From Alcanivorax sp. 24 (GTDB lineage Bacteria; Pseudomonadota; Gammaproteobacteria; Pseudomonadales; Alcanivoracaceae), in contig NZ_SNUA01000001.1 in the NCBI RefSeq assembly GCF_004360225.1, forward strand, positions 62,001-126,000: 64,000 bases of DNA. The letters are read 5' to 3'. Positions 1 to 64,000 of the stretch are shown piece by piece; positions within the stretch are counted from its first letter, which is position 1; the number at the start of each line of letters is the position of its first letter. Position numbers and translations under genes: made by a program. Below the pieces are notes generated by a model. It made no database searches and was not told the origin of the DNA. It saw only the letters and a program-made list of their open reading frames with translations.

Positions 1-291
1 TTCCTCGACGTGAGCGAATACCCCACCGCCACTTTCAAAAGCACCGGGATCGAAAAGACCGGCGACGAAACGGCCAGGATCACCGGTGATTTCACTCTGC
101 ACGGGGTGACCAAACCAGTCACTCTGGATGCCCGGCTGATCGGTTACGGGGATGATCCCTGGGGTGGCTACCGCATGGGTCTGGAAGCGTCCACCACGCT
201 GAAACTGGCGGACTTCGGCATCACCAAGAACCTGGGGCCGGCCTCGGAAACGGTGGAGATCATTATTTCCGTGGAAGGGGTGCGGCAGTAA
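1..291 (+). CDS. YceI-like family protein, C-terminal part (cut by window start)
   Basis: The reading frame is open from the first base and stops at 291, so about 96 residues of the C-terminal part are present and the start lies outside the window. The motif [13 protein letters not shown] and the ending in which an FGI segment precedes [11 protein letters not shown] are typical of YceI proteins, secreted lipocalin-like beta-barrels that bind isoprenoid or polyprenoid lipids. The GTG at base 10 is internal and should not be used as a start. A hairpin with a T-rich end follows at 347-370. Family assignment is firm; the ligand cannot be seen. Confidence 0.85.
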
Positions 292-346
292 TCGCCGGAC
301 GCCAGACGCTAAAGTCAAAACCTGGCGCTGCGGGCGTTGCGGCAAT

Positions 347-370
347 AAAAAATTGCCGGGAGCAATTTTT
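347..370 (+). terminator. Rho-independent terminator-like hairpin after the YceI gene
   Basis: An A-rich left arm (347-356, ending AATTGC) pairs with GCAATTTTT at 362-370 around a five-base loop. The right arm itself supplies the T-run. It lies 56 bp after the stop codon. Confidence 0.6.
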
Positions 371-438
371 AACGTCGCTTCGGCGGGGACTCCCGTATTG
401 CCCGGTGACCTCGAAGACCTCCCTTCAGAGGTGGCTAC

Positions 439-537
439 AGCGCCGCTGTGGGAAGCTTGCTGGCAAGCGAATCGCCAACGGCTCAGGGCATTCGCGGCCA
501 AGCGGAGCGCCGCCCGGGCCGCTTCCCACAGCGGCTT
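439..537. repeat. REP doublet, inside-out arrangement
   Basis: A GCCGCTGTGGGAAGC half is followed by GCTTGCTGGCAAGCGAAT. About 40 bases later an inverted copy reads ATTCGCGG and ends GCTTCCCACAGCGGC. The same building blocks recur at 597-667, 11357, 31068, 36557, 56261 and 62197. Confidence 0.75.
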
Positions 538-596
538 GGTGGCAGATCCGTGGGAGGTCAGCTTGCTGGCGAGTTCCGGCCCTCTGGTGTTGGGAT

Positions 597-667
597 ATTC
601 GCTTGCCAGCAAGCTTCCCACAGCGGCTTCGTGGCATGATCCGTGGGAGACCAGCTTGCTGGCGAAT
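597..667. repeat. REPIN-like 71-bp inverted repeat
   Basis: Begins ATTCGCTTGCCAGCAAGC and ends GCTTGCTGGCGAAT, with CTTCCCACAGCGGCTTCG in the left-centre. It has the same outer ATTCGC/GCGAAT ends and nearly the same length as the copies at 31068, 36557, 56261 and 62197. Confidence 0.8.
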
Positions 668-797
668 ACAGCGGTTGGTAGCCCCTTCCGGTTACAGACC
701 CGTGTCCATGATTGAAGCGCCGTGGCCCGCCAAACCGCGATGAACCATAAAAAAGCGTTTTAGTGCTTGCCAGGGCGTTGGGTCTGGTTTTGCATTA

Positions 798-867
798 CCG
801 GCGTCCGGCGTCCGGCGTCCGGCGTCCGGCGTCCGGCGTCCGGCGTCCGGCGTCCGGCGTCCGGCGT
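798..867. repeat. Ten perfect tandem copies of CCGGCGT
   Basis: Ten uninterrupted 7-bp units occupy 798-867. The last base of the array is the first base, on the plus strand, of the minus-strand methyltransferase stop codon (867-869), so the array sits immediately after that gene. Because 7 is not a multiple of 3 it would be disruptive inside a gene; here it is tolerated just outside. Confidence 0.95.
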
Positions 868-1505
868 CAGACCTTCCTCAAAATCACAGCCGGATTTTCC
901 GCGTACACCACTTGCCAACCGTCCCGCCGTGCCAGCCAGGCGAAGGTCTCTGGTTTCCAGAAACAGACGTGGGTGGGATCCCGCCGGTAGTGCCAGCGAG
1001 GAAAGTGAGCGTCGTCGGTAAGCCAGCGGGTCATCAGTCCCAGCCATCCACCGGGGCGCACCAGCTGGGCGAAGCGACGCCACTCAAGATGGGGCCAGTG
1101 CAGATGCTCGATCACCTCGGTGCAGGTGATGAAGTCATACTGTCCCGCCAGCACATCGGTTTCCGGACGGTAGAGGGGGTCGTACACCGCCATGGGGAAA
1201 CCCCGTTCGCCCATCAGGCGGGCCAGCGCGGGGCCCGGGCCGCAGCCATAATCCAATCCTTCGGCGCCGTCCGGTAGCCGTTCGGCCAGTGGTGCCGCCA
1301 GTTGATCCAGAAAGCGGCGATAGCCGGCGTCTCCCGGGTTGTTCTGGTGCAGATCGTACTGCGCTTTCTCCTGATCCCGGTCGGGCAACTGGCCCTGATC
1401 CAGAAACGTCAGCTGGCAACGGGAGCAGCGCCAATAATCGCGGCCATCGACGCTGGCGAAGGCTCGGCTATCGCTGGCTTGGCACAGGCGGCAGCTTACC
1501 TTCAC
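867..1505 (-). CDS. Class I SAM-dependent methyltransferase with N-terminal zinc-ribbon
   Basis: 212 residues starting at a GTG that overlaps the stop of the upstream hydrolase gene in a GTGA tetranucleotide (1502-1505), so translation is probably coupled. The N-terminus carries two CxxC pairs (CRLC and CSRC) about 20 residues apart, a likely zinc ribbon. A SAM-binding DYGCGPG motif follows near residue 90, then an EVIEHL acidic loop typical of class I methyltransferases. The longer frame to 1775 has an ATG but would run through the hydrolase gene in another frame and is not preferred. The acceptor substrate is unknown. A ten-copy 7-bp repeat begins at its stop codon. Confidence 0.8.
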   Translation of the reverse strand: MKVSCRLCQASDSRAFASVDGRDYWRCSRCQLTFLDQGQLPDRDQEKAQYDLHQNNPGDAGYRRFLDQLAAPLAERLPDGAEGLDYGCGPGPALARLMGERGFPMAVYDPLYRPETDVLAGQYDFITCTEVIEHLHWPHLEWRRFAQLVRPGGWLGLMTRWLTDDAHFPRWHYRRDPTHVCFWKPETFAWLARRDGWQVVYAENPAVILRKV

Positions 1506-2593
1506 AGCGCCAGCCAGTCGCTCAGAGCACGGTAGGTGCGGGCATCGGAGAGCATGGCCATGTGGCCCATGCCATGAAACAGAGCCCGGGTCAGTTGCGG
1601 CGCGTCCGGGTACAGGCGGCGGGCGAGAGCGCTGTCGACACCCACCAGCCAGTCGCCCAGGGGAGCCGGAGTGCGATGCTCGCTCAGGGTGCCGGCCAGA
1701 AACAGATGCTGGATGTGCTCGTCCAGCGGTACTTTGCTGCGTGGGCGGGGCGCGTCTTCCGGCAGACCTTGCCACTGTTCCTCGACCACGTAGCCGAAGC
1801 GCAAGTCGCGGATACCGTCGGAGCGCAGATTACCCAGCCGCATCAGCGGGCGGGAGTAGGGGGTGACCGCCAGCAGCCGGTTGGCCTGATTACCCATCTG
1901 TTCCAGCAAGGCCCCCTGGTGGGGCGAACCGAGGCAAGCCAGGTGCGATACCCGTTCCACCCAGCGGTGGCCATGCTGGCGGGCGTGGTGCACGGCGCTG
2001 CGGGCCAGCAGGCCCCCCATGCTGTGTCCGATCAGGATCAGCCGTGGCGGCAGGGGAGTGTGCTCAAGCAGCCGGGACAGGCGGGCGCCATTGTCGGAAA
2101 TATGACGTCCGGTGTTGTAGCGCAAATAGGCGATATCCGCATTCAAGACACTTTCGAGACGCTGATTGAAACGCTGCTGCGCGGTGTGCTGCCAGCAGCT
2201 TTCATTCATGCAAAGGCCGTGCAGATACAAGACCAGAGTATCGCGCCCCGGTTCCGGCCGTGGCGGATGCAGGGTCATTGGCAGAGCGTAGTGGCTGCGC
2301 TGGGCGCTGAGCAGCTGGCCAAAGACGCCATTGAGGACACTTTGCAGATCGAGATAACTGACCCGGCGATGAGGATCCGCGGCCAGGGCACCGAGGGCGG
2401 CCACCTCGCCGGCGTGGCGCAGGCCCCGGCGCACCGCGCCGTAGACGCGCGGCGCCGGCGCGTAGTCAGCACCGCGCCAGCCCAACGGGTTGGCGATGGC
2501 GCCGTGCATGTCTTGTACCACCTGGGTGATTTCACTCCCCATGGCGGTGATCAACTGGGTCAGGCCGCCCAGTTGCCGTCCGATGCGCTTCAT
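1502..2593 (-). CDS. Alpha/beta-hydrolase, lipase/PGAP1-like
   Basis: 363 residues. The start at 2593 was chosen because GGAGGA lies six bases upstream of the ATG; the frame stays open further upstream but without a better site. Hydrolase features are in order: an oxyanion-hole-type LHGLCMNESCW segment, the nucleophile elbow GHSMGG with serine, CLGSPHQGA (common in triacylglycerol-lipase and PGAP1-like enzymes), and a C-terminal HGMGHMAML that could supply the catalytic histidine. No signal peptide is seen, so it is probably cytoplasmic. It shares an operon with the methyltransferase through a 4-bp overlap. Confidence 0.82.
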   Translation of the reverse strand: MKRIGRQLGGLTQLITAMGSEITQVVQDMHGAIANPLGWRGADYAPAPRVYGAVRRGLRHAGEVAALGALAADPHRRVSYLDLQSVLNGVFGQLLSAQRSHYALPMTLHPPRPEPGRDTLVLYLHGLCMNESCWQHTAQQRFNQRLESVLNADIAYLRYNTGRHISDNGARLSRLLEHTPLPPRLILIGHSMGGLLARSAVHHARQHGHRWVERVSHLACLGSPHQGALLEQMGNQANRLLAVTPYSRPLMRLGNLRSDGIRDLRFGYVVEEQWQGLPEDAPRPRSKVPLDEHIQHLFLAGTLSEHRTPAPLGDWLVGVDSALARRLYPDAPQLTRALFHGMGHMAMLSDARTYRALSDWLAL

Positions 2594-2723
2594 TCCTGGT
2601 CCTCCGCCAGGAAGCATAGCAAGGGCATCGCGGGCCTCCCAGCGCACATCAGTGACCGTTTGGTCATGATGCCCTTTCTCTTTGCTATACAATGCGCGGC
2701 CTCCCTGTCCAACGGAGCCTTTG

Positions 2724-3797
2724 ATGACCCCTGAACAGCAGTTCAGCCGCTGGGTGCGCCGTGCCCTGGTGGTGTTCGCCCTGGTATTCGCTTATGTGGT
2801 CTGGATGGACCTGCATGCGCCTTTGACGACCTTGTCGCGGGTGCAGCGTTACGTGGTGCAGGTGGCGCCACAGGTGGCCGGAGAGGTGACCGGCGTGGCG
2901 GTGACTAACGGCGACCATGTGAATCAAGGGGATCTGCTGTTCACCGTGGCGGAGCAGGATTACCGGCTGATCATGGATGGCGCGGAACTGCGGGTGGCGG
3001 AAGCCGGGCAGGACAACGCCGTGTTATTGGCGGATCTGGCTGGTGCCCGGGCACGTGAGACCAGCGCCCGGGCGACGCTGGAGGAGGCCCGGCGGCAGCG
3101 GCAGAGACTGAAGAATCTGTTCGAGGGCGGGGCGGTGTCGCGCCAGGAATGGGAGCAGGGCGAACTGGCGGTGGATAACGCCGAGTCCGAGCTGGAATCG
3201 GCCCGCGCCACCATCCGCAGTTTGGAAACCCGTCTGGGCGAGGACAAGGAACACAACCTGGCTCTGGCGCAGGCCATGAACGAGCTGGAAAAGGCACGGC
3301 TGGATTGGTCGCGGACCCGCATCACCGCGCCGGTGGCCGGAGTCGTGGACAACCTGCAACTGGAATCGGGGACCTACGCCAGTGCCCGCGAACCGCTGGT
3401 CAGTCTGATCGCCGACGCGCCAGTGTGGGTGGCGGCGGATTTCCGAGAAAAGAGCCTGCGCGACGTACATCCTGGTGATCGTGCCGAGATTGTTTTCGAT
3501 GCCTGGCCGGGGCGGGTCTTCGATGCCCGCGTGCAATCCATGGGCAAAGGGGTGCGCGACGGCCAGGGCGTGCCGGACGGCCAGCTGGCTCAGGTGGAAA
3601 ACACCGATCGCTGGGTGCGCGATGCGCAACGGGTCCGGGTGCGGCTGGTACTGGAGGGCGGTGACGAGGAACCGCCATTGCGGGTTGGCGCGCGCACCAC
3701 CGTGCAGCTCTATCCGAGGGACCGGTTGTCGTGGCTCAGTCACGGCTTTGGCTGGTTGCAGATCCGCGTTCTCTCCCTGCTGCACTACCTGTACTGA
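2724..3797 (+). CDS. HlyD-family membrane fusion protein (efflux pump periplasmic adaptor)
   Basis: 357 residues with an N-terminal membrane anchor (about residues 12-30), a barrel-sandwich segment with VQVAPQVAGEV followed by VNQGDLLFTV, a long alpha-helical hairpin (about 85-190, rich in A, E, R and L) and the second lipoyl half TRITAPVAGVV. This is the EmrA/AaeA adaptor layout. The start is the ATG after GGAG at 2724. The next gene, 11 bp downstream, encodes a DUF2955 membrane protein, giving a two-gene AaeAB-like exporter. The exported compound (aromatic acid or drug) is inferred only by analogy. Confidence 0.88.
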   Translation: MTPEQQFSRWVRRALVVFALVFAYVVWMDLHAPLTTLSRVQRYVVQVAPQVAGEVTGVAVTNGDHVNQGDLLFTVAEQDYRLIMDGAELRVAEAGQDNAVLLADLAGARARETSARATLEEARRQRQRLKNLFEGGAVSRQEWEQGELAVDNAESELESARATIRSLETRLGEDKEHNLALAQAMNELEKARLDWSRTRITAPVAGVVDNLQLESGTYASAREPLVSLIADAPVWVAADFREKSLRDVHPGDRAEIVFDAWPGRVFDARVQSMGKGVRDGQGVPDGQLAQVENTDRWVRDAQRVRVRLVLEGGDEEPPLRVGARTTVQLYPRDRLSWLSHGFGWLQIRVLSLLHYLY

Positions 3798-3808
3798 GCG
3801 GGGCCGGT

Positions 3809-4840
3809 ATGACGGCACGTGATGCTCACAGCCTGACTCCGGATCAATTCCGGCAATGTCTGCGTATCAGCCTGGGGTCCCTGATCGGATTTGGCTTCGC
3901 CCACCTGACCGAGTGGAGCACCGGTCTGTTTTTTTGCGTTTATCCGGTGCTGTTGCTGGGGATGGTGCCGCGCTTCAGCGCCCATGCCAGTTTGCAGTTC
4001 GTGGCCGCGTCGCTGGTCAACGTGCTGGAAGTCTATGTGCTGGCGGGAATGTTCGGTGATCAGCCGCTGTTGATGACGCCTCTGGCCTGGTCTCTGTTCG
4101 CGATCCGTTTTTATTGCATGGCCAGCGGGCGCTTTTTCCTGTTCGGCGCCAATGGCTTGGTCTCTTCCAGCGTGCTGTTCCATTTCGCCAGTTATCCGGA
4201 CATGGATTTCGGTGGCATGGCCAAGGCCAATGTGGCGGCCTCGCTGCTGACGGTGGCGGTGGCCTGGTTGTTGTGCGGTCTGTTTCCGCCGAAGCAGGAC
4301 GCCGCGCCCCCTTCGCCACCGCAAAAGAGCCCGGAGCAGTTGCGGCACCAGGTATTGCTCGGCTCGACCGTGGCCACCGTCAGTTTCCTGGTCTTCCAGA
4401 TTTTTGATTTGCGCGACTCTCTATCCGCTCAGGTCACCACCTTGTTGATGTTATTCCCGATGACCTATGCCGGCGCGGTGCAGTATGGTCGTGCACGGGC
4501 GATGGGTGTGCTGCTTGGTTGCAATGCCGCGTTGTTGATTCAGTTGCTGTTATACGACTGGTATTCAAACTGGCTGCTGGTCGGCCCACTCTACTGGGTG
4601 GCGCTGATGTTTTTTGCCCGACAGCATGTGCGGGAAGGTGTCAGTGGCGTGGGGTTTGCCGGTGCAACCACCATCGCGGTGATTTTCGGGCAGTATTTAT
4701 TACCAGAGCAGGACGCGATTTATCAGACGTTGTATCGATTCAGCTCCATTACCGTGGCAGTGGTGGTGGCGCTGACGGTCATATATATAGTTCATAAAAT
4801 GCTCAATTTATTGCCTGCCACCCGTTATACCGTTTCGTAA
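3809..4840 (+). CDS. DUF2955 integral membrane protein, putative efflux partner
   Basis: 343 residues with about ten hydrophobic segments and the FUSC/AaeB-like arrangement of two membrane blocks, separated by a charged stretch (about residues 165-190, with PPKQ and SPEQLR). DUF2955 proteins regularly follow an HlyD adaptor, as here. The ATG at 3809 is taken as the start because the upstream frame overlaps the adaptor gene. It is probably the inner-membrane permease of the pair; substrate unknown. Confidence 0.8.
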   Translation: MTARDAHSLTPDQFRQCLRISLGSLIGFGFAHLTEWSTGLFFCVYPVLLLGMVPRFSAHASLQFVAASLVNVLEVYVLAGMFGDQPLLMTPLAWSLFAIRFYCMASGRFFLFGANGLVSSSVLFHFASYPDMDFGGMAKANVAASLLTVAVAWLLCGLFPPKQDAAPPSPPQKSPEQLRHQVLLGSTVATVSFLVFQIFDLRDSLSAQVTTLLMLFPMTYAGAVQYGRARAMGVLLGCNAALLIQLLLYDWYSNWLLVGPLYWVALMFFARQHVREGVSGVGFAGATTIAVIFGQYLLPEQDAIYQTLYRFSSITVAVVVALTVIYIVHKMLNLLPATRYTVS

Positions 4841-4953
4841 AATCATCGCGGATATTCGTAAAATCCCCGGAAAACGCCGGACATTTAGCTGACATAAAAC
4901 GGGGAAAAGCCTAGATTTGCCGCAACGTTCATGGATACGTGCAAGGAGCAATT

Positions 4954-5262
4954 ATGCGTACGTTCAGCAAAGGTTTTGTCGTTGTGTTGTTTGGTGCTCT
5001 GCTGGGTCTGGCTGCCTGTGATCAACAGGAAGGCCCAATGGAGGAAGCGGGTGAGAAAGTGGATCAGGCCGTGGACGATATGACCAACGAAGGGACCATG
5101 GAAAAAGCCGGCGAGAGCGCCGACGAAACCTGGCAGGATACCAAGGAAGCTGGTCAGGAAGCCCTGGATAAGACCAAGCAAGCCGGTGAGGATGCCTGGA
5201 ACAAGACCAAGGAAACCGGTGAAGACGTTAAAGACGCGGTTACCGGTGAAAACCAAAACTGA
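4954..5262 (+). CDS. Small periplasmic lipoprotein with repeated amphipathic segments
   Basis: 102 residues. A signal peptide ends in the lipobox LAAC at about residues 21-24, so the mature protein is lipid-anchored. The rest is hydrophilic with imperfect repeats of the type EAGEKVDQAV, KAGESADETW and QAGEDAWNKT, which suggests one long amphipathic helix, as in LEA-like or stress-induced envelope proteins. AAGGAG precedes the ATG and a strong terminator follows, so it is a monocistronic, probably well expressed gene. No defined function. Confidence 0.8.
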   Translation: MRTFSKGFVVVLFGALLGLAACDQQEGPMEEAGEKVDQAVDDMTNEGTMEKAGESADETWQDTKEAGQEALDKTKQAGEDAWNKTKETGEDVKDAVTGENQN

Positions 5263-5282
5263 TCTTTTCGTTGCAGTCTGAA

Positions 5283-5315
5283 AACACACCGCCACCCTGG
5301 CGGTGTGTTGTTTTT
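5283..5315 (+). terminator. Strong rho-independent terminator
   Basis: A perfect 12-bp stem (5283-5294 with 5298-5309) and a three-base loop are followed by GTTTTT. It ends the lipoprotein transcript. Confidence 0.92.
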
Positions 5316-5524
5316 CCGGCGGCGCGCGCGCCGTCGGCAATCTTCTTTTCCCACCGCCGTGGGTGTCATGCCCAACCGATACAATCGGCTACATCCATTC
5401 ACGCAAACGGCACTGTTTCCCTCTTTGGTGATTCCGGTCGGACTGACTAAAGTTACAACCCGGTTGCGGTGTTTGTGGGTGGTCCGCGAACAGCGCTCCG
5501 TTTTCCCCAGTGTGAGGTGGACCC

Positions 5525-6121
5525 ATGGGATGCCAGGAACAGATCGATGCCGGGGGTTACCCCGTCGACCTCGCCCTGTGTGCGATTCAGGGTCGTGTGC
5601 AAGCCTTGCGGGAATATCTGGCGGTGTCCCGTTCCATGGGGCGCAACCGGCATGGTCGTGCCAGGGAACTGCGCCGTGACATTCGGCGGTTGCGGGCCTG
5701 GGCTTTGTATCTGAGTGAATCGCGGCGGCAGCCCTGGTGGTGGCGCTGGCTGAGCCAGTGCGCGCGCCGCACCACTCCTGCAGCGGGCAGGGTGAGCACC
5801 GGCCGCAGCGGGCTGGGGGTAAGAGGCGTGCAACGCCTCAGTGCCTTCAGCGTGGTGGAACGTGCCTACGCCGCCTTGCAGGAGGAATACCAGGGGCGGC
5901 TGCTGACGCTGCGTCTGGCGCAATCCCGCCACCCATTATCACACCGTGTCGGCGTAATTGATGAAATGGAGCAGCGCGTCCAGCTGCTCACCTCCATGAG
6001 GACTGTGCTGGCTCGCCATCCCGCCGGGGTTGCCCTGGTTTGCTCGGTGGTCAGTCCGGCTCTGCGGATTCGCCACTGGCTGGGGTTGCGCGAAGAGTCC
6101 GTGTTCACGGTGCGCCAATGA
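5525..6121 (+). CDS. Hypothetical basic protein, coupled to next gene
   Basis: 198 residues, rich in arginine with a charged helical middle (RGRVQALREYL, RRDIRRLRAW) and a second helical block near residues 110-170 (EEYQGRLLTLR, DEMEQRVQLL). No family recognised. Its TGA overlaps the ATG of the next gene in an ATGA, good evidence that both frames are translated. A GAGGTGG ribosome-binding-like sequence precedes the ATG. Confidence 0.55.
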   Translation: MGCQEQIDAGGYPVDLALCAIQGRVQALREYLAVSRSMGRNRHGRARELRRDIRRLRAWALYLSESRRQPWWWRWLSQCARRTTPAAGRVSTGRSGLGVRGVQRLSAFSVVERAYAALQEEYQGRLLTLRLAQSRHPLSHRVGVIDEMEQRVQLLTSMRTVLARHPAGVALVCSVVSPALRIRHWLGLREESVFTVRQ

Positions 6122-6666
6122 TCGAAACAGGTCCGGTGTTCACTCTGGCCGACATCAAACAGAGCGGCAGCAGTGACGATGAGGCGATGGCACAGGTGTT
6201 GCGCTGGTTGGAGAGCGGCCGGGTGCGACAGGTGGCGCCGCCGAGACCGGTGTTTGTCCGTTGCGCGGTCGGCGAAGTGCTGGCGGATGAGCATCTGGCC
6301 ACGGCCTTGCGGTTGGCATTCCCTTCCCTGGTGATCATCGGGGGCTCGGCATTATGGCGGCATCAGGTCAGCCGTGAGCGCGATGCCCGGCTCGACTGCG
6401 CGGTTTCCGAGGAGACCGACGGCTGTGTGTTTTCTTCCGTGCGTTTGCATCGCCGGCCCAGCGAGTGGCTGCGGGAAGTATCCCAGGCCGGCGGCCTGCG
6501 TGGACAATGGTTGCGGGTACCGCTGTTGTCGCCGGAGATGGCGGTGGCGGATGCCGCCGCGTTCACTGATGTCTGGGTGCCTGATCAGGGCTCGGTGGAT
6601 TGGGACAGTCTCGATCCGGAAGCCATAAGCACCGCCCAAAGCATTATGCGTTCCTTGTCCGGGTAA
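6118..6666 (+). CDS. Hypothetical protein with possible N-terminal winged-helix (AbiEi-like?)
   Basis: 182 residues. The first 45 residues (FTLADIKQSG through RPVFVR) could form a small winged helix followed by a beta hairpin. The C-terminal part has LLSPEMAVADAAAF followed by WVPD and DWDSLDPE. The pattern of HTH, sugar-like middle and LSPE/ALAD helix is reminiscent of type IV antitoxin AbiEi proteins, but similarity by eye is weak and no AbiEii nucleotidyltransferase is adjacent. The start ATG overlaps the previous stop. Confidence 0.6.
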   Translation: MIETGPVFTLADIKQSGSSDDEAMAQVLRWLESGRVRQVAPPRPVFVRCAVGEVLADEHLATALRLAFPSLVIIGGSALWRHQVSRERDARLDCAVSEETDGCVFSSVRLHRRPSEWLREVSQAGGLRGQWLRVPLLSPEMAVADAAAFTDVWVPDQGSVDWDSLDPEAISTAQSIMRSLSG

Positions 6667-6696
6667 TCTATCCGCCTCCTCTCCGGTTCGCCCACC

Positions 6697-6741
6697 TTGA
6701 CCCTGCCCGAGCTGAAGGGTTATAAATGCGAATCGTTATCA
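6697..6741 (+). promoter_or_regulatory. Sigma70-type promoter with Fur box
   Basis: TTGACC (6697-6702) and TATAAA (6721-6726) are separated by 18 bp. Directly downstream, TGCGAATCGTTATCA (6727-6741) matches 11 of 14 defined positions of the Fur 7-1-7 box TGATAATNATTATCA. Overlap of the box with the start region predicts iron repression of the following three genes. Confidence 0.7.
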
Positions 6742-6760
6742 TGATTTATTGCCTTTCCCC

Positions 6761-7039
6761 ATGACGCTACTTCTGGTGGTGGTGACCCTGTTGGGCGCCG
6801 CCTTGCTTTATTTCTCCGATCGGCAGCAGCGGCTGCTGGCCTTGCCGTTACCGCCGGCGGCCCGCCTCGGCGGGTTGCTGATGGTGGTGGGCGGACTGGC
6901 CGGCTGGGCCGCGCATTGGGGCACTGGTGTGGGGCTGTTTACAGGGTTGTGGGTGTTTGCCCTGGGGAGCATGGCGCTGCCGATGATAGTGGGCCATCTG
7001 GTGGACGGTTACCGGGCTCAGGGGCGATCCCGATCATGA
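6761..7039 (+). CDS. DUF3325-like small membrane protein of an iron-uptake operon
   Basis: 92 residues with three hydrophobic segments; the DRQQRLL motif after the first helix matches the DRHQRQ-type signature of DUF3325 proteins. These accompany DUF3649 and PepSY membrane proteins next to siderophore receptor genes in pseudomonads. The ATG at 6761 is used; a TTG twelve bases earlier is possible. Its stop overlaps the next start (ATGA). A Fur box lies just upstream. Confidence 0.7.
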   Translation: MTLLLVVVTLLGAALLYFSDRQQRLLALPLPPAARLGGLLMVVGGLAGWAAHWGTGVGLFTGLWVFALGSMALPMIVGHLVDGYRAQGRSRS

Positions 7040-7293
7040 GGGTGCTGCTTGGAACCGTGCTGGGACTGCCGCTGGCCTTGATGCTCTGCGGTCTGATGGC
7101 GGCGATAGTGCCGGTGGACTGGCGGCAATGGCTGGTGCTGTATTTGCTGTTATCCGTGGTCCTGTGGTCGGCACTGATCATGTTGGCCGCGCTGCCCGCC
7201 ACCCACGGGCGCACCGCGGTCTGGCTGGTGGCCACCAACGGTGCCGCCTGGATACTGCTGCAGACCACCGGACTTTACGGAGCGGCGGCATGA
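7036..7293 (+). CDS. DUF3649-like small membrane protein
   Basis: 85 residues, three predicted membrane helices, starting at an ATG that overlaps the preceding stop and ending in an ATGA overlap with the PepSY gene. Position and size suggest the DUF3649 (iron transporter-associated) protein; sequence similarity by eye is modest. Confidence 0.6.
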   Translation: MRVLLGTVLGLPLALMLCGLMAAIVPVDWRQWLVLYLLLSVVLWSALIMLAALPATHGRTAVWLVATNGAAWILLQTTGLYGAAA

Positions 7294-8846
7294 AAGCGGA
7301 GACCCTGCGCAAACACATTGATCTGCACGGTTGGCTGGGCATGCTGGCCGGGCTGGCCCTGTTCGTGGCGTTCTTCGCTGGCGCCCTGAACATGTTTCAT
7401 GAAGAGTTACATCATTGGCAGGAGCCTTATGTCGCCGAAAGCGGTGGCGGTGAGGGCGACCTCCAGGCGCTGCTGGATCAGGTGCTGGCGGTCACGCCGG
7501 AGGCGGCCAAACTGATGTATCTGGTGCCGGGGGATGACCCGGTGGCCCTGTGGCAGGACGCCAATCAGGAATGGCGGTTTGACCATGCCAGTGATTTCAG
7601 CGCCGCTGGTGAACGGGTCAAGACGCCGCGTTCGGAACTGGCCGAGTTCATCAATGAGCTGCATTACAAGCTGGCGCTGCCGGTGGTCGGCCTTTATCTG
7701 ATGGGCATTATCTCGGTGCTGTACGGTGCCGCCCTGATCGGCGGGCTGGTTATCCACTGGCCGAAAATGAAGAAGGAATTCTTTGCTCTGCGGCATCAGG
7801 GCAACCTGCGGCGCTATTGGAAGAATCTGCACAATTTGGTCGGTGTCATCAGCTTTCCTTTCCACGCCATCTTCGCCATTACCGGCGCGGCCATGGGCTG
7901 TTTCGCATTGCTGGCGCTGGTGGCGGGAACCTTGGTGTTCGGTCCACAGTTGCAAGGGGCCATCACTGAAGCCACCGAAGCCTGGCCAACACCACGGGCC
8001 AGCGGCGAAATGGTGGAGATGGCCGGCGTGGCGGCCTACGTGGCCGCCGCCCGGGCTGAGTTGCCGGATCTGCGGGTGGATTGGATCGAGGTTCAGCAGT
8101 ATGGGGACCGCAATGCGGTGGTGGATGTGGCCGGGTCCGTGCCAGGCTGGATCGCCCATCATGCCCATGTGGTGCTGGCCGGTGATAACGCCCGCACCCT
8201 GACTGTCTCCAGCCCCGGTAACCGCCCGTTCAATCACGCCGCTTTGTCACCTGTGTATTCCCTGCACTTCGGTGACTATGGCGGGTTGCTGGTTCGTGGC
8301 CTGTATTTCGTTCTCGGCCTGTTGGGGTGTTTGTTGTTCTTCTCCGGCAATGTGATGTGGGCCGAGCGGCGCACCGACCGCCAGGGGCCGAACCGGTCCG
8401 CCATCATTATGTTGCGGGTGACACTGGGGGTGACTTTTGGCGTGATGGCGGGGCTCGCGGTGAGTTGTATCGCCAACAAGGTGGTCAGCCATTCGCCATG
8501 GGCCGGCGCCGTGGCCTGGTCGGAAAAAGGGTCTTTCCTGGCGGTGCTGTTGCTGACCCTGCTGCTTGCCCTGCGGGCGGCGCCACTGGCCATGTGCCGG
8601 TGGGGATTGCGCGGCTGCATTGCTCTGTACGCTTTGGTTCCCGTGGTGCAGGGCGGTCTGGAAGGCTTTGCGTCCTGGAGTGAGCCTCATATCTACCTGG
8701 TCAACATTGCCTTGTGGGCGGTGGCGGCCAGTCTGGCGGCGGTGGAGTGGCTGCGAGTGCGGCGCTTGCGCCGGGCCGGACCCCATCCGCTGTGGGAATC
8801 CGCTCCGCCGGCTCCAACCGGTGAGGCCGGTCTGGTCCGTTCCTGA
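7290..8846 (+). CDS. PepSY-associated TM protein (iron-regulated, PiuB-like)
   Basis: 518 residues. The N-terminal helix begins after [14 protein letters not shown], a standard start of PepSY_TM proteins. It is followed by a large periplasmic loop, a second helix pair containing HLHNLVG-like [16 protein letters not shown], a second periplasmic domain and four C-terminal helices. PiuB-type proteins act in ferric-siderophore use, probably as membrane reductases. Coupling (4-bp overlap) to the two small membrane proteins and the Fur box upstream fit this. A siderophore receptor gene is not adjacent. Confidence 0.85.
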
Positions 8847-8922
8847 CACAAGGGCCTGGCATCAAGGCCAGGGCTGGCGCATCCTGCCTCTTCTGCCGAT
8901 GGCGAGCGAGGGTCGAAAGCGG

Positions 8923-9606
8923 ATGAATCTGGAACGGGAGTGGGCGAACCTGACGCCCCGTGATGCCATCGCCTTGCAGCGGAATACCGCCACCGCCGTG
9001 ATCACCGAGGATCAACTGCCCGTGGTGCGTACCGTGGCCGGCGTGGATGTGGGGTTCGAGAACAAACACACCGCCCGGGCGGCGGTGGTGGTGTTGGATG
9101 CCGCTACCCTGGAACCGGTGGACCACGCCCTGGCCCGTTTGCCGGTTTCCTTCCCCTATGTGCCAGGTTTGTTGTCCTTCCGCGAGTGTCCCGTGGTCCT
9201 GCGGGCGCTGTCGTCGCTGAGCGTGACGCCGGATCTGCTGCTGTGCGATGGTCAGGGCATCGCCCACCCGCGCCGCCTTGGGGTGGCCTCTCACCTTGGC
9301 GTATTGACCGGCCTGCCCAGTATTGGCGTGGCGAAAAGCCGCCTGGTCGGTACCCATGATCCGGTGCCGGACCGGCGTGGCGTCTGGGTGCCGCTGCGTG
9401 ACGGCGACGAAGTGATTGGCGCGGTGCTGCGAACACGGCAAGGGGTCAAGCCGTTGTTCATCTCACCGGGCCATCGTCTGTCACTGGCCACGGCGCTGGA
9501 GTGGGTGATGGCCTGTGTCACCCGCTACCGTCTGCCGGAAACCACCCGCTGGGCCGACGGGCTGGCCTCCGATCGCGGCCAACGCTGGCTGGATCGCCTG
9601 AAATAG
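8923..9606 (+). CDS. nfi: Endonuclease V (deoxyinosine 3' endonuclease)
   Basis: 227 residues, the usual family length. Catalytic carboxylates can be placed: D42 in AGVDVGF, E88 in FRECP and D109 in CDGQG, matching D35/E89/D110 of E. coli Nfi. The SIGVAKSRL and GAVLRTR motifs for DNA and lesion binding are present. The enzyme cuts the second phosphodiester bond 3' of deoxyinosine. The ATG at 8923 was chosen over the one at 8899 because it gives the family length. Confidence 0.93.
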
Positions 9607-9676
9607 CCTGGCCTGCTAATCTGCCCCTTTGTCCGGCGAAGTGCCGGTATGACCAGGACACGGAATGGAGAGTTGT

Positions 9677-11308
9677 ATGTATTGTCGACCCCGCACTCAA
9701 TGGCGCTGGATGACGCTGGTGTTGTGTTTGTCATTCGGGAGTGCCGTTGTTCAGGCACAGGAGGCGCGCTATGACGCCCCCAAGGCCGTGGTCGGTCCCT
9801 TGCCCTATTTGGGTGTGCACGGGCTGGGTGTGGACGCTGAAGGGCGTTTGTACGCCGGCAGCGTGGTGGGACAATCGCTGAATCGCGTGGACATCAACAG
9901 CGGCAAGGTGACGGTGTTTGAAGGGGCGGATGAGGGCATGGCCGACGATGTCGCCTTCGGGCCCGACGGCGAAATGGCCTGGACCTCCTACCTCAGCGGT
10001 ATTCTGCGCATTCGCGATGCCGAGGGCGAAGTGCGTGACGCCGCCCTGGGGCTGCCCGGCATCAACTCCCTGGCTTATAACGAGGAAGGCCGGTTATTCG
10101 CCACCCAGGTGTTCATGGGCGATGCGCTCTACGAAATCGACCGCCAGGGTGAAGCGCCGGTCCGTAAAATCAAGGAAGACATGGGCGGCCTCAATGGTTT
10201 TGAATTCGGCGCCGACGGCAAGCTGTACGGGCCGTTGTGGTTCAAGGGCAAAGTGGTTCGGGTGGACGTGGACAGCGGCAAGATGGAAACCGTGGCGCGG
10301 GATTTTCAGGTTCCCGCGGCAGTGAATTTCGATGCCGACGGCGGGCTCTACGTAGTGGACACCAAAACCGGTGAACTGGTGCGCGTCGATGTGGACAGCG
10401 GCGCCAAAACCACGGTGGCCACGCTGAAGCCGGCCCTGGATAACCTGGCCGTGGACGATAAACGCAAGCGCATCTATGTCTCCAATATGGCGGACAACTC
10501 GATCCAGGAAGTGGATCCGGAAAGCGGCAAGGTCCGCACTCTGGTGAGTTCGGATCTGGCCGCCCCGGCAGGGCTTTCGGTGGTCGGTGACGACATCTAC
10601 ATCGCCGATGTGTTCGCCTTGCGCCGCTATGCGGTGGGTGAAGGCAAGGTGCACGAACTGGCGCGGGTATGGGGCTCGGACCTGGAATACCCGATGAACA
10701 TCTGGGCGGATCAGGACACCGTGGTCACCGCCAGCTGGGCCGCCGGCGTGGTGCAGGAGTTCGACCGGCACAGTGGTGAATTGAAGCGCTCCCTGCATGA
10801 GTTCAAGGCGCCGCACGATGTGGTGCGTCTTAACGATGGCAGCCTGCTGGTGGCGGAACTGGCCAACGGCAATCTGGTGCGGGTGGCCGGCAAGGAAGGT
10901 AAAAAACGGGATGTGGTGGTGGAGGACCTGGAAGGGCCGGCCGGCTTGTCCCTGAGCAAGGACGGCTCGACGCTGTATGTCGCCGATGCCGGCGGCAATC
11001 TGTGGGCGTTCAATACCGAGGGCTGGTCCCGTCGCCTGATCCGTGATGACCTGACCTTGCCGGAAGGCATCGATCTGACCCGGGAGGGCAAGCTGCTGGT
11101 GATGGAAGTGGGCAAGCGCCGTTTGCTGGAAGTGGACCCGGTCCGGGGCGACCAGCGAGTGTTGGCGGAGGAACTGCCGGTGGGGTTGCCCCAGCTTCAG
11201 GGCTTGCCGCCCACCGGCGTGTTCAATGATGTGGTGGAGGCCGCCAACGGCGATCTCTACTTCAGTGCCGACCGCAAGGGCGGCCTGTATCGTATGAAAC
11301 GGCGCTGA
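9677..11308 (+). CDS. Secreted SMP-30/NHL-type beta-propeller protein
   Basis: 543 residues from the ATG at 9677, which has GGAGAG nearby; an in-frame ATG at 9665 would add four residues. A signal peptide ends at VVQAQ. The rest is a repetitive string of 35-45-residue blades with motifs such as GVDAEGRLYAG, FGPDGEMAWTS, FDADGGLYVVD and LSKDGSTLYVADAGG, typical of NHL/SMP-30 propellers. Two consecutive propellers are likely from the length. It may bind a ligand or act as a lactonase-like enzyme; no function can be assigned. It stands alone between endonuclease V and a repeat region. Confidence 0.78.
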   Translation: MYCRPRTQWRWMTLVLCLSFGSAVVQAQEARYDAPKAVVGPLPYLGVHGLGVDAEGRLYAGSVVGQSLNRVDINSGKVTVFEGADEGMADDVAFGPDGEMAWTSYLSGILRIRDAEGEVRDAALGLPGINSLAYNEEGRLFATQVFMGDALYEIDRQGEAPVRKIKEDMGGLNGFEFGADGKLYGPLWFKGKVVRVDVDSGKMETVARDFQVPAAVNFDADGGLYVVDTKTGELVRVDVDSGAKTTVATLKPALDNLAVDDKRKRIYVSNMADNSIQEVDPESGKVRTLVSSDLAAPAGLSVVGDDIYIADVFALRRYAVGEGKVHELARVWGSDLEYPMNIWADQDTVVTASWAAGVVQEFDRHSGELKRSLHEFKAPHDVVRLNDGSLLVAELANGNLVRVAGKEGKKRDVVVEDLEGPAGLSLSKDGSTLYVADAGGNLWAFNTEGWSRRLIRDDLTLPEGIDLTREGKLLVMEVGKRRLLEVDPVRGDQRVLAEELPVGLPQLQGLPPTGVFNDVVEAANGDLYFSADRKGGLYRMKRR

Positions 11309-11356
11309 GGGCAAGGATTACATCGCCTGGCCGTTTCCATGAACCTCGACTACAAA

Positions 11357-11442
11357 GCCGCTGTGGAAAGCTTGCTTGCAAGCGAACGGCCGACGGCCCG
11401 GGGGCGTTCGCGGCCAAGGCCGCTTCCCACAGCGGCTTCGTG
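11357..11442. repeat. REP doublet, inside-out arrangement
   Basis: GCCGCTGTGGAAAGCTTGC...GCAAGCGAAC is followed by GTTCGCGG...GCTTCCCACAGCGGC. The half-sites are as in the 597-667 element but in the order seen at 439-537. Confidence 0.75.
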
Positions 11443-11447
11443 GGAAC

Positions 11448-11545
11448 CACTGAATTCATGTTTCCAAGGCCGGTAAACAGGCTTTGGGTGTGGCACGCCA
11501 GCAACTTGCGGAACATCAATGGCCCCCGGACCATTGATGTCCCTG
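11448..11545. repeat. Second dispersed repeat family, copy 1
   Basis: The stretch from GAATTCATGT through CCAAGGCCGGTAAACAGG and CTTTGGGTGTGGCACGCC matches closely a stretch at 35096-35150 (GAATTCGTGT ... CTTGGGTTTGGCGTGCC). It ends in a perfect 10-bp inverted repeat, ACATCAATGG/CCATTGATGT (11514-11541). Confidence 0.6.
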
Positions 11546-11559
11546 TTCAAACAAGCGGA

Positions 11560-12420
11560 TCAGTTCTTCTTGCGGGGCAGGGTGAGCCAGTCATTGGGGC
11601 TGGGGGCGCTGCCCGAGGTGGTCTCAACCACGGACAGACCTTCACCAACCCACTGAGTCACTTTCACCTTGCCGGCAACGGCGCCGGGCCGCCAACCGAT
11701 CACCTGACCGGACGGCGCCTGGATGGCTTGTCCCGGCTGCCGCACCTCCAGTTCGGTGCCCAGTGCCAGCCCGTTGCGGCGGCCGGCGGGGATATAAACA
11801 TGGCCGTCACCGCCGTCGAAAGCCCGTACTGACCAGCGGGCGCTGTCAGCGCGGGCGGCCAGCTCATCCAGCAGGGCGTCGGCGCCGCCGTTGCCATCCG
11901 TTCCGAGGGTCACCGTGGAGACACCGTCACGGGTGGTATCACGCAGGGAAACCTGTAATTGATTCTGACCCGTGGGAATCACTTCCACCAACAGGCGCAC
12001 GCCCGGGTAGCTGGTCAGACCGTCAAGGCAGCTTTCGCTTTGCAATGGTGCATTGCCGCAACCCTGGGTATTACTGAGAGCGTCGCGCAGGGTGCCGGTG
12101 GGTACGATCACGAAGCCATGTTCCGGAGCGCCTTCGATGAGGGTGTTCCAGAAGGCATCGGCACTGCCGAGCTGGCCCTGTACCAGCACGCCGACATTAT
12201 TGAGGGGTTCGTCGCGATGTTGGAATGCGGTGACGGCACCCTGTTCACTGGCGTCGCGTTCCCAGAACGGCGTCTTCCATTCCGGTTTGGGCGTGTTGAG
12301 CTCGGTCGGAGAATCGACCATTGCCAGTGCGTTTTCAGTGTCCAGGTTCTGGTTGGCGCAGCCGCTGACAAAGGCGGCCGCCAGGAGACCAAGCAGGGCT
12401 CGACGGGGGCTGTTATTCAT
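11560..12420 (-). CDS. Putative outer-membrane lipoprotein of unknown function
   Basis: 286 residues. The start at 12420 gives a signal peptide with the lipobox VSGC (about residues 18-21); the longer frame to 12570 lacks a better start. The mature part contains NVGVLVQGQLG, a region with an apparent disulfide pair (TQGCGNA and SESCLDG), and a C-terminal half with VYIPAGRRNGLALGTELEV and WLTLPRKKN, like the flagellar-assembly or curli-type lipoprotein fold that mixes TolB-like and OB-like parts. No family is asserted. It is transcribed away from the porin genes and ends in repeats. Confidence 0.7.
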   Translation of the reverse strand: MNNSPRRALLGLLAAAFVSGCANQNLDTENALAMVDSPTELNTPKPEWKTPFWERDASEQGAVTAFQHRDEPLNNVGVLVQGQLGSADAFWNTLIEGAPEHGFVIVPTGTLRDALSNTQGCGNAPLQSESCLDGLTSYPGVRLLVEVIPTGQNQLQVSLRDTTRDGVSTVTLGTDGNGGADALLDELAARADSARWSVRAFDGGDGHVYIPAGRRNGLALGTELEVRQPGQAIQAPSGQVIGWRPGAVAGKVKVTQWVGEGLSVVETTSGSAPSPNDWLTLPRKKN

Positions 12421-12707
12421 GGATGTTTCCGTTTCTACCGCATTGAGGGGGCGGGTCGGAACTGGCCGGCCCGGACGTCCCTTGGAGTTTGCGCAACTGA
12501 AGAGGGAGTGTCCAGTGTCAGACTCTCCGACCCGAACGAAAAAAGCGCCGCGTACCAGCGGAAATGGCACGATCCGCGGGTGACGCGACGAGAGGCGGAC
12601 AACAGGGCGAAGGGACCCTCATGCCGCGCGGTATGGTGCAGCGAATCCAAGCGGATTCCAGGAGGGCGGTCCATCCTGGACTGCCCTAACCACACGGAAC
12701 TGGGAGC
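12421..12707. other. Intergenic region between lipoprotein and porin 1
   Basis: 287 bases without a supported gene. An imperfect hairpin AGGGCGGTCC/GGACTGCCCT (12664-12688) lies just after the porin 1 stop and may end its transcript, although no T-run follows on the minus strand. Confidence 0.4.
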
Positions 12708-14090
12708 TTAGAAATTGACGGTCATATTCAGGCTGGCGGCCTTCACATCGTCGTCGGCGAAAGCCGCCGAGGGCAAAGGACCGACCAGGCCGTTGCTGGA
12801 CAACACGCCGGCTTTGTTCTCTTCCAGCATACCCACGGACAGCCAGGTTCTCAGGGTTTTGTTGACCTGATAGCTGAATTGCAGGTCATAGAACATGCTG
12901 TCGTCGTCGACGACGCTGTTGTCCACCGATAGCTGGCCCACGGCGCCGGTAACGGCGAACTTGTCGGTGAGATTCCAGGTCAGTTTGCCGGCGATCACTT
13001 CCTCATCGTAGCCTTTGACCCCGAGTGTGCCACCCATGCGATACATACTGGTGGGACTTTGGGTGGAATCAGGGTTGTTGTTGATCAGGCTGGAGTAGGT
13101 GTCGAAGCCGGGGGAAATCAAACCGCCGTCCTTGGACATGATGTACTGCAGTCCCCAGTCCACGACACCGGCGTCGCCTTCAAGGCGTAGATAGCCGGAC
13201 GGGGACTGATCGGTGAAGAACTGGTCGTCCACGCCATTTTCCACGTTGCCGTTGGTGAAGTAGTTGAAGCCCAAGGTGGCCTTGGCGACATCACCGAGGC
13301 CGCCGCTGACATAACCGGAGAACAGGGTGACGTTGTTGAGTACATAGGGCGCGGCTCCGCCGCCGGGGTGTGGGGTCATCCCTTCGTAGTTGTTCATCCA
13401 CTGCACGTAGACCAGGCCAGCGGTCCAGTTGTCGGTGATCTTGCTGGTGATACCCAGCGTGGTCATATCACCGTTGTCCTGGTTGGCGAAAGGCGTGGAG
13501 TCCTGGCGGCGATCATAAAGTGCCACCAGCGTGGTCTTCTTGCTCAGGGGCTGAATCATCAGGACCCGGTCACGGCGGTCGTCACACACCAGGAAGCAGT
13601 TATTGTAACTGGTGGCCTGCCGGCCCACGCGGAAGATGGTGTGACCCACTGGAATCTGCACATAGCCGAGATCCAGGCGAACATTGTCGCCGCGGCTGCC
13701 GGTGTTGAAAGCCTGATCATTGGCGGGAGAGGCGGCGCCGTGACTGTCACCGACCCAACGGTCACCGGCCAGCTCCACACTGGTGTAGACGGAGATGCCG
13801 GTGTCTTCATCCAGGAAGTTGGCTTTTACCCGGATCAGATGACCGAAGCCGGTATCCGTGTCCGACGTGCCAGGGGTGCCGGTGTCAAAAGCGTCGGAGG
13901 TAACGCCGAACGCGGTGGCGCGGTATTCCATACCGAAATCGGTTTTCAGTGCCATGGCGGAAGACGACATCAGGGTGCCGAGGCCGATGGCGGAGCCGAT
14001 CGCGGCGGCTTTAATACTTTTTCGGAGTTGATTTGAAGGGGTGCTGGTGCTCAGCGGTGTATTTTGTTTTTCGGTCCACTTAAATGCCAT
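12708..14090 (-). CDS. Outer-membrane beta-barrel porin 1
   Basis: 460 residues with a long N-terminal leader (AAAIGSAIGLGTLMSSSAMA cleavage region at about residues 29-48), alternating beta-strand pattern throughout and a C-terminal phenylalanine (NMTVNF), the outer-membrane barrel signature. A conserved stretch FRVGRQATSYNNCFL with CDDRRDR contains two cysteines that could close a loop. It is a clear paralogue of the next gene upstream (14828-16195), sharing most strands. The region ahead carries the shared TCGTC-N6-GACGA site and a conserved leader. Probably admits the acid substrate of the island. Confidence 0.85.
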   Translation of the reverse strand: MAFKWTEKQNTPLSTSTPSNQLRKSIKAAAIGSAIGLGTLMSSSAMALKTDFGMEYRATAFGVTSDAFDTGTPGTSDTDTGFGHLIRVKANFLDEDTGISVYTSVELAGDRWVGDSHGAASPANDQAFNTGSRGDNVRLDLGYVQIPVGHTIFRVGRQATSYNNCFLVCDDRRDRVLMIQPLSKKTTLVALYDRRQDSTPFANQDNGDMTTLGITSKITDNWTAGLVYVQWMNNYEGMTPHPGGGAAPYVLNNVTLFSGYVSGGLGDVAKATLGFNYFTNGNVENGVDDQFFTDQSPSGYLRLEGDAGVVDWGLQYIMSKDGGLISPGFDTYSSLINNNPDSTQSPTSMYRMGGTLGVKGYDEEVIAGKLTWNLTDKFAVTGAVGQLSVDNSVVDDDSMFYDLQFSYQVNKTLRTWLSVGMLEENKAGVLSSNGLVGPLPSAAFADDDVKAASLNMTVNF

Positions 14091-14097
14091 TGTTGTT
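14090..14097 (-). promoter_or_regulatory. Hfq/Crc-type CA motif overlapping porin 1 start
   Basis: On the minus strand AACAACAA runs into the ATG (AACAACAATG), fitting the AANAANAA pattern bound by Hfq with Crc in pseudomonads to block translation. Function here is inferred. Confidence 0.5.
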
Positions 14098-14208
14098 GCC
14101 CTTTATTGTTCGAAGTTTATTGGTATCCGGGAACTTCGGATGGCGTCGATGCGCCATGGCGACCACACCCGGTTTTTATTTGTACCCGTGTGCCAATCCC
14201 CGATGTCC

Positions 14209-14262
14209 CTCGCGCCCTTCCGAAGGCAGTTTCTCCCGAGTGAGCCCGTCTTATTCTGGAGG
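14209..14262 (-). promoter_or_regulatory. Conserved leader element of porin 1
   Basis: On the coding strand CTCGGGAGAAACTGCCTTCG followed by GAAGGGCG is identical to the element ahead of porin 2 (16268-16318). It is preceded by a different but similarly placed hairpin (GAGCCC...GGGCTC). It lies about 120-170 bases before the ATG, inside the predicted transcript. Confidence 0.6.
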
Positions 14263-14350
14263 GCTCTTAATTGCCAGAGCGTATTTCTGGTTAAACGTAT
14301 TAATACGCGCCGGTCAGCTTATCTTTCCCTTCATGGAGAAACGGTAACAA

Positions 14351-14366
14351 TCGTCGTTTCCGACGA
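14351..14366 (-). promoter_or_regulatory. TCGTC-N6-GACGA site, porin 1
   Basis: Plus strand TCGTCGTTTCCGACGA, with six-base perfect arms. On the minus strand it abuts TTGTTACC, which could serve as a -35 region, and an AGATAA -10-like sequence follows. The flanking GGTAACAA is shared with the porin 2 site. Confidence 0.8.
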
Positions 14367-14765
14367 GATGTGAAATTTATACTAATTGGGATGTTTCTAA
14401 TTTTTAGTCGGGATAAAAAGACTGAGTTACGGGTTAATAAAATTATTATTTAAAATGTGGAACGATTGTTCTATTGATATAAAAATAGAAAGGAAAATAC
14501 TTAGATATATAAACCAAGTTGAATTAAACAATAATGATGAGGTGAGGGATGTTTTGGGAGCGACCGGGAATGGGGATATTCATCCTTCCCGGAGAGGACT
14601 GATCGTGTGCTGGCGCACGGGTATCCCCCGTGGAAAGCGGCCTGGAGGTGTCAGGATTGGCGCGGAGGAGGGCTCTGTGGATCCTGAAGCGGCAGAGGAA
14701 AATGGAAGCCGGAAGGGGCTCTGAGGCTATCGCCGGCGGGGCAATATCAGCGCGGGCGGAGAGAA

Positions 14766-14800
14766 GGCAAAAGAAAAGGGGCGGCTGAGGCCGCCCCTTT
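14766..14800 (-). terminator. Rho-independent terminator of porin 2
   Basis: An 11-bp perfect stem AAAGGGGCGGC/GCCGCCCCTTT (14775-14785, 14790-14800) with a four-base loop is followed on the minus strand by TTTTCTTTT. It lies 28 bases after the porin 2 stop. Confidence 0.9.
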
Positions 14801-14827
14801 CCAGAGGGTTACTGATTGGGAAAACAA

Positions 14828-16195
14828 TCAGAAGTTCACGGTCATGTTCAGGCTGGCGGCTTTCACGTCGTCGTCGGCGAAGGTGTTCATTCCCGACAGA
14901 GAGCCAATCAGGCCATTGCCGGACAGGGTTCCGGCCTTGTTTTTCTCCAGCATGCCCACGGACAGCCAAGTGCGCAGCGCCTTGTTGACCTGATAGGCGA
15001 ATTGCAGGTCATAGACCATGCTGTCGTCGTCCACGGTGCCGGTATCCACGGACAGTTGGCCCACGGCGCCGGTTACGGCGAACTTGTCGGTGACGTTCCA
15101 GGTGAGCTTACCGATCACCAGATCCTCATCGTAGTCCTTCACGCCCAAGGTGCCGCCCATGCGGTACATGCTGGTGGCGCTTTGGGTTGCGTCGGGGTTG
15201 CTGTTGATCAGGCTGGAGTAGGTATCAAAACCGGGTGCGATCAGGCCGCCGTCGCGTGCAGTCACGTACTGGACACCCCAGTTCATCGGACCAACATCAC
15301 CTTCCAGACGGAAGTAGCCGGACGGAGACTGGTCAGTGAAGTATTGCTCGTCCGCCGCGCCTTCCACTTTGCCGTCGCTGAAGTGGTTGAAGCCCAGGGT
15401 GGCCTTGGCCACGTCGCCCAGGCCGCCGGTCACGTAACCGGATACCAGGTTGACGCCGTTCAGTGCGTAGGGGGTTGGCGTATAAGCCACGGTGCCGTCG
15501 TAGTTGTCCATCCACTTAACGAACAGCAGGCCGGCATTCCAGCTTTCGCTCAGCTTGCCGGTAACGCCCAGCAGGACCATGTCGCCGTTGTCCTGGTTGG
15601 CGAACGTATTGGTGTCGGCGCGACGGTCGTAGCCAAGCACCATGGTGGTGGTCTTGTTCAGAGGCTGAATCATCAGCACCCGGTCACGGCGATCGTCACA
15701 CGTCAGGAAGCAGTTGTTGTAACTGGTGGCCTGCCGGCCCACGCGAAAGATGGTGTGGCCCACCGGAATCTGCACATAGCCCAGATCCAGACGGACATTG
15801 TCGCCACGGCTGCTGGTATTGAAACCCTGGGGATTGGTGGTGCCGTATTTGCGGTCGTCACCGGTCCAGCGGTCGCCGGCCAGCTCCACGCTGGTGTAGA
15901 CGGAGATGCCGGTGTCTTCGTCGAGGAAGTTGGCTTTGACGCGAATCAGGTGGCCAATACCGTTATCCGTCTCGGAGGTGCCGGAGCCGCCATCGAAGGC
16001 GTCTGATTGTACCGCGAAGGCGGTAGCGCGGTATTCCATACCGAAATCGGTTTTCAGTGCCATGGCCGGAGCCGACATCAGGGTGCCGAGACCGATGGCG
16101 GAGCCGATAGCGGCGGCTTTGATGCTGGTGCGGAGTTGGGAACGGGCAGGACTAGCCTGACCCCCTTCGTGATTGCTGGTCCACTTAAGTGCCAT
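14828..16195 (-). CDS. Outer-membrane beta-barrel porin 2
   Basis: 455 residues, paralogous to porin 1 along its whole length: shared leader (IKAAAIGSAIGLGTLMS), shared KTDFGMEYRATAF start of the mature protein, shared VGRQATSYNNCFL segment and the same NMTVNF end. Divergence is concentrated in loops (for example GDDRKYGTT against GDSHGAASP). It has its own promoter, leader, CA motif and terminator, so the tandem pair is expressed as two separate units. A catabolite-controlled uptake porin for the island is the simplest reading. Confidence 0.85.
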   Translation of the reverse strand: MALKWTSNHEGGQASPARSQLRTSIKAAAIGSAIGLGTLMSAPAMALKTDFGMEYRATAFAVQSDAFDGGSGTSETDNGIGHLIRVKANFLDEDTGISVYTSVELAGDRWTGDDRKYGTTNPQGFNTSSRGDNVRLDLGYVQIPVGHTIFRVGRQATSYNNCFLTCDDRRDRVLMIQPLNKTTTMVLGYDRRADTNTFANQDNGDMVLLGVTGKLSESWNAGLLFVKWMDNYDGTVAYTPTPYALNGVNLVSGYVTGGLGDVAKATLGFNHFSDGKVEGAADEQYFTDQSPSGYFRLEGDVGPMNWGVQYVTARDGGLIAPGFDTYSSLINSNPDATQSATSMYRMGGTLGVKDYDEDLVIGKLTWNVTDKFAVTGAVGQLSVDTGTVDDDSMVYDLQFAYQVNKALRTWLSVGMLEKNKAGTLSGNGLIGSLSGMNTFADDDVKAASLNMTVNF

Positions 16196-16202
16196 TGTTA
16201 TT
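16195..16202 (-). promoter_or_regulatory. Hfq/Crc-type CA motif overlapping porin 2 start
   Basis: Minus strand AATAACAA running into the ATG (AATAACAATG), fitting AANAANAA; AGGA lies just upstream. Confidence 0.5.
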
Positions 16203-16267
16203 CGTCCTGTGTTCTTCGAAGTTTATTGATAGAGGGGTCGCTGTTTTGATTTATGACCCCAGGCCTC

Positions 16268-16318
16268 CCTTCGCCCTTCCGAAGGCAGTTTCTCCCGAGA
16301 GAGGACCTCCATCCCGGA
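16268..16318 (-). promoter_or_regulatory. Conserved leader element of porin 2
   Basis: Same CTCGGGAGAAACTGCCTTCG core as porin 1, preceded on the coding strand by a hairpin CCTCC GGGAT GGAGG. Located about 75-125 bases before the ATG. Confidence 0.6.
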
Positions 16319-16424
16319 GGCACCCTAGAAGACGTGCAAGTATACCCGTTTCGCAGGCATTAATTGGGGAACGGGCGTACTCCCTGTCGACGATATGGTT
16401 GTCTCTGTGACCGAATGGTAACAA

Positions 16425-16440
16425 TCGTCGGTTTCGACGA
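16425..16440 (-). promoter_or_regulatory. TCGTC-N6-GACGA site, porin 2
   Basis: Plus strand TCGTCGGTTTCGACGA, with six-base perfect arms, flanked by GGTAACAA exactly as at porin 1. On the minus strand TTGTTACC abuts the site. Confidence 0.8.
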
Positions 16441-16925
16441 AATGCCTGGAGCGCCCGAAGCCCCTTGCCTTCGCGCTTTTCCCCCGCGCGTGAAGAAGGG
16501 CGACGTTTCGATGTTAAGCGGCTTTCGTGGGCTTCGCGAACCCCTCCTTAAGTCGCATGTTCATGTGAATAATTCTTCCAAAACAAGGGGTTGCATGCGA
16601 GTGGCTATGAACTGAAGTGTTTTGCGCCGTTTGTTGACGGTGTCGCCTGTTGTCGCGAGCGGGTGTTCACTGGCTGATGAGTTTCATGGAAAAGGCGAAA
16701 TGAAAAGAGGAGGGGGCGACGAAAAGAATTTCCAAATATGTCACGCCAGGACGAAATTGGTCGAAAATTGAGCAAAAAGAAAAGGGCCTAACATATTGTT
16801 GGGAAGAAAAAATCGTCCATACCGATAAGAATTATTTCAAAATAAAACCAAAAAATCGGTAAGTAAGCACGCACACTTAAAGAAGACCTCTGGAAAGCGG
16901 ATAGATTCCCCGCCTTGAAGGCAAA

Positions 16926-16941
16926 TCGTCGCTTCGGACGA
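16926..16941 (+). promoter_or_regulatory. TCGTC-N6-GACGA site, ligase/TRAP-1 operon
   Basis: TCGTCGCTTCGGACGA. A -10-like TAACAA at 16964-16969 puts the start near 16976 and the centre of the site near -42. No good -35 is present, as expected for an activated promoter. Confidence 0.8.
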
Positions 16942-16978
16942 CGAGTCTTTCCCGTTCGCCCCCTAACAATGGAAAGAG

Positions 16979-16986
16979 AAGAACAA
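16979..16986 (+). promoter_or_regulatory. CA motif in leader of ligase/TRAP-1 operon
   Basis: AAGAACAA matches AANAANAA, at the predicted 5' end of the transcript and about 35 bases before the start codon. Confidence 0.35.
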
Positions 16987-17020
16987 CATGGACCCGGCAG
17001 TCGGGAGAGATCAGTAATGG

Positions 17021-18643
17021 GTGACCTATATGGGTGACAAGGCCCCTTTCGCCGTTCGCCATGAGTATCACTTTGGCGATCGTCTGGTGCGCTGCTACGC
17101 GTCCAGACCGGCCAATCTGTTGGCTTCCTTTCGCCGTGCCGTGAGTCAGGCGCCGAACAAGGAGTGTCTGGTCTGCGATGGCCAGCGGTTCACGTATCGG
17201 GAGGCCAATCGGCGTGTGCAACATATCGCGGCCCAGTTGGCGCGGCGTGGCGTGGTAGCCGGTGACCGGGTCGCCTTGCTGATGGCCAACAGCAACGAGT
17301 TCGTGTTGGCGCTGCTGGGAGCGTTGCGGCTTGGCGCCATCGTGGTGCCGGTCAATATCCGGGAATCGAAATCCGGGCTCGCCTACATCCTTTATCATTG
17401 TCAGGCCAAGGCGCTGATTCACGACCATGCCCAGAGCGACAAGGTCAGCGGCCGCGAGACCTTGCCGGCGCTGGCTTTCCGTTTCGTGGTGGGAGATCGG
17501 GTCGCTGGCACCGAGCCTTTCGAGGCTCTGTTGAAAGAGGGGGCGCCGCGTCTGCCTTTGCCCTCCCTGCAAGAAGATGATACCGCCATTCTGCTGTATA
17601 CCTCGGGCACCACCGGGCGCCCCAAGGGAGTACGCCTGACCCATCTGAATCTGCTGCACAGCCTGATCCACTTCGAGCAGTCCATGGCGCTTGGTGACGA
17701 TGAGCGCTCCTTGTTAGTGGTGCCGGCGAGTCATGTCACCGGTGTGGTGGCCGTGATTCTGACCCTGTTCCATGTGGGCGGGTGCGTGGTGATCCAGCGG
17801 GAGTTCGACGCCCAGCGTTTCCTGGCGCTGGCTGATCGGGAACGGATCACGCACACGGTGATGGTGCCCGCCATGTACAACCTCTGTCTGCTGAGGGCGG
17901 ACTTCGATCAATTTGATCTGTCCGCCTGGCGTCTGGGCGGTTTCGGCGGCGCGCCCATGCCGGAGGCCACCATCAGGCGGTTGGCTGACCGCTTGCCGAA
18001 CCTGCGGTTGGTTAACGCATACGGGGCCACCGAAACCTGCTCACCGGCCACCATCCTGCCATTGGGTGAGGCTGCTCGGCGCGCCGACAGTGTCGGCAGG
18101 GTAGTCACGTGCGGTGACATCAAGGTGATGGACTCCAATGGCCGCGAACGGCCGCCGGGCGAAGCTGGCGAATTGTGGATCGCCGGCCCCATGGTGACGC
18201 CGGGATATTGGAACAATGCGGAGGCGGATCGCGCGGAATTCGCCGGTGGCTACTGGCGTTCCGGTGACATCGGTTCGGTGGACGAGGAAGGTTACGTGCG
18301 TGTGCTGGACCGCAAGAAGGACATGATCAATCGTGCTGGCTACAACGTCTACAGCGCCGAGTTGGAAGGGCTGCTGCAAGGGCTCGACGGGGTGATCGAG
18401 AGTGCCGCGGTGGCTCGGCCCGACCCGGTGCTGGGTGAGAAAATCCAGCTGTTCGTGGTCAGTGACGACCCGACGCTCAGCGCCGCCCGGCTCAAGGCCT
18501 ACTGCGCGGAACATCTGGCCGATTACAAAATCCCTGATTTCATCGATTTTCTTGAAGAGCCGCTGCCCCGTAACGCCAATGGCAAGGTGTTGAAAGCGCA
18601 ATTGAGGCAGCGTCTCGGCGATACCCAAACGGCGTCCGGCTAG
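17021..18643 (+). CDS. AMP-forming acyl-CoA ligase, class I adenylate-forming
   Basis: 540 residues. The P-loop-like YTSGTTGRPKG near residue 193, the YGATETC motif, the GYWRSGD hinge and the C-terminal catalytic lysine in NANGKVLK are all intact, so it should activate a carboxylic acid to its CoA thioester through an acyl-AMP. GTG 17021 is used (GGAGAG eleven bases before); ATG 17030 is an alternative. It is first in an operon with TRAP genes P, M and Q, suggesting that the imported acid is its substrate. Confidence 0.85.
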   Translation: MTYMGDKAPFAVRHEYHFGDRLVRCYASRPANLLASFRRAVSQAPNKECLVCDGQRFTYREANRRVQHIAAQLARRGVVAGDRVALLMANSNEFVLALLGALRLGAIVVPVNIRESKSGLAYILYHCQAKALIHDHAQSDKVSGRETLPALAFRFVVGDRVAGTEPFEALLKEGAPRLPLPSLQEDDTAILLYTSGTTGRPKGVRLTHLNLLHSLIHFEQSMALGDDERSLLVVPASHVTGVVAVILTLFHVGGCVVIQREFDAQRFLALADRERITHTVMVPAMYNLCLLRADFDQFDLSAWRLGGFGGAPMPEATIRRLADRLPNLRLVNAYGATETCSPATILPLGEAARRADSVGRVVTCGDIKVMDSNGRERPPGEAGELWIAGPMVTPGYWNNAEADRAEFAGGYWRSGDIGSVDEEGYVRVLDRKKDMINRAGYNVYSAELEGLLQGLDGVIESAAVARPDPVLGEKIQLFVVSDDPTLSAARLKAYCAEHLADYKIPDFIDFLEEPLPRNANGKVLKAQLRQRLGDTQTASG

Positions 18644-18737
18644 GCCACGGCGGTTCACCGCAACCGCCGGAGGATGGTTCCTGCGCTCCCAACATCGACA
18701 CGGATAAGCCGGTTGCGTTGCCGGGGAGGACATCTTT

Positions 18738-19817
18738 ATGCGCATGGTACGTTTGCTTCTGGTTATGGCACTCACGGCGATATCGGCGGTGTCCGCCGCC
18801 GCGCCGCTGAGAATTTCCGCCGGCATGGGGCAGCAGCACTTCTGGGTCGGCCAGCACATGGACCCGTTCGTGGACGCCATGGAAAAGGAAACGGACCTTT
18901 CCTTCGTACGTTTCTATTCCGGTTCCCTGGTGACGCCGGGACGGGAGTGGGATGCACTGAAGACGGGCACGATTTCGGTGGCCGCGCCACTGCTGGCGCC
19001 CTACCACGAAGGCAGTTTCCCACTGTCCGATGTGACCCAGTTGCCCACGCTGAATACCACTTCGGTGATGGTCACCAAGGCGCTTCAGACGCTGATGGAC
19101 TCCGATCAGGAACTGGCGGACGGCAAGACCTTTTACCAGTATGAGTTGGCCAGCAAGGGGCTGCGCGGCTGGCCCCTGGGGGCCACTTCCGCGTATTCGT
19201 TATCCACCATCGGCAGGGTGCTGGATTCTCCGGATGACCTGAAAGGCGCGCCGATCCGTGCCGGTTCCGCGCTGCACACCATACTGCTGCAGGAACTGGG
19301 CGCGACGCCAGTGACCATGACCAGCGCCGACTCCTACGAGGCGCTGTCCCGCAAGACGGTGATTGGCACCATCCTGTCGGTGGCGGATTGGCCGTCGTAC
19401 TCGTTCGAGGACCTGCTCAAGTACACCATCACCGGCATTTCCATGGGACATTGGGAAAGCTACCTGGCGGTCACCGACCAGACCTGGAACGGATTGACCG
19501 AACAACAGCGCGCCACCTGGGACCGGGTGGCGCGGCAAATAGCTCTGGATAACGCGGCCCATATTGACCAGCAGGAAGAGGCGGTGCGGGCCAGAACCCA
19601 GAAGGCGGGCGCCACCTTCGTGGAATTGAGCGAGTTGTCCGATGACATGGCCCGGCATCTGCAGGATGCCGCCAGCCGTACCTGGATTCGCTGGATCGAG
19701 CAGATGGAGCAGGCCGGGCATCCGGGTAAAGCCACCGCGCGCCTGTGGGCGGAGCTGATTGAAGAGCTGGGCGGCACCATTCCGCGGAGTGCCGTGGATT
19801 ACCTTGAGAAGGATTGA
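18738..19817 (+). CDS. TRAP transporter substrate-binding protein (DctP family), system 1
   Basis: 359 residues with a signal peptide ending VSAAA. DctP-type features include the GSLVTPGREWDALKTG segment, the LKGAPIRAGS motif that carries the carboxylate-binding arginine (R in PIRAG) and a long C-terminal helix. GGGGAGGA precedes the ATG. It lies between the ligase and the DctM gene, so the operon is ligase-P-M-Q. The ligand should be an organic acid. Confidence 0.85.
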   Translation: MRMVRLLLVMALTAISAVSAAAPLRISAGMGQQHFWVGQHMDPFVDAMEKETDLSFVRFYSGSLVTPGREWDALKTGTISVAAPLLAPYHEGSFPLSDVTQLPTLNTTSVMVTKALQTLMDSDQELADGKTFYQYELASKGLRGWPLGATSAYSLSTIGRVLDSPDDLKGAPIRAGSALHTILLQELGATPVTMTSADSYEALSRKTVIGTILSVADWPSYSFEDLLKYTITGISMGHWESYLAVTDQTWNGLTEQQRATWDRVARQIALDNAAHIDQQEEAVRARTQKAGATFVELSELSDDMARHLQDAASRTWIRWIEQMEQAGHPGKATARLWAELIEELGGTIPRSAVDYLEKD

Positions 19818-19826
19818 GCCGGTGCC

Positions 19827-21137
19827 ATGTCGAATACGCAGATAATCTGGATGGTGCTGGCCTGGTTCGCCGCCTTTCTGGTGCTTGGTCAGAACGTGGC
19901 CACGGTGCTGTTTGGCGCCGGCATGCTGGGTATCGTGCTGGTGGTCGGCGTCGATGTGCTCGGCGGGATTCTTGGTTCCGATACCTTCTACACCGCGTCG
20001 ATTTACTCCCTCTCGATCGTGCCGCTGTATTTGCTGATGGCTCAGTTGCTGTTGCGCGGCGGCGTGATACGGGATCTGTTCGCGGTGGGCCACAGGTTGT
20101 CGGGTTATCGGCGCTTCCCATTGGGCGTGGCGACCATCGTCACCGGCTCGTTACTGGGCGCGGTGTCAGGTTCCGGCGCCGCCAGCTCCGCTTCGTTGGC
20201 CTCCCTGGCCTCGCCGGAGCTGGAAAAACTGGGTTACACCCGGCGTTTCTCGTTGAGCCTCTCGGCGGTGGCCGGCTCGCTGTCGGCGATCATTCCACCG
20301 AGTTTGATCATGATTATTTATGGTTCGCTGGCGTCGGTGCCCATCGGTCATCTGTTCATCGGCGCGATCGGGCCGGGGCTGTTGTGCATCGTGATCTATA
20401 TCATCTGTCTGCGACTGTTTGGCGAATTGCGCGAGGGCGCGGTGGATGGTCAGGCGCCGGAGCAGGCGCCGCCCTCCGGGGAAGCCCGTCGCAGCATGAC
20501 CGCTTTTTTGTTCGTGGTGGCACTGATGCTGATTGTGTTTGGCGGCATCTACGGTGGTGTGGTGACGGTGGCGGAGGCCGGCGCACTCGGCGCCTTCACC
20601 GCCATGGCCGGCATGATGTTGATGAGAAGGGTCAATGTGCGCGGTTTGTTCGAGGCGCTGGCGGAGTCCGTGAAGGTTACCGCCACGTTGATGATGCTGG
20701 TGCTTGGCGCCAAGATTTTCGCCCGCTTTCTGACCTTTTCCCGCTTGCCCAATGAGCTGCTGTCACTGATGGATCCGATACTGGGGCATCCCAATGTGGT
20801 GGCGGCGATCCTGATGGCGGTGTTTTTTCTCGGTGGCATGTTCCTGGAATCGGCGGCGGTGATCGTACTGTTGGTGCCGATCATTTTGCCGTTATTGCAA
20901 AGTGCCGGCATCGACCTGTTGTGGTTCGGGGTGGTGGCGTCGTTGATGATCGCGCTGGGACTGCTCACGCCCCCGGTGGGGTTGGCCACTTTCGCCGCCG
21001 CCAGCGCCGGCAACTATCCGGTGGCGCGGGTATTCCGGTCCGCCAGCCTGTTCGCGCTGGTGGCCGGCGTGGTGCTGACTGTTCTGCTGATCAGCTATCC
21101 CGCTCTGATTACCTGGCTGCCACAGCAAATTCGCTGA
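19827..21137 (+). CDS. TRAP transporter large permease (DctM), system 1
   Basis: 436 residues with about twelve hydrophobic segments. The GSGAASSASLASLASPE stretch after helix 4 and IIPPSLIMIIYG are DctM hallmarks of the sodium-coupled membrane domain. It begins nine bases after the P gene. The small Q subunit follows instead of preceding it, which is less common than P-Q-M. Confidence 0.92.
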   Translation: MSNTQIIWMVLAWFAAFLVLGQNVATVLFGAGMLGIVLVVGVDVLGGILGSDTFYTASIYSLSIVPLYLLMAQLLLRGGVIRDLFAVGHRLSGYRRFPLGVATIVTGSLLGAVSGSGAASSASLASLASPELEKLGYTRRFSLSLSAVAGSLSAIIPPSLIMIIYGSLASVPIGHLFIGAIGPGLLCIVIYIICLRLFGELREGAVDGQAPEQAPPSGEARRSMTAFLFVVALMLIVFGGIYGGVVTVAEAGALGAFTAMAGMMLMRRVNVRGLFEALAESVKVTATLMMLVLGAKIFARFLTFSRLPNELLSLMDPILGHPNVVAAILMAVFFLGGMFLESAAVIVLLVPIILPLLQSAGIDLLWFGVVASLMIALGLLTPPVGLATFAAASAGNYPVARVFRSASLFALVAGVVLTVLLISYPALITWLPQQIR

Positions 21138-21157
21138 GCCGCGCGAGAGGAGAAACC

Positions 21158-21682
21158 ATGGTGTTCTGGAAAGCCATTGACCGGTTGGAAGGTGGTCTGG
21201 CCTCGGTGGGCGCCGGCCTCTGCCTGTTTCTGATCATGATGATCACGGTGATCGGCGTGCTCGGTCGTTACTTATTGGGGATGGACCTGATTCCCGGTGG
21301 TTACAACATGATCGAACGTATGCTGTTTCCCCTGTTGGTGTTCTGGGCGGTGCCGCTGGGGCATCGGCAGGGCACCTTTCCCCGCTTCGATATTCTGGCT
21401 GACAAGCTGTCGCCGGGATGGGCGCGAGCGGTGGCGGTGCTGGTGCTGACCGTGGAGATCGTGATCTTCGCCGTATTGCTCTGGTATCTGTGGCAATTCG
21501 CCTGGGATGCGGCGCAAAGCGCCCGGCAGATGCAGATCGGTACCCGCTTGTGGCCGGTATGGCCGGTGATGTTGATGATGCCGCTGGCGTTCGCGCTGAT
21601 GTTGCTGGAGATGGTGCGGCTATGGTGGGAGGCCCTGGCCGGCCGCCAAGCCGGCGCCGGTGATGTTGAGACCAGTGGCTAG
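21158..21682 (+). CDS. TRAP transporter small permease (DctQ), system 1
   Basis: 174 residues with four predicted membrane helices and the DctQ motif region GVLGRYLLGMDLIPGG in helix 1-2. The start ATG at 21158 is preceded by GAGAGGAGA. It is the last gene of the ligase-P-M-Q operon and is followed by a convergent LysE gene. Confidence 0.85.
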   Translation: MVFWKAIDRLEGGLASVGAGLCLFLIMMITVIGVLGRYLLGMDLIPGGYNMIERMLFPLLVFWAVPLGHRQGTFPRFDILADKLSPGWARAVAVLVLTVEIVIFAVLLWYLWQFAWDAAQSARQMQIGTRLWPVWPVMLMMPLAFALMLLEMVRLWWEALAGRQAGAGDVETSG

Positions 21683-21727
21683 AGGAGGCGGTCCGCTTCG
21701 CGGCGGGCCCGCCAATTCGCGTGCCGC

Positions 21728-22360
21728 TCAGAACGGGCGGCTCATGGCCAGGCGCAGGGCGAATCCGATCAGAACAGTGGCGAACAGGCCGCGCTGAAGC
21801 CGCTGCGCCCAGGGGCGATGTTGCATCCACAGGCCGAGTGCGCGGCCGCCGGCGATATAGAGCAGGTCAAACAAGACGCCCAGGCCTACCAGAATCGTCC
21901 CCAGCACTAGAAACTGCGTGCCCACCGAGCCGTTGTCGATATCGACGAACTGGGGCAGCAACACGGAGCAGAACAGCAGCGATTTGGGATTGGTGAAATT
22001 GGTCAGCAAGCCACGCCAGGCCGCCGAGCGATAGGCTCGGGGCGGGCTCCCCAGTAGCGCCGCCGAATCCTCCAGCGACCAGGATGAGGCGCGGCCGATC
22101 TTGATGCCGAGCCAGACCAGATAGAGTACCCCGATCCAGCGAACCAGCTCGAATAGCCACGGTGAGGTTTTCAGCAACGCGGCCAGACCGGCGGCCGCCA
22201 TGACCACATGGGTCCCACGGGCCACCGCCAGCCCCGCCGCAGTCGCCAGACCCTGGGCGCGTCCCCTGACACTGGCGGTCTCCAGTACCAGAACCAGGTC
22301 CGGACCGGGTATCAGATAAGCCACCACCAGGGCGCCGATAAACATTTCAAGATGGGCCAT
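21728..22360 (-). CDS. LysE/RhtB-family amino-acid exporter
   Basis: 210 residues, the usual family length, with six hydrophobic segments and the signature LIPGPDLVLVL near the N-terminus and NFTNPKSLLF in the middle. The start at 22360 was preferred over 22393 because it gives the family start MAHLEMF. It is divergent from an Lrp/AsnC gene, a common pairing in which the regulator controls the exporter. Not obviously part of the acid catabolic island. Confidence 0.88.
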   Translation of the reverse strand: MAHLEMFIGALVVAYLIPGPDLVLVLETASVRGRAQGLATAAGLAVARGTHVVMAAAGLAALLKTSPWLFELVRWIGVLYLVWLGIKIGRASSWSLEDSAALLGSPPRAYRSAAWRGLLTNFTNPKSLLFCSVLLPQFVDIDNGSVGTQFLVLGTILVGLGVLFDLLYIAGGRALGLWMQHRPWAQRLQRGLFATVLIGFALRLAMSRPF

Positions 22361-22495
22361 GCTCAGTAGGGTCCGAGTGCTTTTCCATGGCACTAAAGGG
22401 TACGGGCTCCGTGGATGGGCCGGATTGCGTTTTGGTGGGTGATGGCGCCGTATGGTGGCATATAATGCTAATGGCCAACCTGAAAGGAGCTATTT

Positions 22496-22987
22496 ATGCC
22501 AGAAATGAAATTGGACAATCTGGACCGGCGGATTCTGACCGCGTTGCAGCGGGACGGCAGGTTGAGCAACGTTCAGCTGTCCGAGGAGGTGGGGCTATCG
22601 CCGTCACCCTGTTTACGCCGGGTTCGCCTACTGGAGCGAAGCGGGATCATTCGCGGCTACCGCGCCGAGCTGGACCGCGCCGGGGTGGGGCTGGGGTTGA
22701 CGGTTTTCGTCGGCATCAAAGTGGGGCAGCACGATGACGAGGCGGACAGCGCCTTCCGCGGCGCCGTGGCGGATCTGCCGGAGGTGGTGGCCTGTTATCT
22801 GCTTTCCGGAGAGTCGGACTTTCTGCTGCAAGTGGTGGTGCCGGATCTGCCCGCCTACGAACGGTTTTTGCGCGGCACTTTGCTGAAACTTCCTGGTGTC
22901 ATCGATATCCGCAGCAACTTCGCCATTTCCACGGTCAAGCGGGAAACCGCTTTGTCGCTGGCGCATCTGCCGGGGGCGGCGGGATGA
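22496..22987 (+). CDS. Lrp/AsnC-family transcriptional regulator
   Basis: 163 residues: N-terminal HTH (LDNLDRRILTALQRDGR with VGLSPSPCLRRVRLLE, about residues 5-55) and a C-terminal RAM domain (CYLLSGESDFLLQVV). AAAGGAG precedes the ATG. It is divergent from the LysE gene with 135 bp between, and is probably its amino-acid-responsive regulator. Confidence 0.92.
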   Translation: MPEMKLDNLDRRILTALQRDGRLSNVQLSEEVGLSPSPCLRRVRLLERSGIIRGYRAELDRAGVGLGLTVFVGIKVGQHDDEADSAFRGAVADLPEVVACYLLSGESDFLLQVVVPDLPAYERFLRGTLLKLPGVIDIRSNFAISTVKRETALSLAHLPGAAG

Positions 22988-23016
22988 TGGGACGGAGGGG
23001 CCGGAGCCCCTCCTGA

Positions 23017-23700
23017 TCATAGTCCTTGGAACTCGGCGATCTCATCCAGTGGCGCCCGTTTGGCGCGCAGCTGATTCACCTCCGCGCTCTCGTCCCGGTA
23101 ACCAATGGCCATACCGGTGAACAGCATCCACTCATCCGGCGTCTGCAGGAATTCGCCCAGGGTTTGCGGATACAGCGACCAGCATTCCTGCGGGCAGCTG
23201 TCCAGACCGGCTTCACGCAGCAGCAGCATCACCGATTGCAGGTACATGCCCAGGTCCGACCATTGCGGCGGCCCCATGGTGCGGTGCACATAGCAAAACA
23301 GGGCCACCGGTGCTCCAAAGAACTGGAAGTTGTTGGCGAACCAGCGTAACCGTGCCGCCTTGTCCTCGCGGGGAATGCCAAGCAGGCCATACATGTCCTC
23401 GCCGACCTGAAAACGCCGGTCCCGGTAGGGGGCGGTCAGGTTCGGCGGATAGACGTCGTACTCCCTGTTTTCCCCACCAGGTGAGTCTTGCAGGCGCTCA
23501 CGCATGATTGCCTTGAACTGGTCCAGGCGCTCGCCCCCCACCACATAAAGGTGCCAGGGCTGCAGATTGCCTCCGGACGGGGCCCGGGTGGCTTTTTCCA
23601 GAACGGCGCGCAGCAGGGCGCCGTCCACCGGACGATCCTGAAAAGCGCGGATCGAGCGCCGGGATTCCAGTGCCTCACTGACGGTTTTGGCATCGGTCAT
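23017..23700 (-). CDS. Nitroreductase-family flavoprotein
   Basis: 227 residues with the FMN-binding start RRSIRAFQDRPV and APSGGNLQPWHLYVV, and a second flavin segment near ECWSLYPQ. Enzymes of this family reduce nitro groups, quinones or enones with NAD(P)H. It is the third gene of a minus-strand operon (SDR, isomerase-like crotonase, this gene) driven from the promoter with the TCGTC site at 25492, so a role in reducing an unsaturated CoA or enone intermediate is possible but not shown. Confidence 0.85.
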   Translation of the reverse strand: MTDAKTVSEALESRRSIRAFQDRPVDGALLRAVLEKATRAPSGGNLQPWHLYVVGGERLDQFKAIMRERLQDSPGGENREYDVYPPNLTAPYRDRRFQVGEDMYGLLGIPREDKAARLRWFANNFQFFGAPVALFCYVHRTMGPPQWSDLGMYLQSVMLLLREAGLDSCPQECWSLYPQTLGEFLQTPDEWMLFTGMAIGYRDESAEVNQLRAKRAPLDEIAEFQGL

Positions 23701-23706
23701 CGGGCA

Positions 23707-24585
23707 TCACTCCTTAAACGGCGGTTCGCTCTGCCATTCGAAGCAGTCGGGCATGTCGGTGGAAACACGGTCGGGGAAGTTCGCCGGGCGTTTTTCCAGG
23801 AAGGAATTGACTCCCTCCCGCACGTCCTCGGAGCCGCCCCGGGATTTCATGGTCGCGCTGTCCAACCGGTGGGCTTCCATGGGGTGGGAGGCGCCGGCCA
23901 TGCGCCAGATCATCTGCCGCATGGCGGCAATGGACACGGCGGAGGTCTGATCGGCGAACTCGCGAGCCAGTTTCACGGCCTCGCCGTACAGCTCATCGGC
24001 GGGATGCACGGAACGCACCAGGCCACGCTCCTTCGCTTCCTGAGCGTTGAAGACGCGGCCGGTGAAGCACCATTCCAGCGCCGAGGAAATGCCCACCACC
24101 CGGCTCAGGAACCAGGAAGACGCCGCCTCGTTGACGATGCCCCGCTTGGAGAAAACAAAGCCGAAACGGGCGTTGTCGGCGGCAAGCCGTACGTCCATGG
24201 GCAACTGCATGGTGATCCCGACACCTACCGCGGCGCCGTTGACGGCGGCGATCACCGGCTTGAGGCTGCGGTAGATACGCAGGGCGACCTGGCCGCCGCC
24301 GTCACGGTGAGCGTCGTCCGGGTTGGCGCCTTCGCCGCCGCGTTTCTTGTAGTCGAAGGTGTCGCCGCCGGAGGCCAGGTCGGCGCCGGCGCAGAAGGCA
24401 CGGCCCTTGCCGGTGACGATCACCGCGCGCACCTCGTCGGTGGTGTCGGTGAAATCAAAGGCGGCGATCAGTTCGTCCTTCATCTCCCGGGTAAAGGCGT
24501 TCATGCGGTCCGGGCGATTGAGATAAAGGGTGGCGATACCGTCATCGACGGTCAGTTCCAGAGTTTGAAAGGAAGGAATTTCCAT
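23707..24585 (-). CDS. Crotonase-family protein, enoyl-CoA isomerase-like
   Basis: 292 residues. Crotonase landmarks: LNRPDRMNAF, GRAFCAGADL for the CoA and oxyanion region, and NGAAVGVGITM. At the position of the first hydratase glutamate there is no Glu (GVGITMQLP), and at the second there is KRGIVNEAASSWFL, whose Glu fits the position used by delta3-delta2-enoyl-CoA isomerases (SPEGCSS type). It is therefore read as an isomerase rather than a hydratase. The ATG at 24585 follows GGGAG. Middle gene of the SDR-isomerase-nitroreductase operon. Confidence 0.82.
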   Translation of the reverse strand: MEIPSFQTLELTVDDGIATLYLNRPDRMNAFTREMKDELIAAFDFTDTTDEVRAVIVTGKGRAFCAGADLASGGDTFDYKKRGGEGANPDDAHRDGGGQVALRIYRSLKPVIAAVNGAAVGVGITMQLPMDVRLAADNARFGFVFSKRGIVNEAASSWFLSRVVGISSALEWCFTGRVFNAQEAKERGLVRSVHPADELYGEAVKLAREFADQTSAVSIAAMRQMIWRMAGASHPMEAHRLDSATMKSRGGSEDVREGVNSFLEKRPANFPDRVSTDMPDCFEWQSEPPFKE

Positions 24586-24620
24586 GGTGGCTCCCGAGTA
24601 CAAAAAAAGGTAAAGGACGG

Positions 24621-25424
24621 TCAGCCCGCGATCATCGCGGAAGCGCCGCCGTCCACCAGCAAAAACTGGCCAGTGGTGTGCTTGCCGGCGTCCGAAGCAA
24701 ACAGAAGCGCCACGCCCTTGAGCCCTTCCTCGTCACCGATCTGGTTGAGGGGGACCCGCCGTGCCAGGCCTTCGTCGCCGTGCCGCTCACTAAGGTAGCG
24801 GGACATCTTGCTGGGGAACACCCCCGGGCCGATGGCATTGACGGTAATATTGTAAGCACCCCATTCCGCCGCCAGGGCCCGGGTGAAGGTGACCACCGCG
24901 CCCTTACTGGTGCTGTAGCCCACCGCCTGCATCAGATCACGGTTGCCACCGAGCGCGGCGTTGGAGGCAATGTTGACGATGCGGCCGTAGCGGCGCGGGA
25001 TCATGCTCAGGCGGCCGATCTCCCGGGTTAGCAGAAACAGGTTGCGAACGTTGAGGGTCATCACCTTGTCCCAGCCGTCCATGGGATAGTCCTCCGCCGG
25101 AGCCCCCCAGGTGGCGCCGGCGTTGTTGACCAGAATGTCCACATGGCCGAGTTCCTTGACCGCCTGCTCCGCCAGACTCAGCACATGCGCCTCCTGGGAG
25201 AGATCGGCCGGCAGCAGTAGCACCTCGACACCCCGTTGGCGCAGATGTTCGGCGGCTTCCTCCAGTTCTTTGACCTTGCGGGCACTGATCGCCACGCGGG
25301 CCCCGGCTTCGCCGAGAGCCTCCGCCATCTGCAGGCCGAGACCACGCGAGCCGCCGGTGACCAGGGCGGTTTTGCCGGTGAGATCGAAAAGGGCTTGGAC
25401 GGTACGTACGGGCTGCTCGCTCAT
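24621..25424 (-). CDS. Short-chain dehydrogenase/reductase (SDR)
   Basis: 267 residues. Classical SDR features are the cofactor motif TGGSRGLG near residue 24, NNAG, and the active-site pair in the YSTSK sequence (Tyr-x3-Lys), with VDGG near the end. It is the first gene of a minus-strand operon whose promoter carries a TCGTC site at 25492. Likely a hydroxyacyl-CoA or alcohol dehydrogenase of the pathway; the exact substrate is not visible. Confidence 0.86.
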   Translation of the reverse strand: MSEQPVRTVQALFDLTGKTALVTGGSRGLGLQMAEALGEAGARVAISARKVKELEEAAEHLRQRGVEVLLLPADLSQEAHVLSLAEQAVKELGHVDILVNNAGATWGAPAEDYPMDGWDKVMTLNVRNLFLLTREIGRLSMIPRRYGRIVNIASNAALGGNRDLMQAVGYSTSKGAVVTFTRALAAEWGAYNITVNAIGPGVFPSKMSRYLSERHGDEGLARRVPLNQIGDEEGLKGVALLFASDAGKHTTGQFLLVDGGASAMIAG

Positions 25425-25491
25425 GGCAGGGCCTTCTCCGCTGTGCTGGACATGGGGGATACAGATTCACGACCCCGGTGACAGGCGGCAA

Positions 25492-25507
25492 TCGTCGGTT
25501 AGGACGA
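25492..25507 (-). promoter_or_regulatory. TCGTC-N6-GACGA site, SDR/isomerase/nitroreductase operon
   Basis: TCGTCGGTTAGGACGA. It is followed on the minus strand by TTGCCG and a GAATCT -10-like sequence 17 bp later. It is one of two copies, 17 bp apart centre to centre, in the divergent promoter region. Confidence 0.75.
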
Positions 25508-25508
25508 A

Positions 25509-25524
25509 TCGTCTTTTCGGACGA
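25509..25524 (+). promoter_or_regulatory. TCGTC-N6-GACGA site, PaaG-like crotonase gene
   Basis: TCGTCTTTTCGGACGA. A -10-like AACGAT (25545-25550) puts the centre of the site near -40. Confidence 0.75.
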
Positions 25525-25588
25525 CGCCCGCCAGGGGGCTTCCCAACGATGATGCGGAGCCACTTCATTTGGCCTGCAAGGAGTCACC

Positions 25589-26356
25589 ATGACCAGCGAA
25601 GCGCTTGTCGATTATCGGGTGAACGGGGCCGTGGCGATCGTCAAGATGAACCGCCCGGACGCCCTCAACGCCTTCAATATCCCCCTGCGCGAGGCCCTGT
25701 TGGCCGCACTCAACGAGGCGGAGCAGGACGACCGCGTCAAAGTGGTGGTGCTCGGTTCCACCGGTCGTGCCTTTTCCGCTGGTGCCGATCTGATGGAGTC
25801 GCCGGAAAACAAGCCCAGCGTGATTGAAACCCTGTTGGATGGTTATCGGCCCTTGCTGGAGAAAATCTCCACCCTGCCGCTGCCGGTTATTGGCATGACC
25901 CCCGGGGTAGCCGCTGGCGTCGGCGCGGCGGTATTGATGGCCTGTGATCTGGTACTGATGGCGGAGGAAGCCCGGATATACATGGCTTTCAGCCACATCG
26001 GGCTGGTTCCCGACGGCGGTGCCACCTGGTTTCTCTATCAGCACCTGGGTTACCAGCGTGCTTTCCAGTTGATCGTCGAGGGCGGCAGTCTGGATGCTCA
26101 ACGCTGTCTGGCGCTGGGTATCGCCAATCAGGTTCTGCCGGTGGATCAGCTCGAAGCCCGGGCGCTGGAATGGGGTGGCCAACTGGCGCAACGCTCTCCT
26201 TTGGCCACCGCCGAAGCCAAGCGTCTGCTGCGCGCGGCGGCCACCAGTAGCTACGCGGAAACCTATCAGCAGGAAGCGGTGGCGCAACACCGTTGCATCG
26301 CCAGTCCGGAGTCGAAGGCGGCGGTGGAAGCCTTTAAAGCGAAGTCGAAGAAATAG
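25589..26356 (+). CDS. Crotonase-family protein, PaaG-like isomerase type
   Basis: 255 residues. The oxyanion-hole regions STGRAFSAGADL and GVAAGVGAAVL are present, but both hydratase glutamates are missing. In place of the second is GLVPDGGATWFL, with the aspartate of the PaaG family (2,3-dehydroadipyl/oxepin-CoA isomerase group). It stands alone between the divergent promoter and the LvaABC-like operon. An isomerase moving a double bond is more likely than a hydratase. Confidence 0.83.
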   Translation: MTSEALVDYRVNGAVAIVKMNRPDALNAFNIPLREALLAALNEAEQDDRVKVVVLGSTGRAFSAGADLMESPENKPSVIETLLDGYRPLLEKISTLPLPVIGMTPGVAAGVGAAVLMACDLVLMAEEARIYMAFSHIGLVPDGGATWFLYQHLGYQRAFQLIVEGGSLDAQRCLALGIANQVLPVDQLEARALEWGGQLAQRSPLATAEAKRLLRAAATSSYAETYQQEAVAQHRCIASPESKAAVEAFKAKSKK

Positions 26357-26371
26357 GTGCCACTCAGCAAA

Positions 26372-26387
26372 TCGTCTGATTCGACGA
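26372..26387 (+). promoter_or_regulatory. TCGTC-N6-GACGA site, LvaABC-like operon
   Basis: TCGTCTGATTCGACGA. A good -10, TAGAAT (26411-26416), places the start near 26423 and the centre of the site near -43. Confidence 0.8.
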
Positions 26388-26425
26388 CGTTAATCCGGTT
26401 GGCGGGTTCCTAGAATTTTTACGCA

Positions 26426-26458
26426 ACATTAAAAATTGCTCCCCGCGATTTTTAATGT
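26426..26458 (+). terminator. Hairpin at the predicted 5' end of the LvaABC-like transcript
   Basis: A 14-bp stem ACATTAAAAATTGC/GCGATTTTTAATGT with one wobble and a five-base loop. It could end transcription from the upstream crotonase gene, but it also lies at about +3 to +35 of the next transcript, so an attenuating or stabilising role is possible. It resembles the hairpin at 347-370. Confidence 0.55.
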
Positions 26459-26534
26459 CCGCCGCCGGAATCTGAGTCCCGGTGGCGGTTGAACCGGGGT
26501 CGCGGACCCAATGAGCAGCCAGCATGGGGAACTC

Positions 26535-27527
26535 ATGGAGTTAAACCAAGAAAACGTGGGTAAGGCGCTGCAGGCATTGTCCTCGCGTCTGCTGCCCGGT
26601 GCCGCGATTGACAAACTGACCCGGCTGACTGGTGGCGCCAGCCAGCAGATGTGGTCCTTCAATCTGGTCAGTGACGATGATGTGGAGCCGCTGATTCTGA
26701 GAATCGCAAGCCCCATGAACGGCTCGGATTCCACCACGCTGACCATGGACCAGGAAGCGCGTCTGCTGCGGGAAGTATTGCGCCATGATGTGCCGGTTCC
26801 CATCGTGCGTTACGAACTGAAGGCGGAGGATGACCTGGGTGTGGGCTATATCATGCGTCGGGTCGACGGGGAAACCTTGCCGCAACGAATTCTGCGCGAC
26901 GAGGCGTATAGCAACGCCCGCTCGGTGTTGGCACGCCAATGCGGACAAGTAATGGCGGGCATTCATCAGGTGCCCTTGGACAAAGTGTCATTCCTGCGCC
27001 AGCGCACCGCCGAACAATTGATTGACACCTACTACCAACGTTACCAGGCCTGCGGCGAGCCGCGCCCGGTCTTCGAGCTGGCGTTTCGCTGGTTGCGCGA
27101 CAATCCGCCCTCCGAGCCGTCTGAACCCTGTCTGGTTCATGGCGATTTTCGGAACGGCAATCTGATGGTGGATCGCAACGGCTTGCGTGTGGTGCTGGAT
27201 TGGGAGCTGTCTTATCTCGGTGACCCGATGGCCGACCTGGGCTGGATTTGCGTCAACTCCTGGCGCTTTGGCAACAGTGCGCTGCCGGTGGGTGGCTTCG
27301 GCACCCGGGAGGAACTGTTCCAGGGGTATCAGGAAGCCAGTGGCCGCCGGGTGGATCCGGGCCGGGTGGCGTTCTGGGAAGTGTTCGGTGTTCTCAAATG
27401 GGGCGTGATCTGCCAGAAGATGGCCCAGGCCTTCATCAGTGGCACCGACCGCACGGTGGAGCGGGGCGCCATCGGCCGTCGTGCTTCGGAAACCGAAATA
27501 GATTTGTTGACCCTGTTGGCGCGCTGA
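26535..27527 (+). CDS. APH-family kinase, LvaA-like (4-hydroxyacyl-CoA kinase)
   Basis: 330 residues. Kinase landmarks: HGDFRNGN, with catalytic Asp near residue 204, and LDWE near residue 222 for the metal. Aminoglycoside phosphotransferase-fold proteins of this kind next to a DUF6285 protein and an ACAD10/11-type dehydrogenase form the LvaA-LvaB-LvaC set, in which LvaA phosphorylates the 4-hydroxyl of a 4-hydroxyacyl-CoA so that it can be eliminated. The two genes that follow here are exactly those partners. ATG 26535 (GGGGA upstream) is preferred to 26511. Kinase fold is firm; the acyl substrate is inferred. Confidence 0.85.
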   Translation: MELNQENVGKALQALSSRLLPGAAIDKLTRLTGGASQQMWSFNLVSDDDVEPLILRIASPMNGSDSTTLTMDQEARLLREVLRHDVPVPIVRYELKAEDDLGVGYIMRRVDGETLPQRILRDEAYSNARSVLARQCGQVMAGIHQVPLDKVSFLRQRTAEQLIDTYYQRYQACGEPRPVFELAFRWLRDNPPSEPSEPCLVHGDFRNGNLMVDRNGLRVVLDWELSYLGDPMADLGWICVNSWRFGNSALPVGGFGTREELFQGYQEASGRRVDPGRVAFWEVFGVLKWGVICQKMAQAFISGTDRTVERGAIGRRASETEIDLLTLLAR

Positions 27528-27549
27528 GCGCCTGTCCAAGGAGCGACCG

Positions 27550-27921
27550 ATGCAAGATTTGCCCAAGGATCCTGACCTGCTGGCGGTGGTGGCGGAGTTC
27601 CTGCGCCGTGAAGTGATGCCGGCGGTCAGTAATGGTCTGGCGTTCCGCGTGCGGGTGGCCGCCAATGTGGTGGATATGGTCCAGCGGCAATTGACCCGGC
27701 CGGAGAGTGTGGCCGAGGAGGAACAACAACGGCTGCGTGACCTGCTTGGTGAGGACGGTGAGGTCCGGCTGTTGACCGAACGTCTTTGCGACGGTATCGC
27801 CAGGGGCGAATTCACTCTGGATACCCCGGGACTGGCCGACTTTCTCTGGTTTGTCACCATGAACAAGGTGGCGGTGGACCAGCCCCGTTATTCCGGCTAC
27901 CTCAACGCGCTGGACAAATAG
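27550..27921 (+). CDS. DUF6285 protein, LvaB-like partner of the kinase
   Basis: 123 residues, soluble and mostly helical (LLAVVAEFLRREV, FRVRVAANVVDMVQRQL). Small proteins of this family sit between an APH kinase and an acyl-CoA dehydrogenase; LvaB of Pseudomonas putida is required for activity of the kinase. The gene begins 22 bp after the kinase gene with a good GGAGCG site. Assignment rests on context and general similarity. Confidence 0.78.
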   Translation: MQDLPKDPDLLAVVAEFLRREVMPAVSNGLAFRVRVAANVVDMVQRQLTRPESVAEEEQQRLRDLLGEDGEVRLLTERLCDGIARGEFTLDTPGLADFLWFVTMNKVAVDQPRYSGYLNALDK

Positions 27922-27996
27922 GGTGTACGGGCCCCGGCGCGCCGGCGATGGCGGCCCGAGAGGAGCCCGCCCACAAAACCCACGAAGGAGGGTGTG

Positions 27997-29283
27997 ATGG
28001 ATTTCAATCTGCCGGCGGAGTTGACCGCCTACCTGGAAGAGCTGGACGCCTTCATCGAGGCGGAAATCAAACCGCTGGAAAATCAGGACGACAACATTCG
28101 CTTCTTCGATCATCGCCGGGAATGGGCGCGCACCGATTTCGATAACGGTGGTCTCCCCCGGGAGGAGTGGGAAGCGTTGTTGATGGAGGCACGCCGCCGC
28201 GCGGACCAAGCCGGTCATTGGCGTTTCCCCTTACCGAAGCAATATGGCGGCAAGGACGGCTCCCACCTGGCGATGACGGTGATCCGCGAGCACCTGGCGG
28301 CGAAAGGCCTCGGTCTGCACAACGATCTGCAGAACGAACACTCCATCGTCGCCAACAACCCCTTCGTCTTGATGTTCCGGGACTTCGGCACCGCCGAGCA
28401 AAGCGACACCTTTATCCATGGCATGCTCAATGGTGAACTGAAGCTATCCTTTGGTCTCACCGAGCCCAATCACGGTTCCGATGCCACCCACATGGAAACC
28501 CGCGCGGTGAAACAGCAACGGGACGGTGTCGATGGTTGGCTGATCAACGGCGAAAAGATGTGGATCACCGGCATGCACACGTCCACCCACTGCCTCACGT
28601 TTGCCCGCACCAGCGGCAAGGACGGTGACGCCAAAGGCATCACCGCTCTGCTGGTGCCCTCGGACACGCCAGGGTTGAAGGTGGAGGAATACCTGTGGAC
28701 CTTCAACATGCCCACCGATCATCCGCGCATCAGCTTCACTGATGTCTGGGTGCCGGCGGACACGCTGTTCGGCGAAGAGGACAATGGTCTGGCGCTGGCT
28801 CAGCATTTCGTTCATGAGAACCGTATCCGGCAGGCCGCTTCCAGTCTTGGCGCGGCGGTATTCTGCATTCAGGAAAGTGTGCGTTATGCTCGCGAGCGTA
28901 AACCGTTCGGCGAAGCGCTGGCGAAGAATCAGGGCATTCAGTTTCCGATGGTGGAATTGCATACCCAGACGGAAATGCTGCGGCTGCTGATTCGCCACAC
29001 TGCCTGGCAGATGGACCAGTTGCCCAAAGTGGAAGTGGAGAAACAACTCTCCGACAAAGTGGCGATGTGTAATTTCTGGGCCAATCGGCTGTGCTGCGAG
29101 GCGGCGGATCGTGCCATGCAGGTCCACGGTGGTATGGGTTACTCCCGGCATAAGCCGTTCGAACACATTTATCGGCACCACCGCCGCTATCGGATCACCG
29201 AAGGGGCGGAGGAAATCCAGATGCGCAAGGTGGCGGCTTATCTGTTCGGTTATCTGGGGCCCAACCGCTGGCGTGATGAATAA
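27997..29283 (+). CDS. Acyl-CoA dehydrogenase, ACAD10/11- and LvaC-like
   Basis: 428 residues, a long ACAD. FAD and substrate segments are in order: SFGLTEPNHGSDAT, GEKMWITGMHT, RQAASSLGAA, RKPFGEALAKNQ and RITEGAEEIQM, whose first Glu occupies the place of the general base in the medium- and short-chain enzymes. The AAGGAGG six bases before ATG 27997 decides the start. As third gene after an LvaA-like kinase and a DUF6285 protein it is taken as the enzyme that removes the 4-phosphate to give an enoyl-CoA, and possibly oxidises acyl-CoA as well. Confidence 0.88.
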   Translation: MDFNLPAELTAYLEELDAFIEAEIKPLENQDDNIRFFDHRREWARTDFDNGGLPREEWEALLMEARRRADQAGHWRFPLPKQYGGKDGSHLAMTVIREHLAAKGLGLHNDLQNEHSIVANNPFVLMFRDFGTAEQSDTFIHGMLNGELKLSFGLTEPNHGSDATHMETRAVKQQRDGVDGWLINGEKMWITGMHTSTHCLTFARTSGKDGDAKGITALLVPSDTPGLKVEEYLWTFNMPTDHPRISFTDVWVPADTLFGEEDNGLALAQHFVHENRIRQAASSLGAAVFCIQESVRYARERKPFGEALAKNQGIQFPMVELHTQTEMLRLLIRHTAWQMDQLPKVEVEKQLSDKVAMCNFWANRLCCEAADRAMQVHGGMGYSRHKPFEHIYRHHRRYRITEGAEEIQMRKVAAYLFGYLGPNRWRDE

Positions 29284-29293
29284 GGAAACGGTC

Positions 29294-30085
29294 ATGGATT
29301 ACAACTCGATCCAATTGCAACGGGACGGTGCCATCGCGGTGCTGAGCCTGCATCGCCCTAAAACCATGAACGCGTTGGCGACGGAGCTGCAAAAGGAAAT
29401 GCTCCACGCCCTGGCGGCGATTGAACAGGACGATGGCGTGCGTGCGCTGATTGTCACCGGCAGCGGCCGTGCCTTCTGCTCCGGCGCTGATCTGGGCACC
29501 ATGGCGCCGGCCAGCGACGAGTCGGTGGGCACGCGAGTGGCGCGCATGATGCGGGAAACCTCGGTGCCCCTGATCCAGGCGCTGCGCCGCTGCCGGGTGC
29601 CGGTGGTGTGCGCGGTGAATGGCGCCGCGGCGGGGGCGGGAGCCAGCCTCGCGCTGGCCGGAGACGTGGTGGTGGCGGCGCGATCCGCTTATTTTCTGTT
29701 CCCTTTCATTCCCACCCTGGGCATCCTGCCGGACCTGGGTGCCACCTGGCACCTGCCGCGTCTGGCCGGTTCCGCCCGTGCCATGGGGGCAACCCTGCTG
29801 GGGGAGCGTATTCCTTCGGAGCAGGCGGAGCGGTGGGGTATGATCTGGGCCTGCTGTGAGGACGAGGCGCTGGAGAAAACCAGCCGCGAGCTGGCCACAC
29901 GCCTGGCGGCCTTGCCCCGGGGCGCTGCTTTGGAGGCCCGCCGCGCCCTGGACTCCGCCCAGCACAACACCCTGGATCAGCAAATGGAGCTGGAAACCCA
30001 GGGGCAACAACGATTGATCGATAGCGATGCCTTCCAGGAAGGCGTCCAGGCCTTTCTGGAAAAGCGCAGGCCGAACTTCGATTGA
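29294..30085 (+). CDS. Crotonase-family protein, PaaG-like isomerase type
   Basis: 263 residues. GRAFCSGADLG and GAAAGAGASLA form the oxyanion hole, and LGILPDLGATWHLPRLAG carries the PaaG-type aspartate in place of the second hydratase Glu; the first Glu is absent. The ATG at 29294 lies ten bases after the ACAD stop, with AAGGA. Fourth gene of the LvaABC-like operon; possibly moves the double bond produced by phosphate elimination. Confidence 0.82.
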   Translation: MDYNSIQLQRDGAIAVLSLHRPKTMNALATELQKEMLHALAAIEQDDGVRALIVTGSGRAFCSGADLGTMAPASDESVGTRVARMMRETSVPLIQALRRCRVPVVCAVNGAAAGAGASLALAGDVVVAARSAYFLFPFIPTLGILPDLGATWHLPRLAGSARAMGATLLGERIPSEQAERWGMIWACCEDEALEKTSRELATRLAALPRGAALEARRALDSAQHNTLDQQMELETQGQQRLIDSDAFQEGVQAFLEKRRPNFD

Positions 30086-30158
30086 TTCGCCGCCGGTGAC
30101 GATGTCGGCACGGTCGGCATCGTTCCTCTATCCCTTTCTCCGGTTGGAGTCACACCAC

Positions 30159-31034
30159 GTGAAAACACAACCCTGGCAACGGGACCCCGAAGCCTACGAT
30201 TTTCAATTCACCTTCACGCCGCTGTTCTTTCATTTGGATGTGGAGCGGCATGTCAACAATGTGGCGGTACAGAGCTTCCACACCGAGGGGCGACTGCGTT
30301 ACCTGATGGAACTGTCAGGTGCCGATGGCATCTGGTGTTCCGACCAGGTGCTGCTGCGCCCGCGCCGTACCGTGACCCAGTTTATCGAGGAAACCCACTA
30401 CCTCACCGACGTGCGGTGCGCGGTGAAACTGGTGGCGGTGGACAAGGACGCCTGCCGTTTCGCCATCGCCCTGTTCCAGAATGGAGAGTGCACCAGTGTG
30501 CAGGACTGCCTGATGGGCGCCTGGCGTGACGGTCAGTGGCAAGCTTTGCCAGCGGCGCTGTTCGATACCTTGAGTGCCCGGCTCGGAGACGTGCCGGAAC
30601 TGGCGCCCTGGCCGGATTTCGACGCCGGCCCGGAGACGGATCGGGGGTACCCGTGCCGGATGCCGCTGGAGCCGCGCTTTATCGATCAGGACACCGACCG
30701 CCGGCTGGGGGAGCTGACCATCGCCCGTTATCTGGAACAGTCCCGGGTCAGCTCTCTGGACGCCATGCGTCTGCCTGGCCTGGGCTTGCTGGTGGCGCGC
30801 ATTGATATTCACTATCTGGACTGGCCGGCGCCCCTGCACAGCGCTTCACTGGCCACCGGGATTGCCGGTTTCGGCAACAGTTCCTTCCGGGTACACAGCG
30901 GTGCCCGTGTCAACGATGTTCTGGTCGGTGCCTGCGAAAGCGTGATGGTGTTGATGAACCGCGAACAGCGGCGGCCCACTCAGATTGATGAGGCCATGCG
31001 GGAAGCGATGGCGGGGTCGCTCGTGCAGGGTTGA
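30159..31034 (+). CDS. Tandem hotdog-fold acyl-CoA thioesterase-like protein
   Basis: 291 residues from the GTG at 30159 (TTGGAGT upstream). Two hotdog-like halves are visible. The first has LDVERHVNNVAVQSFHTEGR, the 4HBT-type active-site helix; the second has RRLGELTIARYLEQSRVSS and YLDWPAPL. It could hydrolyse stalled acyl-CoA or recycle CoA. Last gene of the LvaABC-like operon, followed by a REPIN. Confidence 0.75.
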   Translation: MKTQPWQRDPEAYDFQFTFTPLFFHLDVERHVNNVAVQSFHTEGRLRYLMELSGADGIWCSDQVLLRPRRTVTQFIEETHYLTDVRCAVKLVAVDKDACRFAIALFQNGECTSVQDCLMGAWRDGQWQALPAALFDTLSARLGDVPELAPWPDFDAGPETDRGYPCRMPLEPRFIDQDTDRRLGELTIARYLEQSRVSSLDAMRLPGLGLLVARIDIHYLDWPAPLHSASLATGIAGFGNSSFRVHSGARVNDVLVGACESVMVLMNREQRRPTQIDEAMREAMAGSLVQG

Positions 31035-31067
31035 AGCCCGGATATTCCACGTACATGCAACACGCCT

Positions 31068-31135
31068 ATTCGCGAGCAAGCGCGCTTCCCACAGCGGCTT
31101 CGTAGCTCCTGTGGGAAGCACGCTTGCTCGCGAAT
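31068..31135. repeat. REPIN-like 68-bp inverted repeat
   Basis: ATTCGCGAGCAAGCGCGCTT ... CGCTTGCTCGCGAAT around CCCACAGCGGCTTCG; the same design as at 597-667 with different arm bases. Confidence 0.82.
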
Positions 31136-31159
31136 AAGGCGTGCCGGCGTGCCAATCAG

Positions 31160-31175
31160 TCGTCCTTTTCGACGA
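31160..31175 (+). promoter_or_regulatory. TCGTC-N6-GACGA site, racemase operon
   Basis: TCGTCCTTTTCGACGA. CATGAAT (31201-31207) is the best -10-like sequence, centre of the site near -45. Confidence 0.72.
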
Positions 31176-31242
31176 TGCGCGCCTGTTCAACCAGTCGCAC
31201 CATGAATGTCCTTTGATAATGGTGGTTGGTGAGGAGGACAGC

Positions 31243-32376
31243 ATGTCGGGACCCCTGAAAGGTTTGAAAATCATCGAGATGGTGGGCATCGGGCCGGGCC
31301 CGTTTTGCTCGATGATGTTCGCGGACATGGGCGCGGAGGTGATTCGTATCGACCGCCCCGGACGCGGCGAACCCGGCTCCGCCCGGTTCGATGTGCTGGC
31401 CCGGGGGCGGCGTTCCCTGGCACTGGATTTGAAGAAACCCGGCGCCGCCGATCTGGTGCTGGACCTGGTGGAACAGGCCGACGTGCTGATCGAGGGCTTC
31501 CGCCCCGGGGTCATGGAAAAAATGGGGCTGGGACCGGAAGTCTGCCTGAGCCGAAAGCCGTCCCTGGTATTCGGCCGCATGACCGGGTGGGGTCAGTTCG
31601 GTCCGCTTTCCAGTGCCGCCGGCCATGATCTGAATTACATCGCGCTGACCGGAGCATTGCACGGCATTGGTCGTGCCGATGGCCCGCCGCCGCCGCCGCT
31701 CAATTACGTCGGTGACTTTGGTGGCGGCGCCATGATGCTGGCCTTCGGTGTTCTCGCCGCCGTTTACGAATCCCGTGCTTCCGGCCAGGGGCAGGTGGTG
31801 GACGCCGCCATGACCGATGGCGCCGCGTTGCTCTCGGCGATGATGTACGGCATGAAAGCCGCCGGTGCCTGGCGCAACGAACGCAGCGCCAACCTGCTGG
31901 ACGGCGCCGCGCCTTACTACGACACCTATCAATGCGCCGACGGCAAGTTCGTGGCGGTGGGCGCCATCGAGCCGCGGTTCTATGCCGAGTTGTTGAAACG
32001 CGCGGAAATCGACGATGCGGAATTCGAAGCACAGAACGATCGTGAGCGCTGGCCGTCTCTGAAGAGCAAGCTGACCCGGCTGTTCGCCAGCCAGCCCCGG
32101 GACTACTGGTGCGAACGGCTGGAAGGCAGCGATGCCTGTTTCGCGCCGGTGTTGGATTGGGAGGAGGCGCCGCAGCATCCGCACAACCGCGCCCGCCATA
32201 CCTTCATCACCGTGGACGGTGTGGTGCAGCCAGCGCCGGCGCCGCGTTTCAGCCGTACTCCGCCACCGGCGCCACGGGCCCCTTCCGCCCGTGGACAGGA
32301 CAGTGAAGCGATACTGTCGGATTGGGGCATCGACGAGGCCCGTCAGACCGGGCTGCGCGAAAGCGGCATTCTTTAA
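31243..32376 (+). CDS. Alpha-methylacyl-CoA racemase
   Basis: 377 residues of the class III CoA-transferase fold. It carries the racemase triad rather than the transferase nucleophile: H128 in GHDLNY, D158 in YVGDFGGG and E243 in GAIEPRF, the same spacing as H126/D156/E241 of the Mycobacterium enzyme. It would interconvert (2R)- and (2S)-methylacyl-CoA so that a methyl-branched acid can enter beta-oxidation. GAGGAGG decides the ATG at 31243. First gene of an operon with two crotonases and a dienoyl-CoA reductase-like SDR. Confidence 0.93.
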
Positions 32377-32405
32377 GACCGTGCGGGTTCCAAGCAGAGG
32401 CGTTT

Positions 32406-33194
32406 ATGAGTGAGTCCCTGATTATCGAGGAACGGGATGGCGTCGCCTGGGTGACGCTCAATCGTCCCGAGCGATTGAACGCGCTCAGTCGTGAACTGAT
32501 CCGTTCCCTTAACCGTTACTTCATTGAGCTGTACCACCGCGACGAAATTCGCGTGGTGGTGCTGCGCGGCGCCGGCCGTGCGTTTTGCGCCGGCCTGGAC
32601 CTGAAGGAACGCCACGATGGCCCCACCGAGCGTCAGGTGCGGGAGGTGCTCAACGGGCAGCGTGAAGTGCGCGACATCATGGTCAACATGCGCCGCTGCC
32701 CGCAGCCGATCATTGCCCTGGTGCAGGGCAGCGCCAGCGGTGGCGGTTTCGCCCTGGCGCTGGCCAGCGACATCCGGTTGATCACGCCGGACGCCCGTTT
32801 CAATGCCGCTTTCATTCGCATCGGTCTGGGCGGCTGCGATGTCGGTGTCAGCTATTTTCTGCCACGCATGGTGGGCAGCTCGGTGGCCGCTGAATACCTG
32901 CTCACCGGCCGTTTCATGGACGCTGACCGTGCTTACCAACTGGGGCTCGCCAGCCGTGTGGACGACCTGCCGGCACTTGAGTCGGAAGCCCGTTCGCTGA
33001 TCGATGACATGCTCGCCACCACGCCGCTGGGCCTGCGTTTGACCAAGGACGCCCTGGGGCTGGCGGTGGATCTGCCCAGCCTGGAAGCGGTGGTGGCGCT
33101 GGAGGATCGCAATCAGGTCCTGTGCGTGAAAGACGACAATTTCGCAGAAGGGGTGGCGGCGTTTCTGGAAAAACGTCCGCCCCGGTATGCCTGA
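32406..33194 (+). CDS. Crotonase-family protein lacking the hydratase glutamate pair
   Basis: 262 residues. GRAFCAGLDLKE and SASGGGFALA are present, but the first Glu is replaced (GFALALASDI). The second region reads RIGLGGCDVGVSYFLPR with Asp, as in a subgroup of bacterial and mycobacterial enoyl-CoA hydratase/isomerases. The ATG at 32406 lies 29 bases after the racemase gene. The specific reaction is unclear; an isomerase or unusual hydratase is possible. Confidence 0.82.
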   Translation: MSESLIIEERDGVAWVTLNRPERLNALSRELIRSLNRYFIELYHRDEIRVVVLRGAGRAFCAGLDLKERHDGPTERQVREVLNGQREVRDIMVNMRRCPQPIIALVQGSASGGGFALALASDIRLITPDARFNAAFIRIGLGGCDVGVSYFLPRMVGSSVAAEYLLTGRFMDADRAYQLGLASRVDDLPALESEARSLIDDMLATTPLGLRLTKDALGLAVDLPSLEAVVALEDRNQVLCVKDDNFAEGVAAFLEKRPPRYA

Positions 33195-33210
33195 TCCGGA
33201 GGAAATAACC

Positions 33211-34095
33211 GTGCAAGCCAGTGATTTGATGTTTCGCCCCGATCTGCTCAAAGGCCACCGCATTCTGGTGACCGGTGGGGGTACCGGCCTGGGCCGGGAA
33301 ATGGCCGAGGCTTTGCTGATCCTCGGTGCCCGCGTCTATATCTGCGGCCGCCGTGGCACGGTCCTGGAAGAGACCGCGAAAGCATTGATGGACGCCCATG
33401 GCGGCACCGTGGTGCCGGCGACCTGTGATATTCGTGACGCCGACGCCATCGAGGCGATGGTCGATACCATCTGGAAGGACGGTGGCGCTCTGACCGGATT
33501 GCTCAACAATGCCGCCGGCAACTTCATCAGCCGCACCGAGGACCTGTCCAGTCGCGGTTTCGATGCCATTTCCAGTATCGTGTTTCGTGGCAGCTTCCTG
33601 GTCACCCGGGCCTGTGGCAAGCGCTGGCTGGCGGAAGGCGTCAGTGCGTCGGTGGTGTCCATCCTTACCACCTGGGTGTGGAACGGCTCCCCGTTCGTGG
33701 TGCCTTCCGCCATGTCCAAGGCCGGCCTTCACGCCATGACCCAGTCGCTGGCGGTGGAATGGGGCAACCGCGGGTTGCGTTTCAACGCCATCGCACCGGG
33801 TCTGTTTCCCACCGAGGGCATGAGCAAGCGGCTGGGGCCGCTCGGAGGCATGCAGGTGCGGGGGTGTCCCATGGGACGTCCGGGCAGGATGCCGGAACTG
33901 GCCAATCTGGCGGCGTACTTGCTGGCGCCGGGTTCCGAGTACGTGAACGGCCAAACCATCGCCATCGATGGCGGGCGTTATCAGGCGGACGGTGGTAACT
34001 TTGCCGAACTCGCGGCCTGGGGTGATGAGGAATGGCAACAGGCTCGCGAAGCCATTACCCGCCAGAACGAAAAGGATAAAAAACAGCGTTCCTAG
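33211..34095 (+). CDS. 2,4-dienoyl-CoA reductase-like SDR
   Basis: 294 residues from GTG 33211 (GGAGGA upstream). The cofactor motif TGGGTGLG is followed by LLNNAAGNFIS, the hallmark of mammalian-type 2,4-dienoyl-CoA reductases. The usual Tyr-x3-Lys is replaced by SAMSKAG, again as in that group. It would reduce a 2,4-dienoyl-CoA to an enoyl-CoA using NADPH. It sits between two crotonases, one of them dienoyl-CoA isomerase-like, which supports a route for unsaturated acids. Confidence 0.85.
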   Translation: MQASDLMFRPDLLKGHRILVTGGGTGLGREMAEALLILGARVYICGRRGTVLEETAKALMDAHGGTVVPATCDIRDADAIEAMVDTIWKDGGALTGLLNNAAGNFISRTEDLSSRGFDAISSIVFRGSFLVTRACGKRWLAEGVSASVVSILTTWVWNGSPFVVPSAMSKAGLHAMTQSLAVEWGNRGLRFNAIAPGLFPTEGMSKRLGPLGGMQVRGCPMGRPGRMPELANLAAYLLAPGSEYVNGQTIAIDGGRYQADGGNFAELAAWGDEEWQQAREAITRQNEKDKKQRS

Positions 34096-34136
34096 GCGTT
34101 GGCGCCACAGCCCTGAACAGATTCCAAGGAGAGACC

Positions 34137-34961
34137 ATGAGTGACGTGATCCGTGTGATCGAAACCGAGACGCCCGGGGTGGTGGAGGTTCGCCTCAACC
34201 GGCCGGACAAGCACAATGCGTTGAACAGCGAGCTGTTTGCCGCCCTGGCCGGGATGGCGGAACGGCTTTCCGCCTGGCGGGGGCTGCGCGCCGTGGTGCT
34301 CAGCGGTGAGGGCAAGAGTTTTTGCGCCGGGCTGGATATGGAAAATTTCTCGCGCATGGCGCAAGGCAGTGGCGCCGGTGTCGGCGGCCGCAAAACCCTG
34401 GCCGAACGCACCCACGGTGACAGCAATCTGGCCCAGTACGCCGCCATGGTCTGGCGCGATGTGCCGGTGCCGGTGATCGCCGCGGTCCAAGGCGTGGCCT
34501 TTGGCGGTGGCCTGCAAGTGGCCCTGGGCGCGGACCTGCGCCTGGCCCGCGCCGATTCCCGCTGGTCGGTGATGGAAATTCAGTGGGGGTTGGTGCCGGA
34601 CATGGCCGGCATGGTGTTGATCAGTGAGCTGGTACGGCCGGATCGGGTGCGCGAACTGTGCTATTCCGGCCGTATTTTCGATGGTGAAGAGGCGGCGGAC
34701 CTGGGATTGGTGACGCGGGTCTGTGAGTCTCCCCGCGAGGAAGCTCTGGCCATGGCCCGGGACATCGCCGGCCGTAACCCTCATGCGGTGCGTGCCATGA
34801 AACGCCTGCTCAATCAATCCGCCATGCCACAGGAGCAGACCGCCCGGGTGCTGCTGGCGGAATCGGTGGAACAGGATGCGATCATCGGCCAGCCCAACCA
34901 GGTTGAAGCGGTTTATGCCAGAATGGAGAAGCGCGCGCCGGTGTTCCGTGATCCGGAGTAG
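34137..34961 (+). CDS. Crotonase-family protein, delta3,5-delta2,4-dienoyl-CoA isomerase-like
   Basis: 274 residues. GKSFCAGLDME and GVAFGGGLQVA are the oxyanion regions. In MEIQWGLVPDMAG a Glu and an Asp are exactly eight residues apart, the spacing of E196 and D204 in rat dienoyl-CoA isomerase (ECH1), while the first hydratase Glu is a Gln here. It would move 3,5-diene bonds to 2,4 for the reductase encoded just upstream. Last gene of the racemase operon. Confidence 0.83.
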   Translation: MSDVIRVIETETPGVVEVRLNRPDKHNALNSELFAALAGMAERLSAWRGLRAVVLSGEGKSFCAGLDMENFSRMAQGSGAGVGGRKTLAERTHGDSNLAQYAAMVWRDVPVPVIAAVQGVAFGGGLQVALGADLRLARADSRWSVMEIQWGLVPDMAGMVLISELVRPDRVRELCYSGRIFDGEEAADLGLVTRVCESPREEALAMARDIAGRNPHAVRAMKRLLNQSAMPQEQTARVLLAESVEQDAIIGQPNQVEAVYARMEKRAPVFRDPE

Positions 34962-35217
34962 TCGCTGACAGGCGACGCCAGCTTGGGCGCTCCACGGGCC
35001 ATTGCTGTCCCACCGTTGTGGAACGGGCCGCTAACACGCAACACGCTGGCACGCCAACACGCGTTGAAAACACTCGGGCATCCCGGGGTTGCTTTGAATT
35101 CGTGTCCCCAAGGCCGGCAAGCGGGCCTTGGGTTTGGCGTGCCGGCGTGTCAGCGTGCCAGCGGATTGTGGGACACTAATGCTCCACGGAGCACGATAAT
35201 TGGGTGAGGAAAGACCG
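34962..35217. repeat. Second dispersed repeat family, copy 2, with flanking short repeats
   Basis: 35096-35150 matches the repeat at 11448-11545 (GAATTCGTGT ... CCAAGGCCGG ... CTTGGGTTTGGCGTGCC). It is flanked by runs of CACGC/GCGTG words (35035-35065, 35140-35165). No gene seen. Confidence 0.55.
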
Positions 35218-36504
35218 GTGAACCTGTTCGAGGATCCGGAGGCGCCCCGGCGCTTTCTGCGTGAACTGTTCGACGCGGCGGTCCTCGCCGCGCAACCGGA
35301 ACACTGTGTTCCGCCCTGGCTGCCGGAAGACGATGGTGGTCCGTTGCTGGTGCTCGGTGCCGGTAAGGCGGCGGCGGCCATGGCGCGGGCGGTGGAAGCG
35401 CATTGGTCCGGCCCACTCACTGGTCTGGTGGTGACCCGCTATGGCCACGGTTTGCCCACCCGCCACATCGAAGTGGTGGAGGCCGCGCATCCGGTGCCGG
35501 ACGAAGCCGGGGAACGGGCCGCCCGGCGTATTCTGGAGTTGGCACGGGCGGCGGGACCTGGAGACCGGGTGCTGTGCCTGATCTCCGGTGGTGGTTCGGC
35601 ACTGCTGAGTCTGCCCGCCGCGGGGCTGTCCCTGTCTTGCAAGCAAGCGCTTACTGGTGAGCTGCTACGCTGCGGCGCCGCCATCGATGAAATCAACACG
35701 GTGCGCAAGCATCTGTCGGCGATCAAGGGCGGGCGCCTGGCCGAGGCGCTGGCGCCCGCCGAGTCTCATACCCTGGTGATCTCCGATGTGCCTGGCGATG
35801 ACCCCAGTGTCATCGCCTCCGGCCCTACCGTGGCGGATGCTTCCACCTCGGCGGAAGCGCTGGCGGTGCTGGAACGCTACGGTATCGAGGTTCCGGAGGC
35901 GGTTCGCCGTCACCTGAACAGCCCGGCATCGGAAACCCCGAAACCTGGTGCCACCTGCTTTCAATCCGCTCGCCTCAACTGCATCGCCACACCGGCGCTG
36001 AGTCTGCGCGCCGCTGCCCGGCGGGCGCGGGAGCAAGGGGTGGCGGCGGCGGTGCTGTCCGACCGTATCGAAGGTGAGGCGCGGGACATTGGCGTCCTGC
36101 ACGCGGAGTTGGCTCATCAGGCCCGGCGTGGCGGCGGGTTCGGCGGTTTGCGACTGCCCCTGGTGTTGTTATCGGGCGGCGAAACCACGGTCACCGTGAC
36201 CGGCAAGGGGCGGGGCGGTCGCAATGCGGAGTTTCTGCTCGGGGCGGCTTTGAATCTGGACGACGTGCCCGGCATTCACGCTCTGGCTGGTGATACCGAT
36301 GGTATCGACGGTACCGAGGATAACGCCGGCGCGGTGTACCACCCCGGTTTGATGGCCGAAGCCCGGACACGCCAGCTGGATGGTCACCAGGCGCTGGCCG
36401 ACCATGACGCCTACGGCTTTTTTCAGGCCCTGGGCGGCCTGGTGGTCACCGGCCCCACCCATACCAACGTGAATGACTTCCGCGCCTTTCTGGTACTGGG
36501 GTAG
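35218..36504 (+). CDS. Glycerate 2-kinase-like protein (MOFRL family)
   Basis: 428 residues, the family length. The N-terminal domain has LVLGAGKAAAAMARAVE and LCLISGGGSALLSLP; INTVRKHLSAIKGGRLAE and the VISDVPGDDPSVIASGPT loop follow. The C-terminal MOFRL domain has LLSGGETTVTVTGKGRGGRNAEF and AGDTDGIDG. It phosphorylates glycerate, or a close analogue, to the 2-phosphate. Start GTG 35218 has GAGGA upstream. No TCGTC site was found ahead of it, and its link to the acid pathway is unclear. Confidence 0.88.
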   Translation: MNLFEDPEAPRRFLRELFDAAVLAAQPEHCVPPWLPEDDGGPLLVLGAGKAAAAMARAVEAHWSGPLTGLVVTRYGHGLPTRHIEVVEAAHPVPDEAGERAARRILELARAAGPGDRVLCLISGGGSALLSLPAAGLSLSCKQALTGELLRCGAAIDEINTVRKHLSAIKGGRLAEALAPAESHTLVISDVPGDDPSVIASGPTVADASTSAEALAVLERYGIEVPEAVRRHLNSPASETPKPGATCFQSARLNCIATPALSLRAAARRAREQGVAAAVLSDRIEGEARDIGVLHAELAHQARRGGGFGGLRLPLVLLSGGETTVTVTGKGRGGRNAEFLLGAALNLDDVPGIHALAGDTDGIDGTEDNAGAVYHPGLMAEARTRQLDGHQALADHDAYGFFQALGGLVVTGPTHTNVNDFRAFLVLG

Positions 36505-36556
36505 CTGGCGGTCCACTGTTGCCCCGCAGCTTTGGACCTGCCCGTTTACAATGCTC

Positions 36557-36627
36557 ATTCGCTGGCAAGCCAGCTTCCCACAGCGGCTCAATAGTCTCTT
36601 CTGTGGGAAGCTGGCTTGCCAGCGAAT
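36557..36627. repeat. REPIN-like 71-bp inverted repeat
   Basis: ATTCGCTGGCAAGCCAGCTT ... AAGCTGGCTTGCCAGCGAAT, nearly perfect arms around CCCACAGCGGCTCAATAG. It lies between the glycerate kinase and the convergent LuxR gene. Confidence 0.88.
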
Positions 36628-36703
36628 ACAGCTGTGATGGTCCGGCCTCCCGAATTTGCGGAGCCCCCGTGGCTCACCGCCCTCGATTCAACCGACGGTG
36701 GCT

Positions 36704-39436
36704 CTAAACCACCCCGGCCTTGCGGGCGATGGCCACCGCCTCGGTGCGGTTGCTGGCGTTGAGCTTGGCATTGATGTTGCGCAAATGAGTACGGATGGTG
36801 CTGTCGGAAACAAACAGCTTTTCCGCCATGGCGCTGTTGGAATGCCCTTCCGCGAGCAGCTTGAGCACGCGGATTTCCTTGCGTGTCAGTGGTTCGGGCA
36901 GCAGCAATGCCTGTGCGTCTTCCACCGGTGGGTAAGCGTTGAAGACGGTGGGACCAAACCCTTGCAGCAGCTGCTGCAGGTATTCGGCGAACAGAGGCTC
37001 GCGGCGATCCTGTTTCCGTTCGAGCGTATCGGACTGCAGATGCACCACCAGCGCGCCCACCCGTGGGCCTTCGTCCAGAATCAGACGGAAATAACCTTCG
37101 CGGCAGGCTTCCTTGAGTACTTTTTCCATTTCTTCCAGGGCGCCGCGCAACTGTCCTTTGCGCTGCAGCGCCACCGCCAGGAACAGGCGCAGCTTGCAGG
37201 CGCGGCGGTAACGGGAGTCGTTCACCGCTTCGGCGATCGCCTGGCGCAGCTTCTCCACCGCGATACTGGCGTCGCCGACCAGGCTTTCCCAACGTAACCG
37301 GCCGATTTGCGCGGTTTCCAGATCGTTGGCCAGCAGCCGCAGTCCCTTCACCCGGTCCCATACCTGCGGGTCGTCGGCCCGCTCCAGCTCGGCCAGGGAA
37401 GCCTCTTCGTCGCCCTGCAGCAACATCAGGTGGGCCCGTTCCAGGCGCGCCGTGGCGACCATGCGGGGCTGTTGGCGTCGGTGTCCGGTCAGTTCCAGGG
37501 AGGCCAGAATCTGGAACGCCTTATCCAGGTCCCCCTCATGAAAGGCGATACGGGAGAGCATCACGTCGCCAAGGATCATGTGATCCGGCAAACCAATATC
37601 GCGCACCAGCGGCACATAGACGTTGAGCAACCGAGCCGCCTGTGGCAGATCATTGGATTCGTAGACGGCGCTGGCATGCAGTACGCCGGCCCAGGCATTG
37701 CCGGTGGTGCCGCTGAAGGAAAAGGCGCCACGCGCCCGGGTCATGCCCACCGCGAGACGGAAGCGGGCGGCGGCCTGGCGCTGGCGGCCTTCCTGCAGAT
37801 CGATGATGCCTTCCACGGATTCGGAATACATGGCGTTGAAGGCGCTTTCGTAGACACCCTGGACGTCGCGGGCACCGTCCAGTAACTGCCGGGCTTCCTG
37901 ATACTCGCCCATCACCGAATAGGCATTGGCCACGGTATTGACCAGCGCGGTGTCGGCGAAAGGGTCGCCATTGGGCAGTTGCTTCAAGGCTTCGCGGCCG
38001 ATCCGGTAGGCTTCCTCGAAGTCGTCCATGATCGCCAGAATGGACGGGCGCAGCGCCAGCACATGGGGGCGGATTTGCGGATCGCGGGAGTTTTCCAGGC
38101 CGGTACGCTGCAGCAAATCCATGGCCTTGCGCGGGCTGGATGTGAAACACAGAGCCCAGACATGGATCGCCTGCAGCAGCGGAAAGCCATCCAGGCGCTC
38201 CGCCGGGATGGTGTCGAACCAGCGCGCCAATAGACGCATGCGTCCCTGGGCCAGCAGCTCTTCACCGTGCACCGCCAGCAGTTCCAGAGCGCGGCGGTAA
38301 TCCTTGCCCTCCAGGGCATGATCAATGGCCGGCACCGGGCGGTGCTGGTCCTCGAACCAGTGTGAGGCGGCACGGTGCAGATAAGGGACTTCCTGAGGCA
38401 GGTGTTGCTCCAATTGCGCGCGCAGGAAATCGGCGAACAGGCTGTGATAGCGGTACAACCGTTCCTGGCCTTCAATCGGCACCAGGAAAATGTTGGCCTC
38501 GTTGAGCAGGTTGATCAGTGATTCGCTGTCGGTGTCCGGCAACAGGGCGTTGCACAATGGCACGCTCATGTAGCGCAGAATGCTGGTGCGCAACAGGAAA
38601 TTCCTGACCCGCGGTGGTTGCTGAGAGAGCACGTCCTCGGCCAGATAGTGGGCCACCGCGCGATTCTCGCCGGAGAAGCCGGCAATGAACTCCGCCGGTG
38701 CCGGATGGTGCTCCAATGCCAGGGAGGCGAGCCAGAGCGCCGCCACCCAGCCTTCGGTTTTGTCGTGGATATGGCCGAGGTCGTCCAGTGACAGCGACAG
38801 TTGGCGGCAGCCATTGAGAAAATGATGGGTTTCCTCCTTGGAGAAACGCATCAGCTCGGAGTCGATTTCCAGCAACCGTCCACGGGCGCGCAGTCGGCCC
38901 AGGCCCAGTTCCGGCACGCTGCGGGAGCCGATCACCAGACGACAATTATGGGGCAGGTGATCAATGATTTCGCGCACCAACCCCAGCACGGTGGGCTCGT
39001 GAATCCGTTCGAAATCATCCAGGAACAAGGCGAAGGCCGCATGTTCGGCGGCCAGACTGGTTACCAGTTCCAGAGCGGTGTCGCCGGGCGACTTGCTCGA
39101 ATGCAGGCCGCGCTCCGGCTCCTGGGGCAACGCCATCATCGAAGAGATCGCCGCTTCGACACAGGAGAGAAAGCGCTGGATGTCGTTGTCGGCATCGTCC
39201 AGGGTCAGCCATGCGGTGGCCACACCCTCGGATTCAAACCGTTCCAGGCATTGCGCCATCAGTGTGGATTTACCGAAGCCCGCCGGCGCCTGGAATAACA
39301 CCAGCTTGGCGGCGCTGGCGCCCACCACGGAGTCACGGATGCGGGTACGGGTAACCTGTGAAGAATGCGACGTGGGCGGGCTCAGCTTGCTATTGAGCAA
39401 CGTCCTCGTGGAAAGCAGATAGCTCGACGTCTTCAT
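36704..39436 (-). CDS. MalT-type (LAL) LuxR-family transcriptional activator
   Basis: 910 residues. N-terminal ATPase with Walker A APAGFGKST (residues 50-58) and a Walker B-like FALFLDDFERI, a long helical TPR-like region, and a C-terminal LuxR HTH (LTRKEIRVLKLLAEG, NSAMAEKLFVSDSTIRTHLRNI). Such proteins are ATP-dependent activators triggered by a small ligand, as MalT is by maltotriose or AlkS by alkanes. It lies in the middle of the catabolic island and is the best candidate to bind the TCGTC-N6-GACGA sites; GGACGA in several half-sites resembles the MalT box core GGA(T/G)GA. That link is inference. Confidence 0.92.
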   Translation of the reverse strand: MKTSSYLLSTRTLLNSKLSPPTSHSSQVTRTRIRDSVVGASAAKLVLFQAPAGFGKSTLMAQCLERFESEGVATAWLTLDDADNDIQRFLSCVEAAISSMMALPQEPERGLHSSKSPGDTALELVTSLAAEHAAFALFLDDFERIHEPTVLGLVREIIDHLPHNCRLVIGSRSVPELGLGRLRARGRLLEIDSELMRFSKEETHHFLNGCRQLSLSLDDLGHIHDKTEGWVAALWLASLALEHHPAPAEFIAGFSGENRAVAHYLAEDVLSQQPPRVRNFLLRTSILRYMSVPLCNALLPDTDSESLINLLNEANIFLVPIEGQERLYRYHSLFADFLRAQLEQHLPQEVPYLHRAASHWFEDQHRPVPAIDHALEGKDYRRALELLAVHGEELLAQGRMRLLARWFDTIPAERLDGFPLLQAIHVWALCFTSSPRKAMDLLQRTGLENSRDPQIRPHVLALRPSILAIMDDFEEAYRIGREALKQLPNGDPFADTALVNTVANAYSVMGEYQEARQLLDGARDVQGVYESAFNAMYSESVEGIIDLQEGRQRQAAARFRLAVGMTRARGAFSFSGTTGNAWAGVLHASAVYESNDLPQAARLLNVYVPLVRDIGLPDHMILGDVMLSRIAFHEGDLDKAFQILASLELTGHRRQQPRMVATARLERAHLMLLQGDEEASLAELERADDPQVWDRVKGLRLLANDLETAQIGRLRWESLVGDASIAVEKLRQAIAEAVNDSRYRRACKLRLFLAVALQRKGQLRGALEEMEKVLKEACREGYFRLILDEGPRVGALVVHLQSDTLERKQDRREPLFAEYLQQLLQGFGPTVFNAYPPVEDAQALLLPEPLTRKEIRVLKLLAEGHSNSAMAEKLFVSDSTIRTHLRNINAKLNASNRTEAVAIARKAGVV

Positions 39437-40054
39437 GGAAGCCTACCTCAAGGGTGAACCGAGCCGATGCAACCATCGGTTCTTGTTGTTATGGCTTTAT
39501 TGCTGCCAGGGCACAGTGCGGGTGAAACGCGGTGAGCAGAGAGTCGAGCGGCTCCCGAGCCGATCTTGCCGCTCTCTGGTACCTGCTACCTTCCGGCTGA
39601 TTCTTGCCAATTTCCGCACCTACCAAAGGGTATCCTGAAACCTACAGCCGTGGGAGCTTATGTTCAAGCCAGTGCGGTTACTTGTAGGGGGGTGGCAAGG
39701 GGTTGTCAATGAACCGGGTCAGGTGGCGAGATTTTGCCAACCTGAACCGGCAGTTTTCGCCAGGGATCAGACGGGAAAGCCAGGGCCTTATTTCTGTTTA
39801 TTCCATAAATATCAAAGGCCTTGCACTGTTTCGTCCATTTAGACGATATCCAGTGTCGGTGCACTCTCCTAGCCTTTTAGAGCCTGAACAGGCAGGCAGC
39901 GGCGCGGTCATGCCGTGGTATCGAAAAGAGAACGAACGTACACCGTCAGAGCCTGAATACTTCCTGGAATTTCAGTGGTCATTGCGATGCAGTGTTCTCG
40001 GAACCGCTCCGGCGCCGTTGCCATTCCTTATATGAGTTAATTGAAGGATTTCCT
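39437..40054. other. Divergent control region between the LAL regulator and SDR
   Basis: 618 bases. It contains the TCGTC site at 39831 and a TAGCCT -10-like sequence serving the SDR, and presumably the promoter of the regulator. Short open frames present lack ribosome binding sites. Confidence 0.5.
39831..39846 (+). promoter_or_regulatory. TCGTC-N6-GACGA site, HSD10-like SDR
   Basis: TCGTCCATTTAGACGA. TAGCCT (39870-39875) as -10 puts the centre near -43, leaving a leader of about 170 bases. Confidence 0.7.
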
Positions 40055-40837
40055 ATGAAACTGGATTCTTCCGTGAGCGCAGTGATTACCGGTGGGGCTT
40101 CCGGCCTGGGGGCGGCCACTGCCCGGCGTCTGGCCGCCCATGGGGTGCGGGTGGCGCTGTTCGACGTTAACGAAGAGCAAGGCGAGGCCCTGGCGGCCGA
40201 ACTGGGCGGCGTGTTCTGCAAGGTGGACGTCACCGATGACGCGTCCGTGGACCAGGGCTTCGAAAAGGCCCGTGCCGCCATTGGCCAGGAGCGCATCCTG
40301 GTGAACTGCGCCGGCATCGGGGGTTCCGCCAAGACCGCCGGCCGGGACAAGAAAGACGGCTCCACCAATCATTATCCGATCGACCAGTTCAATCGCATTG
40401 TCCAGATCAACCTGGTCGGTTCGTTCCGCTGTTCCGCCAAGGCGGCCAAGGGCATGTTGTCCCTGGATCCGCTGGAGCATGGCGAGCGAGGAGTGATGAT
40501 CAACACGGCCTCGGTGGCCGCTCAGGATGGTCAGATCGGGCAGACCGCCTATTCCGCCTCGAAGGCCGCCCTGGTGGGCATGACGCTGCCCATGGCCCGT
40601 GATCTGATGAGCGAGGGCATCCGTGTCAACACCATCATGCCGGGAATCTTCGAAACCCCGCTGCTGGCCCGTTTGCCGGAAAACGTGAAACAGTCCCTGT
40701 CCGCCTCGGTGCCGTTCCCGAAACGGCTGGGCAGCCCCGATGAATTCGCCCAGTTGGCGGAAACCATGATCGTCAATGGTTACTTCAACGGTGAGAGTGT
40801 GCGCCTGGACGGTGCCATCCGCATGGCGCCACGGTGA
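40055..40837 (+). CDS. 3-hydroxyacyl-CoA dehydrogenase-type SDR (HSD17B10-like)
   Basis: 260 residues. The cofactor motif TGGASGLGAAT, DVNEEQG for NAD preference, NCAGIGG, and YSASKAAL as active-site pair are intact. The region KTAGRDKKDG with the long loop before FNRIVQINLVGSFRC matches type II 3-hydroxyacyl-CoA dehydrogenases. It would oxidise the 3-hydroxyacyl-CoA just before thiolysis; the thiolase gene is next. The ATG at 40055 follows GAAGGA. Confidence 0.86.
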   Translation: MKLDSSVSAVITGGASGLGAATARRLAAHGVRVALFDVNEEQGEALAAELGGVFCKVDVTDDASVDQGFEKARAAIGQERILVNCAGIGGSAKTAGRDKKDGSTNHYPIDQFNRIVQINLVGSFRCSAKAAKGMLSLDPLEHGERGVMINTASVAAQDGQIGQTAYSASKAALVGMTLPMARDLMSEGIRVNTIMPGIFETPLLARLPENVKQSLSASVPFPKRLGSPDEFAQLAETMIVNGYFNGESVRLDGAIRMAPR

Positions 40838-40856
40838 GCCGGCAAGGGCGGGAAAA

Positions 40857-40872
40857 TCGTCGCTTCGGACGG
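40857..40872 (+). promoter_or_regulatory. TCGTC-N6-GACGA site (one mismatch), thiolase/ligase operon
   Basis: TCGTCGCTTCGGACGG, the last base differing. GAGAAT (40895-40900) as -10 puts the centre near -42. The first 15 bases are identical to the site at 16926. Confidence 0.7.
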
Positions 40873-40954
40873 TGCTCCCGCCCGGCCACGCTTTGAGAAT
40901 TCAATCAATCGGTGCCGTTCGTATCGGGCGGCACGCCGCAGGAAGGATCAAAAC

Positions 40955-42136
40955 ATGAGTGAAGCCTATATCGTTGCCGCGGCCCGCACCGCGGGTGGCC
41001 GCCGCGGCGGCCGTCTCTCCGGCTGGCACCCCGCCGATCTGGCCGGCCAGGTGCTCAATGCCCTGCTGGATCGCGCCGATGCGGACCCGGCTCTGATCGA
41101 GGATGTGATCATGGGCTGCGTCGGCCAGGCTGGTGAACAGTCCAACAACGTGGCCCGTAACGCGGTGCTGGCCTCGCGCCTGCCGGAATCGGTGCCGGCC
41201 ACCTCGGTGGACCGTCAGTGCGGGTCCTCCCAACAAGCATTGCATTTCGCTGCCCAGGCGGTGATGTCCGGCACCCAGGACATCGTTATCGCCGCCGGCG
41301 TGGAATCCATGAGCCGGGTTCCCATGGGGTCGCCGTCCTCTCTGGCGCGTCAGCAGGGGCTCGGGCACTACTTCAGCCCGGCGATGAAGGAACGCTACCC
41401 GGATATTCCGGATTTCAGCCAGTTCATGGGCGCTGAGATGATGGCCGAGAAGTACGACCTGGCCAAGGACGAGCTGGATCGCTTTGCCCTGCTTAGCCAT
41501 GAGCGTGCCAGGCGTGCCACCGAGGCTGGTGACTTCAAGGACGAAATCGTGCCGCTGCCGGTTCGCAGCGTCGATGGTGCCGGTGACGGCGAAACCCATG
41601 ATGTGGATGAAGGCATTCGCTTCGACGCCACTCTGGAAGGCATTCAGAACGTCAAATTGCTGAAGGAAGGCGGGCGTATCACCGCCGCCACCGCCAGCCA
41701 GATCTGTGACGGTGCGTCCGGTGTCATGGTGGTCAACGAGCGTGGCCTGAAAGCCCTTGGGCTGGAGCCCATGGCCCGCATTCACCATTTGACCGTGATC
41801 GGTCACGATCCGGTGATCATGCTGGAAGCGCCGATTCCAGCCACCGAGCGGGCGCTGAAGAAAGCGGGCATGAGCATTGATGACATCGATCTTTTCGAAG
41901 TCAACGAAGCCTTCGCGCCGGTACCGCTGGCCTGGCTGAAAACACTGGGCGCCGACGCCGACCGCCTGAACGTGAACGGCGGCGCCATTTCCCTGGGGCA
42001 CCCGCTGGGCGGTTCCGGCACCAAGCTGATGACCACGCTGTTGCATGCTCTGAAAAAGCGCGACAAACGCTATGGTCTGCAGACCATGTGTGAAGGCGGC
42101 GGTCTGGCCAACGTGACCATCGTCGAGCGCCTCTGA
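40955..42136 (+). CDS. Acetyl-CoA C-acyltransferase (thiolase)
   Basis: 393 residues. Catalytic residues are present: C89 in DRQCGSSQQA, H349 in ISLGHPLGGSG and C379 in MCEGGGLAN. NEAFAPVPLAW is the conserved NEAFA region. It cleaves 3-ketoacyl-CoA with CoA, closing the beta-oxidation cycle. It follows the 3-hydroxyacyl-CoA dehydrogenase gene and is the first gene of its own operon with a ligase. Confidence 0.94.
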   Translation: MSEAYIVAAARTAGGRRGGRLSGWHPADLAGQVLNALLDRADADPALIEDVIMGCVGQAGEQSNNVARNAVLASRLPESVPATSVDRQCGSSQQALHFAAQAVMSGTQDIVIAAGVESMSRVPMGSPSSLARQQGLGHYFSPAMKERYPDIPDFSQFMGAEMMAEKYDLAKDELDRFALLSHERARRATEAGDFKDEIVPLPVRSVDGAGDGETHDVDEGIRFDATLEGIQNVKLLKEGGRITAATASQICDGASGVMVVNERGLKALGLEPMARIHHLTVIGHDPVIMLEAPIPATERALKKAGMSIDDIDLFEVNEAFAPVPLAWLKTLGADADRLNVNGGAISLGHPLGGSGTKLMTTLLHALKKRDKRYGLQTMCEGGGLANVTIVERL

Positions 42137-42154
42137 TTCCGGACGCGCTGATCT

Positions 42155-42206
42155 CCCCGCGGGCCGGGGTATACCGGCTTGCGGGGTCCGTTCGGTGGAC
42201 GAACGG
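42155..42206 (+). other. Hairpin and palindrome between thiolase and ligase
   Basis: CCCCGC ... GCGGGG with inner CCGG/CCGG (42155-42186) forms a hairpin without a T-run, followed by the perfect palindrome CCGTTCG-N5-CGAACGG (42188-42206). They may reduce read-through or bind a regulator. Confidence 0.4.
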
Positions 42207-42213
42207 TATAACG

Positions 42214-42221
42214 AATAACAA
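42214..42221 (+). promoter_or_regulatory. CA motif at the ribosome binding site of the AlkK-like ligase
   Basis: AATAACAA adjoins the AAGGAGG site of the following gene, fitting AANAANAA and well placed for Hfq/Crc-type translational repression. Confidence 0.5.
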
Positions 42222-42233
42222 AAGGAGGTATCC

Positions 42234-43886
42234 ATGCAGGGTCTGATGCAAGACAAGCCGCTATTGATTTCCTCGCTCATCGAGCACGCGGCCACTTTCC
42301 ATCCTGATCAGGAAATTGTCTCGCGCAGCATCGAGGGGCCTATTCATCGTACCAATTACCGGCGGATCGCCCATCGCGCCAAACAGGTCGCCAACGTTCT
42401 GAACGAGCTGGGCGCCGAATTCGGTGATCGGATTGGTACCCTGGCATGGAACACCTGGCGTCACATGGAGCTTTATTTCGGGGTTTCCGGGTCCGGTGCG
42501 GTGCTGCATACGGTGAACCCCCGTCTGTTCCCCGAACAAGTGGAGTACATTCTCAACCACGCCGGGGACAAGGTGCTGTTTTTTGATATCAGCTTCGCGC
42601 CGCTGGTGGAGAAACTGGTACCGAAACTCAAAAGTATCGAGCATTTCGTGGCGCTTACTGATCGCGACAACATGCCCGACGCCGATATTCCCGGCCTGCT
42701 CTGTTACGAAGACCTGGTGGAAGCCGCCAGCGCTGAATTTGAATGGCCGGAGTTCGACGAGCGTACCGCTTCCAGTCTGTGCTATACCTCCGGCACTACC
42801 GGCAATCCGAAAGGCGTGCTGTACTCCCATCGTTCCACCGTATTGCACTCGCTGATGGCGATGGCGCCGGATGCCTTCAATGTCAGCGCCCGATCGACCT
42901 TGCTGTTGGTGGTGCCGATGTTTCACGCCAACGCCTGGGGCATGCCCTACGTGGCGGCCATGGTCGGCGCGAAAATGGTTCTGCCCGGCGAACATCTGGA
43001 CGGTGAGCATCTCTATCCGTTGATGCGTGACGAGCGCGTGACGTTTTCCCAGGCGGTGCCGACAGTGTGGTTGATGTTCTTCCAGTACCTTGATGCCCAT
43101 CCGGAACTGGATCTGGAGAAGGAACTGTGTCTCGACACCATCGGCATTGGTGGCAGCGCGCCGCCCCGGGCCATGGTGCGGCGGCTGGAGACGCAGCTCG
43201 GAGCTCAGGTGATTCAGGGCTGGGGCATGACTGAAACCAGTCCGCTGGGCGTGGTCAACCGGCCCTTGCCCAAACACGATGATCTGGATCGCGATGGCCT
43301 GGATGAGCTCAAGGTGAAGCAGGGGCGCGGCATCTGGGGCGTGCACATCAAGATCGTCAACGATGAGGGCGAGCCGCAGCCCTGGGATGGCGTGCATTCC
43401 GGCCATCTCTATATTCGCGGCCCCTGGATCGCCAGTGGCTACTTCCGGGCCGAAGGGGGTGGGGCGCTTGATGGTGAGGGCTATTTCCCTACCGGTGATA
43501 TCGCCACCATGGATCCGGACGGCTATTTGCAATTGGTGGACCGGGCCAAGGACGTTATCAAGTCCGGAGGAGAGTGGATTTCCTCCATGGATTTGGAAAA
43601 CGCCGCCTTTTCCCATCCCGGCGTGGCGGAAGCCGCGGTGATCGCCATTCCCCATGAGAAATGGCAGGAACGTCCGCTGATGGTAGTGGTGAAGCGCGCG
43701 GGTGCGCGGGTTGATGAAGACGAGATCATGGCGCATCTGGCGGAACGAGTGGTGAAGTGGTGGCTGCCGGACGATATCGTGTTCGTCGACGAACTGCCGC
43801 ATACCGCCACCGGGAAGCTTCTGAAGACCAAGCTACGTGAGCAATTCACCGGTTATCGTCCCCGGCGTGAAGCGGTGAGATCCTGA
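42234..43886 (+). CDS. Medium/long-chain acyl-CoA ligase, AlkK-like
   Basis: 550 residues, as for AlkK. The start [12 protein letters not shown] and the motifs [11 protein letters not shown] (from about residue 184), [21 protein letters not shown] and the catalytic lysine in ATGKLLK are intact. AAAGGAGG precedes the ATG. Ligases of this group activate medium-chain fatty acids and are frequent in alkane users. Second gene of the thiolase operon. Confidence 0.9.
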
Positions 43887-44009
43887 TTTAACGTTTACCT
43901 TGAATTCCGCGTCCGTATGCAGGCCAACCGTCCCATCGGTGTCTCTCAGGAGACCGGGCGCGGGGTTCCTTTTTATCCCCTCTCTCTGGATGTCCGCAAC
44001 TTTGTGACT

Positions 44010-44025
44010 TCGTCGGAACCGACGA
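44010..44025 (+). promoter_or_regulatory. TCGTC-N6-GACGA site, TRAP-2 operon
   Basis: TCGTCGGAACCGACGA, a perfect inverted repeat with six-base arms. TACACT (44049-44054) puts the centre near -43. Confidence 0.82.
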
Positions 44026-44358
44026 TGATCCCCTGACAAACCGCCTCTTACACTCGAAGCACCAATCGATAAGCCTTTGGTGTTTTTCTCTTTGCGTGCA
44101 AAAAAGAGAAATTAAATCAATAAACTTTATCCAATTGGCGTTTGAACCCGGGTCATTTCAATCCGGCCCGAGTGGCTCATGGAACAGGCATGGCGCAGAA
44201 GAGGAGGTGCCTTTTCGTGGGCAGCAACTTTGTCAAGCTTCTGTCAATTGCCGCCATCTTACCCAGAGGGCCGGCATGGTACAAAAGCGTAATAATAATT
44301 ATGTGGTGTCTTGTCAGAACGGCGCCGGAAAATACAGGAGTCGCGGTATGGCCTGGAT

Positions 44359-44366
44359 AACAACAA
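44359..44366 (+). promoter_or_regulatory. CA motif in TRAP-2 leader
   Basis: AACAACAA within ATAACAACAACAGC, 41 bases ahead of the dctQ start. Confidence 0.4.
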
Positions 44367-44406
44367 CAGCAAAAAACGATCTGCCGATCCAGTGAGGAGT
44401 TGTCCT

Positions 44407-44970
44407 ATGTATGCATTGGGTCGTTGGTTATCCAAAATTACCAATCTCATGACCGTTATCGGTGGCCTCGCCATCGCATTGATGATGTTGCATGTCACCT
44501 TTGACGTTATCGGTCGCTATGTTTTCGGTACACCGATACCGGGAACCATCACCATCGTCTCTCACTACTACATGATCGTCGCGGCTTTCGTGCCGTTGGC
44601 TTATGCCGAACAGAAGAACGCCCATATTACCGTGGAAGTGGTTACTGAACGGTTGCCGAAAATCGTTCAGAAACACCTGGAAGGATGGGCGCTGGCCTTT
44701 TCCGGCGTGGTGTTCGCCTTCCTCACGGTGCGGACCTGGAGTGAGGCGCTTTCCAAGCACGCCATCAACGCTTCGGTGGTGCAGGGCGACGCCAGTATCG
44801 CCGTCTGGCAAACCTACTTTGTCCTGCCGGTGGGCATTGGTCTGATGACCCTGGTTCTTTTTTACAAATTCATTGTCTATTTGTTCGGCTTGAAATCCGG
44901 ATTGGATGACGAGCGCGTGCAGCCAGACGAGATGCCGCTAGCGTCGAGCCATCATTCTGACGCGAATTAG
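44407..44970 (+). CDS. TRAP transporter small permease (DctQ), system 2
   Basis: 187 residues with four membrane helices (for example near LMTVIGGLAIALMML and HYYMIVAAFVPLAYAEQ) and a polar C-terminus. GAGGAG precedes the ATG at 44407. The DctM gene follows after ten bases. Confidence 0.85.
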   Translation: MYALGRWLSKITNLMTVIGGLAIALMMLHVTFDVIGRYVFGTPIPGTITIVSHYYMIVAAFVPLAYAEQKNAHITVEVVTERLPKIVQKHLEGWALAFSGVVFAFLTVRTWSEALSKHAINASVVQGDASIAVWQTYFVLPVGIGLMTLVLFYKFIVYLFGLKSGLDDERVQPDEMPLASSHHSDAN

Positions 44971-44980
44971 GAGACCGGCG

Positions 44981-46288
44981 ATGAGTGACGTACAAATTGG
45001 TTTGACCGGTCTGGCCCTGCTATTGGTCTTGATCGGGTTGCGAGTGCCGATAGGCATGGCGCTGATTGGCGTGTCCTTCGGTGGTCTGTGGTATCTGATG
45101 GGATGGGGTGTGGCCTGGGGTTCCCTGGGGCTGATCCCCTACCAGTTCGCCGCCAACTGGGTGCTCAGCTCCGTTCCGATGTTCTTGCTATTGGGATTCA
45201 TCTGTTTCCACGCCCAGTTGACCCAGGGACTGTTCCGGGCGGCACGACTATGGCTGGCGTCGATCCCCGGTGGTTTGGCGGTGGCATCGATTTTCGGTTC
45301 CGCCGGCTTCGCCGCGGTGTCAGGCTCTTCCGTGGCGTGCTCCGCGGCCATGGGACGTATCGCGGTGCCGGAAATGATCCGCCATAAATATCACCCGGAG
45401 CTGGCCACCGGCACGGTGGCGGTGGCAGGTACCATCGGTGCGCTGATCCCGCCGTCCATCATCATGATTCTCTACGGTATCATCGCGCAGGTGCCAATCA
45501 CCGGGTTGTTTCTGGGCGGCATCAGTGCCGGTATTCTGACCACCGTGGGCTACATTCTGGTGGTGATGATAAGGGTGAAGCTGAACCCCTCCTTGGCTCC
45601 GGATGTCAGGGAAGAGGTTTCCAAAAAGGAAAAGGTCGCGGCGCTGAAGGAAACCTGGCCGGTGATCCTGATCATGGTCGGTATTTTCGGCGGTCTGTTC
45701 GGCGGCATTTTCACGCCCACCGAAGCCGGTGCCGTCGGTGCGTTCCTCGCCTGTATCGTTGCCTGGATGCGCAAGGCCCTGACCTGGGAGCGGTTTCGCA
45801 ACGCAATTCTGGAAACGCTGCTTACCACCGGCGCCTTGATGGTGATCGCCGTGGGCGCGAGCCTGCTGACCCGTTTCCTGGCGCTGTCCGGCGCCGGTGA
45901 TTATCTGTCCTCTCTGGTTATTGGTGGCGGTGCCAGTACTTTCATGGTGTTGGTGATGATCGTGCTGATCTATCTGCTGCTGGGCATGTTCCTGGAGCCG
46001 ATTGGCGCCATGCTGCTGACCCTGCCCATCGTTCTGCCGATTATCGGTGCCGCCGACTTGAGTCTTCTTTGGTTTGGCGTGGTGCTCACCAAGTTGCTGG
46101 AAATCGGCATGATCACGCCGCCGATTGGCATGAACGTGTTCGTGATAAAAGGGGTGGTGGGTAATCTGGCCTCCACCACCTCGATCTTCAAAGGCATTTT
46201 CTGGTTCCTGATCATGGATCTTTTTGTGCTGATCTTCCTGATGAGCGTGCCGGACTTTATTTTGTTTCTGCCTCGTATTATGGGGTAG
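44981..46288 (+). CDS. TRAP transporter large permease (DctM), system 2
   Basis: 435 residues, about twelve membrane segments, with SGSSVACSAAMGRIAVPEM and GALIPPSIIMILYG, the DctM hallmarks. Paralogous to the system 1 permease. Unlike system 1 no P gene is adjacent; two P genes lie about 3.4 kb downstream beyond two ligase genes. Confidence 0.92.
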   Translation: MSDVQIGLTGLALLLVLIGLRVPIGMALIGVSFGGLWYLMGWGVAWGSLGLIPYQFAANWVLSSVPMFLLLGFICFHAQLTQGLFRAARLWLASIPGGLAVASIFGSAGFAAVSGSSVACSAAMGRIAVPEMIRHKYHPELATGTVAVAGTIGALIPPSIIMILYGIIAQVPITGLFLGGISAGILTTVGYILVVMIRVKLNPSLAPDVREEVSKKEKVAALKETWPVILIMVGIFGGLFGGIFTPTEAGAVGAFLACIVAWMRKALTWERFRNAILETLLTTGALMVIAVGASLLTRFLALSGAGDYLSSLVIGGGASTFMVLVMIVLIYLLLGMFLEPIGAMLLTLPIVLPIIGAADLSLLWFGVVLTKLLEIGMITPPIGMNVFVIKGVVGNLASTTSIFKGIFWFLIMDLFVLIFLMSVPDFILFLPRIMG

Positions 46289-46296
46289 GCCTGCGC

Positions 46297-46323
46297 GCGG
46301 CGCGCCATGCCCGGGCGCGCCGC
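46297..46323 (+). terminator. GC-rich hairpin between DctM and ligase
   Basis: A perfect 10-bp stem GCGGCGCGCC/GGCGCGCCGC with a short loop and no T-run. Possibly a partial terminator or processing site lowering expression of the downstream ligase. Confidence 0.45.
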
Positions 46324-46360
46324 TACTTACTGATGACGGATAACAACAGGGAAGAACCCG

Positions 46361-47932
46361 ATGACAAAACAATACGACCTTTCTGACTCTGTTCAGGTGG
46401 CCATTCGCAACACCATTGGCGACGCCCTGCGCCGATCCGCCGGCCGGCAACCCGCGGCGCCGGCGCTGCAATTCGAGGACCGTATCTGGTCTTATCAAGA
46501 GCTGGATCTTGCCGCCAACCGGGTGGCCAATGGTTTGCTGGCGCGGGGATTACAAAAAGGGGATCGCGTCGCCGCCTATGGCAAGAATTCCGACGCCTAT
46601 GTTCTGCTTTGGCTGGCTTGCGCCCGGGCCGGCCTGATTCATGTGCCGGTGAACTACGGGCTGGTCCAGCGTGAACTGACCTACATCTGCAATCAGTCCG
46701 GCGCCCGTGCCCTGTTTTGCGACGACAGCCTGGCGGCCAACGTGGAAGCGGTGCGCAATGATCTCGGTGTCGAGCTGTACGGTTCCCTACGCCGTGGCGC
46801 CTTGGCTGAAGGTGTGGATATTCTGGCGTTGGCCCAGGGACGTGGCGAAGCGACGGCGCCGGATATCGCACTCAGCGATGACGATGTGGTACAGATTCTT
46901 TATACCTCGGGTACCACCTCCGATCCCAAAGGAGCCATGCATACGCATCGGTCTCTCATGGCGGAATATCAGTCTTGCCTGCTGCATCTGGACATTAGCG
47001 GAAAAGATCGCGGTCTGGCGGCGCTTCCTCTGTATCACTCGGCGCAGATGCACGTTTTTCTGATGCCCAGCCTGCTATGTGGAGCATTCAATTACCTTAT
47101 TGACGCACCGGTTCCGGACCAGGTTCTGGCTCTGATCGAAGAGCAGAAGATCACGTCATTCTTCTCCCCGCCAACGGTATGGATCGGCCTGTTGCGTCAC
47201 CCGGATTTTGACCGCCGTGACCTGAGTACGCTGGAAAACCTGTACTACGGCGCTTCCATTATGCCGGAGCCGATTGTCCATGAACTGGCGGAACGTCTGC
47301 CGCAAGGGCGTCTGTTCAACTGCTATGGGCAAAGCGAAATCGCTCCCATGGCGACGGTGCTGGAACCCCATGAGCATGCCGACCGACCGAGCTCTTGCGG
47401 CCGCCCTCTGACCTCTGTGGAAACCCGGGTGGTCAAACCTGGCACTCTGGAGGATTGCGCGCCGGGCGAACAAGGAGAGATCGTGCATCGCTCGCCGCAT
47501 CTGATGGTGGCGTACTGGGACAAGCCCGAGGAAACCGAGGAAGCCTTCAAGGGCGGTTGGTTTCATTCCGGCGATCTCGCCTACCAGGACGAGCAGGGCT
47601 ACCTGTACATCGTCGATCGCATCAAGGATGTGGTGAATACCGGCGGCGTGCTGGTGGCCAGCCGCGACGTCGAGGAAGCCCTGTATGGCCATGAATCGGT
47701 GGCGGAGGTGGCGGTGATCGGGGTGCCCCACGAGAAGTGGATTGAATCGATTGTCGCCGTCGTTGTGGTAAAAGAAGGCAAAGCCGCCGATGCCGCCGCT
47801 CTGATCGATCACGCGCGGCAGCATCTGGCTCCGTTCAAAGTGCCCAAGGCGGTGCATTTTGTTGAGGCTCTGCCGAAGAATACCGCGGGAAAACTGCTCA
47901 AACGCACGCTCCGTGAGCAGTACGCACGCTGA
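46361..47932 (+). CDS. AMP-forming acyl-CoA ligase
   Basis: 523 residues. YTSGTTSDPKGAM (P-loop-like, with Ser-Asp after the second Thr), NCYGQSEIAPM, GWFHSGDLAY and the lysine in NTAGKLLK are present. GGGAAG precedes the ATG. Divergent in the acyl-pocket region from the other three ligases here, so a different acid or pathway stage is likely. Third gene after DctQ and DctM. Confidence 0.87.
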   Translation: MTKQYDLSDSVQVAIRNTIGDALRRSAGRQPAAPALQFEDRIWSYQELDLAANRVANGLLARGLQKGDRVAAYGKNSDAYVLLWLACARAGLIHVPVNYGLVQRELTYICNQSGARALFCDDSLAANVEAVRNDLGVELYGSLRRGALAEGVDILALAQGRGEATAPDIALSDDDVVQILYTSGTTSDPKGAMHTHRSLMAEYQSCLLHLDISGKDRGLAALPLYHSAQMHVFLMPSLLCGAFNYLIDAPVPDQVLALIEEQKITSFFSPPTVWIGLLRHPDFDRRDLSTLENLYYGASIMPEPIVHELAERLPQGRLFNCYGQSEIAPMATVLEPHEHADRPSSCGRPLTSVETRVVKPGTLEDCAPGEQGEIVHRSPHLMVAYWDKPEETEEAFKGGWFHSGDLAYQDEQGYLYIVDRIKDVVNTGGVLVASRDVEEALYGHESVAEVAVIGVPHEKWIESIVAVVVVKEGKAADAAALIDHARQHLAPFKVPKAVHFVEALPKNTAGKLLKRTLREQYAR

Positions 47933-47951
47933 GAAAGGCAGTGCGTTGGAA

Positions 47952-47967
47952 TAGTCGGTTCGGACGA
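47952..47967 (+). promoter_or_regulatory. TCGTC-N6-GACGA site (one mismatch), ligase/DctP/ACAD operon
   Basis: TAGTCGGTTCGGACGA, the second base differing. AATAAT (47991-47996) as -10 puts the centre near -43. Confidence 0.72.
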
Positions 47968-48032
47968 AGCAATCTTTGCTCCGCTACCTCAATAATGCGC
48001 GCCTGCTGTTCCCTTTCTGGGTGGAGATTTCC

Positions 48033-49586
48033 ATGTATTTGACACAGCCGCTACACAAGGCTTTGCGCGAGTGTCCCGAGCGGGAAGCCCTGGTATTCGC
48101 CGATCGCCGCTCAACCTATCGGGATCTGGTACGCCAGGTAGCGACGCTGGCGTCGGTATTGAAAGACCTGGGTCTGGAGGACGGCGATCGTGCCGGCATT
48201 CTGGCCCTGAATTCGGATCATTATGTGACGTTTGTGTTTGGCGTGCTCTGGGCAGGCGGTGTCTTCAATACCGTCAATATTCGATGGAGTCCGGTTGAGA
48301 TCGCCTACTCACTGGACGACTGCGACACCCGGATTCTGTTTGTCGACGACGAGTTCGTGCCGTTGATCGACGAAGTGCGGGCTCGGTCAAAATCGCTTGA
48401 GACGGTGGTGTACGTCGGAGAAAAAACCTGTCCCGAGGGCATGTTGAGTCTTGCCGGGCTGATGGCCGGGACCGATCCCGTGGACGACGCCGGACGCAGC
48501 GGCGATCAGTTGGCCTGCATTCTGTACACCGGCGGCACCACCGGAGCACCGAAGGGCGTGATGCTCAGCCACGCCAATCTTTACACCTGCTCGATCGGAG
48601 CGGTGATGCCCGCATGCCGTGGGGACGGTGTGGTGGGATTACATTCGGCCCCCTTCTTCCATGTGGCCGGAGTGGGGCTGATCCTGCAGTTGACGCTGCG
48701 GCTGGGCACCCACGTGATCGTGCCCCGGTTCGAAGAGGTGGCGGTCATGAGCGCCATTCAGCGGGAACGAGTGGTGGAAACCTTCCTGGTGCCGACCATG
48801 ATGCGCGCGGTGCTAGCGCACCCGCGCTTTCCGGAATTCGATCTCTCTTCGCTGCGCTGCATGATGTATGGCGCGTCACCCATCGACAGCACGCTGTTGA
48901 AGAAGGCCATGACCGCCTGGCCGGAGGCGTCCTTCCTACAGCTCTACGGTATGACCGAACTCTCACCGGTGGTCTGCATTCTCCCGGATTATTGCCATAG
49001 CGACGCCGCTTACGCCGATAAGTTAATGGCGGCCGGGTTGCCGGCGCATATGGCGGAGGTGCGCGTGGTCGACGGTGAAGATAACGAGGTCCCACGCGGC
49101 CAGGTGGGCGAGATCGTCGCCCGTGGCCCGATGGTGATGCGGGGCTACTGGAATAAGCCGGAGCAGACCGAGGAGGCATTACGCCGAGGATGGATGCATA
49201 CCGGCGATGCCGGCTACATGGATGACGCCGGATACGTTTTCCTGGTGGACCGGATCAAGGACATGGTGGTGACCGGCGGCGAAAACGTTTACTCGGTGGA
49301 GGTGGAAGACGCCTTGCTGCGCATGCCAGCCATCGCGCAATGCGCGGTGATCGGCGTGCCGGATGAAAAGTGGGGCGAGCGGGTGCACGCGGTCATCGTT
49401 CCAGCCGGAGGGGCGGAGATTTCCGAGGCGGATATCGTGGCTCACTGCAAAACACTGATCGCCAATTATAAGTGCCCCCGAAGCTTTGAATTTGTTGATC
49501 AGATGCCACTTTCCGGTGCCGGCAAGATTCTCAAATACAAGCTCAAGGAGGCCCACTGGGGTGACCGTGGGCGCCGTATCGGTTGA
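48033..49586 (+). CDS. AMP-forming acyl-CoA ligase
   Basis: 517 residues from ATG 48033 (GGAGA upstream). The frame is open from 47976, but that region holds the promoter. The nucleotide loop is YTGGTTGAPKG with Gly for the usual Ser; LYGMTELSPV, GWMHTGDAGY and GAGKILK complete the set. First gene of an operon with two DctP and two ACAD genes. Confidence 0.87.
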   Translation: MYLTQPLHKALRECPEREALVFADRRSTYRDLVRQVATLASVLKDLGLEDGDRAGILALNSDHYVTFVFGVLWAGGVFNTVNIRWSPVEIAYSLDDCDTRILFVDDEFVPLIDEVRARSKSLETVVYVGEKTCPEGMLSLAGLMAGTDPVDDAGRSGDQLACILYTGGTTGAPKGVMLSHANLYTCSIGAVMPACRGDGVVGLHSAPFFHVAGVGLILQLTLRLGTHVIVPRFEEVAVMSAIQRERVVETFLVPTMMRAVLAHPRFPEFDLSSLRCMMYGASPIDSTLLKKAMTAWPEASFLQLYGMTELSPVVCILPDYCHSDAAYADKLMAAGLPAHMAEVRVVDGEDNEVPRGQVGEIVARGPMVMRGYWNKPEQTEEALRRGWMHTGDAGYMDDAGYVFLVDRIKDMVVTGGENVYSVEVEDALLRMPAIAQCAVIGVPDEKWGERVHAVIVPAGGAEISEADIVAHCKTLIANYKCPRSFEFVDQMPLSGAGKILKYKLKEAHWGDRGRRIG

Positions 49587-49694
49587 TCCGGTGAGCCCGT
49601 CAGAGATGAGTGATTTTGTAGCGGCTGGCCAAACCAACAAGAACATCGGCGGCGGATTGGCTTCTGGCTGGCCGCGATTAGGGAGAGTGACATC

Positions 49695-50852
49695 ATGCCA
49701 ATACGCGCTTATGCACAACGTTTCTTTATCGCCACGCTTTTTGTGATCGGCGCGACCGCTGCGACGCCGACATTCGCTCGTACCATCAGCTACGCCACCG
49801 GCTATCCGCCGAACTCCATCGGCTCCAATTCGGCGTTGGCTTATGCCGAGGCACTCAAAGCGCTTTCCAACGGTGACCTCAGCGTTAAAGTATTTCCAAT
49901 GTCCTTGTTGAGTTTCAGTGAGGCCGCGCCGGGGATCCGTGACGGTATGGCGGACTCGGGGTTTGTCTTGTTTTCCTACTTTCCCTCTGAGTTTCCCAAC
50001 ACCAATCTGATCTCGGAACTCACCATGTTGCTGGAACTGGATGACGTGGCGCCGAGTCATGCGGGGCTCGCCTATGTCGGCGCCATGTCAGAGTATCTGT
50101 TCCATCATTGCCCTGAGTGTGTCACGGAATTCGCCGCGCAGAATCAGGTGTTCACCGGTGCTTCCGCCAGCGCGCCCTACATGATGCTGTGCAACGAGAA
50201 GGTGACCAGTCTGGCCGATATCAAAGGCAAGCGGTTACGCAGTGCCGGCCCACAATGGGCACGCTGGGCACAGGCGGTGGGTGGAACGCCAGTGACCATA
50301 TCCGTCAGCGATGCCTATGAAGCGCTCAATCAGGGTGTTCTGGATTGTTCGATAAGCTCCAGCGTGGATCTGGATATCTTCCGCCTTTCCGAAGTGGTCA
50401 GTGACGTCACCGCAGGTGTGCCGGGTGGTGTTTTTGGTGGCACTGGTGTCAACAACTTCAACCGCGAAGTCTGGCGGGAACTGACTGAAAGGGAGCGTGA
50501 ACAGGTGCTGCGTGCTTCCGCCACCTTCGGCTCCATTATCAGTTGGGACTATCAGGTGGGCGCCACCAAGGAACTCGAGGCCGCGCCGGAGCAAGGGATC
50601 AAAGTGCATGAGCCTGCCGAGGGCCTGCAACAGGCATCGCAGCGTTTCATTGTCGAGGACATGAAGACCATTGCCCGCAATTATCAGTCCCGTTCAGGGG
50701 TGAATAACGCCGAGCAAAGCATCAAGGCGTTCCAGACGATCCTGTCGAAATGGGTCAAGCTGGTAAAAGACGTCAGCAGCCCGGAAGAGCTGGCGGAAAT
50801 CTACTGGCGGGAGACTTATTCCAAAGTGGACGTGAGTGAATACGGCTTGTAA
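49695..50852 (+). CDS. TRAP substrate-binding protein (DctP family), system 2, copy A
   Basis: 385 residues with a signal peptide ending at about TFAR. The ligand-binding arginine region is GKRLRSAGPQWARW. It shares FPMSLLSF, GMADSGF and YFPSEFP with the next gene and a common end (WRETYSKVDVSEYGL against WRETFSKVDVSTYGL), showing tandem duplication. GGGAGAG precedes the ATG. Confidence 0.86.
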   Translation: MPIRAYAQRFFIATLFVIGATAATPTFARTISYATGYPPNSIGSNSALAYAEALKALSNGDLSVKVFPMSLLSFSEAAPGIRDGMADSGFVLFSYFPSEFPNTNLISELTMLLELDDVAPSHAGLAYVGAMSEYLFHHCPECVTEFAAQNQVFTGASASAPYMMLCNEKVTSLADIKGKRLRSAGPQWARWAQAVGGTPVTISVSDAYEALNQGVLDCSISSSVDLDIFRLSEVVSDVTAGVPGGVFGGTGVNNFNREVWRELTEREREQVLRASATFGSIISWDYQVGATKELEAAPEQGIKVHEPAEGLQQASQRFIVEDMKTIARNYQSRSGVNNAEQSIKAFQTILSKWVKLVKDVSSPEELAEIYWRETYSKVDVSEYGL

Positions 50853-50950
50853 GAACCTGTTTAATCAGGTTCCAAGCCGCATCGGTCTGGTCTGTTGGCC
50901 AGGCCACCATGACCGGAGCTGGCCTGCTTCGGATTTGAAAATGCTAGGAG

Positions 50951-50958
50951 AATAATAA
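50951..50958 (+). promoter_or_regulatory. CA motif overlapping the start of DctP copy B
   Basis: AATAATAA between GGAG and the ATG, fitting AANAANAA. Confidence 0.45.
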
Positions 50959-52112
50959 TGATGATACAGCCACGACGTGCGGCCATGGCCGCGCTGACCC
51001 TGTGCGCGGGAGCTATCACCTTCGGCGTCGCCGAAGCCCGAACCTTGACCTACGCCATGGGGTATCCTCCCAAGTCGATCGGTGCCAACGCCGGTGAAGC
51101 CTACGCCAAGCGGCTTGAAGAACTGTCCGGCGGTGATCTCAAGGCGCGAGTGTTTCCCATGTCATTGCTCAGTTTCAAGGAAACGTCCGCCGGGGTCCGT
51201 GATGGCATGGCGGACTCGGGGTTCCTTCTGATTTCCTATTTCCCTTCTGAGTTTCCCTATACCAATCTGATTACCGAGCTGACCATGCTGGACGAGCTGC
51301 AGGGCGTTCCCGACAGCCACGTGGGGCCGGCCTACGTGGGCGCCATGTCCGAGTATGTCTTCCATCATTGTGAGGGTTGCCAGAAGGAAATGGCGGAGCA
51401 GAACCAGGTCTTCAATGGCAGCATGTCGACGCCGCCCTATGCTCTGCTGTGCACCAAGCCGATCGCCACCGAGGAGCAGCTGAAGGGCGCGCGCCTGCGC
51501 AGCGCGGGTGCCCTGTGGGCCCGTTGGGCGGAGGCCATGAATGCCACCCCCGTGACGTTGTCCATCAGCGACGCCTATGAGGGGCTCAGTCAGGGCGTGA
51601 TCGACTGCACCATGAGCTCCACCGTGGAAATGGACATCTTCAATCTGCGCGAGGTGGTGAAAGATGTGACCGTGGGCGTGCCCGGCGGCATGTACGCGGC
51701 GGTGGGGGTGAACAACGTCAACAAAGCCGTTTGGAAATCGCTCAGTGAAGAACAGCGAGCACAGGTTCTGAAAGCGTCCACGGTTATTTCCGCCAAGGGC
51801 AGCTGGGACTACCAGCTCGGCGCGGCGAAGGAGGTGCGGGACGCGAGCGGCAACGGCATAACCGTACACCAGCCGAACGAGGCGCTGGTGGCGGCCACCC
51901 GTGCCTTCGTGCGTAAGGACGTCGATACCATCGTCAAGAACTACGTGGAACGTCACGGTATCGACGACGCCGGGAAAATGGTCGATGAATTCCGGCCGCT
52001 GCTGACCAAGTGGGTCAAGCTGGTGGAAGGCGTGGATAACGCGGAGGCGCTGGCCGATTTGTACTGGCGGGAGACCTTCTCCAAGGTGGACGTCAGCACC
52101 TACGGTCTTTGA
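50958..52112 (+). CDS. TRAP substrate-binding protein (DctP family), system 2, copy B
   Basis: 384 residues, signal peptide ending VAEAR, paralogue of copy A. The binding arginine lies in GARLRSAGALWARW. It shares CEGCQKEMAEQNQVF with CPECVTEFAAQNQVF of copy A, including a CxxC pair that could form a disulfide. Two binding proteins for one membrane pair would widen the range of acids imported. Confidence 0.87.
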   Translation: MMIQPRRAAMAALTLCAGAITFGVAEARTLTYAMGYPPKSIGANAGEAYAKRLEELSGGDLKARVFPMSLLSFKETSAGVRDGMADSGFLLISYFPSEFPYTNLITELTMLDELQGVPDSHVGPAYVGAMSEYVFHHCEGCQKEMAEQNQVFNGSMSTPPYALLCTKPIATEEQLKGARLRSAGALWARWAEAMNATPVTLSISDAYEGLSQGVIDCTMSSTVEMDIFNLREVVKDVTVGVPGGMYAAVGVNNVNKAVWKSLSEEQRAQVLKASTVISAKGSWDYQLGAAKEVRDASGNGITVHQPNEALVAATRAFVRKDVDTIVKNYVERHGIDDAGKMVDEFRPLLTKWVKLVEGVDNAEALADLYWRETFSKVDVSTYGL

Positions 52113-52159
52113 TCAAGCCGGGGCGCGCTCGCGGGTGGCGCCCCTTGCCGGAGCAAACC

Positions 52160-53365
52160 ATGGAAACCAATTCAGTGGATCTTCAGGTCTTTCGCCAGGA
52201 GGTCCGTGCCTTCATGGAACAGGAGGCGGATGAATCGATTCGGGAAGCCGGACGCAAGATGACCAGTTTCTTTCCGCCGTTCGACCAGTGCATGCGCTGG
52301 CATCGCAAGCTGCACGCGCGTGGTTGGTCGGCGGCGTCCTGGCCGGAGCAGTACGGCGGTCCCGGATGGAGCCGCGAACAGAAACGAATTTTCGAGGAGG
52401 AGTGCCGGGTCGCCGGTGTGCCGAGACTGCTGCCTCAGGGGCTGGGTATGGTCGGCCCGGCGATCATGAAGTTCGGCACCGACGAACAGAAGAGCCGTTT
52501 TTTGCCGGGTATCGCCTCGGGGGAGGACTTCTGGGCCCAGGGCTACTCCGAACCCAATGCGGGCTCGGATCTGGCCTCGTTGGCCTGTCGTGCGGAGCGC
52601 CACGGCGATCACTACGTCATCAACGGCAGCAAGACCTGGACCACCTATGCCCACCATGCCAATCGCATGTTTCTGTTGGTGCGCACCAGCAACGAAGGAA
52701 AGCCGCAACAAGGCATCAGCTTCTTTCTGATTGATCGTCTCGATCGCCCGGGCTTGGAAATCCGGCCGATCATTGGTTTGGACGGCTTCCCCGAACAGTG
52801 CGACGTGTTCTTCGATAACGTCGAGGTGCCACTGGATTGCTGTCTCGGAGAGGAGAACCAGGGCTGGACGGTGGCCAAGTATCTGCTGGAACACGAGCGC
52901 GGTGGCAGTGCGTCTTTTGCCGCCCAGTTTGACATGGAACTGAACCGGATCCGCGAACGGGCCGCTGAACTCGGTGACGGCTTCGGTGGCGTGCTGAGTG
53001 ACGATCCGGTGTTTCGGCAGCGTTTCACCCGTCTTTATCTGGAGGTCGCCGCTCTGGATGCCACCGAGAGCCGCTTCGCCGCCATGGAAAAAGGGTCGCC
53101 GGAGTCGGGGCCGATGAGTTCGATGATCAAGATCACCGCAATGGAAACGCTGCAACGCATCACCGAGCTGGCGGTGGAGATGGAGGGGAGCCCGACGCTG
53201 ACTTTGCAACTGGCGGCACTGACCGTCGGTGCCGGGGTGGCGCCGGAAGGGCCGGAACAGGCGCTCACCGTGATGCCCAAGTATCTCAACAACCGGGCCG
53301 CCACCATTTTTGGCGGTAGTAACGAAATTCAACGCAACATCATTGCCAAGATGTTGTTGGGCTGA
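52160..53365 (+). CDS. Acyl-CoA dehydrogenase, large-subunit type of a heteromeric pair
   Basis: 401 residues. GYSEPNAGSDLAS, GSKTWTTYAHHANRM and the end TIFGGSNEIQRNIIAKMLLG are conserved; the usual Glu base of YEGT is replaced by GGSNE, as in FadE26/FadE28-type and PimC-type subunits. It pairs with the smaller ACAD 10 bp downstream. Such pairs form alpha2beta2 enzymes acting on bulky (steroid side-chain) or dicarboxylic acyl-CoAs. Confidence 0.87.
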   Translation: METNSVDLQVFRQEVRAFMEQEADESIREAGRKMTSFFPPFDQCMRWHRKLHARGWSAASWPEQYGGPGWSREQKRIFEEECRVAGVPRLLPQGLGMVGPAIMKFGTDEQKSRFLPGIASGEDFWAQGYSEPNAGSDLASLACRAERHGDHYVINGSKTWTTYAHHANRMFLLVRTSNEGKPQQGISFFLIDRLDRPGLEIRPIIGLDGFPEQCDVFFDNVEVPLDCCLGEENQGWTVAKYLLEHERGGSASFAAQFDMELNRIRERAAELGDGFGGVLSDDPVFRQRFTRLYLEVAALDATESRFAAMEKGSPESGPMSSMIKITAMETLQRITELAVEMEGSPTLTLQLAALTVGAGVAPEGPEQALTVMPKYLNNRAATIFGGSNEIQRNIIAKMLLG

Positions 53366-53375
53366 GGGACGCGCC

Positions 53376-54494
53376 ATGGCTTTTCTTAACGACGACACCC
53401 GCGTCATGCTGGAAGACAGCGTCGACAAATTTCTCAATGCCCATTACGACTTTCACCAACGCCGCACCTGGGTGGAAAAGGCGCCGGGATACAACCGCGA
53501 ACATTGGCAACGGTTCGCGGAGCTGGGTTGGCTTGGTCTGCCCTTCGCCGAGCGTCATGGCGGTCTCGGCGGGGATATCACCGATACGCTTGGACTGATG
53601 CGGCGTTTCGGGGCCGCGCTGGTGGTGGAGCCTTATCTGAGCGTGGTGGGGCTGGGCGGTCAGGCCATTGCCCAGGCGGATAACCAGGATGCCGCCGACA
53701 GTCTGCTGCCCGAACTGGTCGCCGGCCAGGCCATGCCGGTGCTGGCCTGGGAGGAAAGCATCAGCCGCGGCAATCCCGAGCATCTGGCTGCCAGTGCCCG
53801 CCGCATCGACGGTGGCTGGCGCCTGGAGGGCGAGAAGGTGGCGGTGATCGGTGGTGACCTGGCAACGCACTTCGTGGTGTCGGCGCAGACCTTCGAGGAC
53901 GATGCCGGGCCGGTGGTGGAATTGTTTTTGCTCCAGGCCGATGAGCTTGAGGTGGCCGGTTTCCCCACCATGGACGGCCACCGTGGCGCTCGGCTGACGC
54001 TGGCGGCCGTGGACGTCGACGAAGCGCGGCGCCTGACCCGGGACGGGCATGGCGCTGGCGTGCTGCGCCAGGTATTGGAGCAGGGCATCATGATGATGGC
54101 GGCGGAGGGAGTGGGGGCGATGCAGACGCTGTTGCGCCGTACCCTGGACTACACCCGGACACGCCGGCAGTTCGGTGTGCCGATCGCCTCTTTCCAGGTG
54201 CTGCAGCACCGCATGGTCGATATGTACATTGCCATGAAGAACTTGGAGCATCTTCTGGAAGCCACCGCGAATCGCTGGGACCAGTCGCCGTCGCATGCCC
54301 GGGACAGCGCACTGCTGAAAGCGCAGCTGTGTCAGTCTGGCCGTTACGTGGGGCAGCAGGCGGTGCAACTGCACGGAGGGATCGGCATGACCGACGAGCT
54401 GGATGTGGGTCACTATTTCAAGCGGTTGACTGCCCTCGGGTTACTGTTTGGGGATGAGAACTATCACCTCAAGCGGGCCTGGGCGGCGCTGTAA
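53376..54494 (+). CDS. Acyl-CoA dehydrogenase, small-subunit type of a heteromeric pair
   Basis: 372 residues, shorter and divergent in the N-terminal half (no canonical EPNAGSD). The C-terminal half keeps TRRQFGVPIASFQVLQHRM and LHGGIGMTDELDVGHYFKRL, the hallmark of FadE27/FadE29- and PimD-type partners. ATG 53376 follows the preceding stop by ten bases. Expected to complete the FAD site with the upstream subunit. Confidence 0.86.
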   Translation: MAFLNDDTRVMLEDSVDKFLNAHYDFHQRRTWVEKAPGYNREHWQRFAELGWLGLPFAERHGGLGGDITDTLGLMRRFGAALVVEPYLSVVGLGGQAIAQADNQDAADSLLPELVAGQAMPVLAWEESISRGNPEHLAASARRIDGGWRLEGEKVAVIGGDLATHFVVSAQTFEDDAGPVVELFLLQADELEVAGFPTMDGHRGARLTLAAVDVDEARRLTRDGHGAGVLRQVLEQGIMMMAAEGVGAMQTLLRRTLDYTRTRRQFGVPIASFQVLQHRMVDMYIAMKNLEHLLEATANRWDQSPSHARDSALLKAQLCQSGRYVGQQAVQLHGGIGMTDELDVGHYFKRLTALGLLFGDENYHLKRAWAAL

Positions 54495-54504
54495 GGCGTG
54501 ATCA

Positions 54505-55089
54505 TCAGCCGCCAGCGCGGGTCGCCTGGCGAACCAGGCCCCAGATTTGTTCGCTCAGCGTCTGCTCCGTGGGGCGCGCCTCGGGCGGCAAGGCCAAGGC
54601 CCGGGCAATCAACGCCCGGGAACCCGCCAGAGTAAAGGTGGCGGCGGCGGCGGGATCCAGCTCCGCTGAAACGCTCCCCTGTTTCTGTCCCTGAAGCATA
54701 TTGCCGACACCGGCTTCGATCTGCCGTTCGAGTCGCTGCTGTTCGATCGCCATCACCGATGGCTCGCGGCGCAGGCGTTGCAGGATAACGGCAGCCAGCG
54801 GATGGCGATAATGAAACGCCACGCTGTACTGAATGCGTAGCCGTTCCCGTTCAAGCCAGTCGGAAACCGGCAAGCGGGCCATCATCACCTCGTTGTCGAG
54901 GGCTTCGTAGAAGTGTTCGACGACGGCGGCGACCAGTCCGGCCTTGGAGCCGAAATAATGATAGGCCAGTCCCACCGAGACCCCGGCGGTGCGGGCGATG
55001 GTGCTCATTTCGAAATCCCCATCCCCCTGTTGCAAGGCCCGGGTTGCCGCGGCGATCAACCGGTCCGGTGAGGTCTTTTTCTCTGCCAC
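54505..55089 (-). CDS. TetR-family transcriptional regulator
   Basis: 194 residues from a GTG at 55089 (AAGGAA upstream); a longer frame to 55155 is less likely. The TetR HTH lies near residues 28-60 (MSTIARTAGVSVGLAYHYFGSKAGL), followed by a helical ligand-binding domain. It is divergent from the phytanoyl-CoA dioxygenase-like gene, with a 22-bp palindrome between them, and probably represses that gene. Confidence 0.9.
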   Translation of the reverse strand: MAEKKTSPDRLIAAATRALQQGDGDFEMSTIARTAGVSVGLAYHYFGSKAGLVAAVVEHFYEALDNEVMMARLPVSDWLERERLRIQYSVAFHYRHPLAAVILQRLRREPSVMAIEQQRLERQIEAGVGNMLQGQKQGSVSAELDPAAAATFTLAGSRALIARALALPPEARPTEQTLSEQIWGLVRQATRAGG

Positions 55090-55240
55090 CTGTTCCTTCT
55101 CCCAATTCAGCGGGGCTCGATGCCGGCGGCGGTTACTGGCGCCCGACCAGGGCATTCAAGGGGATTCAGGGGTAAAGATCAATCAGAGCGGAGGCCTGGA
55201 ATCCAGTTCAAATACGGGTTGACGGCCGCATCGAACTGGC

Positions 55241-55262
55241 ATTGAATTGAATTCAACTCAAT
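55241..55262. promoter_or_regulatory. Likely TetR operator
   Basis: The 22-bp imperfect palindrome ATTGAATTGAATTCAACTCAAT, centred on GAATTC, has 7 of 8 paired bases on each outer arm. It lies between the TetR gene and the dioxygenase gene. Confidence 0.65.
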
Positions 55263-55325
55263 TCCGCGAGGCCGCTCATGGCGATCAATCGCGGGCCCAT
55301 CACAATGACAAAAGGAGAGATGCCC

Positions 55326-56165
55326 ATGCCATGCAAGATTGCCAACCTGAGCGTGCTGGACAGTGATCTGGCTGCTCGCCACAAGGCCTTGCGGCCCTCC
55401 GCCGAGCGCAGCTCGCCAGAGATCGACCGGGACTTCGAGACCCTGATGCGTGAGGGCTACGTCATCATCGAGGGCGTGCTGGACCGGGATACGCTGGACG
55501 ATATCCGTTCGCGGATAACCCCGTTATTGGACAAGACCGGCAGGAACACCTTCGAGGGGGCACGGACACAACGGGTGTATGACCTCTTCTCCAAGACCCG
55601 GGCCCTGGATTCCCTGGCGGACCATCCCCGTATCCTGGGTTTGATGGACAAGCTGTTTCTGCCCAACTACCTCATCAGCCAGGCCCAGATCATCAACATT
55701 CTGCCCGGGGAGGCACCGCAGCTTCTGCATGCCGATGACAGCTTCTACAAAGTGCCAAGGCCACGGCCGCCGTTGGGCGCGGCGACGATCTGGGCGATCG
55801 ACGACTTCACCGGTGAGAACGGTGCCACCGTGGTGATCCCGCGCAGTCACACCTGGGGACAGGAGCGCAGGGGACGGTGGGAAGAAGCGATACCCGCGGT
55901 CATGCCAGCCGGCTCGGTGCTGTTTTTCCTGGGGACGACCTGGCATGGCGGTGGCGAGAACCGTTCCGAAAAGCCCCGTCTCGCGGTGACCTGTCAGTAT
56001 TGCGAAGCCTATTTGCGGCAACAGGAGAATTTTCTGCTGGAGTTGTCCAAAGAGGTGGTTCGTGAAATGTCGCCGGAGCTCCGGTCGCTGATTGGCTATT
56101 CCATCATGCCGCCGTTCATGGGAATGGTGGATGGCAAGCACCCGTTACGGTTGCTGGAGGAGTGA
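55326..56165 (+). CDS. Phytanoyl-CoA dioxygenase (PhyH)-family protein
   Basis: 279 residues from ATG 55326 (AAAGGAG eight bases before; the in-frame ATG at 55320 is too close to it). The Fe(II) ligands can be placed: H135 and D137 in LLHADDS and H207 in TWHGGGE, with a downstream Arg for 2-oxoglutarate. Members hydroxylate alpha carbons of branched acyl-CoA or unrelated small molecules. Nearness to the racemase-containing island hints at branched acids, but it has its own regulator and no TCGTC site. Confidence 0.83.
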   Translation: MPCKIANLSVLDSDLAARHKALRPSAERSSPEIDRDFETLMREGYVIIEGVLDRDTLDDIRSRITPLLDKTGRNTFEGARTQRVYDLFSKTRALDSLADHPRILGLMDKLFLPNYLISQAQIINILPGEAPQLLHADDSFYKVPRPRPPLGAATIWAIDDFTGENGATVVIPRSHTWGQERRGRWEEAIPAVMPAGSVLFFLGTTWHGGGENRSEKPRLAVTCQYCEAYLRQQENFLLELSKEVVREMSPELRSLIGYSIMPPFMGMVDGKHPLRLLEE

Positions 56166-56260
56166 TACGCTCCGTTGTTCCCTGAGGCATGCATTGCCCC
56201 CGGGTAGCTGCTACAAAGCTGCCTTGGTAGCGATCGGCCCTGGATACGAGCCCGCGCTGG

Positions 56261-56331
56261 ATTCGCTGGCGAGCCAGCTTCCCACGGAGGGAACTACGAA
56301 GCCGCTGTGGGAAGCTGCCTTGGCGGCGAAT
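56261..56331. repeat. REPIN-like 71-bp inverted repeat
   Basis: ATTCGCTGGCGAGCCAGCTT ... GCTGCCTTGGCGGCGAAT with the CCGCTGTGGGAAGC half on the right. Confidence 0.75.
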
Positions 56332-56455
56332 GGCCGAGACGATGGATACGCTCCGCTGGAGCGTCCCCTTCGGGCGCCCGTTGGGCGTCCACTCGACGGT
56401 GAAACTGTCGAGTGTCGAACGGAGGTTCGAATCAGAGCCCTCAAGCAGACCGGAT

Positions 56456-56494
56456 AAAACACAAAAGCCCGCGCGAGGCGGGCTTTTGTGTTTT
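56456..56494. terminator. Bidirectional terminator, ends tRNA-Arg
   Basis: A perfect 17-bp stem AAAACACAAAAGCCCGC/GCGGGCTTTTGTGTTTT with a five-base loop and A/T runs at both ends. It lies directly 3' of the tRNA on the minus strand. Confidence 0.93.
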
Positions 56495-56497
56495 ATA

Positions 56498-56574
<77 letters not shown>

Positions 56575-56897
56575 AAAACGATTTTAATGGCACTTTCGAT
56601 GGCGCCCCGGGGGCGCGGACGCGCATGATAGCGGTTCAGCGTCGGCGAGTCCACGATTGGGAATGAGCGGCAAGGCACGTATAATGATCCGGCTTGGCGC
56701 GAGGGCATGCCCCCGCCCATTCAGTGGTCCGCGTCAGGGGGTGGCGCGGACATCGGTTATCCCCGGGGGGAAAGGCGTGGAAAGCACGTTTTTCCTGGGT
56801 TTCAGCGAGGTTGAGCGGGGCGGCATTTTACAATCTTTTCCCGCCATACCGGAGTGGATTCGGTAACCTCTTGCGACATTAGGATGGAGAAAAAACG
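56575..56897 (+). promoter_or_regulatory. Intergenic region with promoter for the OmpR-type regulator
   Basis: 323 bases. TTGGGA (56657-56662), a 17-bp spacer and a perfect TATAAT (56680-56685) form a likely promoter about 200 bases ahead of the regulator gene. The tRNA promoter should lie at the left end on the other strand but is not obvious. Confidence 0.5.
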
Positions 56898-57587
56898 GTG
56901 CGTATCGCCTACCTAGAAGACGATCAGGCCCAGGCCGAGCTGGTGACACACTGGCTGCGCGAAGCAGGCCATACGTGTATGCACCTGTCCAGCGGTCGCG
57001 AGTTCATGAGCTTGCTGCGACGGGACACCTTCGACCTCCTGGTACTCGATTGGGAAGTGCCCGATATGAGTGGTTATGCCGTTCTCGAGGAAGTGCGTGC
57101 CAGTGGCAATCGCACGCCTGTCCTGTTCGCCACTCAACGCGATGACGAGTCCTCCATCGTGGGCGCGCTGACCCAGGGAGCCGACGACTATATGGTTAAG
57201 CCAGTTAAACAAGCGGAGCTGCTGGCCCGACTCACCGCCCTGGGGCGGCGAGCGGGTGTTGCCGACATGGATGATCAAGGAACCCTCAACGTTGGACCCT
57301 GGACCATAGACCGGGCCCGGCGACAGATCTTTCTGGACGACGAAGCCGTCAAACTCACCGACAAGGACTACGAACTGGCCTGTTATCTGTTCCAGAATGT
57401 AGGCAAATTAATGTCCCGGGCACACCTGCTGGAAAAGGTGTGGGGCATCATGACGCCGATTGAGTCCCGTACGGTTGACGTCCACATCAGTCGCATCCGC
57501 CGTAGTCTGCAAATCCGTCCTGAACGCGGTTATCGCATCAAGACGGTGTACCAGCATGGCTACCGGCTGGAACCAATGGAAGAATAA
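56898..57587 (+). CDS. OmpR/PhoB-family response regulator
   Basis: 229 residues. Receiver domain with acidic pair D8/D9, phospho-acceptor D51 (VLDWEVP), T79 and K101 (VKPV), then a C-terminal winged helix (NVGPWTIDRARR to YRIKTVYQHGYRLE). The GTG start at 56898 has GGAGA upstream. The FecR/LysM gene begins six bases after its stop and a CHASE2 kinase gene follows, so the three probably form one signalling system. Confidence 0.93.
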   Translation: MRIAYLEDDQAQAELVTHWLREAGHTCMHLSSGREFMSLLRRDTFDLLVLDWEVPDMSGYAVLEEVRASGNRTPVLFATQRDDESSIVGALTQGADDYMVKPVKQAELLARLTALGRRAGVADMDDQGTLNVGPWTIDRARRQIFLDDEAVKLTDKDYELACYLFQNVGKLMSRAHLLEKVWGIMTPIESRTVDVHISRIRRSLQIRPERGYRIKTVYQHGYRLEPMEE

Positions 57588-57593
57588 ACGCCT

Positions 57594-58661
57594 ATGCTTT
57601 CCCGCTGGTTGGCCGCCGTGGTGCTGTGTGTGATCGCCGCCACGGCGCAAGCCGATGCCAATGCCGATCACTGGCAATACACGGTTCGTCCTGGCGACAC
57701 GCTGTGGAATCTGTGTGAGCGCTTCGCTCAGGACCCGGTGTTCTGTTGGCGCCAGTTGGCGGCGGACAGTGCGGTGGATGACCCCTATCGCATGTCGCCG
57801 GGCAAGGTCATTCTGATCCCACTCGCCTGGCTCAAGGAGCAACCGGTGCCGGCTCGTGCCGAGCGGGTTAATGGCCAGGTCTGGCTGCTGGTGGGCAATA
57901 ACGATCCGGAGCCGGTGGAGAATGGCGCGGAGATCGCCTTTGGTGACACCATCGAGACCGGGGAGGCTGGCAGCGTGGTGGTACGCTTCGCCGACAATTC
58001 CCAAGTGGCGGTCAAGCCCGGCACCGTGCTCAAGGTGAATAATTACCGGCGTTTCGTCGACGTCGGCAACGAGCCCACGGATTTGCAATTGGAGCGGGGC
58101 GCCATCCGCAACACCGTCACCCCCCGCGATACCGATGCCCGCGTATTCCGCGTGTACACTCCGGGTGTGATGACCGCGGTTCGCGGCACCGAGTACCACG
58201 TTCGTATCACCGATGACGCCGTCACCCTCAGTGAAGTGGTTGAAGGTGAAGTGGAAGTCGCGGCCGCCCGTAGCACCACGCCGGTACCTGCTGGGTATGG
58301 CACGATGGCCAGCGCCGGCCAGGCGCCGGCCAAGCCGGTCAAATTGCTGCCAGCCCCGGAAGTGACGCTGAAGGCGGGCGGTCGCGGTCTGCGAGCGGAG
58401 TGGCCGCCGGTGGAAGGCGCCGAGGCGTATTCGGTGGAACTGTTCGATGCCGATGGCGTTCTGTTGCGGAGTGAGCAGGTCAGTAAGCCGCAATGGCGAA
58501 GCAAACCCCAGGCCGGCGATTATCAGGTGCTGGTCAGAGCGATTGATGCGCGGGGGCTACGCGGCCAGGAGCGGATGCTGGATGCCACCGTATCCAAAGG
58601 CGCCTGGCCCTGGGATGCTCTTCTGTTCATCGGCGGAGCCGGTTTGCTGCTCGCGCTTTGA
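57594..58661 (+). CDS. Secreted FecR-domain protein with LysM domain and C-terminal membrane segment
   Basis: 355 residues: signal peptide (ends TAQADA), LysM domain near residues 27-82 (YTVRPGDTLWNLCERF, GKVILIPLAWL) for peptidoglycan contact, FecR domain near 100-220 (GDTIETGEAGSVVVRFADNSQVAV, VMTAVRGTEYHV), a fibronectin-like beta region (AEWPPVEGAEAYSVELF), and a terminal hydrophobic segment ending the protein at LLLAL. It probably senses the cell wall and signals through the neighbouring kinase. Confidence 0.87.
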   Translation: MLSRWLAAVVLCVIAATAQADANADHWQYTVRPGDTLWNLCERFAQDPVFCWRQLAADSAVDDPYRMSPGKVILIPLAWLKEQPVPARAERVNGQVWLLVGNNDPEPVENGAEIAFGDTIETGEAGSVVVRFADNSQVAVKPGTVLKVNNYRRFVDVGNEPTDLQLERGAIRNTVTPRDTDARVFRVYTPGVMTAVRGTEYHVRITDDAVTLSEVVEGEVEVAAARSTTPVPAGYGTMASAGQAPAKPVKLLPAPEVTLKAGGRGLRAEWPPVEGAEAYSVELFDADGVLLRSEQVSKPQWRSKPQAGDYQVLVRAIDARGLRGQERMLDATVSKGAWPWDALLFIGGAGLLLAL

Positions 58662-58897
58662 TCCTTCTCGCCTCGGGTGGCCACCGTCCATGGCGGCCAC
58701 CTTTCCCAGGTGCCGTCGCTTTTTGTGCTCACCCTCTCCAGTGACCTTTCTCCACGACGTTGCTTCCCGGCACCGGCACGATAGCCCATTGCGTAAAAAA
58801 CATTGGAAATGAAGGGCGTAGATCGGGATAGTGATGACTCCGGTTTGATGCCATGCAAAGGCGCCCGGCGGTATCCAAGGAAAGAGGTTCGGGGTTC

Positions 58898-61492
58898 ATG
58901 AGTAGAGGGTTCGATAGCCACCAGCGCCGTTATCTGGTTGAGCACATGTCCGTGCTGTTGGTGGTGGCGAGCCTGTGCATCCTGCTGTCCATCAGCGGCG
59001 GCCTGTCTTTCCTCAATCGTTATGTCTACGACACCCTGTTGCCGCGGCTGCCGATGGAGCCCTCCGGCGACATTCTTATTGTCGGTATCGATGAGTATAG
59101 CCTGCGGGAAGTGGGGCGCTGGCCCTGGGATCGCAGCATCCATGCCCGTCTGATTGATCAACTCTCCAAACAGGGTGCCCGTGGGGTGCTGATGGATCTG
59201 ATCCTGTCGGAGCCGGACCGGTCACGTCCGGCGGCGGATCAGGCGCTGGTCCGGGTGCTGTCCGAGAACGGCAATGTTTATCTGCCGGTGCATGTGGAGC
59301 AACTGCGCTCCGGTGGGCAACTGATCGAGGTATTGCCGGCGGGGCCCTTCGCCCGCGCCGCCCGGGGGCTCGGCCATGTGGATCTGGAGCTGGATGGTGA
59401 CGGGGTGGCCCGTTCGGTCTATCTGCGTTCCGGGATCGGACAACCCTGGTGGCCACACATTACCCAGGCGATGCTGGAAGGCGAGGGCCTGATCCCCGAG
59501 GACCGCTTTCCCGCCGGCGAAAACGACGATTTCGTCGGTCTGGCCAATGTTCGCAAATACCCCCGTTACATCCCGTTTGCCGGCGGCGCGGGAAGCTATC
59601 CGCACGTCTCCGCGGTGGATGTGCTGGAGGGCCGGGTTCCGGACCAATTGATCAAGGACCAGTTCGTGTTCATCGGCGCCACCGCCGCGGGGCTGGGCGA
59701 TATGCTGCCGACCCCCATGGCCGGGCAGGGGGACCTGATGGCAGGCGTCGAGATCAACGCCAATATCTTCGATGGTCTGCGCCATGAGCGCATGATTTCA
59801 GGCATGAGCCGGCCCTGGGCCATAGCCCTCGGCGTGTTGCTGGCCTTGCTGGCACCGCTGCTGCTGCCGTTCTTCTTGCCGCGCTGGAGTATTCCGCTGA
59901 TTCTCGGCTCTCTGTTGTTCACGCTGGGAATCTGCTACGCGCTTTTGGCGGTCTGGCAGATCTGGTTTCCGCCGGCGGCCTCGGCCATCGCCGCGGTGGT
60001 GGCTTATCCGCTGTGGACCTGGCGGCGCCTGGAGTACTCCATGGCGTATATGCGTAATGCTCTGGAGCGCTTGGCGGAATACAGTGATCTGAACCGCCGT
60101 CTCACCGAGCCGGCGCCGCTGTCGCGGATGCTGCGCATGCTGGATCAGGTGCTGCCGGTGCGGGCCTGGCGGCTGCAGGCCCAGGCCGGCGCCCCGGTGT
60201 CCGGCGGCGAGCAACTGGAAGCCACGGCCTGGCGGGGGCAGCTGTCTCGCCGCTATCCGTTCCGCCATGACGGCAAACGTTATGAGCTGACCGTGGTGTG
60301 GCGCCAGGCTCTGGATGCGGACACTTATGATTACTGGATTCGCGCCATGCTGGCGCGTACCGAAACCCATCAGGCCGGCATCGGGCCACGCTATGAGGTG
60401 CTGGAAAAACACATCGAGCGATTGCGCCGGGAGGAGCACCGCCAGCAGGCGTTGACCCGCTTCTTCCAGGTCGGTCTGGCGCAAATGAGCGAAGGGGTGC
60501 TGATCACCGACGCCTGTGGCGGTGTGGTGTTCATGAACCCGCAAGCGTCCTATCTGCTCAGTATCGAGGGGGTGGCCCAGGACACCCTGGGGCTGGCGGA
60601 TATTGGTCGGGAACTGGAATTCACCGGCGATCGCGGCTGGCGCACGTTGCTTCAGGAAGCCCTGGCGGATGGCCGGGTGCAGAAAGAGTGCCGCAACCGT
60701 CGCGGCATGGATCTCTATCTGGACATGATCCTGGTGCACGCCGGCGACCAGCCTGGACGCATGTTGATCGTCAGTCTCAAGGACATTTCCGATGTCAAGC
60801 AGGCCATGCGCACCCGCACCGAGATGCTGGATTTCCTGTCCCATGATCTGCGTTCGCCGATGGTGTCGGTGCTGGCGCTGGTGGGCAAGATGAGGCATGG
60901 CCCGGACGGCGAGCGATTGACCGACTTCCTGGATAACGTGGAGCACTACGCCGAACGCAACCTCAACATCGCCGAGCAGTTCCTGCAATTGGCCCGGGTC
61001 GAGGGTGTGGATTCAGTGGAAATGATGGAGCTGGACATGCTCGATGTGGTGGAATCCGCCATCGATCAGGTGCAGATCCAGGCCCAGGCCCGGGACATCA
61101 CCCTGCGGTTCGCCTACGACGAGACCGAGGAGGTCTGGGTAAAGGGCAATAACGAGCTATTGGAACGGCTGATCGTGAATCTGCTCACCAATGCGGTCAA
61201 ATACAGTTATGAAGGCAATTCGGTGGATGTTCGCCTGTTTACCCAGGGGGGCCAGGTGACCTGTGAGGTGCGGGATCGTGGCGTGGGTATCCCGGACGCG
61301 TTCCAGGACAAGCTGTTCGATCGTTTCAGTCGCGCCAGTACCAGCGGCGGCGCCCGTACTCGCGGTGCCGGCCTGGGACTGCGCTTCGTCAAGGTGGTGA
61401 CGGAGCGTCATGGTGGCGATATCAAGGTGGCCAGCGCTCCCGGCGAGGGCAGCCGTTTTACCCTGTTGCTGCCACGAATCCAGTTATCCTGA
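58898..61492 (+). CDS. CHASE2-domain sensor histidine kinase
   Basis: 864 residues from ATG 58898; an upstream frame to 58853 is possible. N-terminal helix, periplasmic CHASE2 domain (GIDEYSLREVGRWPWDRSIHA, FIGATAAGLGDMLPTP; about residues 35-290), three membrane helices (about 300-375), a PAS-like region (near 530-640), HisKA with H649 in LSHDLRSP, and HATPase_c (NLLTNAVKYS, DRGVGIP, GAGLGLRFVK). Partner of the response regulator encoded two genes upstream. CHASE2 ligands are unknown. Confidence 0.92.
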   Translation: MSRGFDSHQRRYLVEHMSVLLVVASLCILLSISGGLSFLNRYVYDTLLPRLPMEPSGDILIVGIDEYSLREVGRWPWDRSIHARLIDQLSKQGARGVLMDLILSEPDRSRPAADQALVRVLSENGNVYLPVHVEQLRSGGQLIEVLPAGPFARAARGLGHVDLELDGDGVARSVYLRSGIGQPWWPHITQAMLEGEGLIPEDRFPAGENDDFVGLANVRKYPRYIPFAGGAGSYPHVSAVDVLEGRVPDQLIKDQFVFIGATAAGLGDMLPTPMAGQGDLMAGVEINANIFDGLRHERMISGMSRPWAIALGVLLALLAPLLLPFFLPRWSIPLILGSLLFTLGICYALLAVWQIWFPPAASAIAAVVAYPLWTWRRLEYSMAYMRNALERLAEYSDLNRRLTEPAPLSRMLRMLDQVLPVRAWRLQAQAGAPVSGGEQLEATAWRGQLSRRYPFRHDGKRYELTVVWRQALDADTYDYWIRAMLARTETHQAGIGPRYEVLEKHIERLRREEHRQQALTRFFQVGLAQMSEGVLITDACGGVVFMNPQASYLLSIEGVAQDTLGLADIGRELEFTGDRGWRTLLQEALADGRVQKECRNRRGMDLYLDMILVHAGDQPGRMLIVSLKDISDVKQAMRTRTEMLDFLSHDLRSPMVSVLALVGKMRHGPDGERLTDFLDNVEHYAERNLNIAEQFLQLARVEGVDSVEMMELDMLDVVESAIDQVQIQAQARDITLRFAYDETEEVWVKGNNELLERLIVNLLTNAVKYSYEGNSVDVRLFTQGGQVTCEVRDRGVGIPDAFQDKLFDRFSRASTSGGARTRGAGLGLRFVKVVTERHGGDIKVASAPGEGSRFTLLLPRIQLS

Positions 61493-61718
61493 GCTAGGGC
61501 CTGTTCAGCCTATTTCCATCCCGCCTGCTGGATGCCCATTTTGCCTCCAGATAGCTACTCCCAAGGTACTGATTTTATCCCCGCGATTTCTGAGGGTATA
61601 ATCGCGCCCGCAATAACAAACAGAGCCGGCACGTCTCTGAATGAGTCCCAGTCCCAAGGGGGAGCCGGGCGTTATTCAAAGATGTGTTTCGGGACATACC
61701 AATAACCGAGGTGGAACC
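61493..61718 (+). promoter_or_regulatory. Intergenic region with cytochrome c5 promoter
   Basis: A perfect TATAAT at 61597-61602 lies about 117 bases ahead of the cytochrome gene; a -35 match is poor. Nothing else seen. Confidence 0.45.
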
Positions 61719-62180
61719 GTGAAAAAAATGCTGACCGCTGGCCTGGTTGTACTGGCCACTCTGTTCGCCGGCGCCGTGATGGCCGCCAGCACCAAGGACA
61801 TTTCCCCGTATCCTCTGGGCGAGCGCTCCGTTCTGGGTGACCGCGCCACCGCCGAGCGGATCAAACCGGTGGGGTCCGTGTGCGTGGAAGGCGAAGAGTG
61901 CGGCAGCACGGTAGCCGCCGCGGAAGGAAGTGGTGAGCCTCGTTCCGGCCAGGCCGTGTACGATACCGGCTGTGCCGCCTGTCACGCCACTGGCGCCGCC
62001 GGCGCGCCCAAGTTCGGTGATGCGGGTCAGTGGGCCAGCCATATCGAAAAGGGCATGGACACCCTGGTCAAGCACGCTTTCGAAGGCTTCAATGCCATGC
62101 CGCCCAAAGGCATGTGCATGGATTGCTCCGAAGAGGAAATCCGCAACGCGGTGGAATACATCGTCGAGAACAGCCAGTAG
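61719..62180 (+). CDS. Cytochrome c5 family protein
   Basis: 153 residues. Signal peptide (KKMLTAGLVVLATLFAGAVMA), one haem site C85-A-A-C88-H89, an axial Met in FNAMPPKG and the CMDC disulfide pair after it, all as in cytochrome c5. Start GTG 61719 is preceded by GAGGTGG. A periplasmic electron carrier. The neighbouring rep gene gives the cycB-rep arrangement also seen in pseudomonads. Confidence 0.93.
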   Translation: MKKMLTAGLVVLATLFAGAVMAASTKDISPYPLGERSVLGDRATAERIKPVGSVCVEGEECGSTVAAAEGSGEPRSGQAVYDTGCAACHATGAAGAPKFGDAGQWASHIEKGMDTLVKHAFEGFNAMPPKGMCMDCSEEEIRNAVEYIVENSQ

Positions 62181-62196
62181 TTTCGGCGGATACGCC

Positions 62197-62266
62197 ATTC
62201 GCTGCCAAGGCAGCTCCCACAGCGGCTTCGTAGCAGAGCCTGTGGGACGCTGGCTTGCCAGCGAAT
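62197..62266. repeat. REPIN-like 70-bp inverted repeat
   Basis: ATTCGCTGCCAAGGCAGCTC ... CGCTGGCTTGCCAGCGAAT with CCCACAGCGGCTTCGTAG in the left-centre; lies between cytochrome c5 and rep. Confidence 0.82.
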
Positions 62267-62362
62267 GGGCCTTGGCGGCAAAGGATTCGCTTGCAGCGGC
62301 TCGCCGCCCGGATAAAGGTCCAGCGGTTTCATGGCCCGGTTCGTGGGCTTTCCGGAACCCTC

Positions 62363-64000
62363 TTACTCCAGCAACGCCTTGAGATTGGCCAGGCTGGCTT
62401 CGGCCATCTCACTGTCCCGTTCTTCGTTGCGCGGTGCGCCTTCCCCGATATATTCCAGATCATCCTGAGGCAACTCGTCGATGAATCGGCTCGGGGTGGT
62501 GTCCACTTTCTCACCGTACTGCTTACGGGTGCGCGCCTGAGTCAGAGTGAGTGTTTCCCGCGCCCGGGTGATGCCCACGTACATCAGACGGCGCTCCTCG
62601 ACGATATTATCGTCCTCGATGCTGGCGCGGTGAGGGAGCAGCTCTTCCTCCACCCCCATCATGTAGACGTGGGGAAATTCCAGCCCTTTCGAAGCATGCA
62701 GGGTCATAAGCTGGACCCGGTCGGAGTCGTCCTCCTCGTCCTGCTGCTCCAGCATGTCCATCAGCACCAGCTTGCCGATCACCGCCTCCAGATCGCTGGA
62801 GCCGTCGTCCTCTTCTTCCTGTTTTTCCAGCATGCGTTCGATGTTGCGAACCAACTGCCAGACGTTCTCGATGCGTTTCTCGCCAATACGGGGGCTGGAC
62901 GCGTTCTGCATGACCCAGCCTTCGTAGTCCATTTCAGTGATCAGTTCCTTCACCGCCTGCAGGCTATTGTGCCGGAAGCAATGTTCACGCTTGCCATCGA
63001 GCCACTGTTTGAACTCCCGCAGTTTCTCCGCCGCCTTCGGTGGCATGGCCTCGCTCAGACCAAGGTCGCCGCAGACGTGATACAGGCCCTGATCGCGCCG
63101 GCCCGCCCAGGCCGCCAGCTTTTCCAGGGTGGCCGGGCCCACTTCCCGGCGGGGCGTATTGATGATGCGCAAAAAGGCGTTGTCGTCGTCCGGATTCACC
63201 AGCAAGCGCAGATAGCACATCAGATCCTTGATCTCGCTGCGCGAGAAGAAACTGGTGCCGCCGGAGACCTTGTAGGGAATCGACAGCGATTGCAGCTTCA
63301 TTTCCAGGATGCGGGACTGGAAGTTGCCGCGATAGAGAATGGCGAAGTCCTTCCAGTGCAGCCCCCGCTGCAGCCGGCGGTGAAACAGATCGCCGGCGAT
63401 CCAATCGGTTTCCCCGTCCTCGTCGCGCAGCGCCGCCACCCGTATCGGTTCGCCGTAGCCGTAGTCCGACCACAGGCTCTTCTCGAACACATGGGGATTG
63501 TTGGCGATCGCCGTGTTGGCGGCCTTGAGGATGCGGCCGGTGGAGCGGTAATTCTGTTCCAGCTTCACCACTTTCAGGGCCGGCCAGTCCTGCTGCAACT
63601 GATCCAGGTTTTCCGGGCGGGCGCCGCGCCAGGCGTAGATTGACTGGTCGTCATCGCCGACCACGGTGAAGCGGCCTTCCGGCAGGGTCAGCATGCGCAC
63701 CAGCTCGTACTGGGCGCCGTTGGTGTCCTGATATTCGTCCACCAGCAGGTATTGCAGGCGATGACGCCACTTCTCCAGAATCCGTGGCTGTTCGCGGAAC
63801 AGCTGCACCGGCATCATGATCAGGTCATCGAAATCCACCGCGTTGCAGGCGCGCAGCATGCGGTTGTAGCCGCTGTAGGCCATGGCCGCGCGTACTTCTT
63901 CCTCGGTCTGGGCCTGGCTCACCGCCTCCTCGGGGGAGACCAGCTCGTTTTTCCAGTCCGAGAGACACTTATGCACCGCCTCCACCGCGTTCAGGTCCCG
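62363..64000 (-). CDS. rep: ATP-dependent DNA helicase Rep (5' end beyond the window)
   Basis: The frame is open to the last base, giving at least 545 residues of the C-terminal part. SF1A helicase motifs are in order: DEYQDTN (II), GDDDQSIYAWRGA (III), QNYRST (IV), TLHASKGLEF (V) and RRLMYVGITRA (VI). The N-terminal Walker A lies outside the window. Rep unwinds DNA 3'-5' and helps forks past bound proteins. The C-terminus ends shortly after SRFIDELPQDDL. Confidence 0.94.
   Translation of the reverse strand, partial: RDLNAVEAVHKCLSDWKNELVSPEEAVSQAQTEEEVRAAMAYSGYNRMLRACNAVDFDDLIMMPVQLFREQPRILEKWRHRLQYLLVDEYQDTNGAQYELVRMLTLPEGRFTVVGDDDQSIYAWRGARPENLDQLQQDWPALKVVKLEQNYRSTGRILKAANTAIANNPHVFEKSLWSDYGYGEPIRVAALRDEDGETDWIAGDLFHRRLQRGLHWKDFAILYRGNFQSRILEMKLQSLSIPYKVSGGTSFFSRSEIKDLMCYLRLLVNPDDDNAFLRIINTPRREVGPATLEKLAAWAGRRDQGLYHVCGDLGLSEAMPPKAAEKLREFKQWLDGKREHCFRHNSLQAVKELITEMDYEGWVMQNASSPRIGEKRIENVWQLVRNIERMLEKQEEEDDGSSDLEAVIGKLVLMDMLEQQDEEDDSDRVQLMTLHASKGLEFPHVYMMGVEEELLPHRASIEDDNIVEERRLMYVGITRARETLTLTQARTRKQYGEKVDTTPSRFIDELPQDDLEYIGEGAPRNEERDSEMAEASLANLKALLE

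Follow-up and report, generated by a model that had tools for sequence, protein, structure and literature searches.

Sequence evidence for a probable palindromic operator of a MalT/LuxR-type (LAL) regulator in a catabolic island and dispersed loci of Alcanivorax sp. 24

Among the closest described systems, AlkS is a LAL activator of alkane genes in P. putida GPo1 and Alcanivorax borkumensis, and its operator is presented in PMC8784404 as a 20-bp inverted repeat that serves the alkB and alkS promoters. According to PMC6099782, MalT, the maltose activator of E. coli, binds decanucleotides in direct repeat, and TpdR, a LAL activator for a catabolic operon of Rhodococcus jostii TMP1, has as its proposed site a 15-nt direct repeat, 5'-TnnAAnnGCGGAnTC-3'. 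The stretch of Alcanivorax sp. 24 DNA analyzed here (64 kb, hereafter the window) contains a catabolic island with a LAL (MalT/LuxR-type) gene of its own and multiple copies of a 16-bp palindrome. Sequence comparison indicates that this palindrome, in the form TCGTCG-N-WW-N-CGACGA, is very probably the operator of the island's LAL, which would act as a class II activator of a genome-wide catabolic regulon.

The LAL gene (36704 to 39436, minus strand) encodes a protein of 910 aa, the proposed reader of all sites. It has the length (about 900 aa) and the three-part organization of the LAL family: an N-terminal ATPase P-loop, identified by alignment as APAGFGKST, with LFLDDF further downstream; a MalT-like TPR center (TPR_MalT, PF17874; residues 458 to 800, E = 3.9e-23); and a C-terminal GerE helix-turn-helix (HTH) domain (PF00196; residues 849 to 904, E = 1.3e-16) with the HTH sequence VSDSTIRTHLRNIN. 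The N-terminal part matches the MalT structure 8bob in PDB (E = 5.2e-47), but the score against the MalT equivalog NF003420 is 364.7 bits, compared with a cut-off of 537, so that the protein is not MalT proper.

The initial annotation listed nine exact copies of TCGTC-N6-GACGA and two variants, and all nine exact copies were recovered at the same coordinates; the mean expectation for 64 kb is 0.03, and none of 100 shuffles reached nine. Each variant (40857 and 47952) indeed has a single mismatch, but at 47952 it affects the second base (TAGTC) and not, as had been proposed, an outer one. Both central spacer positions are A or T in all 11 sites, and all 11 are intergenic according to our own gene calls, which come from a simple codon-usage scorer and have approximate start positions. 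Eight further places in the window match with one mismatch. Seven of them have no A/T center; the only one that does, at 21933, lies inside the LysE gene and has a score of 17.7, as against 16.7 for the site at 40857.

A -10-like hexamer tends to start 22 to 23 bp beyond the palindrome, whose center then falls at about -43. On the plus strand, this is the case for the ligase/TRAP-1 unit (17021 to 21682; site 16926 to 16941, AACAAT at 16965 to 16970), the PaaG-like gene (25589 to 26356; site 25509 to 25524, GATGAT at 25548 to 25553), the LvaABC-like unit that begins at 26511 (site 26372 to 26387, TAGAAT at 26411 to 26416), the short-chain dehydrogenase/reductase (SDR) gene at 40055 to 40837 (site 39831 to 39846 in the SDR/LAL intergenic region, TAGCCT at 39870 to 39875), the TRAP-2 unit with DctQ at 44407, DctM at 44981, and a ligase at 46397 (site 44010 to 44025, TACACT at 44049 to 44054), and the ligase/DctP/ACAD unit (TAGTC variant, 47952 to 47967; AATAAT at 47991 to 47996), which probably starts at the ATG at 48033 rather than at 47976. 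On the minus strand, the SDR/isomerase/nitroreductase unit (25424 to 23017; site 25492 to 25507) has a weak -10, GAATCT at 25468 to 25463, and TTGCCG as a possible -35. The predicted activator layout thus held as the best hexamer in 7 of 12 island orientations and failed in the other five. These are the two porins, the CoA-transferase/racemase unit, the LAL-facing side of the intergenic site, and, narrowly, the thiolase/ligase unit. The minus-strand sites of porin 1 (14351 to 14366, upstream of 12708 to 14090) and porin 2 (16425 to 16440, upstream of 14828 to 16195), whose promoters are likely duplicates of each other, both have the best hexamer at 29 bp, with no -10 at 22 to 23 bp for porin 1. 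The racemase unit (from 31219; site 31160 to 31175, plus strand) has no clear -10 at this distance, and its counterpart in A. mobilis has TACCCT at 22 bp. On the minus-strand side of the site at 39831, facing LAL, the best hexamer is located elsewhere, and downstream of the one-mismatch site 40857 to 40872 (plus strand; unit 40955 to 43886), TTCAAT at 27 bp scores slightly above GAGAAT at 22 bp. The statement that a site precedes every catabolic unit is mostly correct; the exception is the glycerate-kinase-like gene (35218 to 36504), which has no site of its own directly upstream. This gene would be covered if it were part of the racemase operon. The LysE/Lrp pair (21728 to 22987), which is not catabolic, also has no site directly upstream.

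The same spacing recurs outside the island. With E. coli values for the -10 and -35 matrices and with letter shuffles as nulls, the best -10 falls at 22 to 23 bp in 19 of 31 orientations in Alloalcanivorax, the genus of this bacterium (null 2.0, maximum 6 in 300) and in 30 of 73 in other genera (null 4.3, maximum 10), or in 24 of 51 (null 3.1, maximum 8) once two sister genomes are removed. A smaller second peak, at 36 to 39 bp, is seen in the other genera. Among sites that face no gene, none of 21 orientations has its best -10 at this distance (null 1.2). The absence of a good -35 was confirmed insofar as a score of at least 4 is found in only 2 of 43 promoters, but the mean score of 0.16 exceeds the null of -1.31 (SD 0.34). 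This mild excess, together with the overlap of the sites with the -35 position, might suggest that LAL is a repressor that blocks RNA polymerase until an inducer frees the promoter, and SCO6993, a Streptomyces LAL, has been reported as a negative regulator. Such a role is nevertheless unlikely, given that a fair -35 is so rare, that the preferred 22- to 23-bp spacing fits an activator, and that AlkS and MalT are activators according to PMC8784404 and PMC6099782, respectively. In this sequence-level test, the promoters have the layout expected for class II activation, a fixed center near -42 in place of the -35 box.

Under the activator reading, LAL, probably loaded with ATP and a small inducer that the pathway produces or takes up, would bind with its C-terminal LuxR-type HTH domains as a symmetric pair to half-sites 11 bp apart, a distance that corresponds to one helical turn; LuxR/TraR-type boxes and NarL 7-2-7 sites are likewise palindromes bound by pairs of GerE-type HTH domains. 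Occupying positions from about -51 to -36 in place of the -35 box, LAL would work in the class II manner, recruiting RNA polymerase and turning on the acyl-CoA ligases, TRAP transporters, and beta-oxidation enzymes of the island, with the two porins as less certain targets, together with about six dispersed units of similar function.

These dispersed units emerged from a scan of the whole genome. The bare TCGTC-N6-GACGA pattern is found in 36 copies, against 20 for a reversed-pattern control, and the 27 of them that lie outside the island qualify the initial impression that there were none outside the interval, which holds for exact copies within the window. Copies with an A/T center, by contrast, number 17 against 3 in the control. 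Eight of these are additional to the nine exact island copies, and six of the eight are intergenic, upstream of catabolic or regulatory genes that include those for an acyl-CoA ligase, a TRAP receptor, a kinase, and regulators. The outside ligase has orthologues only in three close relatives and paralogues elsewhere. One copy (L022), which may belong to the regulon, is located within a MocR-like gene and has TATGAT at 22 bp on the side toward a glyoxalase-like gene; another (L021) is intragenic and was excluded from the -10 test. Bare matches without an A/T center were rejected as regulon members, since 11 of the 12 examined (of 19) are within genes. It could be argued that the motif as such simply arises from G+C-rich coding sequence or through promoter duplication, a view to which the near-control number of bare copies outside the island, the intragenic position of those without an A/T center, and the likely duplicated porin promoters all lend some color. 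The excess of A/T-centered copies, the intergenic location of the island copies, and their retention while the flanks diverge leave this view with a negligible probability. The scan supports a regulon that, as predicted from sequence, extends beyond the island and is larger than initially supposed.

The divergence of the flanks is evident from nine orthologous units compared between G000 and A. mobilis, in which 89 of 90 half-site bases are identical, as opposed to 100 of 360 upstream and 66 of 198 downstream flanking bases (about 30%). The TAGTC variant at 47952 is identical in A. mobilis, and the counterpart of the 40857 site there is the exact consensus. The divergent pair 25492/25509 is spaced by 17 bp here and by 42 bp in A. 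mobilis, where the 16926 site has been relocated together with the ligase/TRAP-1 unit and no such site was detected upstream of the porin. G006, G007, and G008 retain the 14351 site; in these genomes the 47952 site, its promoter, and the intergenic stretch are absent, so that the ligase gene directly abuts its neighbor and the ligase/DctP/ACAD unit is fused to the TRAP-2 unit, site and promoter having been lost together.

Across genomes, the motif follows LAL. In the 13 genomes of Alloalcanivorax, all five with LAL have 9 to 18 A/T-centered copies and all eight without it have 0 or 1, although genomes of one genus are not independent in such counts. In another genus (g31), the full consensus occurs in 10 copies in each of three genomes with LAL and in 0 or 1 copies in 13 genomes with no LAL homologue at E ≤ 1e-100. 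Among 390 genomes of the order, at least four full-consensus copies are found in eight, all of which encode a LAL homologue (38 to 100% identity). The sites cluster around LAL in G276, G395, G155, G278, and G259, and one adjoins it in G045; in several families, distances to LAL run from a few kb up to about 75 kb, with the intervals of this proximity test having been picked after the sites were known. Such adjacency is seen even in genomes with different target genes. G395 has four A/T-centered copies, the same as its control, and three of them adjoin its LAL; G345, G154, and G166, 3 of the 13 LAL-encoding genomes in the sample, have homologues of 37 to 44% identity and no motif excess. Among the regulators of the window, only LAL has homologues in all seven other sets of motif-bearing loci. 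Three others are encoded in or near the island, namely, a TetR protein (54505 to 55155), an Lrp/AsnC protein (22496 to 22987), and an OmpR-type response regulator (56898 to 57587), and 16-bp palindromes are typical TetR operators. That the operator belongs to one of these is highly improbable: none has a homologue at the other motif-bearing loci examined (for the OmpR-type regulator, only loci were compared), the TetR orthologue is missing from the motif-bearing G008 and G001, which have only paralogues of 22 to 32% identity, and Lrp has no orthologue in G001 (a 44% paralogue is present), with paralogues of this kind in 13 of 13 genomes, with or without the motif. TetR and Lrp/AsnC were thus rejected as readers because their distribution does not match that of the motif. 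Co-occurrence is not binding, and a regulator encoded elsewhere might share the distribution of LAL by chance. We consider this very unlikely, as such a regulator would have to accompany LAL in several families with differing target genes; the dispersed sigma-54 regulator of the regulon (L020) was rejected in this role, its best match in G001, at 43%, not being an orthologue. The proposal that LAL reads these sites as activator operators is therefore supported by the comparison, through the geometry in several genera and the co-occurrence of LAL with the motif.

Target genes differ by genus, with TRAP and beta-oxidation genes in Alloalcanivorax and a TonB receptor and lipid-related genes in another. 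The chances are about even that a LAL subfamily has kept its operator and promoter geometry in at least four families, down to 38% identity, while its targets were replaced almost wholesale. If so, LAL would sense a chemical feature common to the exchanged pathways, perhaps an acyl-CoA intermediate, its operator would act as a mobile label by which catabolic genes, whether or not they lie in islands, are brought into one regulon, and the system would be a clean case of a regulator-operator pair that stays constant while its regulon turns over. For an uncharacterized LAL subfamily there is now an exact proposed operator, along with its promoter geometry and a set of predicted targets that includes the six outside units. 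The cluster thereby becomes testable: its pathway is given by the regulon, and knowledge of the inducer would reveal its substrate. A search of open-licence PMC papers found no description of the motif or of such a LAL, which is weak evidence of novelty.

How, then, does this system compare with known ones? LuxR/TraR-type and NarL regulators have other site sequences and no ATPase/TPR body. AlkS, as portrayed in PMC8784404, is similar in being a LuxR/MalT-type catabolic activator with an inverted-repeat operator near -35 and in occurring in a relative. It differs in its operator; in the present system, the 16-bp palindrome TCGTC-N6-GACGA would serve about a dozen units of the island as well as dispersed ones. 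Pfam scans, in the window proteins that they covered, revealed no alkane hydroxylase family, which sets the locus apart from AlkS systems. MalT has a domain order identical to that of the island's LAL. The best reading is an AlkS/MalT-like LAL activator that has its own operator and a genome-wide catabolic regulon.

All nine exact copies of the palindrome TCGTC-N6-GACGA reported in the initial annotation for the catabolic island (window sites 14351 to 47967) were found at their coordinates, against 0.03 expected per window from shuffled sequences, and the near-copies at 40857 and 47952 carry a single mismatch each. These 11 sites are all intergenic in the gene call of the window, and in each the two central bases of the spacer are A or T (referred to below as A/T-centred). 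Eight further one-mismatch places were not counted, because seven of them have no A/T centre and the eighth, at 21933, which is A/T-centred and scores 17.7 versus 16.7 for site 40857, lies within a LysE gene. The LysE-type exporter and Lrp/AsnC regulator pair (21728-22987) sits inside the island without an intergenic site and is missing from the A. mobilis stretch; it is likely a later insertion into the island, or else a loss in A. mobilis.

The proposed reader of these sites is a MalT/LuxR-type regulator, LAL, encoded in the island at 36704-39436 (minus strand). It combines a MalT TPR region, a P-loop, and a GerE HTH, and its nearest solved structure is MalT. A Pfam scan of all 55 genes called in the window recognized, besides LAL, a TetR, an Lrp/AsnC, and an OmpR-type response regulator beside a histidine kinase. 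TetR and Lrp were rejected as readers because their presence pattern across genomes does not fit, and no homologue of the OmpR-type regulator was found in the other motif-bearing loci compared. LAL is the sole window regulator for which each of the seven other sets of loci (G001, G045, G155, G259, G276, G278, and G395) has a homologue; the only other window genes found in all seven are two generic AMP-ligases, with 22-37% identity outside A. mobilis (G001). Within the genus (13 genomes), the five members encoding LAL (75-100% identical) hold 17, 9, 18, 18, and 17 A/T-centred copies, and the other eight, which show matches to the HTH domain only, hold 0 or 1.

A similar association is seen across the order, sampled as 390 genomes not including A. 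mobilis, 13 of which encode a LAL homologue (E<=1e-100). Exactly eight genomes contain at least 4 copies of the stricter pattern TCGTCGNWWNCGACGA, and all eight encode LAL: G000 (Alcanivorax sp. 24; 6 copies), its close relatives G006 (6), G007 (7), and G008 (6), and the more distant G045 (4), G155 (10), G259 (10), and G278 (10). All remaining genomes have at most 3. Among LAL-encoding genomes, G276 and G395 have 2 copies each, and G345, G154, and G166 have none; the looser pattern gives 6 copies in G276 (control, 1) and 4 in G395 (control, 4), with three in each located within a few kb of LAL. In genus g31, each of three LAL-encoding genomes has 10 stricter-pattern copies, and the 13 others have 0 or 1. 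In G278, the same 16-mer, TCGTCAATACAGACGA, occurs seven times (contigs C7, C10, C11, C18, C19, C22, and C44), swelling its motif count of 22; it is probably part of a mobile or repeated element.

In G276 and G395 (LAL identity, 53-54%), the sites flank LAL and a DctPQM gene set. Seven copies were found in G045 (44-45%): one just past LAL, one before a thiolase/ligase unit, three in a DctPQM cluster, and two elsewhere, one of them intragenic. G155, G278, and G259 (37-40%) have 13, 10, and 12 exact copies in stretches of ~89, 50, and 77 kb around LAL, where close homologues of window genes are few; among ten proteins scanned from G155 are a TonB receptor, a FadL-type porin, a wax-ester synthase, and two lipid-transfer-type thiolases. 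The clusters of G259 (L129) and G155 (L130) each encode a second LAL as well, which is more divergent (31-35% identical to the query) but has a related HTH and may share the operator. The HTH of motif-bearing LALs has the common sequence VS[DE]ST.RTHLR[NS]IN.KL, and three LAL homologues without the motif diverge at this stretch (VSQNTVRTHLRN, LSEFTVKSHLRN, and ISVSTVRAHLRN). On a tree of 26 LALs, with the second LALs of G155 and G259 scored as lacking the motif despite being encoded in the same gene clusters, the motif label requires two changes, versus 8.5 on average in shuffles; the motif therefore marks two related clades, not one.

In G006, G007, and G008 (LAL 98% identical), 10 of the 11 sites are kept. 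Site 47952 is gone, along with its promoter and the whole intergenic stretch (47933-48032), which is kept in Alcanivorax sp. 24 and A. mobilis; the downstream ligase directly abuts the upstream one, so that the ligase/DctP/ACAD and TRAP-2 units have become one. Matches to the ligase at 46397-47932 in these three genomes span one in-frame TGA. In A. mobilis (LAL identity, 75-76%), the island is rearranged, and nine sites still precede nine orthologous units, the ligase/TRAP-1 site having relocated together with its unit; no site was found ahead of the A. mobilis porin. Across these nine promoters, the half-sites are identical at 89 of 90 bases (ten per promoter), compared with 35/54 for the spacers, 100/360 for the 40 bases upstream, and 66/198 for the first 22 downstream. 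The TAGTC variant of site 47952 is also present in A. mobilis.

The 4.76-Mb genome of Alcanivorax sp. 24 contains 36 exact copies, versus 20 for the reversed control pattern; with an A/T centre required, the numbers are 17 and 3. Nine of the 17 belong to the island. The initial annotation saw no copy outside the interval, by eye; this holds for exact copies within the window, and the other eight lie elsewhere in the genome. Six of these eight are intergenic, preceding an APH-type kinase, two acyl-CoA ligases, a DctP receptor, a sigma-54 activator/thiolase pair, and a DctP/AMP-binding pair; two (L021 and L022) are within genes, as are 11 of 12 examined among the 19 copies with no A/T centre. 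Since the outside targets repeat island functions, the regulon extends beyond the island. For seven of the eight, G007 has a counterpart whose spacer is identical or almost so, ahead of the matching gene in the four cases checked, and the sole A/T-centred copy off the island contig in A. mobilis precedes a DctP-like gene. In locus L020 (G000, contig C6, 170514-174529; site at 2001), the A/T-centred copy is 128 bp away from the gene for a PAS/sigma-54 activator and faces a divergent thiolase gene. LAL may control this second regulator, whose full-length orthologues within the genus are limited to G000, G006, G007, and G008.

For promoter geometry, -10-like hexamers were scored 12 to 44 bp past the palindrome with an E. 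coli matrix. The 31 Alloalcanivorax orientations (12 from the island, 9 from seven outside copies, and 10 from A. mobilis, some divergent sites being counted on both sides) have the best hexamer at 22-23 bp in 19 cases (2.0 expected; maximum of 6 in 300 letter shuffles). In other genera, this is true of 30 of the 73 orientations that face a gene (expected, 4.3; maximum, 10), or 24 of 51 when the sister genomes G278 and G395 are left out (expected, 3.1; maximum, 8), and of none of the 21 facing no gene (expected, 1.2); these genera also show a minor second peak at 36-39 bp. By the main peak, the palindrome centre falls at about -42.5 to -43.5. Few promoters have a good -35, with 2 of 43 scoring at least 4, although the mean of 0.16 exceeds the shuffled null of -1.31 (sd, 0.34). 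The best hexamer for the thiolase is at 27 bp, with 22 close behind, and on the racemase- and LAL-facing sides neither is at 22-23 bp. Both porins have it at 29 bp, six to seven bases farther out than most other units; these two tandem, related porin-like genes (12708-16195) have no Pfam match, and their promoters share TTGTTACC immediately after the palindrome.

The centres of the two half-sites are separated by 11 bp, one DNA turn, a spacing that fits two LuxR-type HTH domains arranged symmetrically on the same face; LAL would place its HTH pair in this way. A palindrome end at about -36 and a preferred distance to the -10 would suit LAL acting as a class II activator. As for the pathway, the Pfam scan found TRAP receptors, acyl-CoA ligases, and a CoA-transferase, and at 52160-54494 an acyl-CoA dehydrogenase stands before a protein that is similar to the pimeloyl-CoA dehydrogenase small subunit (271.9 bits, below the cut-off of 652.7), a pair that hints at dicarboxylate breakdown. 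Together, these genes suggest carboxylic or dicarboxylic acids as substrates, which would make an intermediate of the pathway, an acyl-CoA or an acid, a candidate for the signal. The APH-type kinase, 123-aa DUF6285 protein, and acyl-CoA dehydrogenase at 26511-29283 follow the LvaABC order of 4-hydroxyacid catabolism.

Among open-licence papers, this operator, its regulon, and the pairing with a LAL subfamily were not found in print. The palindrome differs from the direct repeats used by MalT and proposed for TpdR, according to excerpts of PMC6099782. It resembles the case of AlkS, a LAL activator of catabolic genes whose operator is described, in an excerpt of PMC8784404, as a 20-bp inverted repeat. 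Here, too, a LAL of catabolic genes would be paired with a palindromic operator, and a LAL activator with such an operator is of a kind already known.
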